Source: Flavobacterium fluviatile
Lineage (GTDB): Bacteria > Bacteroidota > Bacteroidia > Flavobacteriales > Flavobacteriaceae
Assembly (NCBI RefSeq): GCF_010645065.1
Contig: NZ_JAADZW010000001.1
Coordinates: forward strand, 248,001 to 312,000
Length of the DNA: 64,000 nt
Direction of reading: 5' to 3'
The notes beneath the pieces were generated by a model. It was not told where the DNA came from and ran no database searches. It saw only the letters and a program-made list of their open reading frames with translations. Positions 1 through 64,000 of this stretch are shown here, in pieces. Position 1 is the stretch's first letter. Each line of letters starts with the position of its first letter. Made by a program: the position numbers and the translations under genes.

Positions 1-1278
1 CCTAGAGGCTATGTGGTGGTAACTAACGATGGTGATTTTACCGCTGATGATTATCTGCGAATGGTGCGAATGGGTGCCAATTCTCAAGTAATCCGACTGG
101 AATTAGGGAAACTCAGTACATTTCAAGGTGCCAAAGTAGATAACAATTATATACTCAAATTGGACACACTTGTCAATTTAGCTAAATCACAAGGAATTAA
201 AACGGTTTTTAAAATGACGGTTTATGGAGTGGAGCATTTTTCATGGGAGCAATTTTGGCTGAATAAAAAAAAGGAGCATACGACCTATATAGATGCATGG
301 AAGTTAATTTGGAACCGTTATAAAAACGAAGATTTTGTTTTAGGTTATGATGTAGTGAACGAACCGCGAAAACTTACGATGGATATTTCATACGATGATT
401 TGACTGCAAAATACCTTGTGCCGTTGTACCAAAAAATTATTGATGAAAGTCAAAAGATAAATCCAAATAAAAAAGTGTTGATTCAGTCCATTTTTATGAA
501 TAAAGGCGAAGGGATGGACAATAATCAATATGCTGAAATTAAAGCACCCGTTAATCGAAAAAATGTGGTTTTTGCTCCCCATATTTACCAGAGCAATATG
601 GATTTGGTAAAACCTGTAATGGAACGTTTTGATAGCGAATCGACCATGCTAAATGCTCCCATTTTTATAGGAGAATGGGGTTTTCCTACTTTTTCTAAAA
701 CAGATACTCTTGTAAGTGGAAAAGTTGGACAGCTTAAATATACTGAATTGTATATGCGTACCGCCGAAGTCTTTGATGAAATGGGTGTAGGAAGCATTAA
801 AGCTTGGTTTTCGGGAAATCCAAAAATGCAAAATTTTTTGCCAGAAGGACCTTCAACCTGGGCTATTTTTAGTGACAAAAATGCCATCGGAACGGTAGAG
901 CGTAAATACATTACCGATATCATTGCAAGACCTTATCCCCAAACGATTGCGGGAGATATTTTGAAATTCAAATTTGATTTTGCCACCCGTACACTACATG
1001 TTAACTTAAAATCAGACAATAACAAGGGAACTTCGGTTGTGTTTGTGGGAGCCAATAGGCATTATCCAGATGGGTTTACTATTTTTTGTGATGATGCCAT
1101 GATACTAACCTATGATCCTATTAAAAAAGAAGGACTTCAAGTAGTAAAAAACAATACAAAAGCGACCGTTTATGACTTTGTTTGGGACGAAATGCGCCAA
1201 CAGTTGAACATTAAAAAATGGCCTGAAGATCAAAAAAACATCCATTTTAAAATAGCTCCAGGGATAGTTAAAAAGTAA
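1..1278 (+). CDS. Glycoside hydrolase family 5-like enzyme, 5' end outside window
   Basis: The frame is open from base 1 (Pro-Arg-Gly-Tyr precede the first possible GTG start at 13), so this is the 3' part of a gene beginning upstream. The visible part looks like a GH5/cellulase-type (beta/alpha)8 barrel: an Asn-Glu-Pro motif with the acid/base Glu codon at 361, and a Gly-Glu-Trp-Gly motif with the putative nucleophile Glu codon at 673. About 110 residues follow the barrel and resemble the small beta-sandwich found at the end of many GH5 enzymes. No secretion domain is seen at the C-terminus. Substrate cannot be read from the sequence; the neighbours suggest an oligosaccharide from a green-algal polysaccharide. 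Family call fairly sure, specificity unknown. Confidence 0.75.
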   Translation, partial: PRGYVVVTNDGDFTADDYLRMVRMGANSQVIRLELGKLSTFQGAKVDNNYILKLDTLVNLAKSQGIKTVFKMTVYGVEHFSWEQFWLNKKKEHTTYIDAWKLIWNRYKNEDFVLGYDVVNEPRKLTMDISYDDLTAKYLVPLYQKIIDESQKINPNKKVLIQSIFMNKGEGMDNNQYAEIKAPVNRKNVVFAPHIYQSNMDLVKPVMERFDSESTMLNAPIFIGEWGFPTFSKTDTLVSGKVGQLKYTELYMRTAEVFDEMGVGSIKAWFSGNPKMQNFLPEGPSTWAIFSDKNAIGTVERKYITDIIARPYPQTIAGDILKFKFDFATRTLHVNLKSDNNKGTSVVFVGANRHYPDGFTIFCDDAMILTYDPIKKEGLQVVKNNTKATVYDFVWDEMRQQLNIKKWPEDQKNIHFKIAPGIVKK

Positions 1279-1314
1279 TAATGAAAGCCTATATGGGTTT
1301 GTCAGATGCTCCAT

Positions 1315-1359
1315 CCCGATAAAGCAGGACAACTATTTGAATCCCCTATACTAATTTTA
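1315..1359 (+). promoter_or_regulatory. Regulon box 1: 10-bp direct repeat plus -7 element, upstream of GH3
   Basis: CCCGATA (1315-1321) and CAGGACA (1325-1331) form a 10-bp-period repeat; the first copy is degenerate. TAATTTTA at 1352-1359 fits a Bacteroidota -7 box (TAnnTTTG/A) and starts 27 bp after the second repeat. The GH3 start codon is 51 bp beyond the -7 box start. Same geometry as boxes 2-5 and 7-9. Confidence 0.7.
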
Positions 1360-1402
1360 GAATCTAGAATAGAGTAGACTAAAAGTATTAATATTATTTA
1401 CA

Positions 1403-3550
1403 ATGATTAAATCACATTCGTTATTTGTTAGATTCTTTTTTGTGCTAGTAGTAGCCCATGTTCAATTAGGATTTGCACAGCAATCGAATACAGAGATTGC
1501 TGCCAAGGTTAAAGTACTATTGGGAAAAATGACTTTAGACGAAAAAATAGAACAATTAACGCAAGATGCTCCTGAAAACACGCGCTTAGGTATTCCTATG
1601 ATGAAATACAGTGAATGTTTGCACGGCTTGTGGTTAGACAATGCCACAGTATATCCGCAAGCGATTGCTTTGGGTTCTACTTGGGAACCGAAATTGCTTC
1701 AGGAAATGACTACGCATATTGCTTTAGAAGCCAGAGCGGCTAATTTAACGCATTGTTATTCACCTAATTTAGATGTGATTACAGGTGATCCACGTTATGG
1801 TCGTGTGGAAGAATCTTATGGTGAAGATCCGTTTTTGGTTTCCAAAATGGGTGTTGCCTTTGTAAACGGACTTCAAGGAACGGGTAATGAACGTTTTGAT
1901 AAAAATCATATTATGGCTACGGCCAAACATTTTGTAGGCTATCCTGAAAACCGTCGTGGTATCAATGGAGGTTTTAGTGATATGTCTGAAAGAAGATTGT
2001 TTGAAATTCATTTGCCACCTTTTGAAGCTGTTGTAAAAGAAGCCAAAGTAGGTTCGTTAATGCCAGGACATCAAGATTTTAATGGTATTCCTATGCACAT
2101 GAATAAAGTGCTTTTGCAAGGATTGTTGCGCGATAAATGGGGATTTGATGGCTTTGTTGTTTCAGATAATAATGATGTTTTACGACTAAATTTAATGCAT
2201 TCGATTGCTAAAGATAGAGTAGAAGCAGCCATTTTAGGATTGAAAACAGGAGTCGATATGGACTTGGTAATTGGTAAAAGTTTGGAATGGTCCACTTATA
2301 CAAATGCCGTTTTGAAACAAGCCTTACAAAGAGACCCTTCGATTATTAAAAATATTGACCAAAGTGTGAGCCGAGTTTTAACGGCTAAATACAGATTGGG
2401 TTTGTTTGAAACATTAGGAAAAACCTATCCTGATAAATTAGTTAGTAAGCCTGAAAGTCAAGCAGTATCCTTGAAAATTGCCAAAAAAGCAATCGTATTG
2501 TTGAAAAATGAAAATGATTTATTGCCTTTGGATAAAAACAAAATTAAAAGCATTGCGGTAATAGGGCCAAATGCTGATGAAAATAAATTGCCAAATGGAA
2601 AGTTTCCTTTGTTAGGAGGCTATACTGGCGCGACTCCTTATTATGTTTCGGTTTTACAAGGAATTAAGGATAAAGTAGGGAAAGATATAAAAGTAAATTA
2701 TGCCAAAGGTTGTGATTTATATACAGATTCTAAAGTTGGATTTGATGAGGCAATAAAAGCAGCTCAAAATTCAGATGTGGTTATTCTAGCTGTTGGTGGT
2801 TCTTCTCTTACTTGTGGCGAAGGAATCGATAGAGATAATTTAGATTTAATTGGCGTTCAAAACGAATTGGTAGAAGCAATTCATAAAACAGGAAAACCGA
2901 TTGTAGCTGTGTTGATTAATGGGCGTCCTTTGTCCATCAATTTTATAGCTGAAAAAATTCCATCGATTTTAGAAACTTGGTATTTAGGCATGAAATCAGG
3001 TGAGGCGATTGCTGAAACTATTTTTGGAGACAACAATCCAGGAGGGAAATTGAGCGTTTCTTTTCCGCGTTCGGTAGGGCAAATTCCGGTTACTTATTTG
3101 GAAAAACCTGATTTTGTAGGTTCAGGAAAAGGATTGTATAAGTTTGCTGATAAAACACCATTATTTGCTTTTGGACAAGGAATGAGTTATACCACTTTTG
3201 AATATAAAAATTTAAAATTAACTCAGCCGACCATTACTGTTAACGAAAAAACAACAGTTTCGGTTGAAGTGACCAACACTGGCAAACGTGATGGTGACGA
3301 GATTGTGCAAATGTATGTAAGAGATGATTTTGCTTCTGTTGGAAGATACAACAAAATGCTAAAAGGTTTTGAGCGTGTTCATCTCAAAGCAGGTGAAACC
3401 AAATCGGTTCAGTTTGAATTGAATTTTGACAATCTATCGATTTACAATCAAGAAATGAAAAAAGTGGTGGAGCCAGGAGATTTTACCATTTCAGTTGGAG
3501 CTTCATCTTTAGCCAAAGATTTGACAACAATTAAACTAACCGTAAAGTAA
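1403..3550 (+). CDS. GH3 beta-glycosidase (beta-glucosidase/xylosidase type)
   Basis: A 715-residue exo-acting beta-glycosidase of family GH3. An N-terminal signal peptide ends near FAQQ (about residue 26), so it is exported, probably to the periplasm. The GH3 (beta/alpha)8 domain spans about residues 40-340 with the KHFVGYPENRRG substrate-binding segment and the VVSDNND motif, in which Asp255 is the predicted nucleophile. The alpha/beta sandwich domain (about 370-580) and a C-terminal fibronectin III-like domain (about 640-710) follow, a usual full-length GH3. In ulvan-type PULs GH3 enzymes can be beta-xylosidases removing xylose; that role here is inference. It is preceded by regulon box 1 and followed 116 bp later by the GH-A/CBM gene, so the two may be co-transcribed. 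Confidence 0.88.
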   Translation: MIKSHSLFVRFFFVLVVAHVQLGFAQQSNTEIAAKVKVLLGKMTLDEKIEQLTQDAPENTRLGIPMMKYSECLHGLWLDNATVYPQAIALGSTWEPKLLQEMTTHIALEARAANLTHCYSPNLDVITGDPRYGRVEESYGEDPFLVSKMGVAFVNGLQGTGNERFDKNHIMATAKHFVGYPENRRGINGGFSDMSERRLFEIHLPPFEAVVKEAKVGSLMPGHQDFNGIPMHMNKVLLQGLLRDKWGFDGFVVSDNNDVLRLNLMHSIAKDRVEAAILGLKTGVDMDLVIGKSLEWSTYTNAVLKQALQRDPSIIKNIDQSVSRVLTAKYRLGLFETLGKTYPDKLVSKPESQAVSLKIAKKAIVLLKNENDLLPLDKNKIKSIAVIGPNADENKLPNGKFPLLGGYTGATPYYVSVLQGIKDKVGKDIKVNYAKGCDLYTDSKVGFDEAIKAAQNSDVVILAVGGSSLTCGEGIDRDNLDLIGVQNELVEAIHKTGKPIVAVLINGRPLSINFIAEKIPSILETWYLGMKSGEAIAETIFGDNNPGGKLSVSFPRSVGQIPVTYLEKPDFVGSGKGLYKFADKTPLFAFGQGMSYTTFEYKNLKLTQPTITVNEKTTVSVEVTNTGKRDGDEIVQMYVRDDFASVGRYNKMLKGFERVHLKAGETKSVQFELNFDNLSIYNQEMKKVVEPGDFTISVGASSLAKDLTTIKLTVK

Positions 3551-3666
3551 TTTTCTATAATACCATCGATGATCATTTGTTAGTGGTTTTTTTATTATGT
3601 TTTTCTCATCCAAGGAATCCATAAACTCAAATTATTAATGATGAATAACCCAAAAAAAACAAATTT

Positions 3667-6342
3667 ATGAAAACAAAAATACTATTTCTAAATTCGGTTT
3701 ATCACCGAACTTTTAGCTTTTCAATAAAAGCAGTAATAATAACATTATTATTTATTGCTAATCCTGCAATGGCTCAAACCTATCCTTTTACTTTACCTAA
3801 TACAATTACAGCATCTTTAAATGTAGATACCACTACTAAAGAGGAATTTAGAAACACTTTGTTAGGATATAATATCGAAGGGTTTAGTACGAGTTTACAA
3901 AAAGATTTTATCCGATTGGTTGATCCCATAACCATTCGATTCCCGCATGGAGTATGGTCTAATTTTTACCAATGGCAAACAGATGGCTATCAAAATGATA
4001 GTTATGACAATAAAGATCACGAAGCTACTTTGGCTATTTATGTCGATAGAATCAAAGGTAATATAGGCGGCATAGCCTCTTTGAATAAAGAAAGAACCGA
4101 CGCAGGGAAAAAAGGCTTTGATATGATGTGGACTTATTCTATTAATTTTGATGATGGGCCTAGTTGTGTGGCTAGAGCATTGAAAGATATTAATTTAGGC
4201 CTTGAAGTTAAAGCAATTGAATTAGGAAACGAACATTTTTGGTCTAATCAAAGAGCGTTACGAACAGCTACAGAAGCCGATTATTTACGAGAAGCTTCGG
4301 CAGTATCTGTAGCGTTAAAAGCACAGTTTCCTGATATAAAACTTTCTATTCCATTAGGTTGGAGAAGAAACCAAGGAACCTATAATAGTAAGATTATCGG
4401 AAATGGAAATTATTTTGATGCCGTAACCATTCATAAATACTTAGGAGCTGATCCAGATGTTCCAGGTGAAAGTAATACCGCTTACCAATCCTTATTAACA
4501 GCTAAACTTGAATTGGATTCTGATGTGAAATGGGTACGCAATAATTACGCTCCAGGAAAGCCTATTTGGTTAACAGAGTGGGGGGTCTCAGCAGGTTCTG
4601 ATGTTCATGGCGCTGCCTGTCTGGGGATGGCTGATGCCTATTTGTATATGGCTGATAATCAGGATATTTTTGAACGTTCGAATTGGTTTAGTTTCAATCG
4701 TGTTTTAAATTCAATGGTTGTGGTGGGTTCAAATCGAGAACCAGTTTATCCTTTACAAAAAAGAGGCTATTTGTCTGTTTATGAAATTATAAGAGGGGTA
4801 TTCAAAGATGCTACCCTTTTAAAAGGAACCATTACGTCATCGGAAACCTTGAGTACCTCACTTGGGACTGTTAATGTGGTTAACGGGCGTATGGTGACTA
4901 AAGGAGGAAATACTTCAGCAGTTGTTGTTAATTTAGGGGATAAACCGGTACAATTCACTTTAAATATTGATAATAAAGCCTATACAAATACTTTTAAGCA
5001 CGAAGCCTTAACTTTTGATAATGTAGGGTATGTAACTCCTATTGATTTTTATGCGAATCCTTTGGTCCTAATTAAAGAAGGTTCTGGGACGATTACTTTG
5101 CCCCCTTTGTCCATCAGTAAAATTTCGGACATTATTTTAAATTCTGACTTGAAAAACATTCCTGGAGCTATCGAAGCTGAGGAATACAAGTCTGGAGGAC
5201 AAGGTGTAGGTTTTTCGGATACAGACACAATGGATACGTTGGGTTCAGGAAATGGAAAAGATGGCGTAGATGTTGGAACTTTTAATGGTTCAAAATATGT
5301 AGGAGACACTCAAAATGGAGAGTGGTTGAAATACGGTGTCAATGTTATCAAAACAGCAGAGTATAATTTTAATTTTTTATATAGCGCTGTTAGTTCTGGT
5401 TCACTAGTTAGTGTGGATATCGATGGGGTTAATTTATTCAACAATTTTTCTTTAGCTCAAACTTCTGGAGTCAATGATTTTAAAACGATTAGTAAAATAA
5501 AAGTTTTGCTTTCGGCAGGACAACATGAATTAAAAGTGCTCGTCCAAGGAGGTGGCTTTAGTTTAGATAAAATCAGTGTGGATTACTATGGATTAACCCC
5601 CTTTAAAACTATTGTAAATGTACCAGGGACAATACAGGTTGAAGATTATGCTTTGGGGGGTCAGGGAGTGGCTTATAATGATACTACATTAGGAAATGAC
5701 ACCAGCGGTTATAGAGATGAAAAAGATGTTGATTTGGCCATTGGAGGGACAGGCTATGTGTCGACAAGCTTAGCTGGTGGGGAGTACACAAGGTATCCTA
5801 TTTATGTAACCGAATCGGGTAGTTATCATTTAGAAATTAATTATAAAACATCATCAACAACTTCTAAGCCGATAGCTGCAGCCATTTTATCCCCAGATTT
5901 GTCAAGTGCTACCCAGTTATTTACTGATGCTGTTGGTTCAACGACTTCAGGCATTATTAAAAAGGTTGATGGAAATGGAACCGTAGTATATGGAACTTAT
6001 ATCTCAAACAATTTTAATTTGTATGCGGGCAATTCTGTTTTAGAGCTTCAGATTCCCTCAGGAGGTGCTGGACCTAATTATGATTATATGACTTTGGTAA
6101 GGGATGGTGTTCTAGGGGTGAATTCATTTAATAAAGGTACAAACGATATCGTAGTTTTTCCTGTTCCAAGTAAAGACGGTTTATTCAATTTAAGTAAATC
6201 GACTCCATGGAAAGTATATACTACTTTAGGGAGTGAAATCTTATCTGGAGAGGGAAATGTTGTTAATCTTTCGTTATTTGCTAAAGGGGTATATTTACTA
6301 AAAACAAAAGGAGAACCAATTAAAAAAATAATCTATCAGTAA
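3667..6342 (+). CDS. Secreted clan GH-A glycoside hydrolase (GH39/GH51-like) with two CBM6-like modules and T9SS tail
   Basis: An 891-residue multimodular secreted enzyme. After a signal peptide (cleavage near AMAQ, about residue 37) comes a (beta/alpha)8 domain of about 40-490. It has the clan GH-A pair: Glu189 in ELGNEHF (acid/base) and Glu304 in WLTEWGVS (nucleophile). Two CBM6-like beta-sandwich modules follow at about 499-645 (EAEEY...GGQGVGFSD) and 650-800 (VEDYALGGQGVAYND). The last 75 residues are a type IX secretion sorting domain (VFPVPSKDG...GVYLLKTKG), so the protein is probably cell-surface or extracellular. The CBM-CBM-tail part is closely similar to that of the GH39 protein at 48493-51372. 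The catalytic family is not certain; GH39, GH51 and agarase-like families were considered. Confidence 0.72.
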   Translation: MKTKILFLNSVYHRTFSFSIKAVIITLLFIANPAMAQTYPFTLPNTITASLNVDTTTKEEFRNTLLGYNIEGFSTSLQKDFIRLVDPITIRFPHGVWSNFYQWQTDGYQNDSYDNKDHEATLAIYVDRIKGNIGGIASLNKERTDAGKKGFDMMWTYSINFDDGPSCVARALKDINLGLEVKAIELGNEHFWSNQRALRTATEADYLREASAVSVALKAQFPDIKLSIPLGWRRNQGTYNSKIIGNGNYFDAVTIHKYLGADPDVPGESNTAYQSLLTAKLELDSDVKWVRNNYAPGKPIWLTEWGVSAGSDVHGAACLGMADAYLYMADNQDIFERSNWFSFNRVLNSMVVVGSNREPVYPLQKRGYLSVYEIIRGVFKDATLLKGTITSSETLSTSLGTVNVVNGRMVTKGGNTSAVVVNLGDKPVQFTLNIDNKAYTNTFKHEALTFDNVGYVTPIDFYANPLVLIKEGSGTITLPPLSISKISDIILNSDLKNIPGAIEAEEYKSGGQGVGFSDTDTMDTLGSGNGKDGVDVGTFNGSKYVGDTQNGEWLKYGVNVIKTAEYNFNFLYSAVSSGSLVSVDIDGVNLFNNFSLAQTSGVNDFKTISKIKVLLSAGQHELKVLVQGGGFSLDKISVDYYGLTPFKTIVNVPGTIQVEDYALGGQGVAYNDTTLGNDTSGYRDEKDVDLAIGGTGYVSTSLAGGEYTRYPIYVTESGSYHLEINYKTSSTTSKPIAAAILSPDLSSATQLFTDAVGSTTSGIIKKVDGNGTVVYGTYISNNFNLYAGNSVLELQIPSGGAGPNYDYMTLVRDGVLGVNSFNKGTNDIVVFPVPSKDGLFNLSKSTPWKVYTTLGSEILSGEGNVVNLSLFAKGVYLLKTKGEPIKKIIYQ

Positions 6343-6420
6343 TGAATAACGAGTTGTTATTTCAATAATGAAAAAAAAGGCTTGCGTAATCAAATTTCTT
6401 CTATTGGCTTCAAATCAATA

Positions 6421-6465
6421 CAGGATAAAACAGGATAAAGAGTCGTTTGCTTAACTGTAAATTTA
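6421..6465 (+). promoter_or_regulatory. Regulon box 2: perfect 10-bp direct repeat plus -7 element, upstream of GH78
   Basis: CAGGATA occurs at 6421-6427 and again at 6431-6437, inside a perfect 10-bp tandem. TAAATTTA at 6458-6465 is the -7 box, 27 bp after the second repeat starts. It lies in the 462-bp gap 6343-6804, which otherwise shows only AT-rich sequence. The distance to the GH78 ATG (6805) is unusually long, about 340 bp. Confidence 0.72.
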
Positions 6466-6804
6466 AATTTTGGTAAATTTAATTAAGTGTTAATCGATAG
6501 CGTATTATCTTTTTTTAGAAATTAAATGATTATTAATGTGCTGTAATATAAATTTTTAGCAAGTTTTATTAGATGGTTAGTGTTTTTTACACTTATTTCA
6601 GACTGAGCTTGTAGAAGTCTTGTTTAATACTGCTGATAATCCATTGACGTTGGTGGTTAGATAATGCACTACGAATTAAATATTACTTATTTAGAAATTT
6701 CTTAGTTGAAGTTCAAATATAAAAATCATGATAATCCAAACTGTTTTACTCTCCTTATAAGATGTAGTAAAATGGTTTTGGGTATAATTAATCATTCTAT
6801 TAAT

Positions 6805-9570
6805 ATGAAAAAAAATGTTGGATTAGATTTTAAAAGTTTTTTGTTTCTAATCATTCTTATACCATTTTCGATAGTATCTTTTGCTAAAACAGGTGTAGGT
6901 AAATTAGTTTGTGAATACCATGTGAATCCTATTGGAATTGATGTATTAAAACCAAGATTTAGCTGGCAAATGATTGCAGATACACAAAATGCGAAGCAAG
7001 TAGCTTACGAAATCCGTGTAGCTAGTTCTGCTGAAAATTTATCAAAAAAGAAGAATTTATTTTGGACTTCTGGAAAAGTAGAAAGCGATCAATCCGTAAA
7101 TGTAGAGTATCAAGGAACACCGTTGAAATCCATGCAAAGAGCCTATTGGCAAGTACGCATTTGGGATAATAAAAACAAAGTTTCAGAATGGAGCGCACCT
7201 GCTTATTGGGAAATGGGGATTTTAGAAAAAGATAACTGGAAAGCGTCGTGGATTACCATGAAAGACGAAGCCAAATCAACTACTTCCTTACCTGCTCAGT
7301 ACTATCGAAAAGAGTTTTCAACTACCAAAAAAGTGAGTTCCGCAAGAGTGTATGTCACTTCTTTGGGTCTGTATCAATTGTTCTTGAACGGGAAAAAAGT
7401 GGGAGACCAACTTTTTACACCGGGTTTTACTAGTTATAAAAAACGTATTCAGTATCAAACCTATGATGTAACTTCAATGGTACAACAAAAAAACGCCATA
7501 GGAGCAATGGTAGGTGATGGTTGGTACCGTGGCTATTTGGGTTGGGATGGATTGCGTGCCTATTATGGTGACCAATTAGGTTTATTGGTACAATTAAGAA
7601 TAAACTATACTGATGGAACTAGCGAAACCATTGTAACAGATGACAATTGGAAAACATCTTACGGTGCTATCTTGAAAGCCGATATTTATAATGGCGAAAA
7701 ATACGATGCCCGACTAGAAATGGACGGCTGGGCTAAAGCCGACTTTAATGATGCTAAATGGAAGCCAGCTGGAATCCTGAATCATTCTAAAGATATTTTA
7801 ATAGCTTCAAATGGCTTGCCAGTGAAAGCCACCCAAGAAATCAAACCCATCAAAACGATTAAAACACCTTCTGGAGAATTGGTTTTTGATTTAGGACAAA
7901 ACATCGTAGGTTGGGCACGAATCAAGGTAAAAGGAAAAAAAGGTAATGTAGTGACTTTGAAATTTGCTGAGGTATTGGATAAAGAGGGAAACTTTTTTAC
8001 TAAAAACCTTCGTGCTGCCGAGGCAACTGATATCTATACTTTAAAAGGCGGAGCAGAAGAAGTTTTTGAACCTCATTTTACCTTTCATGGTTTTCGTTTT
8101 ATAAAAGTCGAAGGACCAATTGTGCCAACTGCAGCCCAAATTACAGGTATTGTAATTCATTCAGATATGAAGCAAACAGGGACTTTTACCTGTTCAGACC
8201 CTTTGATTAATCAACTGCAAAAAAACATACAGTGGGGACAAAGAGATAATTTCTTAGACATCCCAACAGACTGTCCGCAACGGGATGAGCGAGTAGGATG
8301 GACGGGCGATGCGCAAGTGTTTAGTATGACTGCTGGTTTCAATTTTGATGTGGCTTCGTTTTACACCAAATGGTTGAAAGATTTGGCTTTAGACCAACAA
8401 CCTAATGGCGAAGTGCCGAACATTATTCCAGATATGTGGAATAACAAATTAGGAGGAGTTACGGCTTGGGGAGATGCTGCGGTAATTGTGCCTTGGACGG
8501 TTTATAAGACCTATGGCGACAAACGTATTTTAGAGCAACAATACAGCAGTATGAAAGGTTGGGTAGAATATATGGCTAAAAATGCTGGTGATGATTATTT
8601 ATGGAATCAAAACCGTTGGCATTGGGGAGATTGGTTGGCTTTCCATTCGGATAAACCCGATTATGCCGGTGCAGTGACCGAAAAAGATTTGATTGCAACC
8701 GCTTATTTTAACTATTCCACTACTTTATTGAGTAAAATAGCTACCATTTTAGGGAATACTGCTGATGCAACAAAGTATGAAAAATTAGCGGATAATGTTA
8801 AAAAAGCATTTATCAAAGAATACCTAACAGCTAACGGAAGATTGGTGTCACATACGCAAACCGCTTATGCTTTGGCGCTTTCATTTGATTTGATTCCAAA
8901 AGATTTGAGACAAAAATCGGCTCAGTATTTTGCCGATGATGTGAAGAAATTTGGTCATCTTACTACTGGTTTTGTTGGGACACCTTTGTTGTGCAGTACG
9001 CTTTCGGCTATTGGTCGTGATGATTTGGCTTTTATGTTATTAAATCGCAAGCAATATCCATCCTGGTTGTATCCTGTAACACAGGGAGCGACAACGATTT
9101 GGGAGCGTTGGGATACCCAAAAACCAGATGGAACTATCATTGACGGTATGAATAGTTTTAATCATTATGCCTATGGAGCCATTGGCGAATGGTTGTACAC
9201 GCATGTGGCAGGTTTGAGTATCGACCCTCAAAATCCAGGGTACAAACATACTTTCTTTCACCCTCATCCTGGTGGAGGTTTGACCAATGCAAAAGCTGAA
9301 TTTATATCCTTATATGGTTTGGTACAATCCGCTTGGGAAATTAAAGGAAATGATTTTATTTATAAAGTGAGTATACCAGCCAATACGACAGGAACAGTTA
9401 CTTTGCCTAAAGCAAAATTGAACCAAGTACTTTTAAATGGCAGTGCTCTTAAAGGGGAAGTGAAGAAAAACGCTAAAGAAGTTGATAATAATGTGGTTGT
9501 AGCATTGGGCTCAGGAACCTATGTTTTTAGTTACCCAGCTGGAAAAGAGTTTAATAAAGTAGTTAAGTAA
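6805..9570 (+). CDS. GH78 alpha-L-rhamnosidase
   Basis: Predicted to release terminal alpha-L-rhamnose from oligosaccharides. The start chosen is the ATG at 6805, because a signal peptide begins there (MKKNVGLDFKSFLFLIILI, cleavage near SFAK); the same frame is open back to a TTG at 6706, which would add 33 residues without signal character. The 921-residue product has the Bac_rhamnosid layout: N-terminal Ig-like and beta-sandwich domains (about 30-400), an (alpha/alpha)6 barrel with the DCPQRDERVGWTGD motif (about residues 489-502) and the later TTIWERWD motif, and a C-terminal beta-sandwich. These are the acidic motifs of GH78. A terminator-like hairpin separates it from the PL8 gene. Family call is secure; the exact linkage is not known. 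Confidence 0.92.
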   Translation: MKKNVGLDFKSFLFLIILIPFSIVSFAKTGVGKLVCEYHVNPIGIDVLKPRFSWQMIADTQNAKQVAYEIRVASSAENLSKKKNLFWTSGKVESDQSVNVEYQGTPLKSMQRAYWQVRIWDNKNKVSEWSAPAYWEMGILEKDNWKASWITMKDEAKSTTSLPAQYYRKEFSTTKKVSSARVYVTSLGLYQLFLNGKKVGDQLFTPGFTSYKKRIQYQTYDVTSMVQQKNAIGAMVGDGWYRGYLGWDGLRAYYGDQLGLLVQLRINYTDGTSETIVTDDNWKTSYGAILKADIYNGEKYDARLEMDGWAKADFNDAKWKPAGILNHSKDILIASNGLPVKATQEIKPIKTIKTPSGELVFDLGQNIVGWARIKVKGKKGNVVTLKFAEVLDKEGNFFTKNLRAAEATDIYTLKGGAEEVFEPHFTFHGFRFIKVEGPIVPTAAQITGIVIHSDMKQTGTFTCSDPLINQLQKNIQWGQRDNFLDIPTDCPQRDERVGWTGDAQVFSMTAGFNFDVASFYTKWLKDLALDQQPNGEVPNIIPDMWNNKLGGVTAWGDAAVIVPWTVYKTYGDKRILEQQYSSMKGWVEYMAKNAGDDYLWNQNRWHWGDWLAFHSDKPDYAGAVTEKDLIATAYFNYSTTLLSKIATILGNTADATKYEKLADNVKKAFIKEYLTANGRLVSHTQTAYALALSFDLIPKDLRQKSAQYFADDVKKFGHLTTGFVGTPLLCSTLSAIGRDDLAFMLLNRKQYPSWLYPVTQGATTIWERWDTQKPDGTIIDGMNSFNHYAYGAIGEWLYTHVAGLSIDPQNPGYKHTFFHPHPGGGLTNAKAEFISLYGLVQSAWEIKGNDFIYKVSIPANTTGTVTLPKAKLNQVLLNGSALKGEVKKNAKEVDNNVVVALGSGTYVFSYPAGKEFNKVVK

Positions 9571-9610
9571 GTTTTGATTTAAGTAGATAGAATAATTTGA
9601 GTTTAGTTTG

Positions 9611-9640
9611 AAAAAGGAATCCGTTTTAGATTCCTTTTTT
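9611..9640 (+). terminator. Intrinsic terminator after GH78
   Basis: AAAAAGGAATC (9611-9621) pairs perfectly with GATTCCTTTTT (9629-9639) around a 7-base loop, followed by T-rich sequence. Located between the GH78 stop and the PL8 start, so PL8 may be expressed by read-through or from its own weak promoter. Confidence 0.75.
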
Positions 9641-9667
9641 ACTTTTATAAAAAAAAAAAAGAAATAG

Positions 9668-11755
9668 ATGAAAAAAATCCAGTGGCTTCTAGTATTCCTG
9701 ATATTCTCAATTACAAGTTTTTCTCAATCGAAAAAAGTGTATCCACAGGAATTGCAGCAACTCCTTGAAAATATAAAAGAGAATTATTTAGAAGACGCTG
9801 TTTTCACTTCCGATATGGAACATTTACTTGCAAGCTTAGATGCAAAAGGAGCTTGGCCAGGCATTGATTATAGTAGCCAACAAAGAGGGCATTGGCCAGT
9901 TTTATTACACCTTTTGAATTTAAATCGTTTGTCTAAAGCTTATTTGAAAGAGGGTTCAAATTATTATCAAAGTCCAGAGTTGTTAGCTAAAATTCATCAT
10001 GCTTTAGATTATTGGTTGGCAAATGATTTTGTGAGTCCTAACTGGTGGTATCCTCAAATTGGAATTCCGCAACAATTGGCTCCTATTTTGATTGTTATGG
10101 AAGATAAACTTTCAGACAAGCAGCTGCAAACTGGTGTAAAAATCTTGAATAAAGCCAAGATTGGTATGGGAGGACAAAACAAAGTCTGGTTGGCAGGTAA
10201 TGTTTTGTATAAATCTTTGTTAGTTCGAAACGTTGATAGCGTAAATATTGCATCAAAAGCAATTCAAGGTGAACTGAAAGTATCAACAGGTTTAGGAATT
10301 CAGCCCGATAATAGTTTTCATGAGCATGGCGCCATGTTGCAACAAGGGAATTATGGTTTATCGTATTTAGGTGATATGATTCAGTGGATTGCTGTTTTGC
10401 GCCAGACGCCTTTTGCTTTTGATGAAGAAAAAGTAGCCATTATTCGGGAATTTGCTCTTGATGGAACCCAGTGGTTTTTATGGAAAAAAAACTTTGATAT
10501 TGGAGGTAGCGGTAGGCAATTGTTCCAAGGCGAATTGGCTAAAAAGCAAAATGCCATTTTGAAAAAATTTAAACAATTAGAAAAATTAGATCCTGAGTTT
10601 GCATCCGCTTATAATAAAGCACAAGATTATAAAAGTTTGTCGGGGAATAAACATTTTTGGAATTCGGATTTTCATATTTCTCGAACTCCCAATTATTTGT
10701 TTACGCTCAAAATGTCTTCAAGCCGTGTGAATGGTTATGAAACAGTGAATTTTGAAAACATGTTAGGCTATCATTTGGGAAGCGGAATGACTTTATTGTA
10801 CCAATCAGACAATGAATACTTGGATATTTTTCCTTTTTGGGATTGGAAAAAACTACCAGGGACAACGATTATTCAGGATGATGCTCCTATTCCTGTATCC
10901 AATGCTTGGGGTTATAAAATTGAAGGTGATTTTGTTGGCGGCGTTAAGGATGGAACTAATGGACTTGCGGTTTTGCAATACAATCGTGGCGGTTTAAAGG
11001 CCAACAAAGCATGGTTTATGTTTGACAACCAAATTGTGTGTTTAGGAAATGGTATAATAGCTGATACGCCTTTTAATGTGACTACAGGAATCAATCAAGT
11101 ATATCGCAATGGAGCAATTATAATAAAAAACAAAAGCAACATACAAAAAGCCACAGGTAAACAGGATTTTACCAATCCTAGCTGGATTTTGCACGATAAA
11201 GTAGGTTATCTTTTTCCTTCGGGTGGTAATGTCAGTTTGGTTGCTGATACTGTTTCTGGTTCTTGGCACAATGTGGCGCAACGTTACAAAGACGAAACTG
11301 TAAAAGCGGATATCTTTAATGTATATCTCAATCATGGAACCAAACCAAAAGATGCAGACTACCAATATATTTTGGTTCCTAATGCGACGCAGCAACAATT
11401 AATTCAATTAGAAAAAAAGCCTTTATTCGAAATTAAGAATGCGAAAAGCCAACAAATCGTTAGTCGTAAAGATGGAAGTCTAGCAGGTATTGTTTTTTAT
11501 GAAGCAGGTAAGGTGGATTTGTTTGGCGGAATTTCAGTGAGCGAGCCTTGTTTGTTATTGATTGAAAAACAAAATAGCGGATTGAAAGTAACGGTCAGTG
11601 ACCCAACGCATAAGTTGACAACTATTCGTGTGTCTTTCGATAAAAAATACAAAAACGAGCAATTGGTAATTGAAAATAATCAGTCTGTTCTCAATCTAAA
11701 GTTACCAGATGGTAACGAAGCAGGTAAGTGTGTGTCTTTTATGTTGCAATTTTAA
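9668..11755 (+). CDS. Polysaccharide lyase family 8-like lyase
   Basis: A 695-residue secreted protein (signal peptide to about residue 20, SITSFSQ) with the PL8 architecture: an N-terminal (alpha/alpha) toroid to about residue 330, then beta-sheet domains. The catalytic set of chondroitin AC/hyaluronate/xanthan lyases is visible. His220 and Tyr229 lie nine apart in FHEHGAMLQQGNYG, Arg283 is in GGSGRQLFQ, and the VNFENMLGYHLGSG and FWDWKKLPGTT segments mark the start of the central beta-domain. PL8 enzymes cleave uronic-acid-containing chains by beta-elimination. Known PL8 substrates are glycosaminoglycans and xanthan/gellan-type chains, so its place beside rhamnosidases is unusual and suggests an ulvan- or rhamnan-derived uronide. 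Substrate is inference only. Confidence 0.85.
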   Translation: MKKIQWLLVFLIFSITSFSQSKKVYPQELQQLLENIKENYLEDAVFTSDMEHLLASLDAKGAWPGIDYSSQQRGHWPVLLHLLNLNRLSKAYLKEGSNYYQSPELLAKIHHALDYWLANDFVSPNWWYPQIGIPQQLAPILIVMEDKLSDKQLQTGVKILNKAKIGMGGQNKVWLAGNVLYKSLLVRNVDSVNIASKAIQGELKVSTGLGIQPDNSFHEHGAMLQQGNYGLSYLGDMIQWIAVLRQTPFAFDEEKVAIIREFALDGTQWFLWKKNFDIGGSGRQLFQGELAKKQNAILKKFKQLEKLDPEFASAYNKAQDYKSLSGNKHFWNSDFHISRTPNYLFTLKMSSSRVNGYETVNFENMLGYHLGSGMTLLYQSDNEYLDIFPFWDWKKLPGTTIIQDDAPIPVSNAWGYKIEGDFVGGVKDGTNGLAVLQYNRGGLKANKAWFMFDNQIVCLGNGIIADTPFNVTTGINQVYRNGAIIIKNKSNIQKATGKQDFTNPSWILHDKVGYLFPSGGNVSLVADTVSGSWHNVAQRYKDETVKADIFNVYLNHGTKPKDADYQYILVPNATQQQLIQLEKKPLFEIKNAKSQQIVSRKDGSLAGIVFYEAGKVDLFGGISVSEPCLLLIEKQNSGLKVTVSDPTHKLTTIRVSFDKKYKNEQLVIENNQSVLNLKLPDGNEAGKCVSFMLQF

Positions 11756-11788
11756 TTTCAGTAAAAAAGTACTTTAAAGAAAGGATTA

Positions 11789-11833
11789 CAGCACAACACA
11801 GGACAGGCTGATTTTTTCTCTTTTGTATTTTTA
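11789..11833 (+). promoter_or_regulatory. Regulon box 3: direct repeat plus -7 element, upstream of GH2
   Basis: CAGCACA (11789-11795) and CAGGACA (11799-11805) form the 10-bp-period repeat. TATTTTTA at 11826-11833 is the -7 box, starting exactly 27 bp after the second repeat starts. The GH2 start is 48 bp past the -7 box start. Confidence 0.72.
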
Positions 11834-11873
11834 GCGTTTAATAATAGCCATAGTTTTTTAAAAGAAATTAATA

Positions 11874-14864
11874 ATGAATATAAAAAGTTTAACTAGTTTA
11901 AGACACCTATTTTTATGGACGATTTCCGCTTTTATTTTGATAAGCCTTTCGGCGAATAGTCAAAATTTTAAAGAGGCTTCCAAAGGAAACCGTACAAAGT
12001 ATAATTTTAATCCCGATTGGAAGTTTATTAAAGAAAATCCCAAAAATGCGCAAGAGCTAAACTTTGATGATTCGTCATGGAGTACCGTGAGTTGTCCCCA
12101 TACTTTTAATGATGTGGATACTTTTGATGATTTGAGTTTGGGAGGTCATCATGGAGAGAAAAACCAATGGAGAGGAACGGTTTGGTATCGCAAGCATTTT
12201 AAATTACCTGTTGCCGATAAAGGGAAAAAAGTCTTTATCGAATTTGAAGGTGTACGCCAAATTGCAGATGTTTATATCAACGGAACTTACATTGGTACGA
12301 ACCGAACCGGTTTTATCGCATTTGGATATGATATTAGCCAATATATTAAATATGGAGGTGCGGATAATGTGATTGCTGTTAAAGTGAATAATGACCGTAA
12401 AAGCGATAATTTTAGAGACAACGATCCTTTAGTTTGGAACCATGAACACTGGCATCCAACACATGGCGGAATTTATCGCAATGTTTTTCTGCACACCACT
12501 GATTTGGCTCATGTGACCCTGCCTTTGTACGACAACATGAAAACGGTAGGAACTTATGTGTATGCTGAAAATATAAGTGAAAAAAGTGCAGATGTTACCG
12601 TTACAGCCGAAGTAAAAAACGAATATAATTCTAGAAAAGAAATTATTTGTGAAACTAAAATTATTGATGCTAACGGCAAAGTAGTGAGTACTTCAGCCTC
12701 ATCCAGAAACCTTAAAGCAGGTGAAAAGTTTGTTTTTTCCTCTACAGCCAAAGTGCTGAATCCTCAGCTTTGGTACACACGTAAGCCGTATATGTACAAG
12801 GTCTTGACGGTTTTGAAAGAAGGTAAAAAAGTAATAGATAAGTACGAAACTCCATTGGGAATCAGAAGTTTTGAATTCAATAAAGATTCGGGTTTTCATA
12901 ACAATGGCGAATATGCTAAACTACACGGATGGGGTCAAAAACCAACCAATACTTGGGCGGGTTTAGGAGCTGCTTTGCCAGATTGGTTACGTGATTTTAC
13001 CTATAAATTAATGGACGAAGCGGGTGGTAATTTCATTCGTTGGGGACATTGTGCTGCCTCTCAATCAGAGGTAGATATGGGAGATAAATATGGTTTTGTA
13101 ACCTTGATGCCAGGAGTTTCAGGAGAATCACAAGACGAAGGTGAAACTTGGGATATTCGTATTGCCGCTTTTAGAGATATGGTGGTTAAGTTCCGTAATA
13201 ATCCTTCTATTTTTATTTGGGAAGGCGGTAACTGGGCCGAAACCGAAAAACATTACCAAGAAATTCTAGACATTGTTAATACGTATGACCCTAAAGGCAA
13301 AAGGTTGATAGGGAACAGACGTTCTGATTTAAAAATAGAATCCGAAAAATACTTGACTATCGAAGTAGGTACCGAAGGTTGGCAAAGAGAATTTGCTAGT
13401 TTACCCATTATCGAAAGTGAATACATGCGTGATGAAGCGCCTAGACGTATTTGGGATAAAGAGTCGCCAGACGATAATTTTTGGAACAATCCTAATTTAT
13501 ATAAAAACACCTACCAAATAGGTTCAGAGGAATTTGCGGTGCGTCAAGCAGACCATTGGTGGAATAAAATGGGAAAAAAAGTGTATCATTCTGGTGGTGC
13601 CAATTGGGTTTTTTCTGATGGGCCACACGGAGGGCGAAATCCTACTGAGGTAACCAGAGCTAGTGGAGAAGTGGATGGTGTTCGTTTGCCTAAAGAAGCA
13701 TTTTATGCCTTAAAAGCCATGTGGAGACCAGAACCTCAAGTGCACCTAATTGGGCATTGGAATTATACCCAAGGAACAAAGAAAGATATGTATGTGATTT
13801 CCAATTGTGCTGCTGTTAAAATGTACATCAATGGTAAATTGATTGGAACGGATGATACAGCTGAAAATGGGTATGTGTACCAATTTCCAGCTGTGGCTTG
13901 GGAAGCGGGTGAAATTAAAGTTGAGGGTTATGTAGATAATAAAGTATTGGTAACACAAACGAAAAAGACAGTTGGTGAGCCAGTAGCCATCAAGTTAACT
14001 CCGATTACCGGTCCAGAAGGATGGAAAGCAGATGGTTCAGATATTACTTTGGTGGATTTTGAAGTGGTTGACAAAGACGGAAACCGTTGTCCGCTAGATG
14101 CTGCCCGTGTTGATTTTACCATTTCAGGTCCTGCCATCTGGCGTGGTGGATACAATAGTGGCAAAGCCAATAGTACCAACAACCTGTATTTAGATACAGA
14201 ATGTGGGATCAATCGTGTAGCGGTTCGTTCCTTATTAAAAGCTGGTAAAGTAACTATTACTGCAACAAGAAAAGGCTTAAAACCAGCAACAATTGTTTTG
14301 AAGTCTCTGCCTGTGGATATAAAAAATGGTTTGACATTAGAGATGCCTCAGGTATATAAAAATGTTCCAAAAGAAGAGCCTATGCCCGTGCACACGCCAG
14401 CAATGCCAGTCTATGATCCAGCCGAAAACAATACAAGTAAGTTGTTTACTAAGTTTAGTTACACAGGGGATGCAAAAGCAATGTTGCGAACCACAATGGA
14501 TTGGGGTAAAAAGGCCTATACCGACTTAGAATACAATTACACCGTAATCCCAAGTTATTTAAGAGGAGCAGAATATGTTAGAACCCCTGATTCAGACAAA
14601 AGATATTGGGCTCGTGATCAATTGCAATTTGTCGCTGGGGTGGATATGGAAATTTATGTAGGGCATGATGACCGCGTGTCAAGACCTGAATTCCTGAAAA
14701 AAGAATACGTAGATACAGGTGACGATATTGATTTAGCTGGTGTAAAAATGTCCTTATTTAAACGTACTGCCAAAGCGGGAGAAAGCATTATTATGGCTGG
14801 AAATACTGAAGGTGATGCACCAAAAGATTGCCGTATGTATGTGGTGATTGGAAAGAAAAAGTAA
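11874..14864 (+). CDS. GH2-family protein with atypical active-site motif
   Basis: A 996-residue exported protein (signal peptide to about residue 30) with GH2 layout: a jelly-roll sugar-binding domain (about 40-210, with WRGTVWYRKHF), an Ig-like domain (about 215-330), a TIM barrel (about 340-600) and long C-terminal beta-rich domains. In GH2 beta-galactosidases and glucuronidases the acid/base Glu follows Asn in W-x-x-G-N-E. Here the segment reads IWEGGNWAE, with Asn453 followed by Trp454. A nucleophile candidate exists in PIIESEYM (Glu514 or Glu516). The protein may therefore be a divergent GH2 that uses another acid (Glu450 or Glu456), or have altered chemistry. It has its own regulon box and terminator, so it is probably monocistronic. 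Specificity unknown. Confidence 0.82.
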   Translation: MNIKSLTSLRHLFLWTISAFILISLSANSQNFKEASKGNRTKYNFNPDWKFIKENPKNAQELNFDDSSWSTVSCPHTFNDVDTFDDLSLGGHHGEKNQWRGTVWYRKHFKLPVADKGKKVFIEFEGVRQIADVYINGTYIGTNRTGFIAFGYDISQYIKYGGADNVIAVKVNNDRKSDNFRDNDPLVWNHEHWHPTHGGIYRNVFLHTTDLAHVTLPLYDNMKTVGTYVYAENISEKSADVTVTAEVKNEYNSRKEIICETKIIDANGKVVSTSASSRNLKAGEKFVFSSTAKVLNPQLWYTRKPYMYKVLTVLKEGKKVIDKYETPLGIRSFEFNKDSGFHNNGEYAKLHGWGQKPTNTWAGLGAALPDWLRDFTYKLMDEAGGNFIRWGHCAASQSEVDMGDKYGFVTLMPGVSGESQDEGETWDIRIAAFRDMVVKFRNNPSIFIWEGGNWAETEKHYQEILDIVNTYDPKGKRLIGNRRSDLKIESEKYLTIEVGTEGWQREFASLPIIESEYMRDEAPRRIWDKESPDDNFWNNPNLYKNTYQIGSEEFAVRQADHWWNKMGKKVYHSGGANWVFSDGPHGGRNPTEVTRASGEVDGVRLPKEAFYALKAMWRPEPQVHLIGHWNYTQGTKKDMYVISNCAAVKMYINGKLIGTDDTAENGYVYQFPAVAWEAGEIKVEGYVDNKVLVTQTKKTVGEPVAIKLTPITGPEGWKADGSDITLVDFEVVDKDGNRCPLDAARVDFTISGPAIWRGGYNSGKANSTNNLYLDTECGINRVAVRSLLKAGKVTITATRKGLKPATIVLKSLPVDIKNGLTLEMPQVYKNVPKEEPMPVHTPAMPVYDPAENNTSKLFTKFSYTGDAKAMLRTTMDWGKKAYTDLEYNYTVIPSYLRGAEYVRTPDSDKRYWARDQLQFVAGVDMEIYVGHDDRVSRPEFLKKEYVDTGDDIDLAGVKMSLFKRTAKAGESIIMAGNTEGDAPKDCRMYVVIGKKK

Positions 14865-14900
14865 AATATAGGTACATTATAATCGTTTCCTAATTATTTA

Positions 14901-14938
14901 AAAAAAACTGCTAGGCTGTGTATTCTAGCAGTTTTTTT
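14901..14938 (+). terminator. Intrinsic terminator after GH2
   Basis: CTGCTAG (14908-14914) pairs with CTAGCAG (14925-14931), extended by flanking A and T runs. It sits 44 bp after the GH2 stop. The rest of the gap (14939-15335) holds only AT-rich sequence and a possible degraded intergenic repeat near 15000-15100; no gene was found there. Confidence 0.8.
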
Positions 14939-15335
14939 GTGTTTATATACTGCTTATAATTTTTGGATGCTATGTTTTAGGTTAACTTGGATTAAGTATT
15001 GGCGCAAGGATAACACGAATAAAACGGAATTCTTTAATTATTTTTTTGCATTAAATCTTTGAAATCTGCATAATCAGCGGGAAAAATAACAAAATCCAAA
15101 TGCGGATTCATTGATTGAGAATGAGATATATAAATGCATTTGAATTTTTTGTCACATTGTACGTGCTCGAGATACTATTGGGGTTCTCAATATTTACTAT
15201 CATTTGCTGAACAGCACTACTCGTACAGAAAGGGTATGTTTTTTTAAGTATAAAACTTCTCGTTATACCATACAGATAAAGGCTTTCAAAGATTTTTACA
15301 ACCATTTTTCAGTATTATACCTGTATTATAAAAAC

Positions 15336-15381
15336 AAAAAAGCAATCACCGTTAATAATATTAACAGCAACTGCTTTTTTT
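15336..15381. terminator. Bidirectional terminator at end of the rhamnose operon
   Basis: AAAAAAGCA at the left pairs with TGCTTTTTT at the right (to about 15380), with an inner perfect palindrome GTTAATAATATTAAC (about 15351-15365). Placed 65 bp beyond the rhaT stop on the minus strand, it would terminate the rhamnose operon and also any transcript coming from the GH2 side. Confidence 0.7.
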
Positions 15382-15444
15382 CGAAAACAAATTAATTTAT
15401 TTTGATTTCAATAAATCGATTCTATGATTTACTGAAAGATATTT

Positions 15445-16491
15445 TTAGATCGAATTTCCGATACCTACCAAAACAATAGAAAGCAGAATTAAAGCAATTC
15501 CGTATAAAAAGGTACGGAACGTTTTAGGAGACACACCCTTCCATTCTTTTAAGATTAATCCCCAAATATTTGCTGTTAAGATAATGGTTGCCATATGTGC
15601 AATCCATGAACTAGCTCCGTTTCCTAATTTACTTTCTCCCATTCCATAGAAAAAGAATTGCAAATACCACATGGTTCCCGCGAGAGCAGATAACAACACA
15701 TTTCTAAGAATTGGGGTATTTTCATTAGTATAATCGCCGAATGTTCCGTTCTTGAAATTTAGATACAAACACCAAATAAAATTAGTTGTCAATCCACCCC
15801 AAAGTAAGACAACATACGTTACATTGTTTTGAAATAATGGATTGAACCCTTGTTCTACTGCTACGTCTGCCATTGGTTTTCCCGCCTCTATTCCGAAATT
15901 GAAAAATGAACTTAAAATACCTGAGATGATAGCAATTATTAAACCTTTTACTAAATCAAATTCTTGTTTGTCTAATTCTCCTCCTGCTAAATCTTTTTCT
16001 TTCATCATTCCAGCCTTCCCAGAGAAAGCAATACCTAAAAGACAAACAAAAACGCCCAGTAAAACTAATTGTCCCCCTGGACTAGCAAGCATATCCGAAA
16101 AAGTAACTTTGCCCTCAGTAGGATTAAAATTGTAATAAATAGGAGGTACCAATGCACCAAAAGCCGAACAGAACCCTAATACAATAGAGTTACCTAACGA
16201 CATTCCTAAGTAGCGAACGCCCAACCCATAGGTCAACCCCCCAATTCCCCAGATTACTCCCATAGAATAGGTAAAAGCTTTTACAGAAAAAACAGTTTCC
16301 GAGATGATTTCCATAAAATTAGGAACCGTTAAGTAAGCTGCCAATGGAGGAACAATCAACCAAGAGAATAATCCGCCTACAATCCAGTAACTTTCCCAAG
16401 CCCATCCTTTTACTCTTTTGAAAGGCATGTAAAAACTTCCGGATGAAATTCCCCCGATGGTATGATAAAGAAGACCTAATAATGCTTGCAT
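15445..16491 (-). CDS. rhaT: L-rhamnose/H+ symporter RhaT
   Basis: A 348-residue integral membrane protein with about ten hydrophobic segments, close to the usual length of the RhaT family (L-rhamnose-proton symporters of the drug/metabolite transporter superfamily). The N-terminus (GLLYHTIGGISSGSFYMPFKR) and WESYWIVGGLFSW are characteristic of RhaT. It imports L-rhamnose across the inner membrane after periplasmic release by rhamnosidases. It is the last gene of the five-gene minus-strand rhamnose operon, 41 bp after the lldD-like gene. Confidence is high because family and context agree. Confidence 0.93.
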   Translation of the reverse strand: MQALLGLLYHTIGGISSGSFYMPFKRVKGWAWESYWIVGGLFSWLIVPPLAAYLTVPNFMEIISETVFSVKAFTYSMGVIWGIGGLTYGLGVRYLGMSLGNSIVLGFCSAFGALVPPIYYNFNPTEGKVTFSDMLASPGGQLVLLGVFVCLLGIAFSGKAGMMKEKDLAGGELDKQEFDLVKGLIIAIISGILSSFFNFGIEAGKPMADVAVEQGFNPLFQNNVTYVVLLWGGLTTNFIWCLYLNFKNGTFGDYTNENTPILRNVLLSALAGTMWYLQFFFYGMGESKLGNGASSWIAHMATIILTANIWGLILKEWKGVSPKTFRTFLYGIALILLSIVLVGIGNSI

Positions 16492-16532
16492 ATTTTTGTT
16501 TTTTTAGGGTTAAATTATAGTATTTGGAGTAA

Positions 16533-17681
16533 TTATTTGATTAAATGGTTTGAGAAATCTTCAACAGTTGCACAATTTAATTGCTCCATTACTTGTTGTA
16601 ATTCTGTTTTTAATAATGTCATTGTGTGATCGCCTCCTTTTTTACCAAGGGCAGCTACTCCGTACATAAATGAGCGTCCCATAAAGGTAAACTTCGCGCC
16701 ACACGCCATTGCTCGTGCTACATCTGGTCCAGAGCGTACCCCACTGTCCATCATGATTTCGATTTGGTCGCCGTATTTGGCTACCAATCTTTTTAATGAG
16801 TTTATTGCTGATTCTCCAGCGTCTAATTGACGACCACCGTGGTTGGAAACTATAATTCCATCAATTCCTAAACGAATCGCTTCTTCGATATCTTCTTCAG
16901 ATGCGACACCTTTAAGTACTAACTTTCCTTTCCACATGTCTCTGATAGGCTTTATTTTAGCCTCGTTCAAACGTCCAGAAAAAGTATCGTTCATGAATTT
17001 CCCCAATTGTTTTAAATCCAAACCTTTAGGCATATAGGGTAGTAAGTTTGCGAAACCAGGTTGACCGTGAATTAAAGTTTGCATCGCCCATTCTGGTTTG
17101 CCCATTACCTGTAAAATATTAGCAACCGACATTTTAGGAGGCATTGCTAAACCGTTACGAACATCTCTGGGTCTGAATCCAAAAGTAGGTACATCACAAA
17201 GGATCACCAGAACTGGACATTCGGCTGCAGCGGCTCTTTTGATTAAATCATCTCTTAGTTCATCCTTAGCAGGATGGTACAATTGGAACCATGATTTTCC
17301 TTGGGTAATCTCACTAACGCGTTCGATATTACTGGTAGTTACCGTACTTAAGATAAATGGAACATTGTGATCAAAGGCAGCTTTTGCTAAAATTTCAGTA
17401 GCATTAGGCCACATTAATCCTTGTAGTCCAACAGGAGCTACACCAAAAGGCGCATCGTATTCAATGCCAAATAACTTGGTTTTCATACTAGAACCTTGAT
17501 GGTCTCTAAGGTAATTTGGTTTTAGTTGTACTTCTCTTAATTCCGAAGTATTTCTATGTAAATTAACATCTTCGTTACAACCTCCGTCAAGATACTCAAA
17601 AGCAAATCTTGGTATCTTTTTTTGCGCTTGTTTTCTTAAGTCGTCTATGGAAGGGTATCTCGAGTCTAATTGTGATGCCAT
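16533..17681 (-). CDS. lldD: FMN-dependent L-lactate dehydrogenase (LldD-like alpha-hydroxy-acid oxidase)
   Basis: A 382-residue member of the FMN-dependent alpha-hydroxy-acid dehydrogenase family, whose usual length is 350-400. The start RYPSIDDLRKQAQKKIPRFAFEYLDGG, the FMN-binding PVGLQGLMWPNA segment and the catalytic SNHGGRQLD motif (active-site His, substrate-binding Arg) are all present. The family oxidises L-lactate to pyruvate. Its place between rhaB and rhaT fits removal of the L-lactate formed from L-lactaldehyde in the non-reductive rhamnose pathway. It begins 10 bp after the kinase gene ends, so translational linkage is likely. Another alpha-hydroxy acid is possible but less likely here. 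Confidence 0.88.
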   Translation of the reverse strand: MASQLDSRYPSIDDLRKQAQKKIPRFAFEYLDGGCNEDVNLHRNTSELREVQLKPNYLRDHQGSSMKTKLFGIEYDAPFGVAPVGLQGLMWPNATEILAKAAFDHNVPFILSTVTTSNIERVSEITQGKSWFQLYHPAKDELRDDLIKRAAAAECPVLVILCDVPTFGFRPRDVRNGLAMPPKMSVANILQVMGKPEWAMQTLIHGQPGFANLLPYMPKGLDLKQLGKFMNDTFSGRLNEAKIKPIRDMWKGKLVLKGVASEEDIEEAIRLGIDGIIVSNHGGRQLDAGESAINSLKRLVAKYGDQIEIMMDSGVRSGPDVARAMACGAKFTFMGRSFMYGVAALGKKGGDHTMTLLKTELQQVMEQLNCATVEDFSNHLIK

Positions 17682-17691
17682 AATAGCTTTT

Positions 17692-19065
17692 TTAGTTGAT
17701 TATAAAAGGAACGTGTTTTTTAAGTGAATAATTTTCTTTCAAAAACTTAGAGTTCAATTTGGTGTCTGAAATGGAAATGGCAGCTCCAAGAGCCGAACCT
17801 AAAGAAGAATTGGTAGAGCGAAGCACCATATCTCTAAGATAATGGGATAGTAACTTGATAAATACATCATTGTCGCTAAAGCCTCCATCTACAAAAAGTT
17901 TGGTGATTTTAAGACCTCCTGCTGCTCTTTTAATGCTTTGTACTTGTAAAAGAACCAATTCAATCATTAATTGATGGTAGGCCTCTGTGAAATTATCATA
18001 AATAATTTCGGTTTTTGCAGGCATATTAGCATCTTCAATAGCGTTCCATCTAAAATAATATTTAAAATCCTTTTTAATACGGTGGTATATTTCAGAATCA
18101 AAAACCACTTTTTTATGGTAATCATGTGCTAAACCAAAATGATCCGCTAAGGCATGTACTTGATGAGTGTATTCATTACCTAATAACAATCGAGCTGATT
18201 TTACGGGTTTACCATTAATTCGCATATAATTGATACAATCGTCTTGAATGTCCTTTTCTGTTAATGTTTTATCTGAAAAAGGATTCATAGAAACACTCCA
18301 AGTTCCTGTAGAAACCAAAATAAAAGGTTCTTTGGAACTACGCACATATGGTAATAGAGCAGATGAACTATCGTGAATTCCCACCCCAATTTTGATTCTT
18401 TTTCCGTTATAGTTCATATTGATACTCGTCTCGGTAGAAACAATGGGAGGGAGGATTTTGTGAATTTCTTCTTCGTACACCCAACTGTGATAATCTTTCT
18501 TTTCATAATCCCAAAGCGCCGTATGACAACCTATACTGGTATATTCGCTCAACGGGATTCCAGTAAAGATATAACTCATATATTGTGGCAAGTGCAAAGA
18601 GTATTTGATTCTTTTGAACACTTCAGGCTTGGAGTGTTTTAACCAATATAATTGCATGCCTGAGTTTAACATACCCGAATTAGTAGAACCCGTTTGGGCT
18701 GAAAATTCTAATTCAGGCCCGTATTTTTCATAGAAAGAGGCAATTAACGCCTCGTCCATGGGTTTAGTATAATTGTAAAGAGGAGTTACTAATTCGCCAT
18801 TTTCGTCCAAATGAACAAAACTAGCGCCATAGGTAGAAAAATTGATGGCTTTAACATCATATTCTTGTGCCTCTAAAATTCTATGAAATAATTCTTTAAG
18901 CCAATTATGTAAAGCGACGATGTCTTCGGTAGGATAACCATCTTCGTCTTTAATTTCCTCAAATTTAATGTACTCACGATACACTTCTTTGAAGTCTTTA
19001 TCAAAGAGAAAGAATTTTTTATTGGTTTTTCCAATATCAAAAACGGCGGTTACTTTTTGTTTCAT
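17692..19065 (-). CDS. rhaB: Rhamnulokinase (FGGY family)
   Basis: A 457-residue FGGY-family carbohydrate kinase. The N-terminal phosphate-binding loop of the actin-like ATPase fold is visible (AVFDIGKTNKKFFLF), and the C-terminal half has the second ATPase motif (LFVDGGFSDNDVFIKLL). It should phosphorylate L-rhamnulose to L-rhamnulose-1-phosphate. The assignment among FGGY sugars rests on context: isomerase upstream, aldolase two genes upstream, and rhamnose transporter downstream. It is followed 10 bp later by the lldD-like gene and is 81 bp from rhaI. Slightly shorter than the E. coli enzyme; no missing part is obvious. Confidence 0.88.
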   Translation of the reverse strand: MKQKVTAVFDIGKTNKKFFLFDKDFKEVYREYIKFEEIKDEDGYPTEDIVALHNWLKELFHRILEAQEYDVKAINFSTYGASFVHLDENGELVTPLYNYTKPMDEALIASFYEKYGPELEFSAQTGSTNSGMLNSGMQLYWLKHSKPEVFKRIKYSLHLPQYMSYIFTGIPLSEYTSIGCHTALWDYEKKDYHSWVYEEEIHKILPPIVSTETSINMNYNGKRIKIGVGIHDSSSALLPYVRSSKEPFILVSTGTWSVSMNPFSDKTLTEKDIQDDCINYMRINGKPVKSARLLLGNEYTHQVHALADHFGLAHDYHKKVVFDSEIYHRIKKDFKYYFRWNAIEDANMPAKTEIIYDNFTEAYHQLMIELVLLQVQSIKRAAGGLKITKLFVDGGFSDNDVFIKLLSHYLRDMVLRSTNSSLGSALGAAISISDTKLNSKFLKENYSLKKHVPFIIN

Positions 19066-19146
19066 ATTTATTAAATAAATTCCAAAAATTAAATTCCAAA
19101 TTTCAATAAATGAAAAAGGAATGGTCTTATAAAAAAAGCTTTAAAA

Positions 19147-20427
19147 TTAAAGACCTGTTGCTACTGAATTACGGCCTCTTTCTTTGATTAATTCATTTCT
19201 TACATCTAATGAACGGAAAGCTTGGATTGGACTAATAACGCCACCTCTGTTCAATCTTGCTTTTTCCAGCAAAGGTCTCACGTCTGTTCTATAGGCTCCT
19301 TGCAAAATTTCTTGGCATTTTACTACATCGTGCTCTTGTTGTGCTGCTTCTAAAGCTGCTTGATCTACCAATAAGGCTTTTGCAAAAGCTTCTTGAATTG
19401 CTTCTAATGATTGGATTAAATCTTCCAAAGGATCTTTTACGTTATGACTCGCATCAATCATCCAAGCTAAGTCTGGATTTTGAGGGTTGTTAGCCATTCC
19501 GTATACCAATTCTTTAAAAATTAAGAATAAAGCATAAGGTTTGATACTTCCAGCGGTTAAATCGTCATCACCGTATTTACTATCGTTGAAGTGGAAACCA
19601 CCTAATTTTCCTTTTAACATTAAAATCGAAACAATTTGCTCAATATTGCTGTTTGGTAAATGATGTCCTAAGTCTACTAACGATAAGGCTTTTTCACCAC
19701 ATTCGTTAGCCAACATAAAGGATGTTCCCCAATCTTGAATTACAGTAGAGTAGAAGTTAGGCTCGTATGGTTTGTACTCAATTAACATTTTCCAGTCTTC
19801 AGGCAATCCTTTGTAGATGTCTTTTAAACTGTCTTGGGTGTTTTGTAAAGCTGCTTGAAAGTTATTTTGTCCTGGAAAACAAGAACCATCAGCCAACCAC
19901 ACTGTTAAAGCTTTTGACCCTAGTTTGTTACCAATGTTGATTACATCAATATTATGTTGGATGGCTTGTTGTCTTATTTCTTTTTCAATATTACTTAGCG
20001 AACCGTATTTGTAGCTGTATTTAGAATCTTTTTGGTCTTGGAATGTATTCGAATTGACGGCATCGAACTTAATATCTAATGATTGAGCTATATCCTTAAT
20101 AGCATTGTAATCTTGCGGTACATCCCATGGAATGTGTAAAGATACCGCACCAGCAGTTTGAGTAAGGGAGTGGATTAATCCAATATCTTCAATTTTTTGT
20201 TCCAAAGTAGAAGGCTCTCCGTAGAAAGAAAAACGTCCAAAACGTGTTCCTCCAGCACCTAATGCCCAACTTGGAATAGCAATTTGAAAGTCAGCCAATT
20301 TAGAAAGGATAGCCTCTACATTGTGACCGTTTTTAGTTAATTTATTGGCTAAGAAATCAAAATTTTCTTTATGTGAATCAAGACCACTTTTGTTAGCATC
20401 TTGAATTTGTTCAGTAGTTATTTTCAT
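19147..20427 (-). CDS. rhaI: L-rhamnose isomerase (RhaI type)
   Basis: A 426-residue sugar isomerase of the xylose-isomerase-like TIM-barrel superfamily, of the non-E. coli L-rhamnose isomerase type. Metal-binding and substrate residues lie in segments such as WLADGSCFPGQNNF, MLIEYKPYEPNFYSTVIQDWG, LVDLGHHLPNSNIEQI and GGFHFNDSKYGDDDL. It converts L-rhamnose to L-rhamnulose in the cytosol. It is second in the operon, separated from the aldolase/dehydrogenase gene by 108 bp that contain a long inverted repeat. Length and motifs are normal; confidence is high. Confidence 0.92.
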   Translation of the reverse strand: MKITTEQIQDANKSGLDSHKENFDFLANKLTKNGHNVEAILSKLADFQIAIPSWALGAGGTRFGRFSFYGEPSTLEQKIEDIGLIHSLTQTAGAVSLHIPWDVPQDYNAIKDIAQSLDIKFDAVNSNTFQDQKDSKYSYKYGSLSNIEKEIRQQAIQHNIDVINIGNKLGSKALTVWLADGSCFPGQNNFQAALQNTQDSLKDIYKGLPEDWKMLIEYKPYEPNFYSTVIQDWGTSFMLANECGEKALSLVDLGHHLPNSNIEQIVSILMLKGKLGGFHFNDSKYGDDDLTAGSIKPYALFLIFKELVYGMANNPQNPDLAWMIDASHNVKDPLEDLIQSLEAIQEAFAKALLVDQAALEAAQQEHDVVKCQEILQGAYRTDVRPLLEKARLNRGGVISPIQAFRSLDVRNELIKERGRNSVATGL

Positions 20428-20456
20428 GGTTGTATTTTATATAAAGTGAAAATTCT

Positions 20457-20516
20457 AAGGTCGAAAGTTATAAAGCAAAACTAGACAAGCTAGAATACTT
20501 TATGACTTTCGACTTT
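20457..20516 (-). repeat. Long inverted repeat between the aldolase/dehydrogenase gene and rhaI
   Basis: AGGTCGAAAGTTATAAAG (about 20458-20475) pairs with CTTTATGACTTTCGACTTT (20498-20516), with two imperfect positions that can be G-U pairs in RNA. An inner CTAG/CTAG stem closes the loop. There is no U-run at its end, so it looks more like an mRNA processing or stability element than a terminator. Confidence 0.65.
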
Positions 20517-20535
20517 AAACTTTAAGACTAATTTC

Positions 20536-22641
20536 TTATCTTACAAAAGCATTTGCCATTCCACCATCAACATTGATGATGTTTCCGGTAGATTTGTCTA
20601 ATAAACCTACTAATGCAAATACTCCAGTTGCAATATCATCTGGAGTGATGATTTCGTTTAATAAATTTCTTTTAGCGTAGAATGCTGGTAATTCTTCCAC
20701 GGTAATTCCGTTCGCTTTAGCCCTTCCTTCAGCCCAAGCACCTTCCCAGATTTTACTACCTACAATAACACCATCAGGGTTGACCGTATTTACTCTTACT
20801 TTGTCTTTTGCTAGTTCAGCTGCTAATAAACGTACCATGTGTTGTTGCGCTGCTTTTGCAGTTCCGTAAGCTACATTGTTTGGACCAGCGACTAAACCAT
20901 TTTTACTAGCAATAGCAATATAATCACCACCCAAACCTTGTTTGCGAACGATTTCGGTAAATTGTTTCGCTAAATCAAATTGTCCTTTTACAAGGATACT
21001 TTGTAGAATATTCCAGTCTTTATCTGTCGTTTCTTCGATAGATTTAGAGATTGCTAAACCTGCACTGTGAACAATAATGTCTACACCTCCAAATTCAATA
21101 ACCGCTTTTTTATATGCCGATGCAATAGATTCAATATTCGTTACGTCACAAACAGCATAGGTTGAAACGTCTCTTTTGTAAGTAGCATTTGCTTCAATAA
21201 GTGCTTGTTCATTGATGTCAGTAAGGACTACATTAGCACCATTTGCTGCTAATTTATCAGCAATCGCTTTACCAATTCCTCCACCTGCACCAGTAACTAA
21301 GGCTACTTTACGAGACAAAGCCGCTTCTTTTGGCATACGAGATAATTTGGCTTCTTCTAGCAACCAATATTCGATATCAAAAGCCTCTTGTCTTGGTAAT
21401 GAAGTGTAGGCTGTAATTGCTTCAGCACCACGCATTACGTTGATCGCGTTGATGTAAAATTCACTTGCTACACGTGTGGTTTGTTTGTCTTTTGAGAAAC
21501 TAAACATACCTACACCAGGATAAATGATAATCACTGGGTTTGGATCACGCATCGCTGGGCTATTGCTTTTTTTGCAAGTATCGTAATAGTTTTTATATTC
21601 TTGTCTGTAAGCTTCAAAAGCAGGCTCTAATTTTTTAAGAATAGCGTCCGAGTCAGATAAATCTTCATTTGGATCTAAAGTCAATACCAAAGGTTGGATT
21701 TTAGTTCTCAAGAAGTGGTCAGGACAAGAAGTCCCCATTGGAGCCAAACGCTCTAAATCATTACTATTGATGTATTCCATCACGACATCGCTATCAGAGA
21801 AGTGACCAATCATTCTTTTTTCAGATGAACAAAGTCCTCTTAATAAAGGCATGATTTGCGCTGCTTTTTCAAGACGCGCTTCTTTTGGTAAACTTTGTAC
21901 TTTTTGTCCACCAAAAACACTTCCTTTTTCAGCAATTTTTTTCTCAATATATTCAGAAGCCATTTCGATAACTTCTAAACTGTTCATGTAACACTCATAA
22001 GAAGTGTCTCCCCAAGTAAACAAACCGTGAGAACCTAAAACTATACCTCTAATTCCTGGATTGTCAGCTAAACATTTTTCTAATTGAAGACCTAAGTCAA
22101 AACCAGGACGTTGCCATGGCACCCATCCCATAGTGTCACCCCAAATTTCTTTAGTAACTTTTTCGCTATCAGCAGCAGCTGCAACCGCAATTAAAGCATC
22201 AGGGTGTAAGTGGTCAATATGTGCAAATGGTAATAATCCGTGCAAAGGTGTATCGATAGAAGGTGCTTTACTATCTAAGTCATAAATACAGTGGTCAAAA
22301 AGGCCTACCATACGGTCTTCATCCTCTAATCCGCCATATACTTTTTTTAAGTCACGTAATCTTTCAGTATACAAACCTGCAATACCTGCTCTGGTTAAAG
22401 TTCCAATATCACCACCTGAACCTTTTACCCACATTACTTCTACTTCCGCATTGGTCAAAGGGTCTTTTTCGATAGTTTTACAACTCGTGTTTCCACCACC
22501 ATAGTTTGTAATTCTTAGGTCGGCACCTAAAATATTTGAGCGATATAAAAATAAAGCTACTTGATCATCTCCTAAAGCATTTGCTTTTTCGTTATCCCAT
22601 AAGTAATTCACATGGTTGAATTTTTTAACTGCTGTATCCAT
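20536..22641 (-). CDS. rhaEW: Bifunctional L-rhamnulose-1-phosphate aldolase / L-lactaldehyde dehydrogenase (RhaEW type)
   Basis: A 701-residue fusion. The N-terminal part (about 20-400) is a class II aldolase/adducin-type domain with the zinc-site segment TPLHGLLPFAHIDHLHPDAL and VLGSHGLFTWGD. The C-terminal part (about 435-701) is a short-chain dehydrogenase with the nucleotide-binding TGAGGGIGKA motif and YGTAKAAQQ with the catalytic Tyr and Lys. It should split L-rhamnulose-1-phosphate into DHAP and L-lactaldehyde and oxidise the latter to L-lactate. First gene of the operon, directly downstream of regulon box 4. No separate lactaldehyde reductase and no rhaM mutarotase gene are present in the window. 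Confidence 0.92.
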   Translation of the reverse strand: MDTAVKKFNHVNYLWDNEKANALGDDQVALFLYRSNILGADLRITNYGGGNTSCKTIEKDPLTNAEVEVMWVKGSGGDIGTLTRAGIAGLYTERLRDLKKVYGGLEDEDRMVGLFDHCIYDLDSKAPSIDTPLHGLLPFAHIDHLHPDALIAVAAAADSEKVTKEIWGDTMGWVPWQRPGFDLGLQLEKCLADNPGIRGIVLGSHGLFTWGDTSYECYMNSLEVIEMASEYIEKKIAEKGSVFGGQKVQSLPKEARLEKAAQIMPLLRGLCSSEKRMIGHFSDSDVVMEYINSNDLERLAPMGTSCPDHFLRTKIQPLVLTLDPNEDLSDSDAILKKLEPAFEAYRQEYKNYYDTCKKSNSPAMRDPNPVIIIYPGVGMFSFSKDKQTTRVASEFYINAINVMRGAEAITAYTSLPRQEAFDIEYWLLEEAKLSRMPKEAALSRKVALVTGAGGGIGKAIADKLAANGANVVLTDINEQALIEANATYKRDVSTYAVCDVTNIESIASAYKKAVIEFGGVDIIVHSAGLAISKSIEETTDKDWNILQSILVKGQFDLAKQFTEIVRKQGLGGDYIAIASKNGLVAGPNNVAYGTAKAAQQHMVRLLAAELAKDKVRVNTVNPDGVIVGSKIWEGAWAEGRAKANGITVEELPAFYAKRNLLNEIITPDDIATGVFALVGLLDKSTGNIINVDGGMANAFVR

Positions 22642-22664
22642 AAATTGTTTTATTGTGTTTTCAG

Positions 22665-22709
22665 CAAATTTATAGTATGCATCAAGTTCATCTATCCTGT
22701 TTTGTACTG
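22665..22709 (-). promoter_or_regulatory. Regulon box 4: direct repeat plus -7 element, upstream of the rhamnose operon
   Basis: On the minus strand CAGTACA (22709-22703) and CAGGATA (22699-22693) form the 10-bp-period repeat, and TAAATTTG (22672-22665) is a consensus -7 box starting exactly 27 bp after the second repeat. The aldolase/dehydrogenase start is 31 bp past the -7 box start. The remainder of the divergent gap up to the GntR gene (about 22715-23117) is AT-rich without a recognisable operator. Confidence 0.75.
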
Positions 22710-23117
22710 TAGTATAAGCAGTTTTTTTAGTAATGATTTTCTATTTCTATAAAAATATATTGGTTTTAGTAAAAAGCTATTGTTCAAAAAAATTTTAAAA
22801 ATAATTTTTCAAAGGGAAATTAATAAAATGGCAATACTTTAAAAATTACAGTATCTATATTTTATTTTTCAATTTATTTTAAAAATCATAAAAAATAATC
22901 ATAATTTTTTCAGAACCAAAAATCACTTAATGTTTAGTTAATTTTTTATCGATCGTTTTTACTGTCAAATTCTATTTGTAAGAAAAAAACTTAAAAAACA
23001 CTCATTTTCATGAATGAACGCTTAAATATGGGATTTTTGAATACTCTAATTGGTACTTTTTGATTCTTATAACCCTTTAAATTGCACTTAAGTTTTCTAA
23101 ATATTAATTCATACTTG

Positions 23118-24176
23118 ATGCTTATGGAATTATTACACCACTTAGATGTTGATAAAAAATCTAGAATACCAATGTATCAACAAATCGTTGATTCAATCAC
23201 CAATAATATTTCTGTTGGTAAAATTGAATTAAATTATAAATTACCATCTATCAATACTATTAGTGAAGATTTTAATTTATCGAGAGACACGGTAGAGAAA
23301 GCATATAATATACTAAAAGAACGTAATATTATTGTTTCTATACCACGCAGAGGAAATTATGTTGCAAAGGTGGAAACAAATCACAAGCTGAATATTCTTT
23401 TTTTGGTAAGCAAAACGAGTTCTTACAAAATGAGTATTTATAACGCCTTTTTAAATAGAGTAGGAGTAACATCAAAAATAGACTTGGCTATTTACCATTG
23501 TGATGAATTTGTTTTTGTGAACACCTTAAAAAATGCAAAGTTAGTTTACGATTACTATGTGGTGATGCCGCATTTTAAAAACGACAAATTGCAACATGCT
23601 AGTTTTACCGACTCCACATTAGAAATAATACAAAGTATTCCTAAAAATAAATTAATGATTTTAGATAATGTAATGCCTCCTTTGTTAGAAGATAAAGATG
23701 TAACAGCAGTATATCAGGAATATGATAACGATATTTATGAAGCTTTAAAACAAGCCATGTATAAAATTAATAAATACAATAAAATTGCTTTGGTTTATCC
23801 AGAAAAGTCAATATATCCGTATCCACGAAGAATTTTACATGGTTTTAGGAAATTTTGTTTAGAATTTGAAAAAGATTTTGAAATACTAAACGAAATATGC
23901 GAAGATATGGAGTTTAAAGAAAAAGATTTATTTATTACCATCGAAGAAGGTGATTTGGTTAATCTAATTAGTCAGATACGTAAAAAGGGATTGCAAATGG
24001 GAGAGGATATAGGTGTTATTTCTTACAATGATACTCCATTAAAAGAATTATTGGGTATCGCTACAATGACTACCGATTTTAAAATAATGGGAGAAACTGC
24101 CGCCGATATGATTTTAAACAACGAAAAAGGGAGGTTTAAAGTTCCATTTAAATTTATAGACAGAATGTCAATTTAA
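23118..24176 (+). CDS. GntR-family transcriptional regulator with periplasmic-binding-protein-like sensor domain
   Basis: A cytosolic DNA-binding regulator of about 352 residues. The N-terminal winged helix (about residues 10-75: RIPMYQQIVDSITNNI, LPSINTISEDFNLSRDTVEKAYNILKERNII, PRRGNYV) is typical of GntR proteins. The remainder resembles a LacI/periplasmic-binding-type effector domain. ATG codons at 23118 and 23124 are both plausible starts; the frame also runs back to a TTG at 23082. It is divergent from the rhamnose operon, with box 4 in between, which makes rhamnose, rhamnulose or a phosphorylated derivative the likely effector (inference). It is a candidate to bind the regulon boxes, although GntR proteins usually prefer palindromes. 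Confidence 0.87.
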   Translation: MLMELLHHLDVDKKSRIPMYQQIVDSITNNISVGKIELNYKLPSINTISEDFNLSRDTVEKAYNILKERNIIVSIPRRGNYVAKVETNHKLNILFLVSKTSSYKMSIYNAFLNRVGVTSKIDLAIYHCDEFVFVNTLKNAKLVYDYYVVMPHFKNDKLQHASFTDSTLEIIQSIPKNKLMILDNVMPPLLEDKDVTAVYQEYDNDIYEALKQAMYKINKYNKIALVYPEKSIYPYPRRILHGFRKFCLEFEKDFEILNEICEDMEFKEKDLFITIEEGDLVNLISQIRKKGLQMGEDIGVISYNDTPLKELLGIATMTTDFKIMGETAADMILNNEKGRFKVPFKFIDRMSI

Positions 24177-24274
24177 ATTAGTTGGTAGTGCAAAAACAAG
24201 AACTAAATTTTAATATTTAATAGAAATATTTTTTACATTGCTAGCCCTTTACATTAGTTAATAAAAGCTTTACA

Positions 24275-27200
24275 ATGCCTAAATTTTCTGTATTATTAAT
24301 TCTTTTTTCATTTACATGGAGTAGTTTTTCGCAAAACGAAATCTACAAGTTTAAACATTTTTCAACTTCCGAAGGTCTATCTCAGTGTTCTGTAATGTCG
24401 ATCATTCAGGATAATTTGGGGCAAATGTGGATAGGTACCAGAGATGGTTTGAATAAATATGACGGTTCGGAATTTACAGTGTTTAGACATCTCAAACATG
24501 ATTCGAAAACTATTAGTAATAACGATATCAATACCTTAGAGCAAGATAGTGAAGGGTTTATTTGGATTGGAACGGCCTTGGGTTTAAACAAATACAACCC
24601 CAAGGATGATACTTTTATTTCTTATTATAGTAATGATAGTACCACTTCTCTAATAGATAATGTTATTTGGAAAATAAAAGAATTATCTAATAAAGAATTG
24701 TGGATAGGAACTCCATCTGGTCTATCAATTTACCATCGGGATACTAATTCATTTAAATCTATCTTACAAAATGAGCAAATACTATCCATTTTTGAAACAA
24801 ACAAAGGCGTTGTTTTCATCGGCACTAAAAAAGGGTTAAAACAATTGATGGGCATATCGGAAGGGAAGTATCTTTTTAGAACGATAAAAGGCACCGAAAA
24901 TCTGAATATTCAGGATATAATACAAAATTCGAATGGTAATTTATTATTAGGAACCAGAACCCAAAGTGTATTAGAATATAATAGTAATAAAGATGAATTG
25001 ACACCTTACTTTAAAGGGGAAGTACTACAAGAAAAAAATGAAAATGTAAGACAACTATTGTTTGATAATGCCGGAAAACTTTGGATTGGTACCTATAAAG
25101 GAATTAAAATTGCGGATAGAACTAAAAGTAAAAGAAGTTTTACCACCAATATTAATGACAACGAAAGTATTAGTGACAATTTCATTAGAACTTTATTTAA
25201 AGACAAAAAAGGATCAATATGGATTGGAACTTATAATGGAGGTATTGATCTTTGGGATAAAGCAAATGTTAATTTTATTAATATTACTCAAAAACCAGGT
25301 AATTTAGGTTTAGGATTTAAAGTGGTGAGTTCTATAGCTGAGTATAAAAATTTTTTATTTTTTGGAACAGAGGGAGGTGGGATTACAGTACTAAATACAA
25401 AAAATAAAGAGTATAATTACATCAATACTAGTAACACTCCTGCTTTAAAAAGCGATAATATAAAAACGTTATACATTAGTAAAGATGATAATCTGTGGAT
25501 AGGGACTTTTGAAGATGCTTTTGTAGTTTATAATCTAAAGACAAAAAAAATAGAAGACAATCCTTTACATCAAAAATTACTATCATATTTGAGTGGAATT
25601 GGTGTATATGTTATAAAGCAAGATAACAATGGCGATATGTTACTTGGAACCATTGGAAAAGGATTAATTAGGTATTCTATTCATACAAAATCATTTCAGA
25701 TAATTGATAATGAAACCAAACCCATAGGATTATTAAATAATATTATTAGAGCCATTTTGGTTGACTCTAAAAATAATATTTGGGTAAGTACAATTAAAGG
25801 TTTAAATGTTATTACACCGAAGGGAAAAATTAAAAAGTTTTTTTTTGACAAAACAGTAAGTAAAAGATATAGTGTTAATACTCTTTTTGAGGACTCTAAA
25901 GGAACTATTTGGATTGGCACTGAAGGAGACGGCTTATATAAACTTGATAAAAAAGGTCTTAAATCAATAGATTTGAAAATTGGAAATACAAATTGGATAA
26001 TTGGGATAAGAAGTATAGTAGAAGATAAAAAAGGAAACCTTTGGATAAGTACAGTTAATCAGGGAATTATTAAATATAATCCAGTTAAGCAAAGTATTTT
26101 ATCACACTACACACAAAAACAAGGGCTTATAAGTAATCAATATAATAATAACTCAAGTCTGCATTTAGGAAATTCTAAATTCTTTTTTGGAGGCCCTTCC
26201 GGAGTTGTTTATTTTGATTCTAATCGGTTAATTAAAAATTACTATTCGCCTCAAGTAGTAATTTCTGATTTTAAAATTAAAAATAAATCAATTTCTGTAC
26301 ATGACTCAAATAAATTACTCTCTAAAACAATAACTTTCACTAAAGAGATTGAACTTTCGTATGAGCAAGGTAATTTTAATATTATTTTCTCTATTCCAAA
26401 CTTTATTAATACCAGTAGCAATCGTTATCAATATAGATTAAGAGGATTAGAGCAAGATTGGAATGAAACGAGTCAAAACTCGGTGTTTTATACCATTCAG
26501 AATCCCGGAAATTACGTTTTTGAAGTAAAAGGTGTAAACAATGACGGAGTATCAACTGGTAAAGCAACTACATTAAAAATTAGAGTTAATCCTGCACCTT
26601 GGCGAACTTGGTGGGCTTTTTTAATTTATGGTGCGCTTATTTTTTTCGCTTTATATTTTTTACTGAATATTTTAAAGTCAAAATCAAACTTGAAACATCA
26701 ACTAGATTTAGAGAAAATAGAATCGGAACAAGAAAAAGAGATAAATGCGGCTAAACTAGAATTTTTTACCAATATATCCCACGAGTTCAGAACTCCATTA
26801 ACACTTATTTTAGGTCCCTTACATCAAATCCTTGAAGATTACAAGGGAAGTAGTACGATGTATAAGAAATTAAGAGTTATCGAAAGTAGTGCCAATCATT
26901 TGCTACAACTCATTAATAGATTAATGGATTTTAGAAAACTAGAAAGCAATCTAATAAAGCTCGAAACGGCAGAAGGAAATATTGTAAAATTTTTAAAAGA
27001 AATATATTTATCCTTTACAGAGTATGCGAAAGATGGAAACTATGAATATACTTTTGACGCACCTGCTGAAGAAATTTTAGTTTATTATGACCGATATAAA
27101 TTGGAACGTGTTTTTTATAATTTAATATCAAATGCATTTCGATATACGCCTAAAAATGGAAAAATAGGCATAAGAATTTTACAAAATAAAGGAGAAATAA

Positions 27201-28333
27201 CAATACAAATTGAAGATTCGGGTGTAGGAATAGCTACAGAATACCAAGATAAAATTTTTGAACGATTCTTTGAAGTATCTGTAAATAATAAACCCGATAA
27301 TGATTATAATAAAGGAACTGGTATTGGTTTGTCAATTGCAAAAAATATAGTGGATTTACACAAAGGGAGAATTACCGTACGTAAAAACATAAATAACATA
27401 GGATCTATTTTTTCGGTAACCCTTTTATTAGGAAGGTTACATTTAGCAGATTCGGAAATAATTCCTGATTTTAAATTTAGTGATGATTTATCACAATATG
27501 TTGATCAATTAGATATTGAACCTGTAGTGCTTGAAGAAGATGTACTTGATAGAGTGGTGCAAATAGAAAAGCCAACCATATTATTGGTTGAAGATAACAA
27601 ACAACTACGCAAATTTATGCGCAATCTGTTAATGGATAATTACAATATTTTGGAAGCAGAAAACGGTAAAGTGGCTTTTGAAATGGCACAAAAAGAGCCA
27701 ATAAATTTAATTGTTAGTGATGTAGTCATGCCTGTAATGACAGGTACTGAACTTTGTTCTATGATTAAAGAAGATATAAAAACAAGTCATATTCCTTTGA
27801 TACTATTGACTTCGCGTTCCTCGCTCATATATAAATTGGAAGGTTTGGAAACGGGTGCGGATGATTATATTAGTAAACCTTTTAATGTAGTTGAATTCCA
27901 GCTACGAATTAAAAACTTATTGAGTGCAATAACGCGATTAAAAACGAAGTTAACTTCAATTGAATCCTTAAAAGAAGATGAAGTAGTTTTATCTTCTTTA
28001 GATGAAAAACTATATAAAAAAGCATTAGAAATAGTTGAGAAAAATATTGGTAATGAGTTGTTTGATATAAATATGTTTTCTGAAGAATTAGGTGTGAGTA
28101 GAACGGTTCTATTCCGAAAAATAAAAGCTTGGACAGATTATACACCTAATGATTTTATCCAACATATACGATTAAAAAAAGGTGCTCAACTTCTCGAACA
28201 AGGAAAAATTAATATTTCGGAAATAAGTTATAAGTTGGGATTTAAAAATCCAAAGTATTTCAGTAAATGTTTTAGTAAAAAATATGGTAAAACGCCAACC
28301 GAATATGCTAAAACATTTTACACCTCTTTTTAA
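24275..28333 (+). CDS. Hybrid two-component system regulator (HTCS) of the PUL
   Basis: A 1352-residue one-protein sensor-regulator. Order of parts: signal peptide (to about 20); fourteen propeller motifs of the WIGT/G type (about 30-690), suggesting two seven-bladed propellers; a Y_Y_Y domain (about 700-775); one membrane helix (about 780-802); a histidine kinase with phospho-acceptor His836 in ISHEFRTPLT and an ATPase domain with N-box NLISNAFRYTP and GTGIGLSIAKN; a receiver domain with Asp1149 in VSDVVMP; and a C-terminal AraC-type helix-turn-helix (about 1250-1350). HTCS proteins sense oligosaccharides in the periplasm and activate susCD and enzyme genes. It sits between the rhamnose regulator and susC and is a leading candidate to bind the regulon boxes. 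Confidence 0.95.
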   Translation: MPKFSVLLILFSFTWSSFSQNEIYKFKHFSTSEGLSQCSVMSIIQDNLGQMWIGTRDGLNKYDGSEFTVFRHLKHDSKTISNNDINTLEQDSEGFIWIGTALGLNKYNPKDDTFISYYSNDSTTSLIDNVIWKIKELSNKELWIGTPSGLSIYHRDTNSFKSILQNEQILSIFETNKGVVFIGTKKGLKQLMGISEGKYLFRTIKGTENLNIQDIIQNSNGNLLLGTRTQSVLEYNSNKDELTPYFKGEVLQEKNENVRQLLFDNAGKLWIGTYKGIKIADRTKSKRSFTTNINDNESISDNFIRTLFKDKKGSIWIGTYNGGIDLWDKANVNFINITQKPGNLGLGFKVVSSIAEYKNFLFFGTEGGGITVLNTKNKEYNYINTSNTPALKSDNIKTLYISKDDNLWIGTFEDAFVVYNLKTKKIEDNPLHQKLLSYLSGIGVYVIKQDNNGDMLLGTIGKGLIRYSIHTKSFQIIDNETKPIGLLNNIIRAILVDSKNNIWVSTIKGLNVITPKGKIKKFFFDKTVSKRYSVNTLFEDSKGTIWIGTEGDGLYKLDKKGLKSIDLKIGNTNWIIGIRSIVEDKKGNLWISTVNQGIIKYNPVKQSILSHYTQKQGLISNQYNNNSSLHLGNSKFFFGGPSGVVYFDSNRLIKNYYSPQVVISDFKIKNKSISVHDSNKLLSKTITFTKEIELSYEQGNFNIIFSIPNFINTSSNRYQYRLRGLEQDWNETSQNSVFYTIQNPGNYVFEVKGVNNDGVSTGKATTLKIRVNPAPWRTWWAFLIYGALIFFALYFLLNILKSKSNLKHQLDLEKIESEQEKEINAAKLEFFTNISHEFRTPLTLILGPLHQILEDYKGSSTMYKKLRVIESSANHLLQLINRLMDFRKLESNLIKLETAEGNIVKFLKEIYLSFTEYAKDGNYEYTFDAPAEEILVYYDRYKLERVFYNLISNAFRYTPKNGKIGIRILQNKGEITIQIEDSGVGIATEYQDKIFERFFEVSVNNKPDNDYNKGTGIGLSIAKNIVDLHKGRITVRKNINNIGSIFSVTLLLGRLHLADSEIIPDFKFSDDLSQYVDQLDIEPVVLEEDVLDRVVQIEKPTILLVEDNKQLRKFMRNLLMDNYNILEAENGKVAFEMAQKEPINLIVSDVVMPVMTGTELCSMIKEDIKTSHIPLILLTSRSSLIYKLEGLETGADDYISKPFNVVEFQLRIKNLLSAITRLKTKLTSIESLKEDEVVLSSLDEKLYKKALEIVEKNIGNELFDINMFSEELGVSRTVLFRKIKAWTDYTPNDFIQHIRLKKGAQLLEQGKINISEISYKLGFKNPKYFSKCFSKKYGKTPTEYAKTFYTSF

Positions 28334-28386
28334 ATAAGAATATATTTGGAGTTCAGATAAGTCATTTTAAATAAAATTTAATTGAG

Positions 28387-28421
28387 GTATAACTTTCGGT
28401 TTAGAAGGTTATACTTTTTTT
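28387..28421 (+). terminator. Intrinsic terminator after HTCS
   Basis: GTATAACTTT (28387-28396) pairs with AAGGTTATAC (28405-28414), with one G-U pair, followed by a run of seven T. It lies 54 bp after the HTCS stop and separates the regulator from the susC operon. Confidence 0.7.
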
Positions 28422-28600
28422 ATCTTAAAATATTTGGTAATTATAAATACGGCCAAAAACAAGAGAAAAAGGATACTTTTAACTCCCATTTTGATACTTC
28501 TAAGCACTTCTTATCAACTACTTTTACACTTCATTCAATTACAATTTTAGTTTTGATTTAATTCTATTATTGAAAAAAATATAAATTATTTAATTACAAA

Positions 28601-28687
28601 ATGAATTTCAAGCATACAAAATTTTTAGAAGTAGTGTTATTACTATTTATTGTTATACTTTTTTTAATGATATTCTATTTTATTTAG
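28601..28687 (+). CDS. Possible 28-residue single-span membrane peptide
   Basis: A short ATG-started frame encodes a 28-residue peptide. A polar start (MNFKHTKFLE) is followed by one unbroken hydrophobic segment long enough to cross a membrane. It sits in the 594-bp gap between HTCS and susC, upstream of regulon box 5. AT-rich DNA readily produces hydrophobic frames by chance, and no homology can be judged at this length, so it is listed only as a possibility. Confidence 0.2.
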   Translation: MNFKHTKFLEVVLLLFIVILFLMIFYFI

Positions 28688-28815
28688 ATAATCCTAACTC
28701 CATTTATCTATTGTGTCCAGAATTAACTTTTCTTTTTATAAATACTAGGTTTTTTTATTTTTTTCTGTTAAAAAACCTGACAATATTTAAAAAAAGTAAT
28801 TTTTTTTACTTCTAA

Positions 28816-28860
28816 CCGTATAAAGCAGGACAGAGAGAATGATGAGATGCTGTAAAATTG
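28816..28860 (+). promoter_or_regulatory. Regulon box 5: direct repeat plus -7 element, upstream of susC
   Basis: CCGTATA (28816-28822) and CAGGACA (28826-28832) form the 10-bp-period repeat. TAAAATTG at 28853-28860 is a one-mismatch -7 box starting exactly 27 bp after the second repeat starts. The susC start lies 75 bp past the -7 box start. Apart from the terminator, the possible small peptide and this box, nothing was recognised in the 594-bp gap. Confidence 0.72.
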
Positions 28861-28927
28861 TATAAAAGTTATATTATTGATGTCAAAATTATCAAACTAA
28901 TAATATTAACTAATTATTATTACTTAT

Positions 28928-31900
28928 ATGTTAAAACCAAAACTAATGAAGAAACAACAAACCAAAAAAAAACGTAGAGTTTCGGGTTTAGGATTAATGT
29001 TGATTGTGTTTTTTACATTATCTGCTATTAATCTGCATGCTCAAGACAAAGTTACAGGAATTGTTAAAGACGCTACAGGATTTCCAATTCCCGGTGTGAA
29101 TGTTAATCAGGTCTCAAGTACAAATGGTACTGTTACTGATGGAAATGGTAGTTATACAATCGTATTGCAACCAGGCAATAAGAAATTAGAGTTTTCTTAT
29201 TTAGGATTTGAAACAAAAGTATTAACTGCTACAAACGGAACATTAAACGTAACATTAAAAGATGCAGCAAATGAATTAGAAGATGTCGTAATTATTGGAT
29301 ATCAAAAAGTAGAAAGAGAAAAAGTCTTAGGATCTATCTCCAACGTGAAAGCAGAGTCTATTGAGAAATCAGCTCCTGTTGATGCTTTGCAGGGTATCCA
29401 AGGAAAAGTTGCGGGAGTTCAAATTTTAACAAACAATGGACCAGGTGAAGGTTTTGATATTAAAATTAGGGGAATCGGTTCTTTTAATGGATCTAACGGA
29501 CCTTTGTACGTAGTAGATGGGCAGCAAACTTTTAATATTGATAACCTTAATCCGAATGATATTGAAAATTTAGAAGTACTTAAGGATGGAGCCACTACTG
29601 CTGTGTATGGGGCACAAGGAGCAAATGGTGTTGTGTTAATTACAACTAAATCTGGTAAAAAAGGAGAGCTTAATGTAAATGTTTCGGCAATAAGCGGTAT
29701 GAGTGAGCTAGTGGGGGCAGTACCAGTTGCAAATGCTAGACAACGAATAGAGATGGAGCGAGCGCTAGACCCCACTTTGGTTAATGTTAATAGATTAGAT
29801 TCGTTAAGTTTAGGTTTTCGAAATTCCCCAGATAACCAAGCTTTAATTTCAAGAGCAGCTTTAAGACAACAGGTTAATATTGCATTGAGTGGTGGAGGTG
29901 ATAAGTCAAAGTTCTATTGGAACACAGGTTATCTTAAGCAAGAGGGCGTGGTACTTAATAGTGATTTTAAAAGAATCAATACACGTTTGAAATTAGATTT
30001 AACACCTTCTAAAAAATTTAGTGCTGGTGTGGTAACCAATTTGACATATGAGCAAACGAATGGTATTAATTCAGGCCAAGTTTTAGGAAATTCACTTAAT
30101 CGTATACCTTATATTCCTATTTATGAGCCTAATGGTGATTTATCTCCAACTCCAACAGGATATAATGGTTCTGCGAATCCCGTTCAACAACTATTACTAC
30201 GTGAATCATTACGTAAAAATTACACTTTTAATGTTTTTAATTATGCTGAGTTCAAAATTTTACCTCAGTTATCAATTAGATCTACTTTGGGTGTAAGTAT
30301 GGGTTACGATAAACGCGAGGGATTTGCTCCAACAGATCTCTTGGTAGGTGGTGGTCTTGCACCAGATTCGCGTGCAACAGCTAACGAAACGCATTCCCTT
30401 ACTACAAGTTTGCAACAGGATAACTTCCTAAATTATCTTCAGAAATGGGGAAGACATAGTTTATCTGCATTTGGTGGTATGCAAATTCAATCTTCAAGAG
30501 CTGAAATCCTAGGTGTTAGCACATCATTGGCTAATAATCTAATCGAAACCATGAACAATGCCGATTTGAATTTCTTTATTCCAACTGATGCGACTGAAAA
30601 TTATGATTTAAGCCAATTTTCTTTGTTTACCGGAGTAAATTACGATTTTGACAATAAGTATTTAGTAGGAGCTACTATACGTCGTGATGGATCTTCTCGC
30701 TTTGGCCCAGATAACCGATTTGGTTATTTTCCATCCGCTTCCTTAGGTTGGAGAGCAAGTAAAGAGAGTTTCTTAAAAGAAGTTGAGGTGATTGATAATT
30801 TATTGTTTAGAGCTAGTTACGGAGTTGTTGGAAATGATAGAATTGGTAGATTTGAATATTTGTCTAGTTTAGAACCTCAAGGTTATTATAATGGTGTACA
30901 AGGTTTTGTTCCTGTAACATTTGGAAACCAAGATATTAAATGGGAAGAAACGGCTTCTAGTAATATTGGTTTTGATTTAGGCATGTTTAACAGAAGATTG
31001 AATCTTACAGTTGATTTTTGGCAAAGAGATACTAAGGATTTATTAGTAAATACACAACTTCCAGAAGAATCAGGATTTTCTACAGCTCGAGAAAATAATG
31101 GACTTATCAGAAATAAAGGTATAGATTTCGCTATAAGCGGTACAATCATAAATAAAAAAGATTTTACATGGAATGCTAGTTTTAATATAGGAGTTTTGGA
31201 CAACAAGGTATTAGAGCTTGATACTCCTATTATAACTGGTGTTTCGAGAATCGAAGAAGGACAATCAATAGGTAATTTTACTGGATTTAAACAAAATGGT
31301 ATTTACCAATATGATGAATCAAATGCTTATGATCCATCGACTGGAGCACGTTTATATCCTAATTTTGATGCCAACGGTTTCTTTTTAGGAACATACAATA
31401 CTTCCGCAGGACAGACGTATAATGGTCCTATTAGACAATTGGTACATGAAGCATCAGGAAACGTCTTAAAAGGAGGAGATTATATTTGGGAAGATACCAA
31501 CAACGATGGAAAAATCAATACTGATGACACCCAAATTTTAGGAAATGGTTTAGCGACCGTGTATGGAGGATTAACTCAAGACTTTAAATACAAAAGATTT
31601 ACGTTAGGTGTGCTATTTGACTATAGTTTTGGTAATGATATATACCGTCGCTATGATCATGATCGAAATAGTTTTAGAGCTAATACGATTACTCCTGCAC
31701 CAGATCGTATAGATCAAGCTTGGACCAACCAGGGGGATATCGCTACTTACCCAATTATAGCTAGTGCCGCTAACCGTCCTCAAAACCGATTTGATTTTGC
31801 GACTAATACTGCAAATAGTTTATATATAGATGATGGTAGTTTTATTAAGTGGAGATATATTCGATTGGGATATGGATTTTCTAAAGAAGATTTAGATAGA

Positions 31901-32083
31901 TTCAAAATTGGTTTGAAAGCTTTTACGCTTAACCTTCAGGTAAACAACATCATGACATGGACTAATTATCAAGGCTATAATCCAGAGTTTGGTACTAGAG
32001 ATAGTGCCTTGCAACCTAGTGTGGATAATTTAAGATATCCTAGTGAAAGAGAAGTTCTATTGAGTTTAAACTTACAATTTTAA
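28928..32083 (+). CDS. susC: SusC-like TonB-dependent outer-membrane oligosaccharide transporter
   Basis: A 1051-residue outer-membrane protein. A signal peptide ends near NLHAQ (about residue 37; an internal Met at 28946 is an alternative start). A carboxypeptidase-regulatory-like domain follows (about 40-115, KVTGIVKDATGFPIPGVNV). The TonB plug (about 120-230) contains IKIRGIGSFNGSNGPLYVVDG. The remainder is a 22-strand barrel ending in SLNLQF with the usual terminal Phe. It imports oligosaccharides captured by SusD with energy from TonB-ExbBD. It is first in the operon and separated from susD by 11 bp. Which glycan it carries is inferred from the neighbouring ulvan-type enzymes. Confidence 0.96.
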   Translation: MLKPKLMKKQQTKKKRRVSGLGLMLIVFFTLSAINLHAQDKVTGIVKDATGFPIPGVNVNQVSSTNGTVTDGNGSYTIVLQPGNKKLEFSYLGFETKVLTATNGTLNVTLKDAANELEDVVIIGYQKVEREKVLGSISNVKAESIEKSAPVDALQGIQGKVAGVQILTNNGPGEGFDIKIRGIGSFNGSNGPLYVVDGQQTFNIDNLNPNDIENLEVLKDGATTAVYGAQGANGVVLITTKSGKKGELNVNVSAISGMSELVGAVPVANARQRIEMERALDPTLVNVNRLDSLSLGFRNSPDNQALISRAALRQQVNIALSGGGDKSKFYWNTGYLKQEGVVLNSDFKRINTRLKLDLTPSKKFSAGVVTNLTYEQTNGINSGQVLGNSLNRIPYIPIYEPNGDLSPTPTGYNGSANPVQQLLLRESLRKNYTFNVFNYAEFKILPQLSIRSTLGVSMGYDKREGFAPTDLLVGGGLAPDSRATANETHSLTTSLQQDNFLNYLQKWGRHSLSAFGGMQIQSSRAEILGVSTSLANNLIETMNNADLNFFIPTDATENYDLSQFSLFTGVNYDFDNKYLVGATIRRDGSSRFGPDNRFGYFPSASLGWRASKESFLKEVEVIDNLLFRASYGVVGNDRIGRFEYLSSLEPQGYYNGVQGFVPVTFGNQDIKWEETASSNIGFDLGMFNRRLNLTVDFWQRDTKDLLVNTQLPEESGFSTARENNGLIRNKGIDFAISGTIINKKDFTWNASFNIGVLDNKVLELDTPIITGVSRIEEGQSIGNFTGFKQNGIYQYDESNAYDPSTGARLYPNFDANGFFLGTYNTSAGQTYNGPIRQLVHEASGNVLKGGDYIWEDTNNDGKINTDDTQILGNGLATVYGGLTQDFKYKRFTLGVLFDYSFGNDIYRRYDHDRNSFRANTITPAPDRIDQAWTNQGDIATYPIIASAANRPQNRFDFATNTANSLYIDDGSFIKWRYIRLGYGFSKEDLDRFKIGLKAFTLNLQVNNIMTWTNYQGYNPEFGTRDSALQPSVDNLRYPSEREVLLSLNLQF

Positions 32084-32094
32084 GAATTAAGATT

Positions 32095-33645
32095 ATGAAA
32101 ATATTTAAAATAAAAGCGGCTGTTCTATTGCTATCGCTAGGAATGCTATATTCTTGCGACGATACTTTAGAAACAGAACCAGAAAGTTTTGTAACACCAG
32201 ATTCGTTTTACAAAGATCAAACAGAATTAGATATTGCTTTGGCTGGAGTTTATGATGGTATGCAAAATACCTACAATGATGCTAACAGTATATTTGGAGA
32301 GTTTCGCTCAGATAGCTATGCACCAGCACCCTCTTCTACCAATGTTTCTAGGAGTTCCTTTCATAATAGTACTATGGATGCAGCTGATGCTACTTTGAGA
32401 TGGACCAATTTTTATAAAACTATTGACAGAGTTAATAGAGTAATAATTTCGGCTGAAGCATTGCAAGGAGTTGAGCCTAATACTTTAGGAGAGGCCTATG
32501 CCATTCGATCAAAAGTATATTTTGATTTAATTCGTATTTGGAAAAACGTACCCTTATTATTAGAACCAATCCAAACACCTGCAGAAGCTTATAGACCTGT
32601 TACCTCTTACGATAAAATCTTGAACGAAGTGGTTCTTCCAGACATGAAGCGTGCAGAGCTGTTGATTTCGGATGCTCCTTCACCATATAATTTTTCCAAA
32701 GCTAGTGTTTTTGCTCACGAAGCAGAAGTATACATGTGGATAAAACAAGAAGCAGAGGCAGAAAAAGTTTTAGAAAAATTAATTGCGCTTAATGCCTATA
32801 CTTTGACTACTACACCGCAGGCCTGGCAAGACATGTTTTACTACCAACCACCAACCACAGCAATGCCAACTGCGCCGGGTAAAATTCAAACAGGATCGGA
32901 GCTTATTTTTTCAATTCGTTATGATGATACTGATACTACTCCGTCAGGAATGTGGAATGCGTATGTTACTGGATCGACAATTACAGTAATTTCACCTTTA
33001 GTTGAAAATAAATGGATAGAAAGATTTCCTATTGATGAATTGCAATGGAATGCTAAATATCCAAATACACCACCAGCATTAAGTAGAACAGAAGTTATTG
33101 GAGGTGTTGTTACTACAACACCTTTGTACGGAGATTGGAGACAATTTGCTTCACGTGATAGAGGAGATTTTGAAGTAGGTATGGGACCTAGTATAATCGG
33201 AGAAGCGAGACTTTACAAATGGACAAAAGATCGTTCTAATTTGCAAGTAAACTTGGATAGAACTGATGTTGTGATGTATCGATATGCTGACGCGTTATTA
33301 TTATTAGCTGAAGCGAAAATTAAACTTGGTAAAGCAGATGCCGCGAAGGCGTTAATTGATCAAATTCGTGTGGCTAGAAAATTACCTCCAGTAATTGCAG
33401 AGGAATTTGGAACAACTCAAGATCAACAAATTAACTATTTGTTAGATGAACGTCAGTTTGAATTGATGGGAGAAGGAAAACGTTGGTGGGATTTAATAAG
33501 AAATGATAAAGCTTTGGAAATTATGAATCCAATTTTAGAAAGTAGAGGTGCAAATCCGTTAACTCAAGATCGTTTGTTTTTTCCAATTTATCAAAATCAT
33601 ATTATCGAAGCTTTAGGTGCCTACAAGCAAAATGAAGGATGGTAA
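32095..33645 (+). CDS. susD: SusD/RagB-like surface glycan-binding lipoprotein
   Basis: A 516-residue lipoprotein with signal peptide and lipobox LYSC (Cys21), so it is anchored in the outer membrane. The body is the alpha-helical, TPR-containing SusD fold. Typical segments are the N-terminal ETEPESFVTPDSFYKDQTELDIALAGVYDGM and the C-terminal LLLAEAKIKLGKADAAKALIDQIR and LLDERQFELMGEGKRWWDLIR. It acts as the lid that captures oligosaccharide for its SusC partner. The 11-bp gap to susC and conserved order leave little doubt. Confidence 0.96.
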   Translation: MKIFKIKAAVLLLSLGMLYSCDDTLETEPESFVTPDSFYKDQTELDIALAGVYDGMQNTYNDANSIFGEFRSDSYAPAPSSTNVSRSSFHNSTMDAADATLRWTNFYKTIDRVNRVIISAEALQGVEPNTLGEAYAIRSKVYFDLIRIWKNVPLLLEPIQTPAEAYRPVTSYDKILNEVVLPDMKRAELLISDAPSPYNFSKASVFAHEAEVYMWIKQEAEAEKVLEKLIALNAYTLTTTPQAWQDMFYYQPPTTAMPTAPGKIQTGSELIFSIRYDDTDTTPSGMWNAYVTGSTITVISPLVENKWIERFPIDELQWNAKYPNTPPALSRTEVIGGVVTTTPLYGDWRQFASRDRGDFEVGMGPSIIGEARLYKWTKDRSNLQVNLDRTDVVMYRYADALLLLAEAKIKLGKADAAKALIDQIRVARKLPPVIAEEFGTTQDQQINYLLDERQFELMGEGKRWWDLIRNDKALEIMNPILESRGANPLTQDRLFFPIYQNHIIEALGAYKQNEGW

Positions 33646-33664
33646 TTTAAAAAAAATATAGCTT

Positions 33665-34492
33665 ATGAAAACACATATAAAATTAATAATGGCTACTTGT
33701 TTTGTAGCGGCTCTAAGTTCTTGTACATTGGGTGTACAAGATGAGTTTAACTACGAATCTGAAACCTATAGTGAGGTAGATCCCTATGAGAACATGACTG
33801 CATGGGAGTATATTCAACTAAGAAAATCAAATACAATTAGAGATAGTCAAGGTCGATTTAAACTAGTAAGTAATACAAGTGTATATGGTGCTAGTGGAGA
33901 TGAATTGGATTTAATGATTGCCGCTATAAAACGCGTTGGATTTGAGGATTTGTATCAGCAAACGGCAACCAATGGAAGAACTTATTTATTGTTAAATAAT
34001 AATGCTTTTACAGGAAATACAGATCGTGATATTGTTAAATCAATTACAGGTACACAATTAGCGGATAACTCCACTTTAAATCCAGATACTTATTTTGATA
34101 ATTGGACTCCTACACAGCTTAACCTTTTAAAGGCAATCTTGAAGTACCACATTGTAACTGATTTTGTTGCGCAAACACCTACAATTCCAACATTTGGAGT
34201 AAATGTATTATTTAAAACATTATTACCAAAAGTAGAAGTTGATGCAGTTGGAGCGCCTGTTAGTCTTTCTACTGAAATGTCTGACATAGCTTTTTACAGA
34301 AATCCAGATGCCAGAACAACGCTTGTAATTAACGATCCGTCGTCTCCTTTACCAGTTACAGCCAACACCTTGGCTTTTAATGAAAATGTAAGAAGACATA
34401 ATTATGTTTTTAATAATGGTATTGGCCATTACTTAAATGAAATGGTAAGGTATCAACCCTATGCATTATACACTAATTTGCCAATTAACTAG
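33665..34492 (+). CDS. Fasciclin-like domain lipoprotein
   Basis: A 275-residue lipoprotein (lipobox LSSC, Cys20) encoded 19 bp after susD. After an acidic linker (residues 20-50) it contains a FAS1/fasciclin-like fold: the region about 50-270 resembles one FAS1 domain with LDLMIAAIKRVGFEDLYQ, a middle part, and the LKYHIV segment typical of FAS1. It occupies the place where SusE/SusF or a surface glycan-binding protein is usually encoded. It is probably surface-exposed and could help bind the polysaccharide; that role is inference. It is likely co-transcribed with susCD and with the following two-domain fasciclin gene. Confidence 0.78.
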   Translation: MKTHIKLIMATCFVAALSSCTLGVQDEFNYESETYSEVDPYENMTAWEYIQLRKSNTIRDSQGRFKLVSNTSVYGASGDELDLMIAAIKRVGFEDLYQQTATNGRTYLLLNNNAFTGNTDRDIVKSITGTQLADNSTLNPDTYFDNWTPTQLNLLKAILKYHIVTDFVAQTPTIPTFGVNVLFKTLLPKVEVDAVGAPVSLSTEMSDIAFYRNPDARTTLVINDPSSPLPVTANTLAFNENVRRHNYVFNNGIGHYLNEMVRYQPYALYTNLPIN

Positions 34493-34532
34493 TGTATTTT
34501 AACTACGAATATTCATACATAACTTTAATATT

Positions 34533-35594
34533 ATGAAAATAAAAAAATATTTAAAAACATCATTTATCTTCCTTTTTACCTGTAGTTTGTTGGTATCTTG
34601 TAATGTTGATGAAGTTGATGTAACTAGAAAACCGTTTGTACCGGGTGAAGTAGAAAACCCTGAAACTATTGCTCAAGTTATTATTAAAGATCCTAACTTT
34701 AGCATATTGGAAAGTCTTATGCGCAGAATCGAAGCGGCTGCAATTAATCCATCAGGAAGGATAATAACCAATTTGAACGTACCAGGCAATAACACCGTAT
34801 TTGCTCCTACTGATGCGGCTTTTACTGATTTTATGCAGGCTAATAATATAACTGATTTAAATAAATTACCTATTGAATTGGTTACAAGCTTAGTTTATTA
34901 CCATATTAAAACGGGTAAATTTTTAACCACTGATTTAACCACTGGGTTCGTACCAACTCAAGCTACACGAGGAACGGGGACTAATTTAGTTTACTTAAGT
35001 ATGTATATTAATACAAATAGCGGAGTCGTTTTAAACAATACAGCTAAAGTAGTTTCATCAAATACAAATGTTAATAATGGTATTATTCATACAGTAGATG
35101 CTGTTGTAAAAGTACCAACGGTGCAAGATTTGATTGCTCTGAATCCAGAGACTTCAAGCTTTGCTGCAGCTGTTGTGCGCGGCGACACAGATTTAGCAAC
35201 ACCTGTAGTTGGCGATGCTATTGCTAATACAAGCGCATCGGTAACTGTTTTTGCACCTAGCAATACTGCTTTTATTAATGTACTTACTGAATTAGGTATT
35301 TCGAGTATTCAAGATCTTCCGACTACACAAGTTGCTAATATTACAAAAATTCATGTTGTAAGCACAGTGACAACGACCCCAGCTATTAGTTCCAATTTAT
35401 TTGTTTCGAGAACCAATGCAAAATTGCAAACCATTTTAGCAGGTACTCCTGGTCAAATTAATTTTAACGGAACAACACGTACTATTAAAGACCAAAGAGC
35501 TCGTACGGGTAATATTGTGCCTTTAATTGATATACAAGGTTCAAATGGAGTGCTGCATACACTTGACAAAGTATTGTTACCATTAACCTTATAA
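34533..35594 (+). CDS. Lipoprotein with two fasciclin (FAS1) domains
   Basis: A 353-residue lipoprotein (lipobox LVSC, Cys23) with two FAS1 domains at about residues 45-195 and 200-350. Each has the hallmark pattern: the first NNTVFAPTDAAFTDFM with LVYYHI, the second SVTVFAPSNTAFINVL with ITKIHVV, both ending in a histidine/Leu-rich HTVDAVVKVP or HTLDKVLLP strand. FAS1 domains mediate adhesion or glycan contacts. It is the last gene before a strong terminator, so the susC-susD-FAS1-FAS1 set forms one transcription unit. A role as a surface glycan-binding protein is plausible but unproven. Confidence 0.88.
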   Translation: MKIKKYLKTSFIFLFTCSLLVSCNVDEVDVTRKPFVPGEVENPETIAQVIIKDPNFSILESLMRRIEAAAINPSGRIITNLNVPGNNTVFAPTDAAFTDFMQANNITDLNKLPIELVTSLVYYHIKTGKFLTTDLTTGFVPTQATRGTGTNLVYLSMYINTNSGVVLNNTAKVVSSNTNVNNGIIHTVDAVVKVPTVQDLIALNPETSSFAAAVVRGDTDLATPVVGDAIANTSASVTVFAPSNTAFINVLTELGISSIQDLPTTQVANITKIHVVSTVTTTPAISSNLFVSRTNAKLQTILAGTPGQINFNGTTRTIKDQRARTGNIVPLIDIQGSNGVLHTLDKVLLPLTL

Positions 35595-35655
35595 AGCAAT
35601 AAGACTATAAAATTTTTTATTCTATTTAAGTAGGGATAAACAATAGTAATTAGTT

Positions 35656-35696
35656 AAACTCCCCACTATAAAGTTCTTTATAGTGGTGAGTTTTTT
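35656..35696 (+). terminator. Intrinsic terminator after susCD operon
   Basis: AAACTC plus CCACTATAAA pairs with TTTATAGTGG plus GAGTTT across a single mismatch, followed by six T (35691-35696). It separates the import genes from the downstream enzyme cluster, which has no regulon box of its own. Confidence 0.82.
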
Positions 35697-35808
35697 ATAT
35701 GCCTTTTGTGTAGTTATGAAAAAGAAATTTTTCATTAAGACGCATATTTTATATACTCTTTCTTCCTATAGATAAAGGTTGAAGTTGATTTAAATTAAGA
35801 TACTTATA

Positions 35809-38800
35809 ATGTACAAAAAAAGCCTTCTAACTGTTTTACTAAGTTTTGTTCTTGTTACTGCTAATGGTATTTATGCCCAAAGCCAAAACAAGAACAATAA
35901 ACCGAATATCATATTTATCCTCACGGATGATCAGCGCTTTGATGCCATTGGTTACGCAGGAAATAAATATGTTCAAACTCCTGAAATGGATCGTTTAGCA
36001 GCTACTGGCTCTTATTTTAATACAGCAATTGCTACCACACCTATTTGTGCTGCAAGTAGAACTTCGATTTTGACTGGTTTGTATGAACGCTCGCATAATT
36101 TTAATTTTCAAACGGGAAATTTAAGAGACGAATATATAGCAAATTCATATCCAGCCGTTCTTAAAAATAACGGTTATTACACCGCTTTTTTCGGAAAATA
36201 TGGAACCCGATACGATCATTTAGAGCAGCAGTTTGATGTTTATGATTCATATGATAGAAATACAACCTATAAAGATAAAAGAGGGTATTATTATAAAACT
36301 ATAGGAAAAGATACAGTTCATTTAACACGTTATACAGGCCAACAGGCTCTAGATTTTTTAGATAAATCGGAACATGACATACCTTTTTGCTTGTCATTAA
36401 GTTTTAGTGCTCCACACGCCCATGACCCGGCAGAAGAGCAATATTTTTGGCAACCAGAATCTGATAATTTATTAGCCGATATAAGCATTCCGGGACCAGA
36501 ACTAGCTGGTGATAAATATTTTAAAGCATTGCCTAAAGAAGTTCAGGCAGGATTCAATAGATTGCGTTGGACTTGGCGTTATGACACGCCCGCAAAATAC
36601 CAACATAGTTTAAAAGGCTACTACAGAATGATTTCTGAAATCGATACAGAAATTGCAAAAATTAGGAAAAAACTAAAAGAAAAAGGATTAGATCAAAATA
36701 CCGTAATCATTGTGATGGGTGATAATGGGTATTTCTTGGGCGAAAGACAATTAGCAGGAAAATGGTTGATGTATGATAACTCCATTCGCGTTCCTTTAAT
36801 TATTAATGACCCAAGAGTCAAACAACATCAGGATATCAACGAGATGGCACTCAATATTGATATACCAGCTACCATAGCTGATATAGCAGGTATTAAAGCG
36901 CCACGATCATGGCAAGGAAAAAGTTTGTTGCCATTAGTAAAACAAGAAACCGATAGCATAGGCAGAGATGCCATTCTAATCGAACACCTTTGGGATTTTT
37001 CAGAAATTCCACCGAGTGAAGGGGTTCGTACCAAAGATTGGAAATATTTTAGATATGTAAACAATAAAAGGGTGGAAGAATTATACCATCTTTCCAAAGA
37101 TCCTAAAGAAACCAAAAATCTTATTAAGGATAAAAAATACCAAAAAATTGCTGCTCAATTAAGGGCTAAGTTAGAGGAATTAATAAAAGAAAACAGTAAT
37201 AAATACCGCACACCACCTACAGATTTAACGGTAGAACTAATAAGAGATCCTAGCGGTAGCGTTAAGGTTTTGGATACAAAACCAGAATTTGGATGGACAG
37301 TTCCTGTTACATCTAGTTTCCAATCGGCGTATCAAATTCTAGTAGCTTCTTCCAAAGAAAATATTGACTTGAATGTTGGCGATGTTTGGGATAGCAAGCA
37401 AGTTCGTTCTTATCAATCGACTAATGTCGAATATACAGGCAAAGCACTCGAAATAGGCAAAACTTATTTTTGGAAAGTTCGTATTTGGGATGAAGAAAAC
37501 CGTCTAGTTGATTATTCGCAACCACAACAATTCACTACAGCTAACAGCGATTCCTATATGCTTTCGACAGAAAACAAATATATAGTGGACAAAATCAAAC
37601 CTGTAAAATTTGAAAATCGTGGCGATTTCTATTTTATTGATTTTGGGAAAGCTGCTTTTGCAACTATGGACTTTAATTACAATGCTAAAAATGCCCATAC
37701 TTTAACCATCAGAATTGGAGAAATGGTAGAAGGGAATAGGGTAAACCAAACGCCTCCAGCCAAAAGTAGCATTCGCTACCAAGAAATAAAATTGGAGGTA
37801 GTGCCAGGCAAAACCAAATACCAAATTGCGATAAAAGCAGATAAAAGAAACACCTTGCCAAACAAAGCCATCGCTTTGCCAAATGGAGTACCTGTTTTAA
37901 TGCCTTTTAGATATGCTGAAATTGAAGGCGCTCAAGAACCTATTTTGGCTGTTGACGTAGAACAATTGGTATATCATACTTTTTGGGATGAAAAAGCGAG
38001 TAGTTTTAAGAGCAACAACGATATTTTGAACCAAGTTTGGGATTTGTGTAAATATTCTATCAAAGCCACTACTTTCAATGGTTTGTATGTCGATGGGGAA
38101 AGAGAACGTATTCCATATGAAGCTGATGCTTATTTGAATCAGTTGAGTCATTACACCACGGATAGAGAATATGCGATGGCAAGACGTACCATAGAATATT
38201 TTATGGAAAATCCTACTTGGCCTACCGAGTGGCAACAACACGTAGCCTTGTTGATTTATGCCGACTATATGTACACAGGGAATACCGAATTGATTCAACG
38301 TTATTATGAAAAGCTAAAACATAAAACGCTTTATGAATTATCAAATGAAGAAGGCTTGATTACTTCAACCAAAGTAACACCTGAGTTCATGTACAAGCTA
38401 GGGTTTAAAGAAGGTTATACCAAACCATTGACCGATATCGTAGATTGGCCGTTGGCTAATTTTAATGGTAGTAAAACCAAAGGAGAACACGATGGTTTTG
38501 TGTTTAAACCCTATAGTACTGTAATCAATTCTTTCTTCTATGAAAACATGAAGATTATGGCGCAATTTGCCACACTTCTAGGAAAAGCAGAGGAAGCCTT
38601 GGATTTTGAATACCGTGCTGCCAAAGTGAAAAAAGCAGTAAACGAACAAATGTTTGATAAAAAACGTGGCGTTTATATAGATGGAATTGGGACTGACCAT
38701 GCCTCTTTGCATGCCAATATGATGCCTTTGGCCTTCGGACTTGTACCAGAGGAGCATTTAAAAACGGTTGTGGAGTTTGTAAAATCACGTAGTATGGCTT

Positions 38801-39333
38801 GTAGCGTGTATGGTTCACAGTTTTTAATGGACGGATTATACAATGCTGGTGAAGCCGATTATGCTTTGAAATTATTAGCCAGTACCGACCAAAGAAGTTG
38901 GTACAACATGATTCGCATAGGTTCGACAATTACTTTAGAAGCTTGGGATTTAGAATTCAAAAATAATTTAGACTGGAATCATGCTTGGGGTGCTGTGCCA
39001 GCCAATGTTATTCCGCGTGGACTGTGGGGAATCAAGCCTAAAACGGCTGGATTTGGTATTGCCACCATCAAACCTCAAATGAGCAATTTGAAATCTAGTG
39101 CAATTGAAGTACCAACGGTTTTAGGAACCATTAAAGGGAAATATACTTTCAACGGTCAAAGGTTACAAACCTATGAGATTGAAATACCAGGCAATATGGT
39201 AGCCGAGTTCTCCTTGAATCATCTTGCAGGTAAAGATTTGATTCATAATGGTGAAAAGGTACCAACTGCATTTCAAACCATCCGATTGACTCCAGGGAAA
39301 CACAAAATTGAATTAAAAATAAATTCTTTTTAA
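35809..39333 (+). CDS. Bifunctional sulfatase (S1 family) - GH78 alpha-L-rhamnosidase fusion
   Basis: A 1174-residue exported fusion (signal peptide to about residue 24). Residues about 30-465 are a formylglycine sulfatase with the metal-binding [11 protein letters not shown], the FGly motif CAASR (Cys80; Ala rather than Pro at position 3), and the [33 protein letters not shown] segment. Residues about 470-1170 are GH78: an Ig-like domain, beta-sandwiches, and a helical barrel with the [13 protein letters not shown] motif. It resembles the multimodular S1_25-GH78 enzyme described from the Formosa agariphila ulvan PUL, which desulfates and releases rhamnose-3-sulfate units; this assignment is from memory and motif content. 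First gene of a close-packed four-gene cluster. Confidence 0.92.
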
Positions 39334-39334
39334 A

Positions 39335-41896
39335 ATGAATACGTTAGTTAAATACATAATAGTACTACTATTGGTTTTAAATGGTGCAATGGCATTCGCT
39401 CAAAATCAGCAACGCCCTTTTATTTGGGTGAAGCAGGAGGAAAAAGCTCCACTTTTAGATAAAATCAAAAACCAAGCTTGGGCTAATGCTTTTTACAAAG
39501 AGTTTAAACAAAGAGTGGATAAAGATATTTTGTTGTATAAAAAATCGCCTGAGGATTTTTTGAAGCAAATTCCTTTTGATTGGTCCAAACAAAAAGCGGG
39601 TAGTACACCGCCCTTAAAGCGTTTTGAAGATTCTGTGGATGAAAACAATACAGACCGTTCGCTCCAAAACAAATTTTTGCAAATTGGTATCGATTGTGGT
39701 GTGTTGTATTTTTTGACCGATGATAAAAACTATGCGCAATGTGCAGTAGATATTCTCAATGCCTATGTTGAAGGATTACTCCAAATCCAACCGTCGACCG
39801 AAAAAGGAAATGGAGGTTGGTTGTATCCTTCTGACCATTTAAGAGAGGCGCGAATCATTGGCGCACAATTGCCTATTATTTATGATTTTGTAGCAACTTA
39901 TATTGATAAAAATAAAAAAGCCTTTTCTATTGGCCTCAATAAAAACTCCAATTTTTCTGTTGAAAACGCGCAAAAAGTTTTTGAAACGTATGCAAAATTA
40001 GCGGTTGAACACGGTCATACAGGCTCTAATTGGTCGGTATTGGAATCGTTTAGCTTGGTACAAAATGCGTTGGCTTTGAACGATGAAAGTTTGAGAAAAA
40101 AATATTTGGATTTTTATTTAGTAAAAGGCACAGAACAACAGGACGCTTTGCCCGATGTGGCTCATAAATATAAAAATGATGGTGATGTATATCCTGAGAC
40201 TTCGCAGTATTCAAATGGAGTAGCGGAGTTTACCACTCGAATGTTGCTTCTTTTGGATCACTATAATCCTAATTTACATTTGGGTCAAAAATATTATAAG
40301 ATTCCATTTTCGTTAGACCGTTGGAATAGCATTCGTTATCCAAATGGCGAAATCATCCGTTTTGGTGATGGGCATCGCCGTTTTGAAGCGCCTTATGATG
40401 CCTATGATATGGCCTACTTATTGGGAAAAAACGAAGGTATTGCCAAATTGACAACAAAATTTGGTCCCTTAGTAACAGAAGGAATCCAATCCGAAAAATA
40501 CGATAGAGCCACAGTAGGCAAACGTTCTGGTGGTATTTCGCCTTATTTCACCCCTTTACAATTATTGTGGTTGGAGGATATTAAAGAAACTCATGATGTC
40601 AATCAAACGGCTTTAGCAAGAACAGACCAATTTTCACATGCTGGTGTTTTTTTACAACGCAATCTAAGTACTACCAAAAATCCTGAAGATGGTCTAATGT
40701 GTTTTGTGGGAGGAGGGCAGATGGTACATGGTCATGCCAGTGGTATGGACATGGAATTGTATGGATTGGGACAAGTTTTAGGAGTGGATAATGGTCGTGG
40801 CGCATACCGCACCGATTTACACGAAAATTATTCCCGATTATTTGCAGCACACAACACCGTTGTAGTTAATGGCGCAAGCCAAGGCGAAGGGGATTGGGTT
40901 AATCTGGGAATTAATAGAACCCAGTTGGTCACTATGGAACCTAAGCCACTTGAAACAGCACTTTCTCCTAATTATTCCTTCACGAGAACGAATTTTTTAG
41001 ACGATAGAGGAGACAAGGCCGAAGCGACTCAAGAGCGTACGTTGGCACTGGTAAGAACTTCACCTACCACGGGCTATTATGTAGATGTTTTTCGTTCTAA
41101 ATCGGCTTTACCTAATGAATACCACGATTATTTGTATCACAACATTGGGGATGAATTACAGTTTTTGAACAAAGACCTTACCCTTAAGCCCGATGAAAAT
41201 CGTTTCCAAGGGAATGCCAATGTGAAATACATTTACAACAAAAACTATAGAAATCCAGGATGGCATTTCTTTAAAAAGGTAGCATCATCTGAGGTTTATT
41301 CCAAAGATGTTAGTGCCACTTTTGAACTTACAAAAATAGAGGATAAAAAGAACCGATATATGCATCTTTTTATGCTGGGTAATACCAATAGGGAATATAC
41401 CAAAGTGATGGCACCGCCTACTTTTGAAGCTCCAAAACCCTATGATAAATTGCCTACGCCAACACTCGTTGTTCGTCAAAAAGGAGAAGCTTGGACTAAT
41501 CCATTTGCGGTCATCTACGAACCTAGTTTTGATAAAAAACCAGATAATGGAATTCAAACTCTAGAAAAACTGGAAACAGCTGGAGTTTTTAAGGGATTCA
41601 AAGTGATTAGTAATATCAACGATAAAACCATTACACAATACATCATCAACCAAGCCCTTGATGCGGTTTATGAGGATAAAGATTTAGGACTTGTTTTTGA
41701 AGGCGGTTTTGCAATTATTACGATGAATCAAAACGATAAATTGGAAAAAATTTATATAGGGGATGGTAAAAAACTAACAATGGATAAGGTAACGATTACT
41801 ACTAAAGATACTAAAAGTCTCGGTGCTTATATTGATTTTACCACACCAGAATACCAAATTAATGCAACGGATAATGCAATCCTTAATTTGAAATAA
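39335..41896 (+). CDS. Heparinase II/III-like protein (lyase or oligosaccharide dehydratase candidate)
   Basis: An 853-residue exported protein (signal peptide to about residue 23, AMAFAQ), starting 1 bp after the sulfatase-GH78 stop. It has an N-terminal (alpha/alpha) toroid (about 30-390) and a C-terminal beta-sheet domain of heparinase II/III type. Candidate active-site residues follow that family: Asn232 in HTGSNWSV, Tyr292 in ETSQYSNG, and His465/His467 in MVHGHASGMDMELYGLGQ. Family members cleave uronic-acid linkages by beta-elimination. An ulvan oligosaccharide dehydratase has been described in F. agariphila that makes the unsaturated uronide used by GH105. Its position beside GH105 makes such a role possible, but whether this is its counterpart cannot be judged here. 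Confidence 0.75.
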   Translation: MNTLVKYIIVLLLVLNGAMAFAQNQQRPFIWVKQEEKAPLLDKIKNQAWANAFYKEFKQRVDKDILLYKKSPEDFLKQIPFDWSKQKAGSTPPLKRFEDSVDENNTDRSLQNKFLQIGIDCGVLYFLTDDKNYAQCAVDILNAYVEGLLQIQPSTEKGNGGWLYPSDHLREARIIGAQLPIIYDFVATYIDKNKKAFSIGLNKNSNFSVENAQKVFETYAKLAVEHGHTGSNWSVLESFSLVQNALALNDESLRKKYLDFYLVKGTEQQDALPDVAHKYKNDGDVYPETSQYSNGVAEFTTRMLLLLDHYNPNLHLGQKYYKIPFSLDRWNSIRYPNGEIIRFGDGHRRFEAPYDAYDMAYLLGKNEGIAKLTTKFGPLVTEGIQSEKYDRATVGKRSGGISPYFTPLQLLWLEDIKETHDVNQTALARTDQFSHAGVFLQRNLSTTKNPEDGLMCFVGGGQMVHGHASGMDMELYGLGQVLGVDNGRGAYRTDLHENYSRLFAAHNTVVVNGASQGEGDWVNLGINRTQLVTMEPKPLETALSPNYSFTRTNFLDDRGDKAEATQERTLALVRTSPTTGYYVDVFRSKSALPNEYHDYLYHNIGDELQFLNKDLTLKPDENRFQGNANVKYIYNKNYRNPGWHFFKKVASSEVYSKDVSATFELTKIEDKKNRYMHLFMLGNTNREYTKVMAPPTFEAPKPYDKLPTPTLVVRQKGEAWTNPFAVIYEPSFDKKPDNGIQTLEKLETAGVFKGFKVISNINDKTITQYIINQALDAVYEDKDLGLVFEGGFAIITMNQNDKLEKIYIGDGKKLTMDKVTITTKDTKSLGAYIDFTTPEYQINATDNAILNLK

Positions 41897-41957
41897 GAAG
41901 ATGATTTTACCATCGAAATAGTTTCTAACGATTACATTTTAAATAATTCTATACCGA

Positions 41958-44225
41958 ATGAAAAAAATATTTTATTTACCCTTACTCAGTTTAACGGTTA
42001 TTTTTCAGTCCTATGGACAGACGAAAGACACCAAACGATATAAAAATGCTTCTTTATCCGTGGATGAACGCGTAGAGGCTTTGTTGCCTTTGTTGTCTTT
42101 GGATGAAAAGGTGGCTCAAATGCGCCTTTTTCATGCTAATATAGGGGTTGAAGCTGATGCCAAAGGAAATTTGAAACTCTCCGATAAGGTTGTCGAAAAA
42201 TTAAAATTAGGTACAGCTGGAATTAAAAATCCAGCCGAACATATGGAAGCTTTGGCAGCTGCCAAATTCAATAATGCCCTTCAAAAATATATTATCGAGC
42301 ACAACCGTTGGGGAATTCCAGCATTGTTTGTAACCGAATCCTACAATGGAGTAGATGCTGAAGGTTGTACTAAATTTGGAAGACCAATGACCTCTGCGGC
42401 TTCGTTTAACCCAAGTTTGGTCAATAGTGTTTGGGATGTAGTAGGGAAAGAAGCGCGTTTGCGTGGGATGCACATGTGTCATTCGCCTGAGGCCGATTTG
42501 GTTCGTGACCCTCGTTTTGGACGTATGTCGGAAGCTTTTGGAGAAGATACTTATTTAACTACACAAATGGTAACCAATGCTATAAAAGGAGTGCAAGGAA
42601 ATTATGATGGACTAGTAAAAGGAACCCATATTGGTGCGGTAGCCAAACATTTTGCAGGATACGGTCAAGTTTTGGGAGGTACTAATTTTGCAGCGATTGA
42701 AATCTCTGAGCGTACTTTGATTGACGAAATTTATCCTCCTTTTGAAGCAGCTGTAAAAGAGGCTAAGACATTAGGGATTATGGCTTCTCACGGAGATTTA
42801 AACGGAATTGCAAGTCATGGAAATCCTGAATTATTAACGGGTGTTTTACGTGACCAATGGGGGTTTAATGGTTATGTAGTTTCGGATGCCAATGACATCG
42901 GACGTTTGCATTATTTTATGAAAGTGGCTGAAACTCCTGAAGCGGCAGCTTTGATGGGATTAACCGCTGGAGTAGATATCGATTTGTATGCTGAAGATGC
43001 TTATGCGTTACTTCCTGGAATGGTGAAGAAAAATCCCGAAATTGAAAAACTAATCGATAGAGCGGTAAGACGTGTTCTAAGAACCAAATTTATTTTGGGT
43101 TTGTTTGATAATCCATATGTTAACATTTCAAAAGTAGAAAAAGGAGTTCGTGCTAAATCTTCTTTAGAATTGGCCAAAGAAGCCGATTTAGAATCGATTA
43201 TTCTACTTAAAAACGAAGGGAATGCCTTGCCTTTGGATAAAAAGAAAAAGTTGAAAATTGCACTTTTAGGCCCAATGGTAAAAGAGAATACCAAGGTGAT
43301 GTTTGAATCGGTTGCGGGTGAAAATGCATCATTTGTAGCGGAGAAAGGCTTTAATTTAACTGATGGCAAAAGAGATATACCTACTTTATTACCACGAAAT
43401 CCTCAAGCTATCGATAAAATGATTGGATTGGCTAAAGATGCCGATGTTTCTATTTTATTTTTAGGTGGTGATGAATACACTTCGAAAGAGGCTTTTTTTA
43501 ATGGCGCTATCGGAGATAGAGCAACCATAGATCCTGTAGGAGCACAAGATGAATTAGTCGAAAAAATCAAAGCTACTGGAAAACCCGTTATTGTAGTATT
43601 GAAACACCGCAGAACCTTATCTATCAATGTGATTTCTGAACAAGCCGATGCTATTTTAGATACTTGGGATTTAAGTGAATTTGGTGACGAATCTACCGCT
43701 AAATTAGTTTTTGGAGAAATTTCGCCATCGGGTAAATCTCCTGTGACAGTACCTAGATCGATTGGGCAAATCCCTTTTCATTATAGTATGAAAGAGATTA
43801 ATTATAAAAAAGGCTATTTGTTTCTTAAAAATGGACCGCTTTATCCATTTGGTTTTGGCTTGAGTTATACAAATTTTGAATATTCAGATATAAAAATTTC
43901 TGCTAATGAAATCACTCCAACTTCTGAAATTGAAGTAAGCGTAACTATCAAAAATACGGGAGCTGTAAAAGCAAAAGAAGTGGTTCAAATGTATATCAAG
44001 GACGAAATTGGTTCAGTAACTAGACCTGATAAAGAATTAAAAGGATTTGAAAAAATTGAATTAAATCCAGGTGAATCTAAAGTCGTAAAATTTACAATTA
44101 CTCCTAAAATGTTAGAATTTACAGGACTTAAGATGGACAAAATTTTAGAGGCAGGAGATTATACCGTGATGGTAGGAACCTCTTCCCAAGACTATTTAAA
44201 AACAAACTTTAAACTTAAAAAATAA
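41958..44225 (+). CDS. GH3 beta-glycosidase (second, beta-xylosidase/glucosidase type)
   Basis: A 755-residue exported GH3 enzyme (signal peptide to about residue 21, QSYGQ). The catalytic (beta/alpha)8 domain contains KHFAGYGQVLGGTNFAAIEISER and the nucleophile Asp310 in VVSDANDIG. The alpha/beta sandwich domain is at about 400-600, and a fibronectin III-like domain ends the protein (FGFGLSYTNFEY and onward). It lies 61 bp after the heparinase-like gene and 3 bp before GH105, so it is part of the same transcript. In ulvan degradation a GH3 beta-xylosidase is expected to remove xylose from rhamnose-xylose oligomers; that specificity is inference. Confidence 0.9.
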   Translation: MKKIFYLPLLSLTVIFQSYGQTKDTKRYKNASLSVDERVEALLPLLSLDEKVAQMRLFHANIGVEADAKGNLKLSDKVVEKLKLGTAGIKNPAEHMEALAAAKFNNALQKYIIEHNRWGIPALFVTESYNGVDAEGCTKFGRPMTSAASFNPSLVNSVWDVVGKEARLRGMHMCHSPEADLVRDPRFGRMSEAFGEDTYLTTQMVTNAIKGVQGNYDGLVKGTHIGAVAKHFAGYGQVLGGTNFAAIEISERTLIDEIYPPFEAAVKEAKTLGIMASHGDLNGIASHGNPELLTGVLRDQWGFNGYVVSDANDIGRLHYFMKVAETPEAAALMGLTAGVDIDLYAEDAYALLPGMVKKNPEIEKLIDRAVRRVLRTKFILGLFDNPYVNISKVEKGVRAKSSLELAKEADLESIILLKNEGNALPLDKKKKLKIALLGPMVKENTKVMFESVAGENASFVAEKGFNLTDGKRDIPTLLPRNPQAIDKMIGLAKDADVSILFLGGDEYTSKEAFFNGAIGDRATIDPVGAQDELVEKIKATGKPVIVVLKHRRTLSINVISEQADAILDTWDLSEFGDESTAKLVFGEISPSGKSPVTVPRSIGQIPFHYSMKEINYKKGYLFLKNGPLYPFGFGLSYTNFEYSDIKISANEITPTSEIEVSVTIKNTGAVKAKEVVQMYIKDEIGSVTRPDKELKGFEKIELNPGESKVVKFTITPKMLEFTGLKMDKILEAGDYTVMVGTSSQDYLKTNFKLKK

Positions 44226-44228
44226 AAA

Positions 44229-45362
44229 ATGGCAATCAAGTCGATAATCAAATCAGTAACGCTAGCAGCAGTAGTTAGCTTTTCAGTTTGCGAAAGTGCA
44301 TTAGCTCAAAATGTTTTTGATCAATCAAAAATAGAAACCTCCATGGTACGTGCCTTAGAATGGCAAGAAGCACATCCTATCATGGCTTTAGCTCCGACAG
44401 ATTGGACCGTTGGGGCTTATTATACTGGGGTGGCCAGAGCACATGCAACCACTAAAAATCAAATTTTTGAAGCAGCACTCAAAAATCAAGGGTATAATAG
44501 TGATTGGCAAACTTACAAACGTGTCTTTCATGCCGATGATGTGGCTATTTCATACAGTTATTTGTATATAGATATGACTTTCAAAAGAAAAGATTTTGTG
44601 AATTTAAAACCAACAGAAGATTTTCTAAAAGCGCATATTGTAGAGCCTAATAAATGGTCGGATGGTACGTCGAAAAACAAAGACGAAAATATTTTGTGGT
44701 GGTGGTGTGATGCTTTGTTTATGGCTCCTCCCGTAATTAATTTATATGCCAAACATACCAATAACGAAACTTATTTAGACTTGATGCACAAAAATTATAT
44801 GGATGCTTACAACAAGTTGTATGACAAAGAAGAACGATTGTTTGCTAGAGATGGACGGTTTATTTGGACGGGTTCTGACAAGGATATGAAAGAACCGAAT
44901 GGTAAAAAAGTATTTTGGTCTAGAGGGAATGGTTGGGTGATTTCAGGCTTGGCTTTGATTTTGACTGATATGCCTGCAAATTATAAAAACCGCCCTTTTT
45001 ATGTGGATTTGTACAAAGAAATGGCAGGAAGAATTTTGGAGTTACAAACCAAAAGTGGCTTATGGAATACCAGTTTATTGTGTCCTGAGACCTATAATCA
45101 TGGCGAAGTAAGCGGTAGTGGTTTTTATACTTATGCTTTGGCTTGGGGAATTAATAATGGCTTGTTAGAAAAAGACAAATATTTGCCTGCTGTTAAAAAA
45201 GCTTGGACAGCATTAACTAAATGCCAACATAAAGACGGAATGATTGGCTGGGTACAAAATATTGGAGCTTTTCCAGAACCAGCTTCTGAAGGAAGTTGGC
45301 AAAACTTTGGGACTGGAGCTTACTTATTAGCCGGTAGCGAAGTGATGAAATTGCAAAAATAA
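44229..45362 (+). CDS. GH105 (GH88-like) unsaturated uronyl hydrolase
   Basis: A 377-residue exported (alpha/alpha)6-barrel enzyme (signal peptide to about residue 26, ALAQ). It removes the 4,5-unsaturated uronic acid left at the non-reducing end by polysaccharide lyases. The family signature is visible: HADDVAISY with Asp103/Asp104, [12 protein letters not shown] with the second catalytic Asp, and the terminal [17 protein letters not shown]. It begins 3 bp after the GH3 stop and is the last gene of the four-gene cluster, followed by a terminator. In this context its substrate is probably the unsaturated uronyl-rhamnose-3-sulfate disaccharide from ulvan lyase action. Confidence 0.9.
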
Positions 45363-45391
45363 CGGTTCTTTTAAATAGAACTGGCTATTAG

Positions 45392-45433
45392 AATCTGCCG
45401 AAGTTTGTATGAGATTTCGGCAGATTTTTTTTA
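45392..45433 (+). terminator. Intrinsic terminator after GH105
   Basis: AATCTGCCGAA (45392-45402) pairs perfectly with TTCGGCAGATT (45416-45426), followed by a T-run. It ends the sulfatase-GH78 to GH105 cluster. The gap on to 45672 otherwise holds only regulon box 6. Confidence 0.83.
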
Positions 45434-45586
45434 TTCATAATAGGGATTGAATTTAATTTTAATTATACGACTTTAAAATTATTAATCAGGTAAAGTATTG
45501 ATTATTAGTTTGTTTTCTTTATTTTTTAGAAAAGAACTGTTTTTCTTACTTTTTATAAAGTACCGTAAAAAGAGTTGTTTTTCTAA

Positions 45587-45630
45587 CAGGACAAAGCAGT
45601 ACAGGAATTAGGCTTTATTTATAGAAATTG
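45587..45630 (+). promoter_or_regulatory. Regulon box 6: direct repeat upstream of the PL28 lyase, atypical -7 spacing
   Basis: CAGGACA (45587-45593) and CAGTACA (45597-45603) form the 10-bp-period repeat, and a partly overlapping third CAGGA follows at 45602. No good -7 box starts 27 bp after the second repeat. TTTATTTA at 45614-45621 is 27 bp after the first repeat, and TAGAAATTG at 45622-45630 is another candidate. This is the one site that departs from the common geometry. Confidence 0.6.
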
Positions 45631-45672
45631 CATTCTAAATACTAATTCTAATAACCTATTTTAAAGTTAATT

Positions 45673-47229
45673 ATGAAAAAAAATACTATTAAATCCTTTT
45701 TGTTTGCAAGTTTTTTACTCTTATCATTTAGTTTGATAGCGCAAACAACAGCTCCCGATGAAGATACTGGTTCTTACACGACCTGTAACCCAGATGGCGA
45801 AAATGCAGTTAGAGAAACAGATATTCCAAATCCTGTAAATACAGGAACTATCGACGATCGCAGTTGTTATGCGAATTACAAAGAAAGCACCGTTTATGGA
45901 AAAACATGGGGCGTTTACAACATCACAGCCGGTTCAAATAAATTTGATACAAGCTTGCAGCCCAGAATTGAGCGCTCATTAAGTAGATCCCAGCAAACTG
46001 GTGTGGGAAGTTATGCAAAATTCACTGGAACTGTCAGAATTCTTGAAGTGGGCGATACAAGCGGAACCAGCAATGATGGTACTTATATAGCACAAGCCAA
46101 AGGAAAACACACAGGCGGTGGTGGTTCTGCAGATCCAGCTATTTGTTTGTATTTAGCGATGCCCGTATATGGTACTGGTGCCGATGCTGGTAAGCAAGTG
46201 TCGTTCGATATCTATGCCGAGCGTATCTTGGTTCGTGGTGGAGAAGGAAGTAGTGGTAGGGAAATCGTTTTTCTAAAGAACATATCAAAAAATGTGGAAA
46301 CTACTTTTGAATTAGAGGTAGGTTTTAGACAAGACCCGAATGATGCAACTAAGAAAATTCAATATTGTGATGTGGTAATCGGAGGAGAGGTTTTTAAATG
46401 GAACATACCTTCACCTGAAAGAGGAACAGAATCGGGAATTCGATATGGTGCGTATCGAGTAAAAGGCGGAAGAGCGCAAATTAGATGGGCAAATACGACC
46501 TATCAAAAAGCAGAAGTTGTGGATACTAATCCTCCACCTGCAACAGGTGACGTTTACAGATTGAAAAACGTAGCGACTGGGAAATTTTTAACTGATTCAG
46601 GAGTAAGTGCTACACCAGTGACGATGAGTGATTCAGGTGTTGAGGATAACAAACAATGGACTTTTGTTGATAGTGGAAGCTTTTATAATTTAGATAGTAA
46701 AACCTATGGGGTATTGCGTGCCACGGGAGCTGGTTTTGCTGCGGGAGCTTATGCCGTTGTAATTACGGGAACCAATCCACCATCAAGTGATGGCGACAAA
46801 GTTTGGACGATACATTATGACGAATCTGATGATACGTATCGATTTGAATCGGGTACTAGCGGCAGATTTTTGTATCATGATGCCAATGGAAATGTAACAC
46901 ATGTTATTGTGCCTGATACAGATACTAGAAGTAAATGGAAAGCCATTCCAATATCAACCTCTCTTGGTGTGGAAGATTTTTCCAAAAGCAATTCGTTAAT
47001 AAGACTCTATCCTAATCCAGCTAAACATGAATTCACCCTCGAATTTAAAGAACTAGGTATAGTATCTGTTAATATTTACGACGTATTGGGGAGATTATTG
47101 TACTCGAAAACAATCAACGAAAACAATCACGTAGTAACAAATAATGGTCTACTTAAATCTGGTGTTTATCTTGTAAAAGTAAATGCCTCCAATAACAATT
47201 CTTATTTTACCAAACTAATAATAGAATAG
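45673..47229 (+). CDS. Secreted ulvan lyase, PL28 type, with ricin-like domain and T9SS tail
   Basis: A 518-residue extracellular protein. After the signal peptide (to about residue 24, SLIAQ), residues about 25-275 match my recollection of PL28 ulvan lyases (beta-jelly roll). Characteristic segments include [62 protein letters not shown] and [26 protein letters not shown] Pro-rich linker leads to a ricin-type carbohydrate-binding domain (about 293-425, [15 protein letters not shown]). The last 75 residues are a type IX sorting domain ([26 protein letters not shown]). PL28 enzymes cleave rhamnose-3-sulfate/uronic acid linkages by beta-elimination, making this the best marker that the locus targets ulvan. 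It has its own regulon box and terminator. Confidence 0.85.
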
Positions 47230-47247
47230 TTTTTATTTGAATTTTTT

Positions 47248-47285
47248 AAAAAAAGCAGAAATATTAATTCTTTCTGCTTTTTTTG
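47248..47285 (+). terminator. Intrinsic terminator after PL28 gene
   Basis: AAAAAAGCAGAAA pairs with TTTCTGCTTTTTT (about 47271-47284) around a short AT-rich loop, ending in a T-run 20-55 bp after the PL28 stop. Confidence 0.8.
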
Positions 47286-47360
47286 TTTAATAAATTTTGT
47301 TTCAGATAGGATATGTATCACTGTAATTTGCTTTTTTTTGCTAATTTTTTTAATTGCTAG

Positions 47361-47405
47361 CAGGGCAATGCAGGACATGAATTTTTTTCTAAGAAAATAA
47401 ATTTG
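47361..47405 (+). promoter_or_regulatory. Regulon box 7: direct repeat plus -7 element, upstream of the lone CBM protein
   Basis: CAGGGCA (47361-47367) and CAGGACA (47371-47377) form the 10-bp-period repeat. TAAATTTG at 47398-47405 is a consensus -7 box starting exactly 27 bp after the second repeat starts. The start codon is 84 bp past the -7 box start. Confidence 0.75.
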
Positions 47406-47481
47406 AATTAGTTATGATAAAAGTTTAGTCCATAAAGATTGCTTTTCTCATAGAATGTTTAACTAATTTAAAAACTAACTT

Positions 47482-48387
47482 ATGAAAAGAAAATTACAAT
47501 TTTTAAGTGCTATTGCTATAACAGTATTTATGGGAACAGAAATGGTAAATGCACAAACTAATGGTGCATTTGGAGGAACTACTCCAAGTATTGGTCATCT
47601 TAAAGTTATTGAGTTTGAAAGATTTGATGTAGGAGCCAATGCTGACGCAACAGTAAATCCATCAGGTGTTACTCCCTTTGGTTACAGTGATAAAAGTGCT
47701 GGGAATAGTGTAACTTCAAGTGCAACAGTACAGCCTTCTTCATTACGTACTGGAACTGATGTGGATGTGGCTGAGCTAGTTGCCGATACTGATTTTAAGT
47801 ATGTAACAGGAATTCAAGGTGGCGAATATTTATATTATACCGTTACTGTGGGAACTTCAGGGAAGTATCATATAGATGTTAATTATGCTCATAGTTCAAC
47901 AGCAAATAAAAGGTATAAAATTGAAAAATTAAGTACAGATTTTTCTACAGCCGTAACATTGGTCGATGGTACGACTGATATTGCAAATGGACTGCCTAAA
48001 ACAGCTAATGCTTCTACTTTTGCTACAGCTTCAGCGGGACCATCTGGTGCTCCAACTCAATTTGATTTAGCAACAGGAGAAAGCTTTGTAATTAAATTTA
48101 CCTTTAATGATGCAGGTCCTAGTTTTAATTATTTTCAGTTTATCAGAGATGGTAATCCAACACTTGGTGTAGATTCATTTGATTCAAATAATACAGTAAA
48201 CATATATCCAAATCCAAGTGCGACGGGTATATTCCAATTAGGTGAATCAACAAAATGGGAAGTATATTCTGTTTTAGGTGCTAGAGTAGCTCAAGGTGAA
48301 GGTACTGAGATCAATCTATCTGCTCAGACAAAAGGAGTATACGTAGTTAAGACAGCTAAAGGGGCTACTAAAGTAGTATTCCAATAG
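47482..48387 (+). CDS. Secreted CBM6-like carbohydrate-binding protein without catalytic domain, T9SS tail
   Basis: A 301-residue extracellular protein. It has a signal peptide (to about residue 24, MVNAQ) and one CBM6-like beta-sandwich (about 35-220; IEFERFDVG, VAELVADTDFKYVTGIQGGEYLYYTV, GPSFNYFQFIRDG). The last 75 residues are a type IX sorting domain (NIYPNPSATGIFQLGES, KGVYVVKTAKG). There is no room for a catalytic module. The fold and tail resemble the second CBM and tail of the GH-A and GH39 proteins of this locus. It has its own regulon box, so it is probably produced strongly on substrate. It may bind the polysaccharide at the surface or assist the lyase; function unproven. Confidence 0.75.
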   Translation: MKRKLQFLSAIAITVFMGTEMVNAQTNGAFGGTTPSIGHLKVIEFERFDVGANADATVNPSGVTPFGYSDKSAGNSVTSSATVQPSSLRTGTDVDVAELVADTDFKYVTGIQGGEYLYYTVTVGTSGKYHIDVNYAHSSTANKRYKIEKLSTDFSTAVTLVDGTTDIANGLPKTANASTFATASAGPSGAPTQFDLATGESFVIKFTFNDAGPSFNYFQFIRDGNPTLGVDSFDSNNTVNIYPNPSATGIFQLGESTKWEVYSVLGARVAQGEGTEINLSAQTKGVYVVKTAKGATKVVFQ

Positions 48388-48410
48388 TCCTTTCTTTCTC
48401 CACTAAATTT

Positions 48411-48486
48411 TAAACTGTCTAAAAAACTAAAATGCTACTTGTTAACAAAATAAAATGCTTTTTTAAGTTTTTAGGCAGTTTTTTTA
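48411..48486 (+). terminator. Terminator after the CBM protein
   Basis: AAACTGTCTAAAAAACT (from 48412) pairs with AGTTTTTAGGCAGTTT (ending near 48483), with one bulge and one G-U pair, around an approximately 40-base loop, then a T-run. It ends just before the GH39 gene, which may depend on read-through. Confidence 0.65.
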
Positions 48487-48492
48487 ATGTAA

Positions 48493-51372
48493 ATGAATAA
48501 AATATACAAAATGAAATTACCCAATTTAATAAGTTTGCTGCTTTTGAATACATTGAGTATCAATGCCCAAGTGGTGTTATCTACTGATTTTACTAAAAAC
48601 AGCAATAACAAGGGGGAGTTAAAAGACATTTGGAATGTCGCTAACCGCATTTCGCCCACAACAGGTGCTGGAGTAAGAACTGGTTTTGAGGTGAATACCA
48701 TCCGAATGGTTGGTGGGATTAATAAAAAAGTCAATGGAGAAAATGTCCCTGATTTAGATTTTGATCCCGTAAGTTATGATACCAATACAGGCACCTATGT
48801 CTATAACTGGACTGTGCTAAAAAACCGTATCAATGCCATTAGAAGAGATGGGGTTAAGATTTATCAATTTGTTCTTGACCAAGTGCCGTGGGCATTTCAA
48901 CAGGGCTATACTTTTATACCTACGGGAACAAGAGATAATATCAATTTTAGAGAAGACGAAAGAGTAACCATTTATGGAAATTCGTTACCGCCTAAAGACA
49001 AAGTGGCCTACTTTAATTTTATAAAGGCCATGATGACCGAATTAGTAGTAACTTATGGAGCCGATGAAGTATTGTCTTGGCGTTTTAGAGTAGGTTCTGA
49101 AATCGAAACTCCTGAACATTGGAAAGGTACCGAGCAAGATTTTATCGATCATTTTGCTAATACTGTTAGAGCCGTTCGTGAAGTATTGCCAACTGCTACG
49201 ATAGGATTGCACACTCGTGAACCTGACTTTATTTATAAAAATGGAACAGAACTGAATTATAAAGGCGAGCCAATTAAATCTTTTGCCAATGGAATTTTGG
49301 ATTATTGTTTTGCCAATAATATTCAGTATGACTTTTGGGGAGCTTCGGAATATGTTTTGATTAATAATTCCACTGATAGAAATATCAGTCAAAAATACAC
49401 AAAACTTTTTGCGCCATTAATCAATAACCCGAAGTGGAATCCCAATGCAAAATTTGATATGATGGAATATGCTATTGTTACTACCATGGATGGCGCGGAT
49501 GGTTTAGGCTATATCAATTGTGCTACACCACATACCGAAATTATCAATTTGGCTTATTCCAATGTGTTTTTTAGAAATAGTGATAAGGGACTTGAAAACT
49601 TCTTTAGATGGGGGCAAAGACCTACTTCTGTGGAAGTACCTAGCATCGCGGTGCTGAAAACAATGACGGGTAAAAACAGATATGAAACCACTATCACGGG
49701 TTCATCTTCTGTAACAGGAAATCACATAGATGCTCTTTTTTCTAAAAGTGCTACTGAAAAGGATGTTGTGGATGTGTTGGTGTATAACCTCAATGCAAGT
49801 TCGCTTAATTATCAAAATGATGAATCAATAAGAATTTCATTTAATTGCGAATTACCAGTGGGTACTGTCTTAAAATACCGAAATCTAACCTATGGTAAGG
49901 ATCAAAATGATTTGGAAAATTTCTTAAAAAACGAACCCACTTCTGGTTGGATAAAGTCAGGTTTTGATAGAAGAGGTGACCCTTCACGAACTTTAAATAC
50001 TGCTGGAGCGGCTGCTTGGGCATCTTATACCAATCCTAATCGGTATGCATTTAATGACTGGAGTGAGGTCACTACAACAGCTCGCACCGATGGAGGTTCA
50101 GGGTCTTTGGTAGCTATAAATACCAGCTTGTCTTCGTTTTCATTTAAAAAATATGAATTCCGAATCAAAGATGTTTCCATCTTAGTAATTCCGGGAACTA
50201 TTGAAGCAGAGTCGTACAATCCAGGAGGGCAAGGTGTAGGGTTTTCGGATTCGGATACTGTGGATACTTTAGGTTCTGGAAACGGTATTGATGGCGTTGA
50301 TTTTGGAATATATAATGGTTCAAAATACGTAGGAGATACCAAAAATGGAGAATGGTTGAAATATACCGTAAATGTAGAGAACAATGGAAATCATGATTTT
50401 CATTTTTTATATAGTGCTGCCAGTGCAGGTTCAGTAGTGAGTATTGATGTGGATGGAGTACCTCTTTTTAGTAATTTTTCATTACCTAAAACCTTGGGGA
50501 TAAACGATTTTAAGACAGTTAGTAAGTTAAAAGTAGAATTGACTTCAGGTGTTCATGAATTAAGAATCAACGTCCAGTCGGGTGGGTTTAATTTGGATAA
50601 AATAATTGTTGAAACATCAGGTTTGAAGCCGTTTAAAACGATAGTGAATATTCCAGGAACGGTACAAATCGAAGACTATGCCATAGGCGGGCAAGGGGTG
50701 GCTTACAATGATACTACACTTGGTAATGATACGAGTGGTTATAGAACAGAAAATGATGTCGATTTAGTCGTTGGAGGAACAGGTTTTGTGTCAACAGCAC
50801 TGGCAGGTGGTGAATATACCAGATATCCTATTTATGTGACACAGTCTGGGGTGTATCATATGGAGTTGAATTATAAAACATCTTCTACTACTTCTAAACC
50901 CATAGCTGCAGCGATATTAGCAGCTGATTTATCGTCATCAACTCCATTATTTACCGATGCTGGTGGTTCTACAACTTCGGGAGTGATTAAAAAAGTTGAT
51001 GGTGGTGGTGGTGCTATTTACGCTGATTATATTTCGACCAGTTTTAATCTTTATGAGGGGAACTGGGTGATTGAATTACAAATACCATCAGGAGGAGCTG
51101 GACCTAATTACGATTGTTTTACGCTTGTAAGGGATAGTTCTTTAGGGGTTAAAGATTTTAGTAAAAAAGATGAAGGTACTAAGGTCTTTCCTAATCCAAG
51201 TCGTGATGGGATTTTTAATTTAAGCCAATCAAATTCATGGAAAATTTATACGCTGACAGGTAGCGAAATTTTATCTGGCGAAGGTACTGAGATTAATCTT
51301 GCAGCCTTTTCTAAAGGAATCTATTTGTTGAAGATTGAAGGCGAAATAGCTAAAAAGCTTTTATATCAATAG
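48493..51372 (+). CDS. Secreted GH39-like glycoside hydrolase with two CBM6-like modules and T9SS tail
   Basis: A 959-residue extracellular enzyme; signal peptide to about residue 26 (LSINAQ), with an internal Met at 48511 as an alternative start. The (beta/alpha)8 domain (about 28-470) resembles GH39. Glu203 in RVGSEIETPEHW is the likely acid/base (Ser-Glu instead of the usual Asn-Glu) and Glu325 in DMMEYAIV the likely nucleophile. Two CBM6-like modules follow (about 568-715 and 720-870), then a type IX sorting domain (VFPNPSRDGIFNLSQ, KGIYLLKIEGE). GH39 enzymes are known in ulvan PULs. The last 390 residues are nearly the same in order and sequence as in the GH-A protein at 3667-6342. Confidence 0.78.
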   Translation: MNKIYKMKLPNLISLLLLNTLSINAQVVLSTDFTKNSNNKGELKDIWNVANRISPTTGAGVRTGFEVNTIRMVGGINKKVNGENVPDLDFDPVSYDTNTGTYVYNWTVLKNRINAIRRDGVKIYQFVLDQVPWAFQQGYTFIPTGTRDNINFREDERVTIYGNSLPPKDKVAYFNFIKAMMTELVVTYGADEVLSWRFRVGSEIETPEHWKGTEQDFIDHFANTVRAVREVLPTATIGLHTREPDFIYKNGTELNYKGEPIKSFANGILDYCFANNIQYDFWGASEYVLINNSTDRNISQKYTKLFAPLINNPKWNPNAKFDMMEYAIVTTMDGADGLGYINCATPHTEIINLAYSNVFFRNSDKGLENFFRWGQRPTSVEVPSIAVLKTMTGKNRYETTITGSSSVTGNHIDALFSKSATEKDVVDVLVYNLNASSLNYQNDESIRISFNCELPVGTVLKYRNLTYGKDQNDLENFLKNEPTSGWIKSGFDRRGDPSRTLNTAGAAAWASYTNPNRYAFNDWSEVTTTARTDGGSGSLVAINTSLSSFSFKKYEFRIKDVSILVIPGTIEAESYNPGGQGVGFSDSDTVDTLGSGNGIDGVDFGIYNGSKYVGDTKNGEWLKYTVNVENNGNHDFHFLYSAASAGSVVSIDVDGVPLFSNFSLPKTLGINDFKTVSKLKVELTSGVHELRINVQSGGFNLDKIIVETSGLKPFKTIVNIPGTVQIEDYAIGGQGVAYNDTTLGNDTSGYRTENDVDLVVGGTGFVSTALAGGEYTRYPIYVTQSGVYHMELNYKTSSTTSKPIAAAILAADLSSSTPLFTDAGGSTTSGVIKKVDGGGGAIYADYISTSFNLYEGNWVIELQIPSGGAGPNYDCFTLVRDSSLGVKDFSKKDEGTKVFPNPSRDGIFNLSQSNSWKIYTLTGSEILSGEGTEINLAAFSKGIYLLKIEGEIAKKLLYQ

Positions 51373-51425
51373 ATATCTTTAAGTCTGTTTCAAAAATGAA
51401 ATTGTAATCTAAATTATTATCTACG

Positions 51426-51490
51426 AAAATCTGCCGAATCTGCGTGCTGATTTTTTGCTCGAGATTTACACAGATTTATGCAGATTTTTT
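51426..51490 (+). terminator. Probable terminator-like hairpin after GH39
   Basis: AAAATCTG near 51426 pairs with CAGATTTTTT (51481-51490), with partial inner pairing between AATCTG and CAGATT, ending in a T-run about 110 bp after the GH39 stop. It resembles AATCTGC-type intergenic repeats common in flavobacterial genomes. Confidence 0.5.
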
Positions 51491-51619
51491 CAAAATCTTT
51501 TGATAAACACGATTATAATGTGTGAGGTAGATTTACTACGGTTTTAAGATATTAGATAATTAAAAACCCTTAAAATCTTTTTAATTCTATCTAATTACTC
51601 TTTTTGAGTTGGATAAATG

Positions 51620-51670
51620 AAAGCCACGAATTCATGAATTACGAAATTTAATTCGTGAATTCGTGGCTTT
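51620..51670. repeat. 22-bp near-perfect intergenic palindrome
   Basis: AAAGCCACGAATTCATGAAT (51620 onward) pairs with the complementary arm ending GAATTCGTGGCTTT at 51670, over about 22 bp with one G-U position and a 7-base loop. It lies in the 446-bp gap 51373-51818, which has no gene. Similar ATTCGTGAATTCGTGGC palindromes are, from memory, dispersed in flavobacterial intergenic DNA; it could also act as a bidirectional terminator. Confidence 0.7.
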
Positions 51671-51818
51671 TCTAAATCATATATTCTAGTCGCTTCACCA
51701 AAGTTAGAACACTTTCGTTAATGTTCCAAAACCACTTTTCTTGAGATCTGTGGCTTAAAAATAAATTTAGTTCCCTTGAAAGCGGTTGAATGATTGCGTA
51801 TTTAATAAAAATAATAAA

Positions 51819-53230
51819 ATGATAAAAGTAGGATTGTTTGGTATCGGTTTGGATACCTATTGGCCACAGTTTGAGGGTTTGTTAGAACGTTTGGAAGGCT
51901 ACCAAAACCAGATTGCCAATAAAATGGAAACCTTCGGAGCCGAAGTAGTGAATGTAGGATTGATAGACTCCCCTATGAAAGCAAGAGAAGCTGCTGAATT
52001 TTTGAAAAAAGAAGATGTGGGTATTATATTTCTATATGTTTCGACCTATGCCTTGTCATCGACTGTTTTACCAGTGGTGCAAAAATTAAAATGCCCAATA
52101 GTAATTTTGAATATCCAACCAGTAGCTGCTATTGATTATGAAAAGTTCAATAAAATGGGCGATCGTGGTCTAATGACTGGCGAATGGCTAGCGCATTGCC
52201 AAGCCTGTTCTGTACCAGAAATTGCCAATGTTTTTAACCGTTCCGGTTTGGACTATGAGTTTGTAACAGGTTATTTGGGCGAACAATCGGTTTGGGATGA
52301 AATTCAAGATTGGATTGAAGCTGCCAACGTAGCCGATGTGATGCACAATAATCGTCTCGGTGTTTTAGGGCATTACTATTGCGGGATGCTTGATGTCTAT
52401 TCTGATTTAACCAAACAAGCAGCTGCCTTTGGCACACATATCGAAATTGTTGAAATGTGCGAACTTAAAAAACATAGAGACGAAGCCACCCATGCAGAAA
52501 TAAAAGCAAAAATGGAAGAGCTTCAGAATACTTTTGAGGTTGTTGACGAATGTGAGGAACAAGAGTTATTTCGTGCTGTTCTCACTTCAATTGCCTTGGA
52601 TAAATTGGTGCAGAATCACAATTTAGGTTCCTTGGCGATTATTACGAAGGAGAATCGGGGAATGAATATGAAAATATTGTAACCTCTGTAATCGCTGGAA
52701 ATACGTTGCTAACAGGGAAAAATATCCCAGTAGCAGGAGAATACGAAATTAAAAATGCCCAAGCCATGAAAATCATGGATGCCTTTGGTGTGGGTGGATC
52801 TTTCTCAGAGTTTTATGCGATGGATTTTAACGATGATATTGTGATGCTAGGGCATGATGGTCCTGCTCATTTTGCCATTGCCGAAGGTAAAGTACAACTA
52901 GTGCCACTTCCTGTTTACCACGGAAAACCGGGTAAAGGCCTTTCGATACAAATGACCGTAAAACATGGTCCTGTAACCTTACTCTCGGTGGTAGAAGGTA
53001 AAGATGAAGTCTTTTTATTGGTCGCCGAAGGAGAATCAGTCGCAGGTCCTGTGCTTCAAATAGGGAATACCAACAGCCGTTATCGTTTTTCAATTGGCGC
53101 ACGTGCTTCTATGAACGAATGGTCTAAACAAGGGCCTTCACATCATTGCGCCATTGGGGTAGGACATATTGCCAATAAAATTGACAAACTCGGTAATTTA
53201 TTGAAATTAAAAGTGGTTCGAATTTGTTAA
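51819..53230 (+). pseudogene. L-fucose/L-arabinose isomerase family gene, interrupted by a frameshift
   Basis: Two frames together encode one isomerase of about 470 residues. The first (51819-52682; ATG at 51819 preferred over the TTG at 51786) reads MIKVGLFGIGLDTYWPQFEG to about LGSLA and then loses homology. From about 52636 the -1 frame continues with [20 protein letters not shown] and [17 protein letters not shown], ending at 53230. The pattern fits loss of one T in a GCG-TAT-TAT-TAC run near 52637. The family interconverts aldoses and ketoses; the substrate here is unknown, and rhamnose already has its own isomerase. It is a pseudogene if the deletion is real, or an intact gene if it is a sequencing error. 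No regulon box precedes it. Confidence 0.8.
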
Positions 53231-53266
53231 TGTTTGCTTAGGGATGTTTTTTTTTTGGTTAATAAC

Positions 53267-53311
53267 CAAGACAGTACAGGATAAAAATTATATAGCTAAG
53301 ATTTAAGTTTA
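53267..53311 (+). promoter_or_regulatory. Regulon box 8: direct repeat plus -7 element, upstream of GH106
   Basis: CAAGACA (53267-53273) and CAGGATA (53277-53283) form the 10-bp-period repeat. TAAGTTTA at 53304-53311 is the -7 box, starting exactly 27 bp after the second repeat starts. The GH106 start is 130 bp past the -7 box start. Confidence 0.7.
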
Positions 53312-53433
53312 TCAACAATAGAAATAAAGTTGTAAATGAATATTTGATGCCTCATTCTTAATGTTGTTTCAAAATCATACAAAACTATTAATTCAATAGT
53401 TTCTACTTTTTACACTTTTTTAAAATAAAAATC

Positions 53434-56400
53434 ATGAAAATTTCCTCTATTGTATGCTTTGTATTAAGTATTCAGCTGTTTTTTGTAGGTTGTAAACCTC
53501 AAAAAACAGCTGTTGTTTCAGGAAAAAACATACCTGAAATGAGTCTTGAAAAATTAAAAAAAGGGTTTTCATCACCAGAAATGCAATACCATCCCGAAAC
53601 TTGGTTTCATTTTAACGGAAATAACATTAGCAAAGAAGGGATTACACTCGACTTAGAAGCAATAAAATATGCAGGTATTCAAGGAGTACATTTATTTAAT
53701 AAAAACGGACAAGTATATCCAGGTGTTAAACAAATCAAAGTATTATCACCAGAATGGGAAGACATGGTGCGCCATACGGCCAATGAATGCAAGCGTTTGG
53801 GATTAAAGTTTACGATGCAAAATTGCCCAGGCTGGTCCATGACAGGCGGTCCTTGGGTACCTGCCCAAGAGGCGCAACGAGAAATTGTAGAAAAGGTTTA
53901 CCGATTTAAAGGTGGAGCGAAATTTAATGAAGTTTTATCAATTGATTCGTTGTATAAAACTCCAGATTATGATTATAAAGAGGTGCAGGTTCTGGCATTT
54001 CCAACTCCAGAAGGCGACGATACAGCTATACTCAATCCTTCAAAAGTAGAGACTAATAATAATATTGTACCTTGGGAAGATATTTTTAACCCTAATTCTA
54101 AAATCATTGTCACAGCCAAAACCACCATGCTTGACAAAGAATTACCACAATACAGAGCCGAAGGGATTGCCAAAGTAGCTACAAAAAACAGTTGGGTAAA
54201 AACGATATTTAATAATCCCGTTACCCTTCGTTCTATTGAGTTGCCACCATTGCGCCATATTATAATGGATTCGCAATACCCAAAAGTAGATGTTATCCTC
54301 AAAGTAGAAGCAGTTTTAGGAAATACTCTAACTCAGATAGCGGCAATTAAAATACCTGATGGTCACTGGAATGACAGACAAAAATATTTAACATTGGCTG
54401 TTCCTGAAACTACGGCAAAAGAATTTGTTTTCACTTTTGAAGGGACTCATGTTATTCAACCAGAATTTATTCATTTAACTTCAAAACCAAGGCTTCATAA
54501 TCACGAAGCCAAAGCAGCCAAAACCCTGCGTGGTATTAAAGAGGAAATGACCTATAATTATGCTGAAAACACGATTATTCCTGCGGATAAAATTTTGAAT
54601 ATTACTGATAAAATGTCCTCTGATGGAACGTTAACTTGGGATGTTCCTAAGGGAAATTGGACAGTAGTACGTTTTGGTCACATCAATATGAGGCTAACCA
54701 ACAAGCCTGCCATGCCAGAATCAACGGGTTGGGAATCGAGTAAATTAGATAAAATAGCCATTGAAAATCATTTGCGTAAGGGGATGATTGGGAAGATGAT
54801 TGAACCTGGCGGTCCCATTGGTGACGGAAAACTAAAAGGTTTATTGATTGATAGTTGGGAAAGTCACGTACCCACTTGGACGATGAACTCCGAAGATATG
54901 TTTCAAGAGTTTGAGCAACGTCGTGGGTATAGTATGAAAAAATATTTACCAGCAACCATGGGATATATTGTTGAAAGTCCTGAGGTAACCACCAAGTTTT
55001 TACGGGATATACGCCAAACCATGGATGATGTGTATGTGGATAATTTTTTCAGCCATTTCGCAAACATCGCCCATGAAATGGGAACAGAAGTATATACAGA
55101 AGGAGCAGGTGGAGAAGTATTGCCTATTGACCCCATGCGTTATTATGGCGTAAGTGATATACCCATGACGGAATTTTGGTATCCTACCGCACCTTCGAAG
55201 CAAAATGAAAACGATAAACTAGTATTTTCTGCCACCTCTGCCATGCATTTGTATAACAAACCAAAGTTAGCCGCAGAAGCCTGTACACAATTAGATGTTA
55301 AGTGGAACGAACACCCTTTTGATGTCAAATACTTGATAGATTATAATTTTACAAAAGGGATTAACCATTTGGTTTTTCATACTTTTTCACATACCCCACA
55401 AACCAATGTTACTCCTGGTTCTAGTTTTGGAGGAAATATCGGTTTTCCTTTGGTGCGAAAACAAACTTGGTGGAAGCACATGCCAGATTGGATTACTTAT
55501 TTGGCACGTGACCAATATATGCTACAACAAGGCGAATATGTAGCCGATGTACTTTGGTATTATGGCGATGATTTTGTACGTCCGCCTTCTGATTTGGATT
55601 ATTTTCCGAAAGGCTATCGTTTTGATTATTTGAATGAAGAAATTTTACAAACTAAATTATCGGTAAAAGACGGAAAAATCAATGTAAAAGAAGCGGGAGA
55701 TTACCGAGTTATTTTACTTAGAGATTCTGATGAAATGTTGCTTTCAACCCTTCAAAAGTTAAAAGAATTAGTGCTTCAAGGTGCGGTAATTGTTGGAGAC
55801 AAACCAATGGGTTCTCCAAGTTTAATGGATGATGAAAACGATTTAATCCTACTCAAATCCATTTCAGATGAATTATGGGGAACTGACAATAGAGGGGCTA
55901 AAAAAGTGGGCTTGGGTAAGGTGTATTGGGGGCAAACTCTTGATGAGGTTTTAAAAGCCGAAACCCTTGCGCCTGATGTTGTAGTGCCTGAAGGTTTGCC
56001 AATTCATTGGATTCATCGCCAAACCGCCGATGCGGATATTTATTTTGTGAGTACTACAAGCGATAAACCGGTAGATGTTTCGTTAAGTTTTAGAGTGACT
56101 AATACACATCCTCAATTGTGGGATGCTTTTACTGGAGAACAACAAGACGCCTTGGTTTGGTCTAAGGATAAGGAAAGAATTAATGTGGCCTTATCTTTTA
56201 GTCCAAGTGGTAGTGCCATAGTGGTTTTTCCAAAAGGAGAAAAGAAATCGAGTTGCTCCAAAATTGTTTTTGAAAACCAAACGATTTTGAGTTCAGAAAA
56301 AGGATGGTATAGAATTCATAATAACAATAATTTAATAACTGTTTCAAAAACAGGAAATGACATACTAGCTTCAAAATTGGGTACTTATCAATTTTATGAA

Positions 56401-56913
56401 GGAGAAAAAGTCAATTCAATTCAATTAAAGGTTGAAGAAAAGGCACTTCAAAATAATTGGAAAGCTGCTTTTGAAAAAGGTTGGGATACTCCCGAATCCA
56501 TTCAAATACCAAAATTAGAATCATTAGCAAACCACGAGAATAATGCAGTAAAACATTATTCAGGGACGATAACCTATACCAAAGATTTCAAGCTCGAAAG
56601 TATTGGTAAAAATTGTAGCTTTGATTTAGGTGAAGTAGCCAACATTGCCGAACTATGGTGCAATGGACAAAAAGTAGGTACACGCTGGGCACCACCTTTT
56701 ACTTTTGATGTGAGTAAATATGTTAAAAAAGGCGAAAATGAATTAGAAATCAAAGTGACCAATACCTGGCGAAATCAATTGATTTTTGATAATACACGTT
56801 CAAAAGAAGATAAAAAAACTTGGACAACCAATCCGCCTAAAAAGGATGATATAAAATTGGATTCATCCGGTTTAATCGGACCTGTTACACTAAAAACCTA
56901 TTTTAATAAATGA
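53434..56913 (+). CDS. GH106 alpha-L-rhamnosidase, lipoprotein
   Basis: A 1159-residue protein with lipobox FVGC (Cys20), so it is membrane-anchored. It has the GH106 layout. The N-terminal (beta/alpha)8 catalytic domain includes TWFHFNGNNISKEGITLDLEAIKYAGIQGVHLFN, FTMQNCPGWSMTGGPW, and GLLIDSWESHVPTW with ME/VYTEGAGGE, the region that carries the metal and acid residues. C-terminal beta-sandwich domains end with a GH2-like sugar-binding fold (LGEVANIAELWCNGQKVGTRWAPPF). GH106 enzymes remove terminal alpha-L-rhamnose. It is first of a GH106-GH78-GH106 run and is driven by regulon box 8. Family call is strong, linkage unknown. Confidence 0.92.
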   Translation: MKISSIVCFVLSIQLFFVGCKPQKTAVVSGKNIPEMSLEKLKKGFSSPEMQYHPETWFHFNGNNISKEGITLDLEAIKYAGIQGVHLFNKNGQVYPGVKQIKVLSPEWEDMVRHTANECKRLGLKFTMQNCPGWSMTGGPWVPAQEAQREIVEKVYRFKGGAKFNEVLSIDSLYKTPDYDYKEVQVLAFPTPEGDDTAILNPSKVETNNNIVPWEDIFNPNSKIIVTAKTTMLDKELPQYRAEGIAKVATKNSWVKTIFNNPVTLRSIELPPLRHIIMDSQYPKVDVILKVEAVLGNTLTQIAAIKIPDGHWNDRQKYLTLAVPETTAKEFVFTFEGTHVIQPEFIHLTSKPRLHNHEAKAAKTLRGIKEEMTYNYAENTIIPADKILNITDKMSSDGTLTWDVPKGNWTVVRFGHINMRLTNKPAMPESTGWESSKLDKIAIENHLRKGMIGKMIEPGGPIGDGKLKGLLIDSWESHVPTWTMNSEDMFQEFEQRRGYSMKKYLPATMGYIVESPEVTTKFLRDIRQTMDDVYVDNFFSHFANIAHEMGTEVYTEGAGGEVLPIDPMRYYGVSDIPMTEFWYPTAPSKQNENDKLVFSATSAMHLYNKPKLAAEACTQLDVKWNEHPFDVKYLIDYNFTKGINHLVFHTFSHTPQTNVTPGSSFGGNIGFPLVRKQTWWKHMPDWITYLARDQYMLQQGEYVADVLWYYGDDFVRPPSDLDYFPKGYRFDYLNEEILQTKLSVKDGKINVKEAGDYRVILLRDSDEMLLSTLQKLKELVLQGAVIVGDKPMGSPSLMDDENDLILLKSISDELWGTDNRGAKKVGLGKVYWGQTLDEVLKAETLAPDVVVPEGLPIHWIHRQTADADIYFVSTTSDKPVDVSLSFRVTNTHPQLWDAFTGEQQDALVWSKDKERINVALSFSPSGSAIVVFPKGEKKSSCSKIVFENQTILSSEKGWYRIHNNNNLITVSKTGNDILASKLGTYQFYEGEKVNSIQLKVEEKALQNNWKAAFEKGWDTPESIQIPKLESLANHENNAVKHYSGTITYTKDFKLESIGKNCSFDLGEVANIAELWCNGQKVGTRWAPPFTFDVSKYVKKGENELEIKVTNTWRNQLIFDNTRSKEDKKTWTTNPPKKDDIKLDSSGLIGPVTLKTYFNK

Positions 56914-57007
56914 TTTTTTTTGAATAACAAACAGTCTTTTAAAATCTATTAAATCATAAAAAGTAAATAATTTACAAAATAGCGATAAAGCTGTTACTCT
57001 ATATTAG

Positions 57008-59386
57008 ATGAAAACACAAATGATAACAGTAAGAAAAAAAATTAGCACTTCATTAATTTTGGTTTTAATGGTAACTATCGGTTATGCCAAAACCCCCAAT
57101 TGGGGTAACGCACAATGGATTTGGCAAGAAGAGGCAGGACCAGCCAATACCTGGGTTGCTTTTCGTAAAACTTTTGACCTTAAAAATGTTCCTACCGAAG
57201 CTTTGGCACATTTAGCCGTAGATACCAAATATTGGCTTTGGGTGAACGGTAAAGCGGTTTTGTTTGAAGGTGGTTTGGCTCGTGGAGCGGCACCCAACAC
57301 CAATTATTATGATGAGGTTGACTTAAAACCCCATTTAAAAAAAGGGCAAAATACCATCGCTATTTTGGTTTGGTACTGGGGAAGAACACGAAAAGTTCAT
57401 GACGATAGTGGCAAAGGCGGTCTCTTATTTCATGCCAATTTAGGAAATCAGATTATAGAATCAAATACAGACTGGAAGCTAAAAGTGCATCCAGCTTACG
57501 ACCCCAATAGCGGTGGCGGTGGCGATTCTGCCAATCGTGTAAATGCTTACAATGTGAAATTTGATGCACGTTTGGCTATGGGGGATTGGTCTGATAAGGC
57601 TTGGTACTCTCAAAATTATGATGATAGTAATTGGAGCAGTCCAACCCTAAAAGGATTGGCAAACAGTTTACCGTGGGGGAATTTAGTGAAAAGAGCTATT
57701 CCGCAATGGAACGACAGAGGCTTAACTAATTATGAATCACTTAAAATTAGCTCTAAAACGGATAAGGTTAATATTGAATTACCTTATAAAAACAATACAG
57801 ATGCTACAATAATCATCCATGCTAAACTTCCTTTCAACAAACAAATTACACCTTATTTGAAAGTGAATAGCACTGCGGGTAAAATCATTATTGCAAATAC
57901 CGACAATCCATTTAATATGTTAAGTGGAACTTATATTACGAAAGATGGAGAGCAAGCCTTTGAAAGTTATTCTTGGATAAATGGTCATGTAGTAACCTAT
58001 AGTATTCCGCCAGGTGTTGAGGTATTAGACTTAAAATACCGATGGACAGGTGTTGGAGAAATGACAGGTAATTTTGAATGTAATGATGACTATTTTACAC
58101 GTCTTTGGTGGATGGCTCGTAATACATTATATATATGTGCCCGTGATGGTTATATGGATTGTCCGGATAGAGAACGTGGGTTATGGATAGGTGATGTAGC
58201 CGATCAAACTGGTGCCATTTTCTACACTTTGGATGATGCCGGACGTCAGCTGCTGAAAAAAGGAATTGACAATACGATTGCCTATCGCGTTGGTGATACA
58301 ATTCAAGGGTTAGCGCCCGGCTTTGGAGCTTACAGAGGAAAAAGTAGCGAACTTACCTGTCAAAGTTTACAATTTATCGATCAAGTAGTTTGGCAATATT
58401 ATTACAATACTGGAGATAAAGAAACATTAGCAAATGCTTATCCTGCTATTTTTAACTATCTAAATCTTTGGAAAATGAAACCAAATGGTTTACCTGAGCA
58501 TCGCAAGGGCTATGCCAATTGGGTAGATTGGGGGGAAGATACAGACCCAACTCCAACGAACGTTTGTTGGTATTATATGTCGCTAAAAGCTGCCAAAAAA
58601 ATGGCAATAGCATTGAAGCAAGATAAAGATATTGAATGGTATAGCAATCGAATAACAAGTATTGAAAAAAACTTCGCAAATGAGTATTGGCAAGGAACAC
58701 ATTATGGAACAAAAGGGAAACCAATAGAAGAGCGTACCACCTCTTTGGCTATTATTAGTGGCTTGGCAGACAAAGCCCATTATGACAAATTAGTAGATTC
58801 TATTTTACTTCCTGTTCAAAAAGCAAGTCCTCACATGGAATGGATTGCACAAGAGGCTATTATGTTGACAGGTCAATATGATAAGGGCTTGTTGCGAATG
58901 AAACAGCGTTATGAATCTCAAGTAAATAATAAAGAACTAACAACGCTTTATGAAAAATTTGATGATAAAAAACCTGGTACCCCTAACCATGCGTGGAATG
59001 CTCCTAATTATGTATTGTCTAGATATATTGCAGGAATAAAGGCAACTGATGTAGCTTGGAAATCCTTTCAAGTAAAACCAAATCTAGCACATCTAACTTA
59101 TGTAAAGCAAATTGTTCCTTCTGTAAAAGGCGATATTTCTGTCGAAGTCAATAAATCCAAAGATAGGTATTCTATTCATTTAATTTCTCCCAAAGAAACA
59201 ACAGCAACAATATTTGTACCTAAATCAGGTAAAAAGATTAGCAAGATTTTAGTAAACGAAAAAAATGTTTGGAAGCGGGATAAGAAATTCAAACAATTGA
59301 AAGGTTTTGAATATGTAAGTCAAGATTCAAATGATGTCATTTTTAAAGTTGCTGCTGGCAAATGGTCTGTGGTTGCTGAATACTAA
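57008..59386 (+). CDS. GH78-type alpha-L-rhamnosidase
   Basis: A 792-residue exported protein (signal peptide to about residue 27, GYAK). N-terminal beta-sandwich domains (about 30-330) contain AQWIWQEEAGPANTWVAFRKTF and a GH2/GH78-type jelly roll. The (alpha/alpha)6 barrel contains DCPDRERGLWIGDVADQ (about residue 384 onward), the GH78 acid motif in shortened form. A C-terminal beta-sandwich follows. It lies 94 bp after the GH106 gene and is probably in the same transcript. It likely removes alpha-L-rhamnose from a position different from that served by its GH106 neighbours; exact specificity is unknown. Confidence 0.85.
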   Translation: MKTQMITVRKKISTSLILVLMVTIGYAKTPNWGNAQWIWQEEAGPANTWVAFRKTFDLKNVPTEALAHLAVDTKYWLWVNGKAVLFEGGLARGAAPNTNYYDEVDLKPHLKKGQNTIAILVWYWGRTRKVHDDSGKGGLLFHANLGNQIIESNTDWKLKVHPAYDPNSGGGGDSANRVNAYNVKFDARLAMGDWSDKAWYSQNYDDSNWSSPTLKGLANSLPWGNLVKRAIPQWNDRGLTNYESLKISSKTDKVNIELPYKNNTDATIIIHAKLPFNKQITPYLKVNSTAGKIIIANTDNPFNMLSGTYITKDGEQAFESYSWINGHVVTYSIPPGVEVLDLKYRWTGVGEMTGNFECNDDYFTRLWWMARNTLYICARDGYMDCPDRERGLWIGDVADQTGAIFYTLDDAGRQLLKKGIDNTIAYRVGDTIQGLAPGFGAYRGKSSELTCQSLQFIDQVVWQYYYNTGDKETLANAYPAIFNYLNLWKMKPNGLPEHRKGYANWVDWGEDTDPTPTNVCWYYMSLKAAKKMAIALKQDKDIEWYSNRITSIEKNFANEYWQGTHYGTKGKPIEERTTSLAIISGLADKAHYDKLVDSILLPVQKASPHMEWIAQEAIMLTGQYDKGLLRMKQRYESQVNNKELTTLYEKFDDKKPGTPNHAWNAPNYVLSRYIAGIKATDVAWKSFQVKPNLAHLTYVKQIVPSVKGDISVEVNKSKDRYSIHLISPKETTATIFVPKSGKKISKILVNEKNVWKRDKKFKQLKGFEYVSQDSNDVIFKVAAGKWSVVAEY

Positions 59387-59522
59387 TATAATAAGGGGAT
59401 GCTTAAAATAGTTGAAGAAGAATTTGTCTAAATTTAAAATGATGATAATTTATTATAGATTATCAATATTGAATGTTTTTTATATGATAAAAAAAATAAT
59501 AGCTTATAACTTAGATAGTATA

Positions 59523-62500
59523 ATGAATCAAAAAGGTTTTCTAAAAACACTAATAATATTACAAAACAAAACTGTTTTTATAAGCTTGCTATTGTGTTTG
59601 TTCCTCTCAAATGGGATAGCGCAAAAGACAACACTAGAACAAAATTTCCAAAATCCTCCTGCCTCGGCAAAAGCCAGAACCATCTGGTTTTGGATTAATG
59701 GAAATGTAAGTAGAGCAGGTATCACCGCCGATTTGGAGGCGATGAAAAAGAATGGGATTCAAGGCGCTATTCTGTTTAATGTCAGTTTAGGAAATCCCAA
59801 AGGGGTGGTGTCTTATTTAAGTCCCGACTGGTTAGAACTCTTTCATTTTGCTGCTTTAGAAGCCAAACGGTTAGGGTTAGAGTTGGGCTTTCACAATGGA
59901 GCTGGTTGGTCGTCTTCGGGCGGTCCTGCGATTACTCCTGAATTTGCCATGCAAAAACTGGTGTATTCTAAAACCGTCCATCAAGGAAACAAAGTTTTCC
60001 GAGGGAAACTGCCTCAACCCGAAACCAAATTAGACTATTACAAAGACATCGCTATACTTGCTTTTCCAAATCCCAAAAGCAACCAACGCATCGATGAATT
60101 GGATATAAAAACCCTTTCGGACAAAGTGCGCAGTCATTTAGCTCCCGATGCTAAACCGATTTCGGATTTGGCCATCGTAAAAAAATCAGAAATAATAGAT
60201 TTAACCTCTAAACTAGCAACTGATGGTTCGTTAAACTGGAAAGCACCCGCAGGAGATTGGGTGATTTTGCGTATTGGCCACACACCCACGGGCGAGATGA
60301 ATCGTTTTGCTAGTGATGGTGGTCGTGGTTTAGAATGTGATAAAATGAGCACTGAGGCCGTTGATTTATTTTGGAATGGAAATATAATGCCCATCCTCAA
60401 CAAATTGGACGGGCTAGTAGGAACAGTGGTAAACAGATGCCATATTGATAGTTATGAAGTGGGGACAACCAACTGGACTAAAAATTTTGCTGCCGAATTC
60501 CAAAGGCTGCGTTCGTATGATTGTCATATGTATTTGCCTACGCTGGCGGGGTATTATGTAGAAAGTAGCGAAGAATCCGAACGTTTTCTTTGGGACTTTC
60601 GCCGTACCATTGGTGATTTAATGGCTAAAAAGTATTATGGGCGCATGGCCGAACTTAGCCATCAACACGGCATGCTCATTTCAACCGAACCTTATTGGGG
60701 CCCTTTTGATAATATGCAAGTGGGCGAAACGGCCGATTTGGTGATGTCTGAATTTTGGAGTGGCTATTTAGCTTTTTTCGATTCGCCTAAGTTTGTCGCT
60801 TCGATAGCCAAATTAAATGGTAACAATATTGCCGAAGCCGAAGCTTTTACTGATACAGGCGGTTGGCAAAGACATCCGGGTGCATTGAAAAAGATGGGAG
60901 ACTTGGCTTGGGCACAAGGCATCAATCGTTTTGTGATTCATTGTTATGTGCACCAACCTTGGAATCTGGGGCCAGGCTTGACTTTGCAAAGTTTCGGAAT
61001 TGATTTTAATAGATTGAATACTTGGTGGAACCAAGGGAAATCCTTTTTAGACTATATCGGTCGTGGCCAGTTTTTGCTGCAACAAGGCAAATCAGTAGCC
61101 GATGTGTTGGTGTTTACAGGAGAAGCCTCGCCTAATGACGCCTTATTGATGCCCGAAATAAAAGCTTTAGGCTATGATTATGATGTGATAGGTTCTAATA
61201 AAATAAGCAGTCTATCGGTAAAAGAGGGATTGATTTGTACCGCAGTTGGCGACAAATACCAAGCGTTGGTGCTTCCTGACACGCCTTGGATGACACCAGA
61301 AATACTGCAAAAAATAGAAGAATTGACAAAAGGAGGTGCTGTTATTTTAGGTACAAAACCTAAAAAATCGCCTAGCCTTCAAAATTTTCCTAACTGTGAT
61401 AATCAACTGACTCAAATAGCTGATGCCTTATGGGATAACGGACTCATACAAGATAGTTCAGTCGTTAAAAGCTTGCAAAAAGGGACGTTACCACCTGATT
61501 TTTCTGTTGCAAATGGAAACAACAAAGCTTTAGAATACATCCACCGAAAAACAGCCGACACCGATATTTATTTTGTGGTCAATAAGCTAAAAGAAAGTCA
61601 AACGATAAACTGTCGTTTTAGAGTATCGGGCAAACAACCTGAATTTTGGAATGCCGAAACAGGCGCCATTTCCAAGGCGGCCGTTTGGCAGGATAATGCT
61701 GATGGAACGACTACTGTGGCTATTCCGTTTGCTTCAGAAGCAGCTGTTTTTGTTGTTTTTAGAAACTCAATAGATGCAGGAAATCACCTTTTAAGTGCCA
61801 CTGTAGAAGTTCAAAAAAATAGGAGTACGCCACTTTTTAACCTAAAAATCATCAAAGCCGAATATGGTACTTTCTTGCCTGATGGTGTGGTTGACGTAAC
61901 AGCAGTAGTGGCCAAAAGTGTTCAAAAAAATCAATTGAAAGTACAGGCAACTAGAGACCTTTGCGGGGGTGACCCTGCTCCGGGTTACAAAAAAGAATTG
62001 CGTCTTCAATACAAAGTAGGGAATGCAATTCTCGAAAAAAATGCGATGGAAAGAGAGTGGCTGGAAATTGCTGCGCCTGAGAATGGGAAATTAGAAATTT
62101 TGAAAGCCATTTTCGGGAAATTTGAACGAGGATTTGAAGGACTTCCTGCAAATAATCAGCTGTATGATGTTACGGAAAAGGTTAAAAAAATGGTGGACTC
62201 AGGAGTGTATGAAATTCCAGTAAATGAAAGCTTTCTTGAAGGAAATGAGATCCTGACCAAAAAATCCTTGCGCTTGGAGTATGCTACCAATGATGAGGTA
62301 AAAACCATAACGGTCTCTGATGGAGGACTACTCAAATTGACCGAGGCAACAGCAGAACCCCAATTGATTTATAACCAAGAAAAATTAAATTGGGTTACCC
62401 CTTGGGTAGGGAAATTAAAGTACCAAACTACTACAGGTATAACCAAAACTCTAAAGGTGAAATCAGTTCCAGAAGCTATTGAATTAAAAGGGACTTGGGA

Positions 62501-63041
62501 GGTAAGTTTTCCGATGAAGAACGAAACGGTTTTAAAAGAAACCTTCAATAATTTAACATCTTGGGCAACTGCAGCTAATGATGATATTCGTTATTTTTCG
62601 GGTACGGCCAGTTATAAAAAGCAGTTTGATATTCCAGCGCATTTACTAAAAGAGGAGTATTCGTTACAATTAGATTTGGGAATTGTAAAGGAAATTGCTG
62701 AAGTTTTTGTGAATGGCAAAAATCTGGGCATTTACTGGAAAGCGCCGTTTAGCATTGATATCAATAAGTTAGTGGTGGCAGGAAATAATACATTAGAAAT
62801 AAAAATTATTAACCTTTGGCCCAACCGTTTGATTGGCGATGAACAACTGCCTTTGGATTACGAACGAAAAGGCCCTAATGTTTCCAAATGGCCCGATTGG
62901 CTTTTGAACAATAGCTCACGTCCCACAGACCGTACTACTTTTGCTGCTTTTAAACATTGGCATAAAGATTCAAAACTGCTACCATCGGGTTTATTGGGAC
63001 CTGTTAAAATTATAGTTTATAAAGTGGCAGTGCTGCAATAG
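59523..63041 (+). CDS. GH106 alpha-L-rhamnosidase (second)
   Basis: A 1172-residue exported enzyme when started at the ATG at 59523, where a signal peptide begins (MNQKGFLKTLIILQNKTVFISL, cleavage near GIAQK). The same frame is open back to a TTG at 59412, which would add 37 residues without clear function. The GH106 catalytic domain shows TIWFWINGNVSRAGITADLEAMKKNGIQGAILFN, FHNGAGWSSSGGP, HIDSYEVGTTNWT and MLISTEPYWGPF. A GH2-like beta-sandwich ends the protein (LGIVKEIAEVFVNGKNLGIYWKAPF). Unlike the first GH106 it has no lipobox and is probably periplasmic. It is last in the run before regulon box 9 and the sulfatase. Confidence 0.9.
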   Translation: MNQKGFLKTLIILQNKTVFISLLLCLFLSNGIAQKTTLEQNFQNPPASAKARTIWFWINGNVSRAGITADLEAMKKNGIQGAILFNVSLGNPKGVVSYLSPDWLELFHFAALEAKRLGLELGFHNGAGWSSSGGPAITPEFAMQKLVYSKTVHQGNKVFRGKLPQPETKLDYYKDIAILAFPNPKSNQRIDELDIKTLSDKVRSHLAPDAKPISDLAIVKKSEIIDLTSKLATDGSLNWKAPAGDWVILRIGHTPTGEMNRFASDGGRGLECDKMSTEAVDLFWNGNIMPILNKLDGLVGTVVNRCHIDSYEVGTTNWTKNFAAEFQRLRSYDCHMYLPTLAGYYVESSEESERFLWDFRRTIGDLMAKKYYGRMAELSHQHGMLISTEPYWGPFDNMQVGETADLVMSEFWSGYLAFFDSPKFVASIAKLNGNNIAEAEAFTDTGGWQRHPGALKKMGDLAWAQGINRFVIHCYVHQPWNLGPGLTLQSFGIDFNRLNTWWNQGKSFLDYIGRGQFLLQQGKSVADVLVFTGEASPNDALLMPEIKALGYDYDVIGSNKISSLSVKEGLICTAVGDKYQALVLPDTPWMTPEILQKIEELTKGGAVILGTKPKKSPSLQNFPNCDNQLTQIADALWDNGLIQDSSVVKSLQKGTLPPDFSVANGNNKALEYIHRKTADTDIYFVVNKLKESQTINCRFRVSGKQPEFWNAETGAISKAAVWQDNADGTTTVAIPFASEAAVFVVFRNSIDAGNHLLSATVEVQKNRSTPLFNLKIIKAEYGTFLPDGVVDVTAVVAKSVQKNQLKVQATRDLCGGDPAPGYKKELRLQYKVGNAILEKNAMEREWLEIAAPENGKLEILKAIFGKFERGFEGLPANNQLYDVTEKVKKMVDSGVYEIPVNESFLEGNEILTKKSLRLEYATNDEVKTITVSDGGLLKLTEATAEPQLIYNQEKLNWVTPWVGKLKYQTTTGITKTLKVKSVPEAIELKGTWEVSFPMKNETVLKETFNNLTSWATAANDDIRYFSGTASYKKQFDIPAHLLKEEYSLQLDLGIVKEIAEVFVNGKNLGIYWKAPFSIDINKLVVAGNNTLEIKIINLWPNRLIGDEQLPLDYERKGPNVSKWPDWLLNNSSRPTDRTTFAAFKHWHKDSKLLPSGLLGPVKIIVYKVAVLQ

Positions 63042-63074
63042 CATAGGAAATGGATGATCGAATATAGAAAATAG

Positions 63075-63119
63075 CCGTACAATACAGGACAGGATTTTTA
63101 AAAGTTCGAAATAAATTTG
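63075..63119 (+). promoter_or_regulatory. Regulon box 9: direct repeat plus -7 element, upstream of the sulfatase
   Basis: CCGTACA (63075-63081) and CAGGACA (63085-63091) form the 10-bp-period repeat. TAAATTTG at 63112-63119 is a consensus -7 box starting exactly 27 bp after the second repeat starts. The sulfatase start lies 98 bp past the -7 box start. Confidence 0.75.
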
Positions 63120-63209
63120 ATTCTTGGCATTTTTTCTGGGTAGTGGCGTCGTGGCTACCCGTAAATGGGATGCCAAACAGAATTAAGATTTTAAAGTAAA
63201 ACATTTGAT

Positions 63210-64000
63210 ATGAAGCATATCCTGTCTATAGCTATTTTGTCAATTGGTTTGTTCGCATTTGCGCAACCCAAAAAGAAGATGCCCAACATTCTTTTCATTG
63301 TAGTCGATGATTTGCGTCCGGAACTGAATTGTTATGGTGCAAGCCAAATCAAATCGCCTAATTTGGATAAGTTGGCCGCTGATGGCTTGGTGTTTAATAG
63401 AGCCTATTGCAATATTCCCGTTTGTGGTGCTTCAAGAGCAAGTCTTTTGTCAGGTACCAGACCTACACGTTACCGTTTTATTGATGCTTATACCGAAAAA
63501 GACAAAGACAATCCCGATGCGATGTCACTGCCTTTGTTGTTAAAGAATAATGGTTATACCACCATTTCCAACGGGAAAATTTACCACCATCAAAAAGATG
63601 ACAACAAAGCTTGGGACAGCCGATGGTTTCCAAAAGGAAATATTCGCAATTATCAATTAGCAGAAAATATTGAAAAAAATGCCCAAGCCAATCTTTCAGA
63701 AGCGGGAGGGGTTGCCTTTGAAAATGCAAATGTAAATGATACTGCTTATTTTGACGGCAAAATTGCTCAAAAAGGAATGGCAGATTTGCGCAAATTGAAA
63801 GGGCAAAACAAACCATTTTTTCTGGCACTTGGTTTTATGAAACCTCATTTACCGTTCAATGCACCTAAAAAATATTGGGATTTGTATGATAGAAATACCA
63901 TTGCACTTCCAGCAAATTATGTGCAACCTGAAACAACTCCCAAAGAAGCTTTTCATAATTATGGGGAATTGCGTCAATACGATGGCATTCCAAAGAAAGG
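63210..64000 (+). CDS. Sulfatase, iduronate-2-sulfatase-like (S1 family), 3' end outside window
   Basis: An ATG at 63210 opens a frame that stays open to the end of the window (263 codons visible), so the gene is partial. A signal peptide ([19 protein letters not shown]) precedes [18 protein letters not shown] with metal-binding aspartates, and the formylglycine motif CGASR with Cys72 as the residue to be converted. Later segments ([32 protein letters not shown]) are typical of iduronate-2-sulfatase-like enzymes. Family members of this kind act on ulvan in Formosa, so removal of sulfate from rhamnose or iduronate is plausible here. Driven by regulon box 9. Confidence 0.88.

Follow-up and report, generated by a model that had tools for sequence, protein, structure and literature searches.

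Promoter units of fixed geometry in a Flavobacterium ulvan locus and their likely reading by a GntR-LacI regulator

Nine units upstream of ulvan and rhamnose genes

Which protein joins the genes of ulvan degradation to those of rhamnose catabolism under a common control? The question is raised by a 64,000-nucleotide stretch of the Flavobacterium fluviatile genome (the window), in which an earlier note had claimed nine 45-bp promoter sites; all nine are present where it had placed them. The unit at 1315..1359, a 17-bp direct repeat plus a -7 box on the forward strand, lies upstream of a GH3 gene (1403), and further forward-strand units precede genes for GH78 (6421..6465, gene at 6706), GH2 (11789..11833, gene at 11874), SusC/SusD (28816..28860, genes from 28928), a PL28 ulvan lyase (45587..45631, gene at 45673), a CBM35 protein (47361..47405, gene at 47482), a GH106 rhamnosidase (53267..53311, gene at 53434), and a sulfatase (63075..63119), the gene of which starts at 63210, continues past the window end, and was assigned to its family from its downstream half. 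The reverse-strand unit (22665..22709) stands upstream of the rhamnose operon (15445..22641, reverse strand; RhaT, an FMN-dependent dehydrogenase, an FGGY kinase, an isomerase-like protein, and an aldolase/dehydrogenase), whose first gene encodes the rhaD-type bifunctional aldolase/dehydrogenase. No unit was found directly upstream of the GntR gene (23082), the gene for the hybrid two-component regulator (HTCS; 24275), or the isomerase-like ORFs (51786).

The repeat forms an 18-bp box (CAGGAYA, 10-bp period), and at eight of the nine sites the distance from the start of the second 7-mer to that of a -7 box of the form TAnn(A/T)TT(G/A) is exactly 27 bp; at the exception, 45587, the -7 box is unmatched and the exact offset holds GAAATTGC. 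Scanning the window with a matrix that was itself built with the nine sites returned exactly these nine at 20 bits or more, the next match (14.4 bits) overlapping the site at 6421. The two-repeat pattern alone is not rare (21 in the window versus a mean of 15.6 per dinucleotide shuffle), whereas pattern plus box occurs 8 times versus a mean of 0.07, with at most 1 in 100 shuffles, so the claim that such spacing is hard to obtain by chance holds.

The unit in the whole genome and in the family

The strict 17-mer occurs nine times in the 5.11-Mb genome, eight of them inside positions 245862-329379 of contig C29, and the reversed pattern does not occur in it at all. The nine sites stand as they had been listed, but not as the total: 16 sites extend over 97 kb (C29:245862 to 342950), and seven of these fall outside the window. 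Of the seven, five have the strict box in its exact place, and two have the variants TTAATTTG and GAAATTTA. A two-mismatch 17-mer at C29:234615, without a box and inside an ORF, was removed from the matrix. Beyond the 16-site stretch, 2 (L010 and L015) of 22 places in the same genome (L009-L031) had a -7 score of at least 2. A GntR paralog accompanies the second rhamnose operon of this genome, where a unit precedes rhaT.

The same unit is found in other genomes of the family, across ulvan loci, nearly always between genes and facing a gene start. When no -7 condition was imposed, 47 of 86 intergenic sites had the -7 box at the exact offset, against 0 to 4 sites for any one of 31 alternative offsets; in the other genomes taken by themselves, the numbers were 34 of 69 versus a mean of 0.52. 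The 86 intergenic sites lie in 61 kb, whereas the remainder of the 949 kb has 3, all coding. A gene start lay ahead only at 54 sites, behind only at 0, on both sides at 6, and nowhere within 450 bp at 3. The 40 stretches examined, 38 of them from other genomes, are not a random sample, because they were picked by hand for near-consensus or clustered matches. Among 30 loci from unselected search output, 7 had a -7 score of at least 2 at the exact offset; 6 of them belong to ulvan-type loci, and the seventh (G119) falls inside an ORF. Genome-wide clustering, fixed spacing across genomes, and orientation together support the proposal of one regulon of ulvan enzymes, SusCD, and rhamnose catabolism.

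In a profile of 91 sites, which demands a -7 score and is therefore circular as to spacing, conservation is confined to the 18-bp box and the -7 box, and a -33 TTG is not part of it. A -7 box of the TAnnTTTG type at a fixed distance and with no -33 element is the make-up of an activator-dependent main-sigma promoter, and it fits the suggestion that an activator would sit over the -33 region.

GntR-LacI protein and HTCS as candidate readers

The earlier note had left the binding protein open between the HTCS and the GntR protein, and comparison of sequences now points to the latter. The proposed reader (23082..24176, forward strand; Pfam PF00392 and PF13377, the latter at 28.2 bits versus a cut-off of 26.5) is a GntR-LacI hybrid with an N-terminal GntR winged helix and a C-terminal LacI/periplasmic-binding-protein domain, and its true start probably lies about 20 codons downstream of 23082, as judged from the ortholog alignment. 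The motif SRxTxEKAY is invariant across 29 aligned orthologs. A Pfam scan found no aminotransferase-like (MocR) sensor domain in it, and the fold is LacI-like: the top Foldseek match of the AF2 model was the Lac repressor (E 2.3e-13, query TM 0.55). The AraR DNA-binding domain (PDB 4egy) was a weak match. A homolog at 49% or more is present in all 15 site-positive genomes examined, and the organism's own genome holds four at 43% or more, the window's included, each of them a candidate reader.

Loci selected solely for GntR homology (L279-L302) had a unit (22 bits, within about 1.5 kb) in 17 of 24 cases; in first-order Markov shuffles of GntR loci, it appeared in 0 of 195. The matrix used here, and likewise for the HTCS loci, the control loci, and the rhaD locus of a GntR-less genome, was a second one trained on the 91-site set, which includes some GntR loci and none of L279-L302. 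The unit was upstream of a divergent rhaD (rhamnose aldolase gene) in 13 of the 17, and rhaD or rhaT diverges from the GntR gene with a unit between them in 14 of the 24. At the seven loci with none found within 1.5 kb, wider stretches brought a unit to L279, L283, and L300 (as L311, L307, and L313), weak units only to L289, and none to L287, L296, and L298; the closest GntR homolog (G071) had no unit in the surrounding 15 kb.

Presence of GntR was scored on at most 13 candidates per genome (E 1e-60, a sample of 149 genomes) and that of rhaD on at most 14 (E 1e-150, 80 genomes), so that more distant GntR or rhaD proteins could be missed; of the genomes in which GntR went unmatched, 117 in all, some were listed by name and the others deduced from the order G000-G148. 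Of the 80 GntR-less genomes scored for rhaD, 79 also had no rhaD match among the best 14 or fewer candidates per genome, and the one with rhaD had no unit of at least 16 bits at its rhaD locus.

The neighbouring HTCS (24275..28333, forward strand), which has an AraC-type DNA-binding domain, was our initial idea of the reader, by analogy with the HTCSs of Bacteroides PULs; we now regard it as an improbable one. In the window, as in two named Flavobacterium records with orthologs at 72% identity, it stands beside a susC whose promoter bears the unit; its clade (at least 45% identity) is present in 11 of the 15 site-positive genomes, a unit at 22 bits was found at 4 of 30 HTCS loci, and a unit comes after the HTCS gene in G339. 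What led us to abandon the idea was the absence of the clade from the other four site-positive genomes (presence scored on the best 10 candidates per genome, the DNA-binding domain on all candidates) together with ulvan loci devoid of the AraC-type domain PF12833. The four, G265, G132, G045, and G268, have 12, 8, 5, and 12 listed sites, respectively, in their ulvan loci (in G268, 1 inside an ORF and 2 with a weak box), and the domain was found in none of these loci except that of G132, which has one. G001, G049, G121, and G127 have units at GntR too, and their best HTCS matches were 32 to 38% among the matches listed. No unit occurred in 249,282 bp around other HTCS genes (7 own-genome stretches, 16 loci), and the 634,639 bp surrounding HTCS relatives of named genomes contained two (L109 and L110), that of L109 being 148 bp upstream of a gene 30% identical to GntR. 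A control set of 496,963 bp also had no unit; as 18 of its 25 stretches were chosen after units were known to be absent, the count is given no weight.

The geometry of the box also speaks against the HTCS. Bacteroides HTCS regulons, as the available part of PMC3878776 describes them, resemble the present one in the control of SusCD loci and in tandem direct-repeat operators, but their period is near 21 bp, against 10 bp here, and here an HTCS is not always present beside the unit. A 21-bp upstream repeat was sought and is not seen in the conservation profiles, and no block is conserved in the 60 bp upstream of the box across 91 sites. We also considered whether the motif changes along with the DNA-binding domain of the HTCS; the PULs of the HTCS relatives L106-L110 are different ones (susC 30-50% identical) in which the first matrix picked out no strong site, so that nothing was left to compare. 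Units track the GntR gene, found with a unit at 17 of 24 loci of its own, better than they track the HTCS, and the HTCS is probably not what reads them.

Many GntR and LacI proteins are repressors, and the box overlaps the promoter, so the GntR-LacI protein could instead block the -33 region until rhamnose comes. We consider this unlikely: a blocker would need no exact spacing, whereas different genomes keep the -7 box at a rigid distance and conserve no -33 TTG, which suggests a promoter in need of help. More doubtful still, by a wide measure, is an unlinked regulator or special sigma factor that recognises the box and simply co-occurs with the rhamnose and ulvan genes. Co-occurrence is compatible with a regulator encoded elsewhere, but the -7 box is of the main flavobacterial type published in PMC9723704, as far as its available text goes, which argues against a special sigma factor, and units flank the GntR gene in genomes picked by GntR homology alone. 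In the 100-kb locus of G045, moreover, GntR is the sole transcription factor found, the scan of 14 ORFs of more than 150 aa unmatched to the organism's own locus having yielded none (one ORF had no family). AraC proteins of 291-294 aa beside a gene of about 638 aa, the latter at a guess the ulvan dehydratase P29_PDnc, were found only in G153, G044, G163, and G132 and are thus not general.

A predicted rhamnose-responsive switch

AraR of Bacillus subtilis is likewise a GntR-LacI hybrid of sugar catabolism; it and proteins like it act as repressors on palindromic sites, which counts against the reading proposed here. The window's regulator is like it in two-domain plan and role, whereas the AraR operator is palindromic and the conservation profile here holds a direct repeat only, at a fixed distance from a -7 box. 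The rhamnose regulons in the available text of PMC3870299 have RhaR/RhaS regulators of the AraC, DeoR, and LacI families, some take in enzymes for rhamnose-containing saccharides, and the motifs of the DeoR-type RhaR are direct repeats with a 10-11 bp period; the word GntR has no occurrence in its main text. As there, the regulator is linked to rhamnose genes with an operator upstream of them; unlike there, it is a GntR-LacI hybrid, and the regulon includes a complete ulvan PUL with SusCD. MocR-type GntR regulators (TauR, GabR, PdxR), according to the part of PMC5320631 at hand, share the winged helix and direct-repeat operators (CTGGACYTAA for TauR) and often activate a divergent operon, but their sensor is aminotransferase-like and not LacI/periplasmic-binding-protein-like as here. 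No description of the unit or of its proposed GntR-LacI regulation was found in a literature search.

We hold it to be quite likely, from sequence, that the 45-bp units are promoters and that the 18-bp box is the site of the GntR-LacI protein (23082-24176), the predicted rhamnose-responsive activator of the rhamnose operon and the whole ulvan locus. The two winged-helix domains of one dimer would read both repeats on one face of the DNA; with the -7 box at -12 to -5, the box centre would fall near -41, where activators in contact with RNA polymerase at the -33 region usually sit. The LacI-type domain may bind the effector, either L-rhamnose or an early catabolite. The divergent rhamnose operon would be the ancestral target; as the unit was copied to new places, the rhamnose regulator would have gained control of ulvan lyases, rhamnosidases, sulfatases, and SusCD.

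We lean, by a narrow balance, toward a broader proposal: that throughout the Flavobacteriaceae ulvan degradation has one cytoplasmic rhamnose sensor as its master switch, the GntR-LacI protein, which binds a 10-bp direct repeat at -41 and substitutes for the -33 element, with the HTCS an optional late addition. A polysaccharide locus with SusCD would then be run by a monosaccharide end product, and in a seaweed-polysaccharide locus the sensing of the end product, rather than of oligosaccharides in the periplasm, would become the focus. The AraC, DeoR, and LacI families of rhamnose regulators described in PMC3870299 would be joined by a GntR-LacI type. With its geometry fixed, the unit allows activation at flavobacterial promoters to be tested directly, and the work names one regulator as a deletion target. 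Read as a sequence code, the unit would allow ulvan and rhamnose promoters to be predicted in many genomes, and under one rhamnose-linked regulator the whole cluster could be turned on by a single sugar signal.

Promoter units in the ulvan locus

The window proved to be an ulvan locus encoding PL28 ulvan lyase, GH78, GH106, GH3, GH88-family, sulfatase-GH78, and PL8 proteins, together with SusC/SusD, a hybrid two-component regulator (HTCS; 24275-28333), a GntR-LacI hybrid regulator (GntR; 23082-24176), and a rhamnose operon; it extends past both window ends, with sulfatases, GH2, GH43, and uronate genes. All nine 45-bp promoter units claimed in the earlier note (two 7-mers 10 bp apart plus a -7 box) were present, starting at 1315, 6421, 11789, 22709 (minus strand), 28816, 45587, 47361, 53267, and 63075. 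A matrix trained on these and on four outside sites, which came from 17-mer searches and whose -7 box was confirmed before inclusion, gave exactly nine window sites of at least 20 bits. The two-7-mer pattern, taken alone, is not rare: the window has 21 instances, and 100 dinucleotide shuffles gave a mean of 15.6. Requiring the -7 box at the claimed distance left 8, versus a shuffle mean of 0.07. Across the whole genome (5.11 Mb), the strict form of the 17-bp direct repeat (17-mer) had nine copies; eight fell in an 83-kb part of contig C29 that surrounds the window, and the reversed pattern had no copy. With up to three mismatches allowed, the signal was lost in the background (330 and 307 versus 202 and 183 for controls). 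At a lower cut, the 144 kb around the window held 16 sites, from C29:245862 to 342950. The site set is real and extends beyond what had been claimed.

We then examined 91 intergenic sites from 24 of 26 region sets (an additional site lay in an ORF), these sites having been chosen with a -7 condition; information was found only in the 18-bp box and the -7 box, with neither a -33 TTG nor an additional repeat. The spacing test dropped the -7 condition and covered 948,708 bp, most of it from ulvan loci; the intergenic part, which a longest-ORF rule put at 61,047 bp, held 86 sites and the coding part 3. Of the 86, 47 had TAnn(A/T)TT(G/A) at the exact offset, versus 0 to 4 at each of 31 other offsets; with the own genome excluded, the figures were 34 of 69 versus a mean of 0.52. 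For 54 sites there was a gene start ahead and not behind, for no site the reverse, and for 6 there was one on each side; 3 had none within 450 bp.

Distribution in the family

The strict 17-mer was present in 113 of the 397 family genomes searched. In the fetched stretches, intergenic matches with a -7 box sat in ulvan-type loci (marked by PL28, GH106, GH3, sulfatase-GH78, and BNR_4 proteins) or at the rhamnose aldolase gene rhaD, with two own-genome exceptions, and matches within ORFs were mostly without the box. The two exceptions, with the box at the exact offset, are on contigs C8 (L178:10001) and C40 (L179:10017) and precede a susC gene and a fasciclin-domain gene adjoining susC/susD, respectively; these are possible distant regulon members. 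Units stood ahead of susC and GH2 in Flavobacterium sp. UMI-01 (L104) and ahead of susC and the rhamnose operon in F. pokkalii (L105). Relative to these two copies, the left-flank enzymes of the window showed 92-98% identity, but the stretch 23082-35594 (GntR, HTCS, SusC/D, and two genes that follow) only 57-80%, a sharp mosaic boundary around this sensor-uptake block. Two neighbouring ORFs (51786-52682 and 52706-53230) both match arabinose/fucose/sulfoquinovose-isomerase-type models, and the gene looks split because one 469-aa ORF in genome G132 matches the former at 80%. In four genomes (L144, L146, L147, and L156), an AraC-type regulator gene (291-294 aa) lies near a unit-bearing gene of ~638 aa.

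Candidate readers of the units

The HTCS was the reader initially expected. A full-length search of 60 genomes (15 site-positive and 45 others, not all free of units; clade cut, 45%) found its clade in 11 of the 15 and, among the others, in G317, G322, and G129. It was missing from G265, G132, G045, and G268, in agreement with a DNA-binding-domain search at E 1e-20 (best matches of 39% and 45% in the first two and none in the others). The loci of these four genomes had 12, 8, 5, and 12 listed sites, respectively, and in each a unit precedes rhaD; no AraC-type domain was found in those of G265, G045, and G268. G001, G049, G121, and G127 have units at GntR, with HTCS at no more than 38% among the matches listed. 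Of 30 HTCS loci, 4 carried a unit (22 bits); as controls, the 249,282 bp flanking other HTCS genes contained no unit, and the 634,639 bp flanking HTCS relatives in named genomes contained two. Since the clade is absent from 4 of 15 site-positive genomes and the units track GntR loci more, the HTCS is probably not the reader, and an HTCS-regulon reading of the units is probably a misassignment. A second HTCS (L033:2004-6083; C29:230004-234083, minus strand), with 67% identity to that of the window in the DNA-binding domain, has genes for glucuronate isomerase and mannonate dehydratase close by.

A GntR homolog of at least 49% was found in all 15 site-positive genomes, and a match in 32 of the 149 genomes of a new sample. 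Among 24 new GntR loci, picked without reference to the motif, 17 had a unit at the 22-bit cut no more than about 1.5 kb away, as did 9 of 15 GntR loci of the earlier set, versus zero units in 195 first-order Markov shuffles. The unit lay ahead of divergent rhaD in 13 of the 17, starting 14 to 114 bp from the start of the rhaD ORF in the 12 that were measurable; one other had it ahead of rhaT and three only ahead of the gene downstream of GntR, and several had both placements. Among 80 genomes that lacked a GntR match, only G024 had rhaD, with no GntR homolog in the surrounding 20 kb and no unit of at least 16 bits in its 5-kb locus (best, 7.9 bits). SRxTxEKAY is invariant across 29 aligned GntR homologs, and CAGGAYA nearly so across sites. 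The own genome also has a second rhamnose operon, at about C29:568-574k; a GntR paralog (58%) accompanies it, and its rhaT is preceded by the unit AAGGACAGTACAGGATA / TTATTTTA. Units also lie 158 bp upstream of a GntR-type gene in G044 (L305:6344) and 148 bp upstream of one in Hyunsoonleella flava (L109:22868), a placement that suggests autoregulation there.

Mode of action and relation to known regulons

The AF2 model of GntR (mean pLDDT, 88) has a LacI-type effector domain after the winged helix, and its top Foldseek match is the Lac repressor. Direct repeats are a known target of GntR winged helices: MocR regulators bind them, and TauR reads CTGGACYTAA repeats (PMC5320631). Taking the -7 box to span -12 to -5, as given for flavobacteria in PMC9723704, would centre the 18-bp box near -41, a position from which we infer activation. 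We propose that the GntR-LacI hybrid is a rhamnose-responsive activator. The main mechanistic rival is a repressor sitting over the -33 region.

A literature search, largely without subscription papers, returned no recognised account of the motif or of a GntR-type rhamnose regulator in Flavobacteriaceae. The rhamnose regulators named in PMC3870299 are of AraC, DeoR, and LacI types. PMC3878776 puts the average distance in Bacteroides HTCS motifs at 21 bp; of the HTCS regulons it describes, just two extend to inner-membrane transporters and kinases. The unit system is best filed as a variant of a rhamnose regulon.
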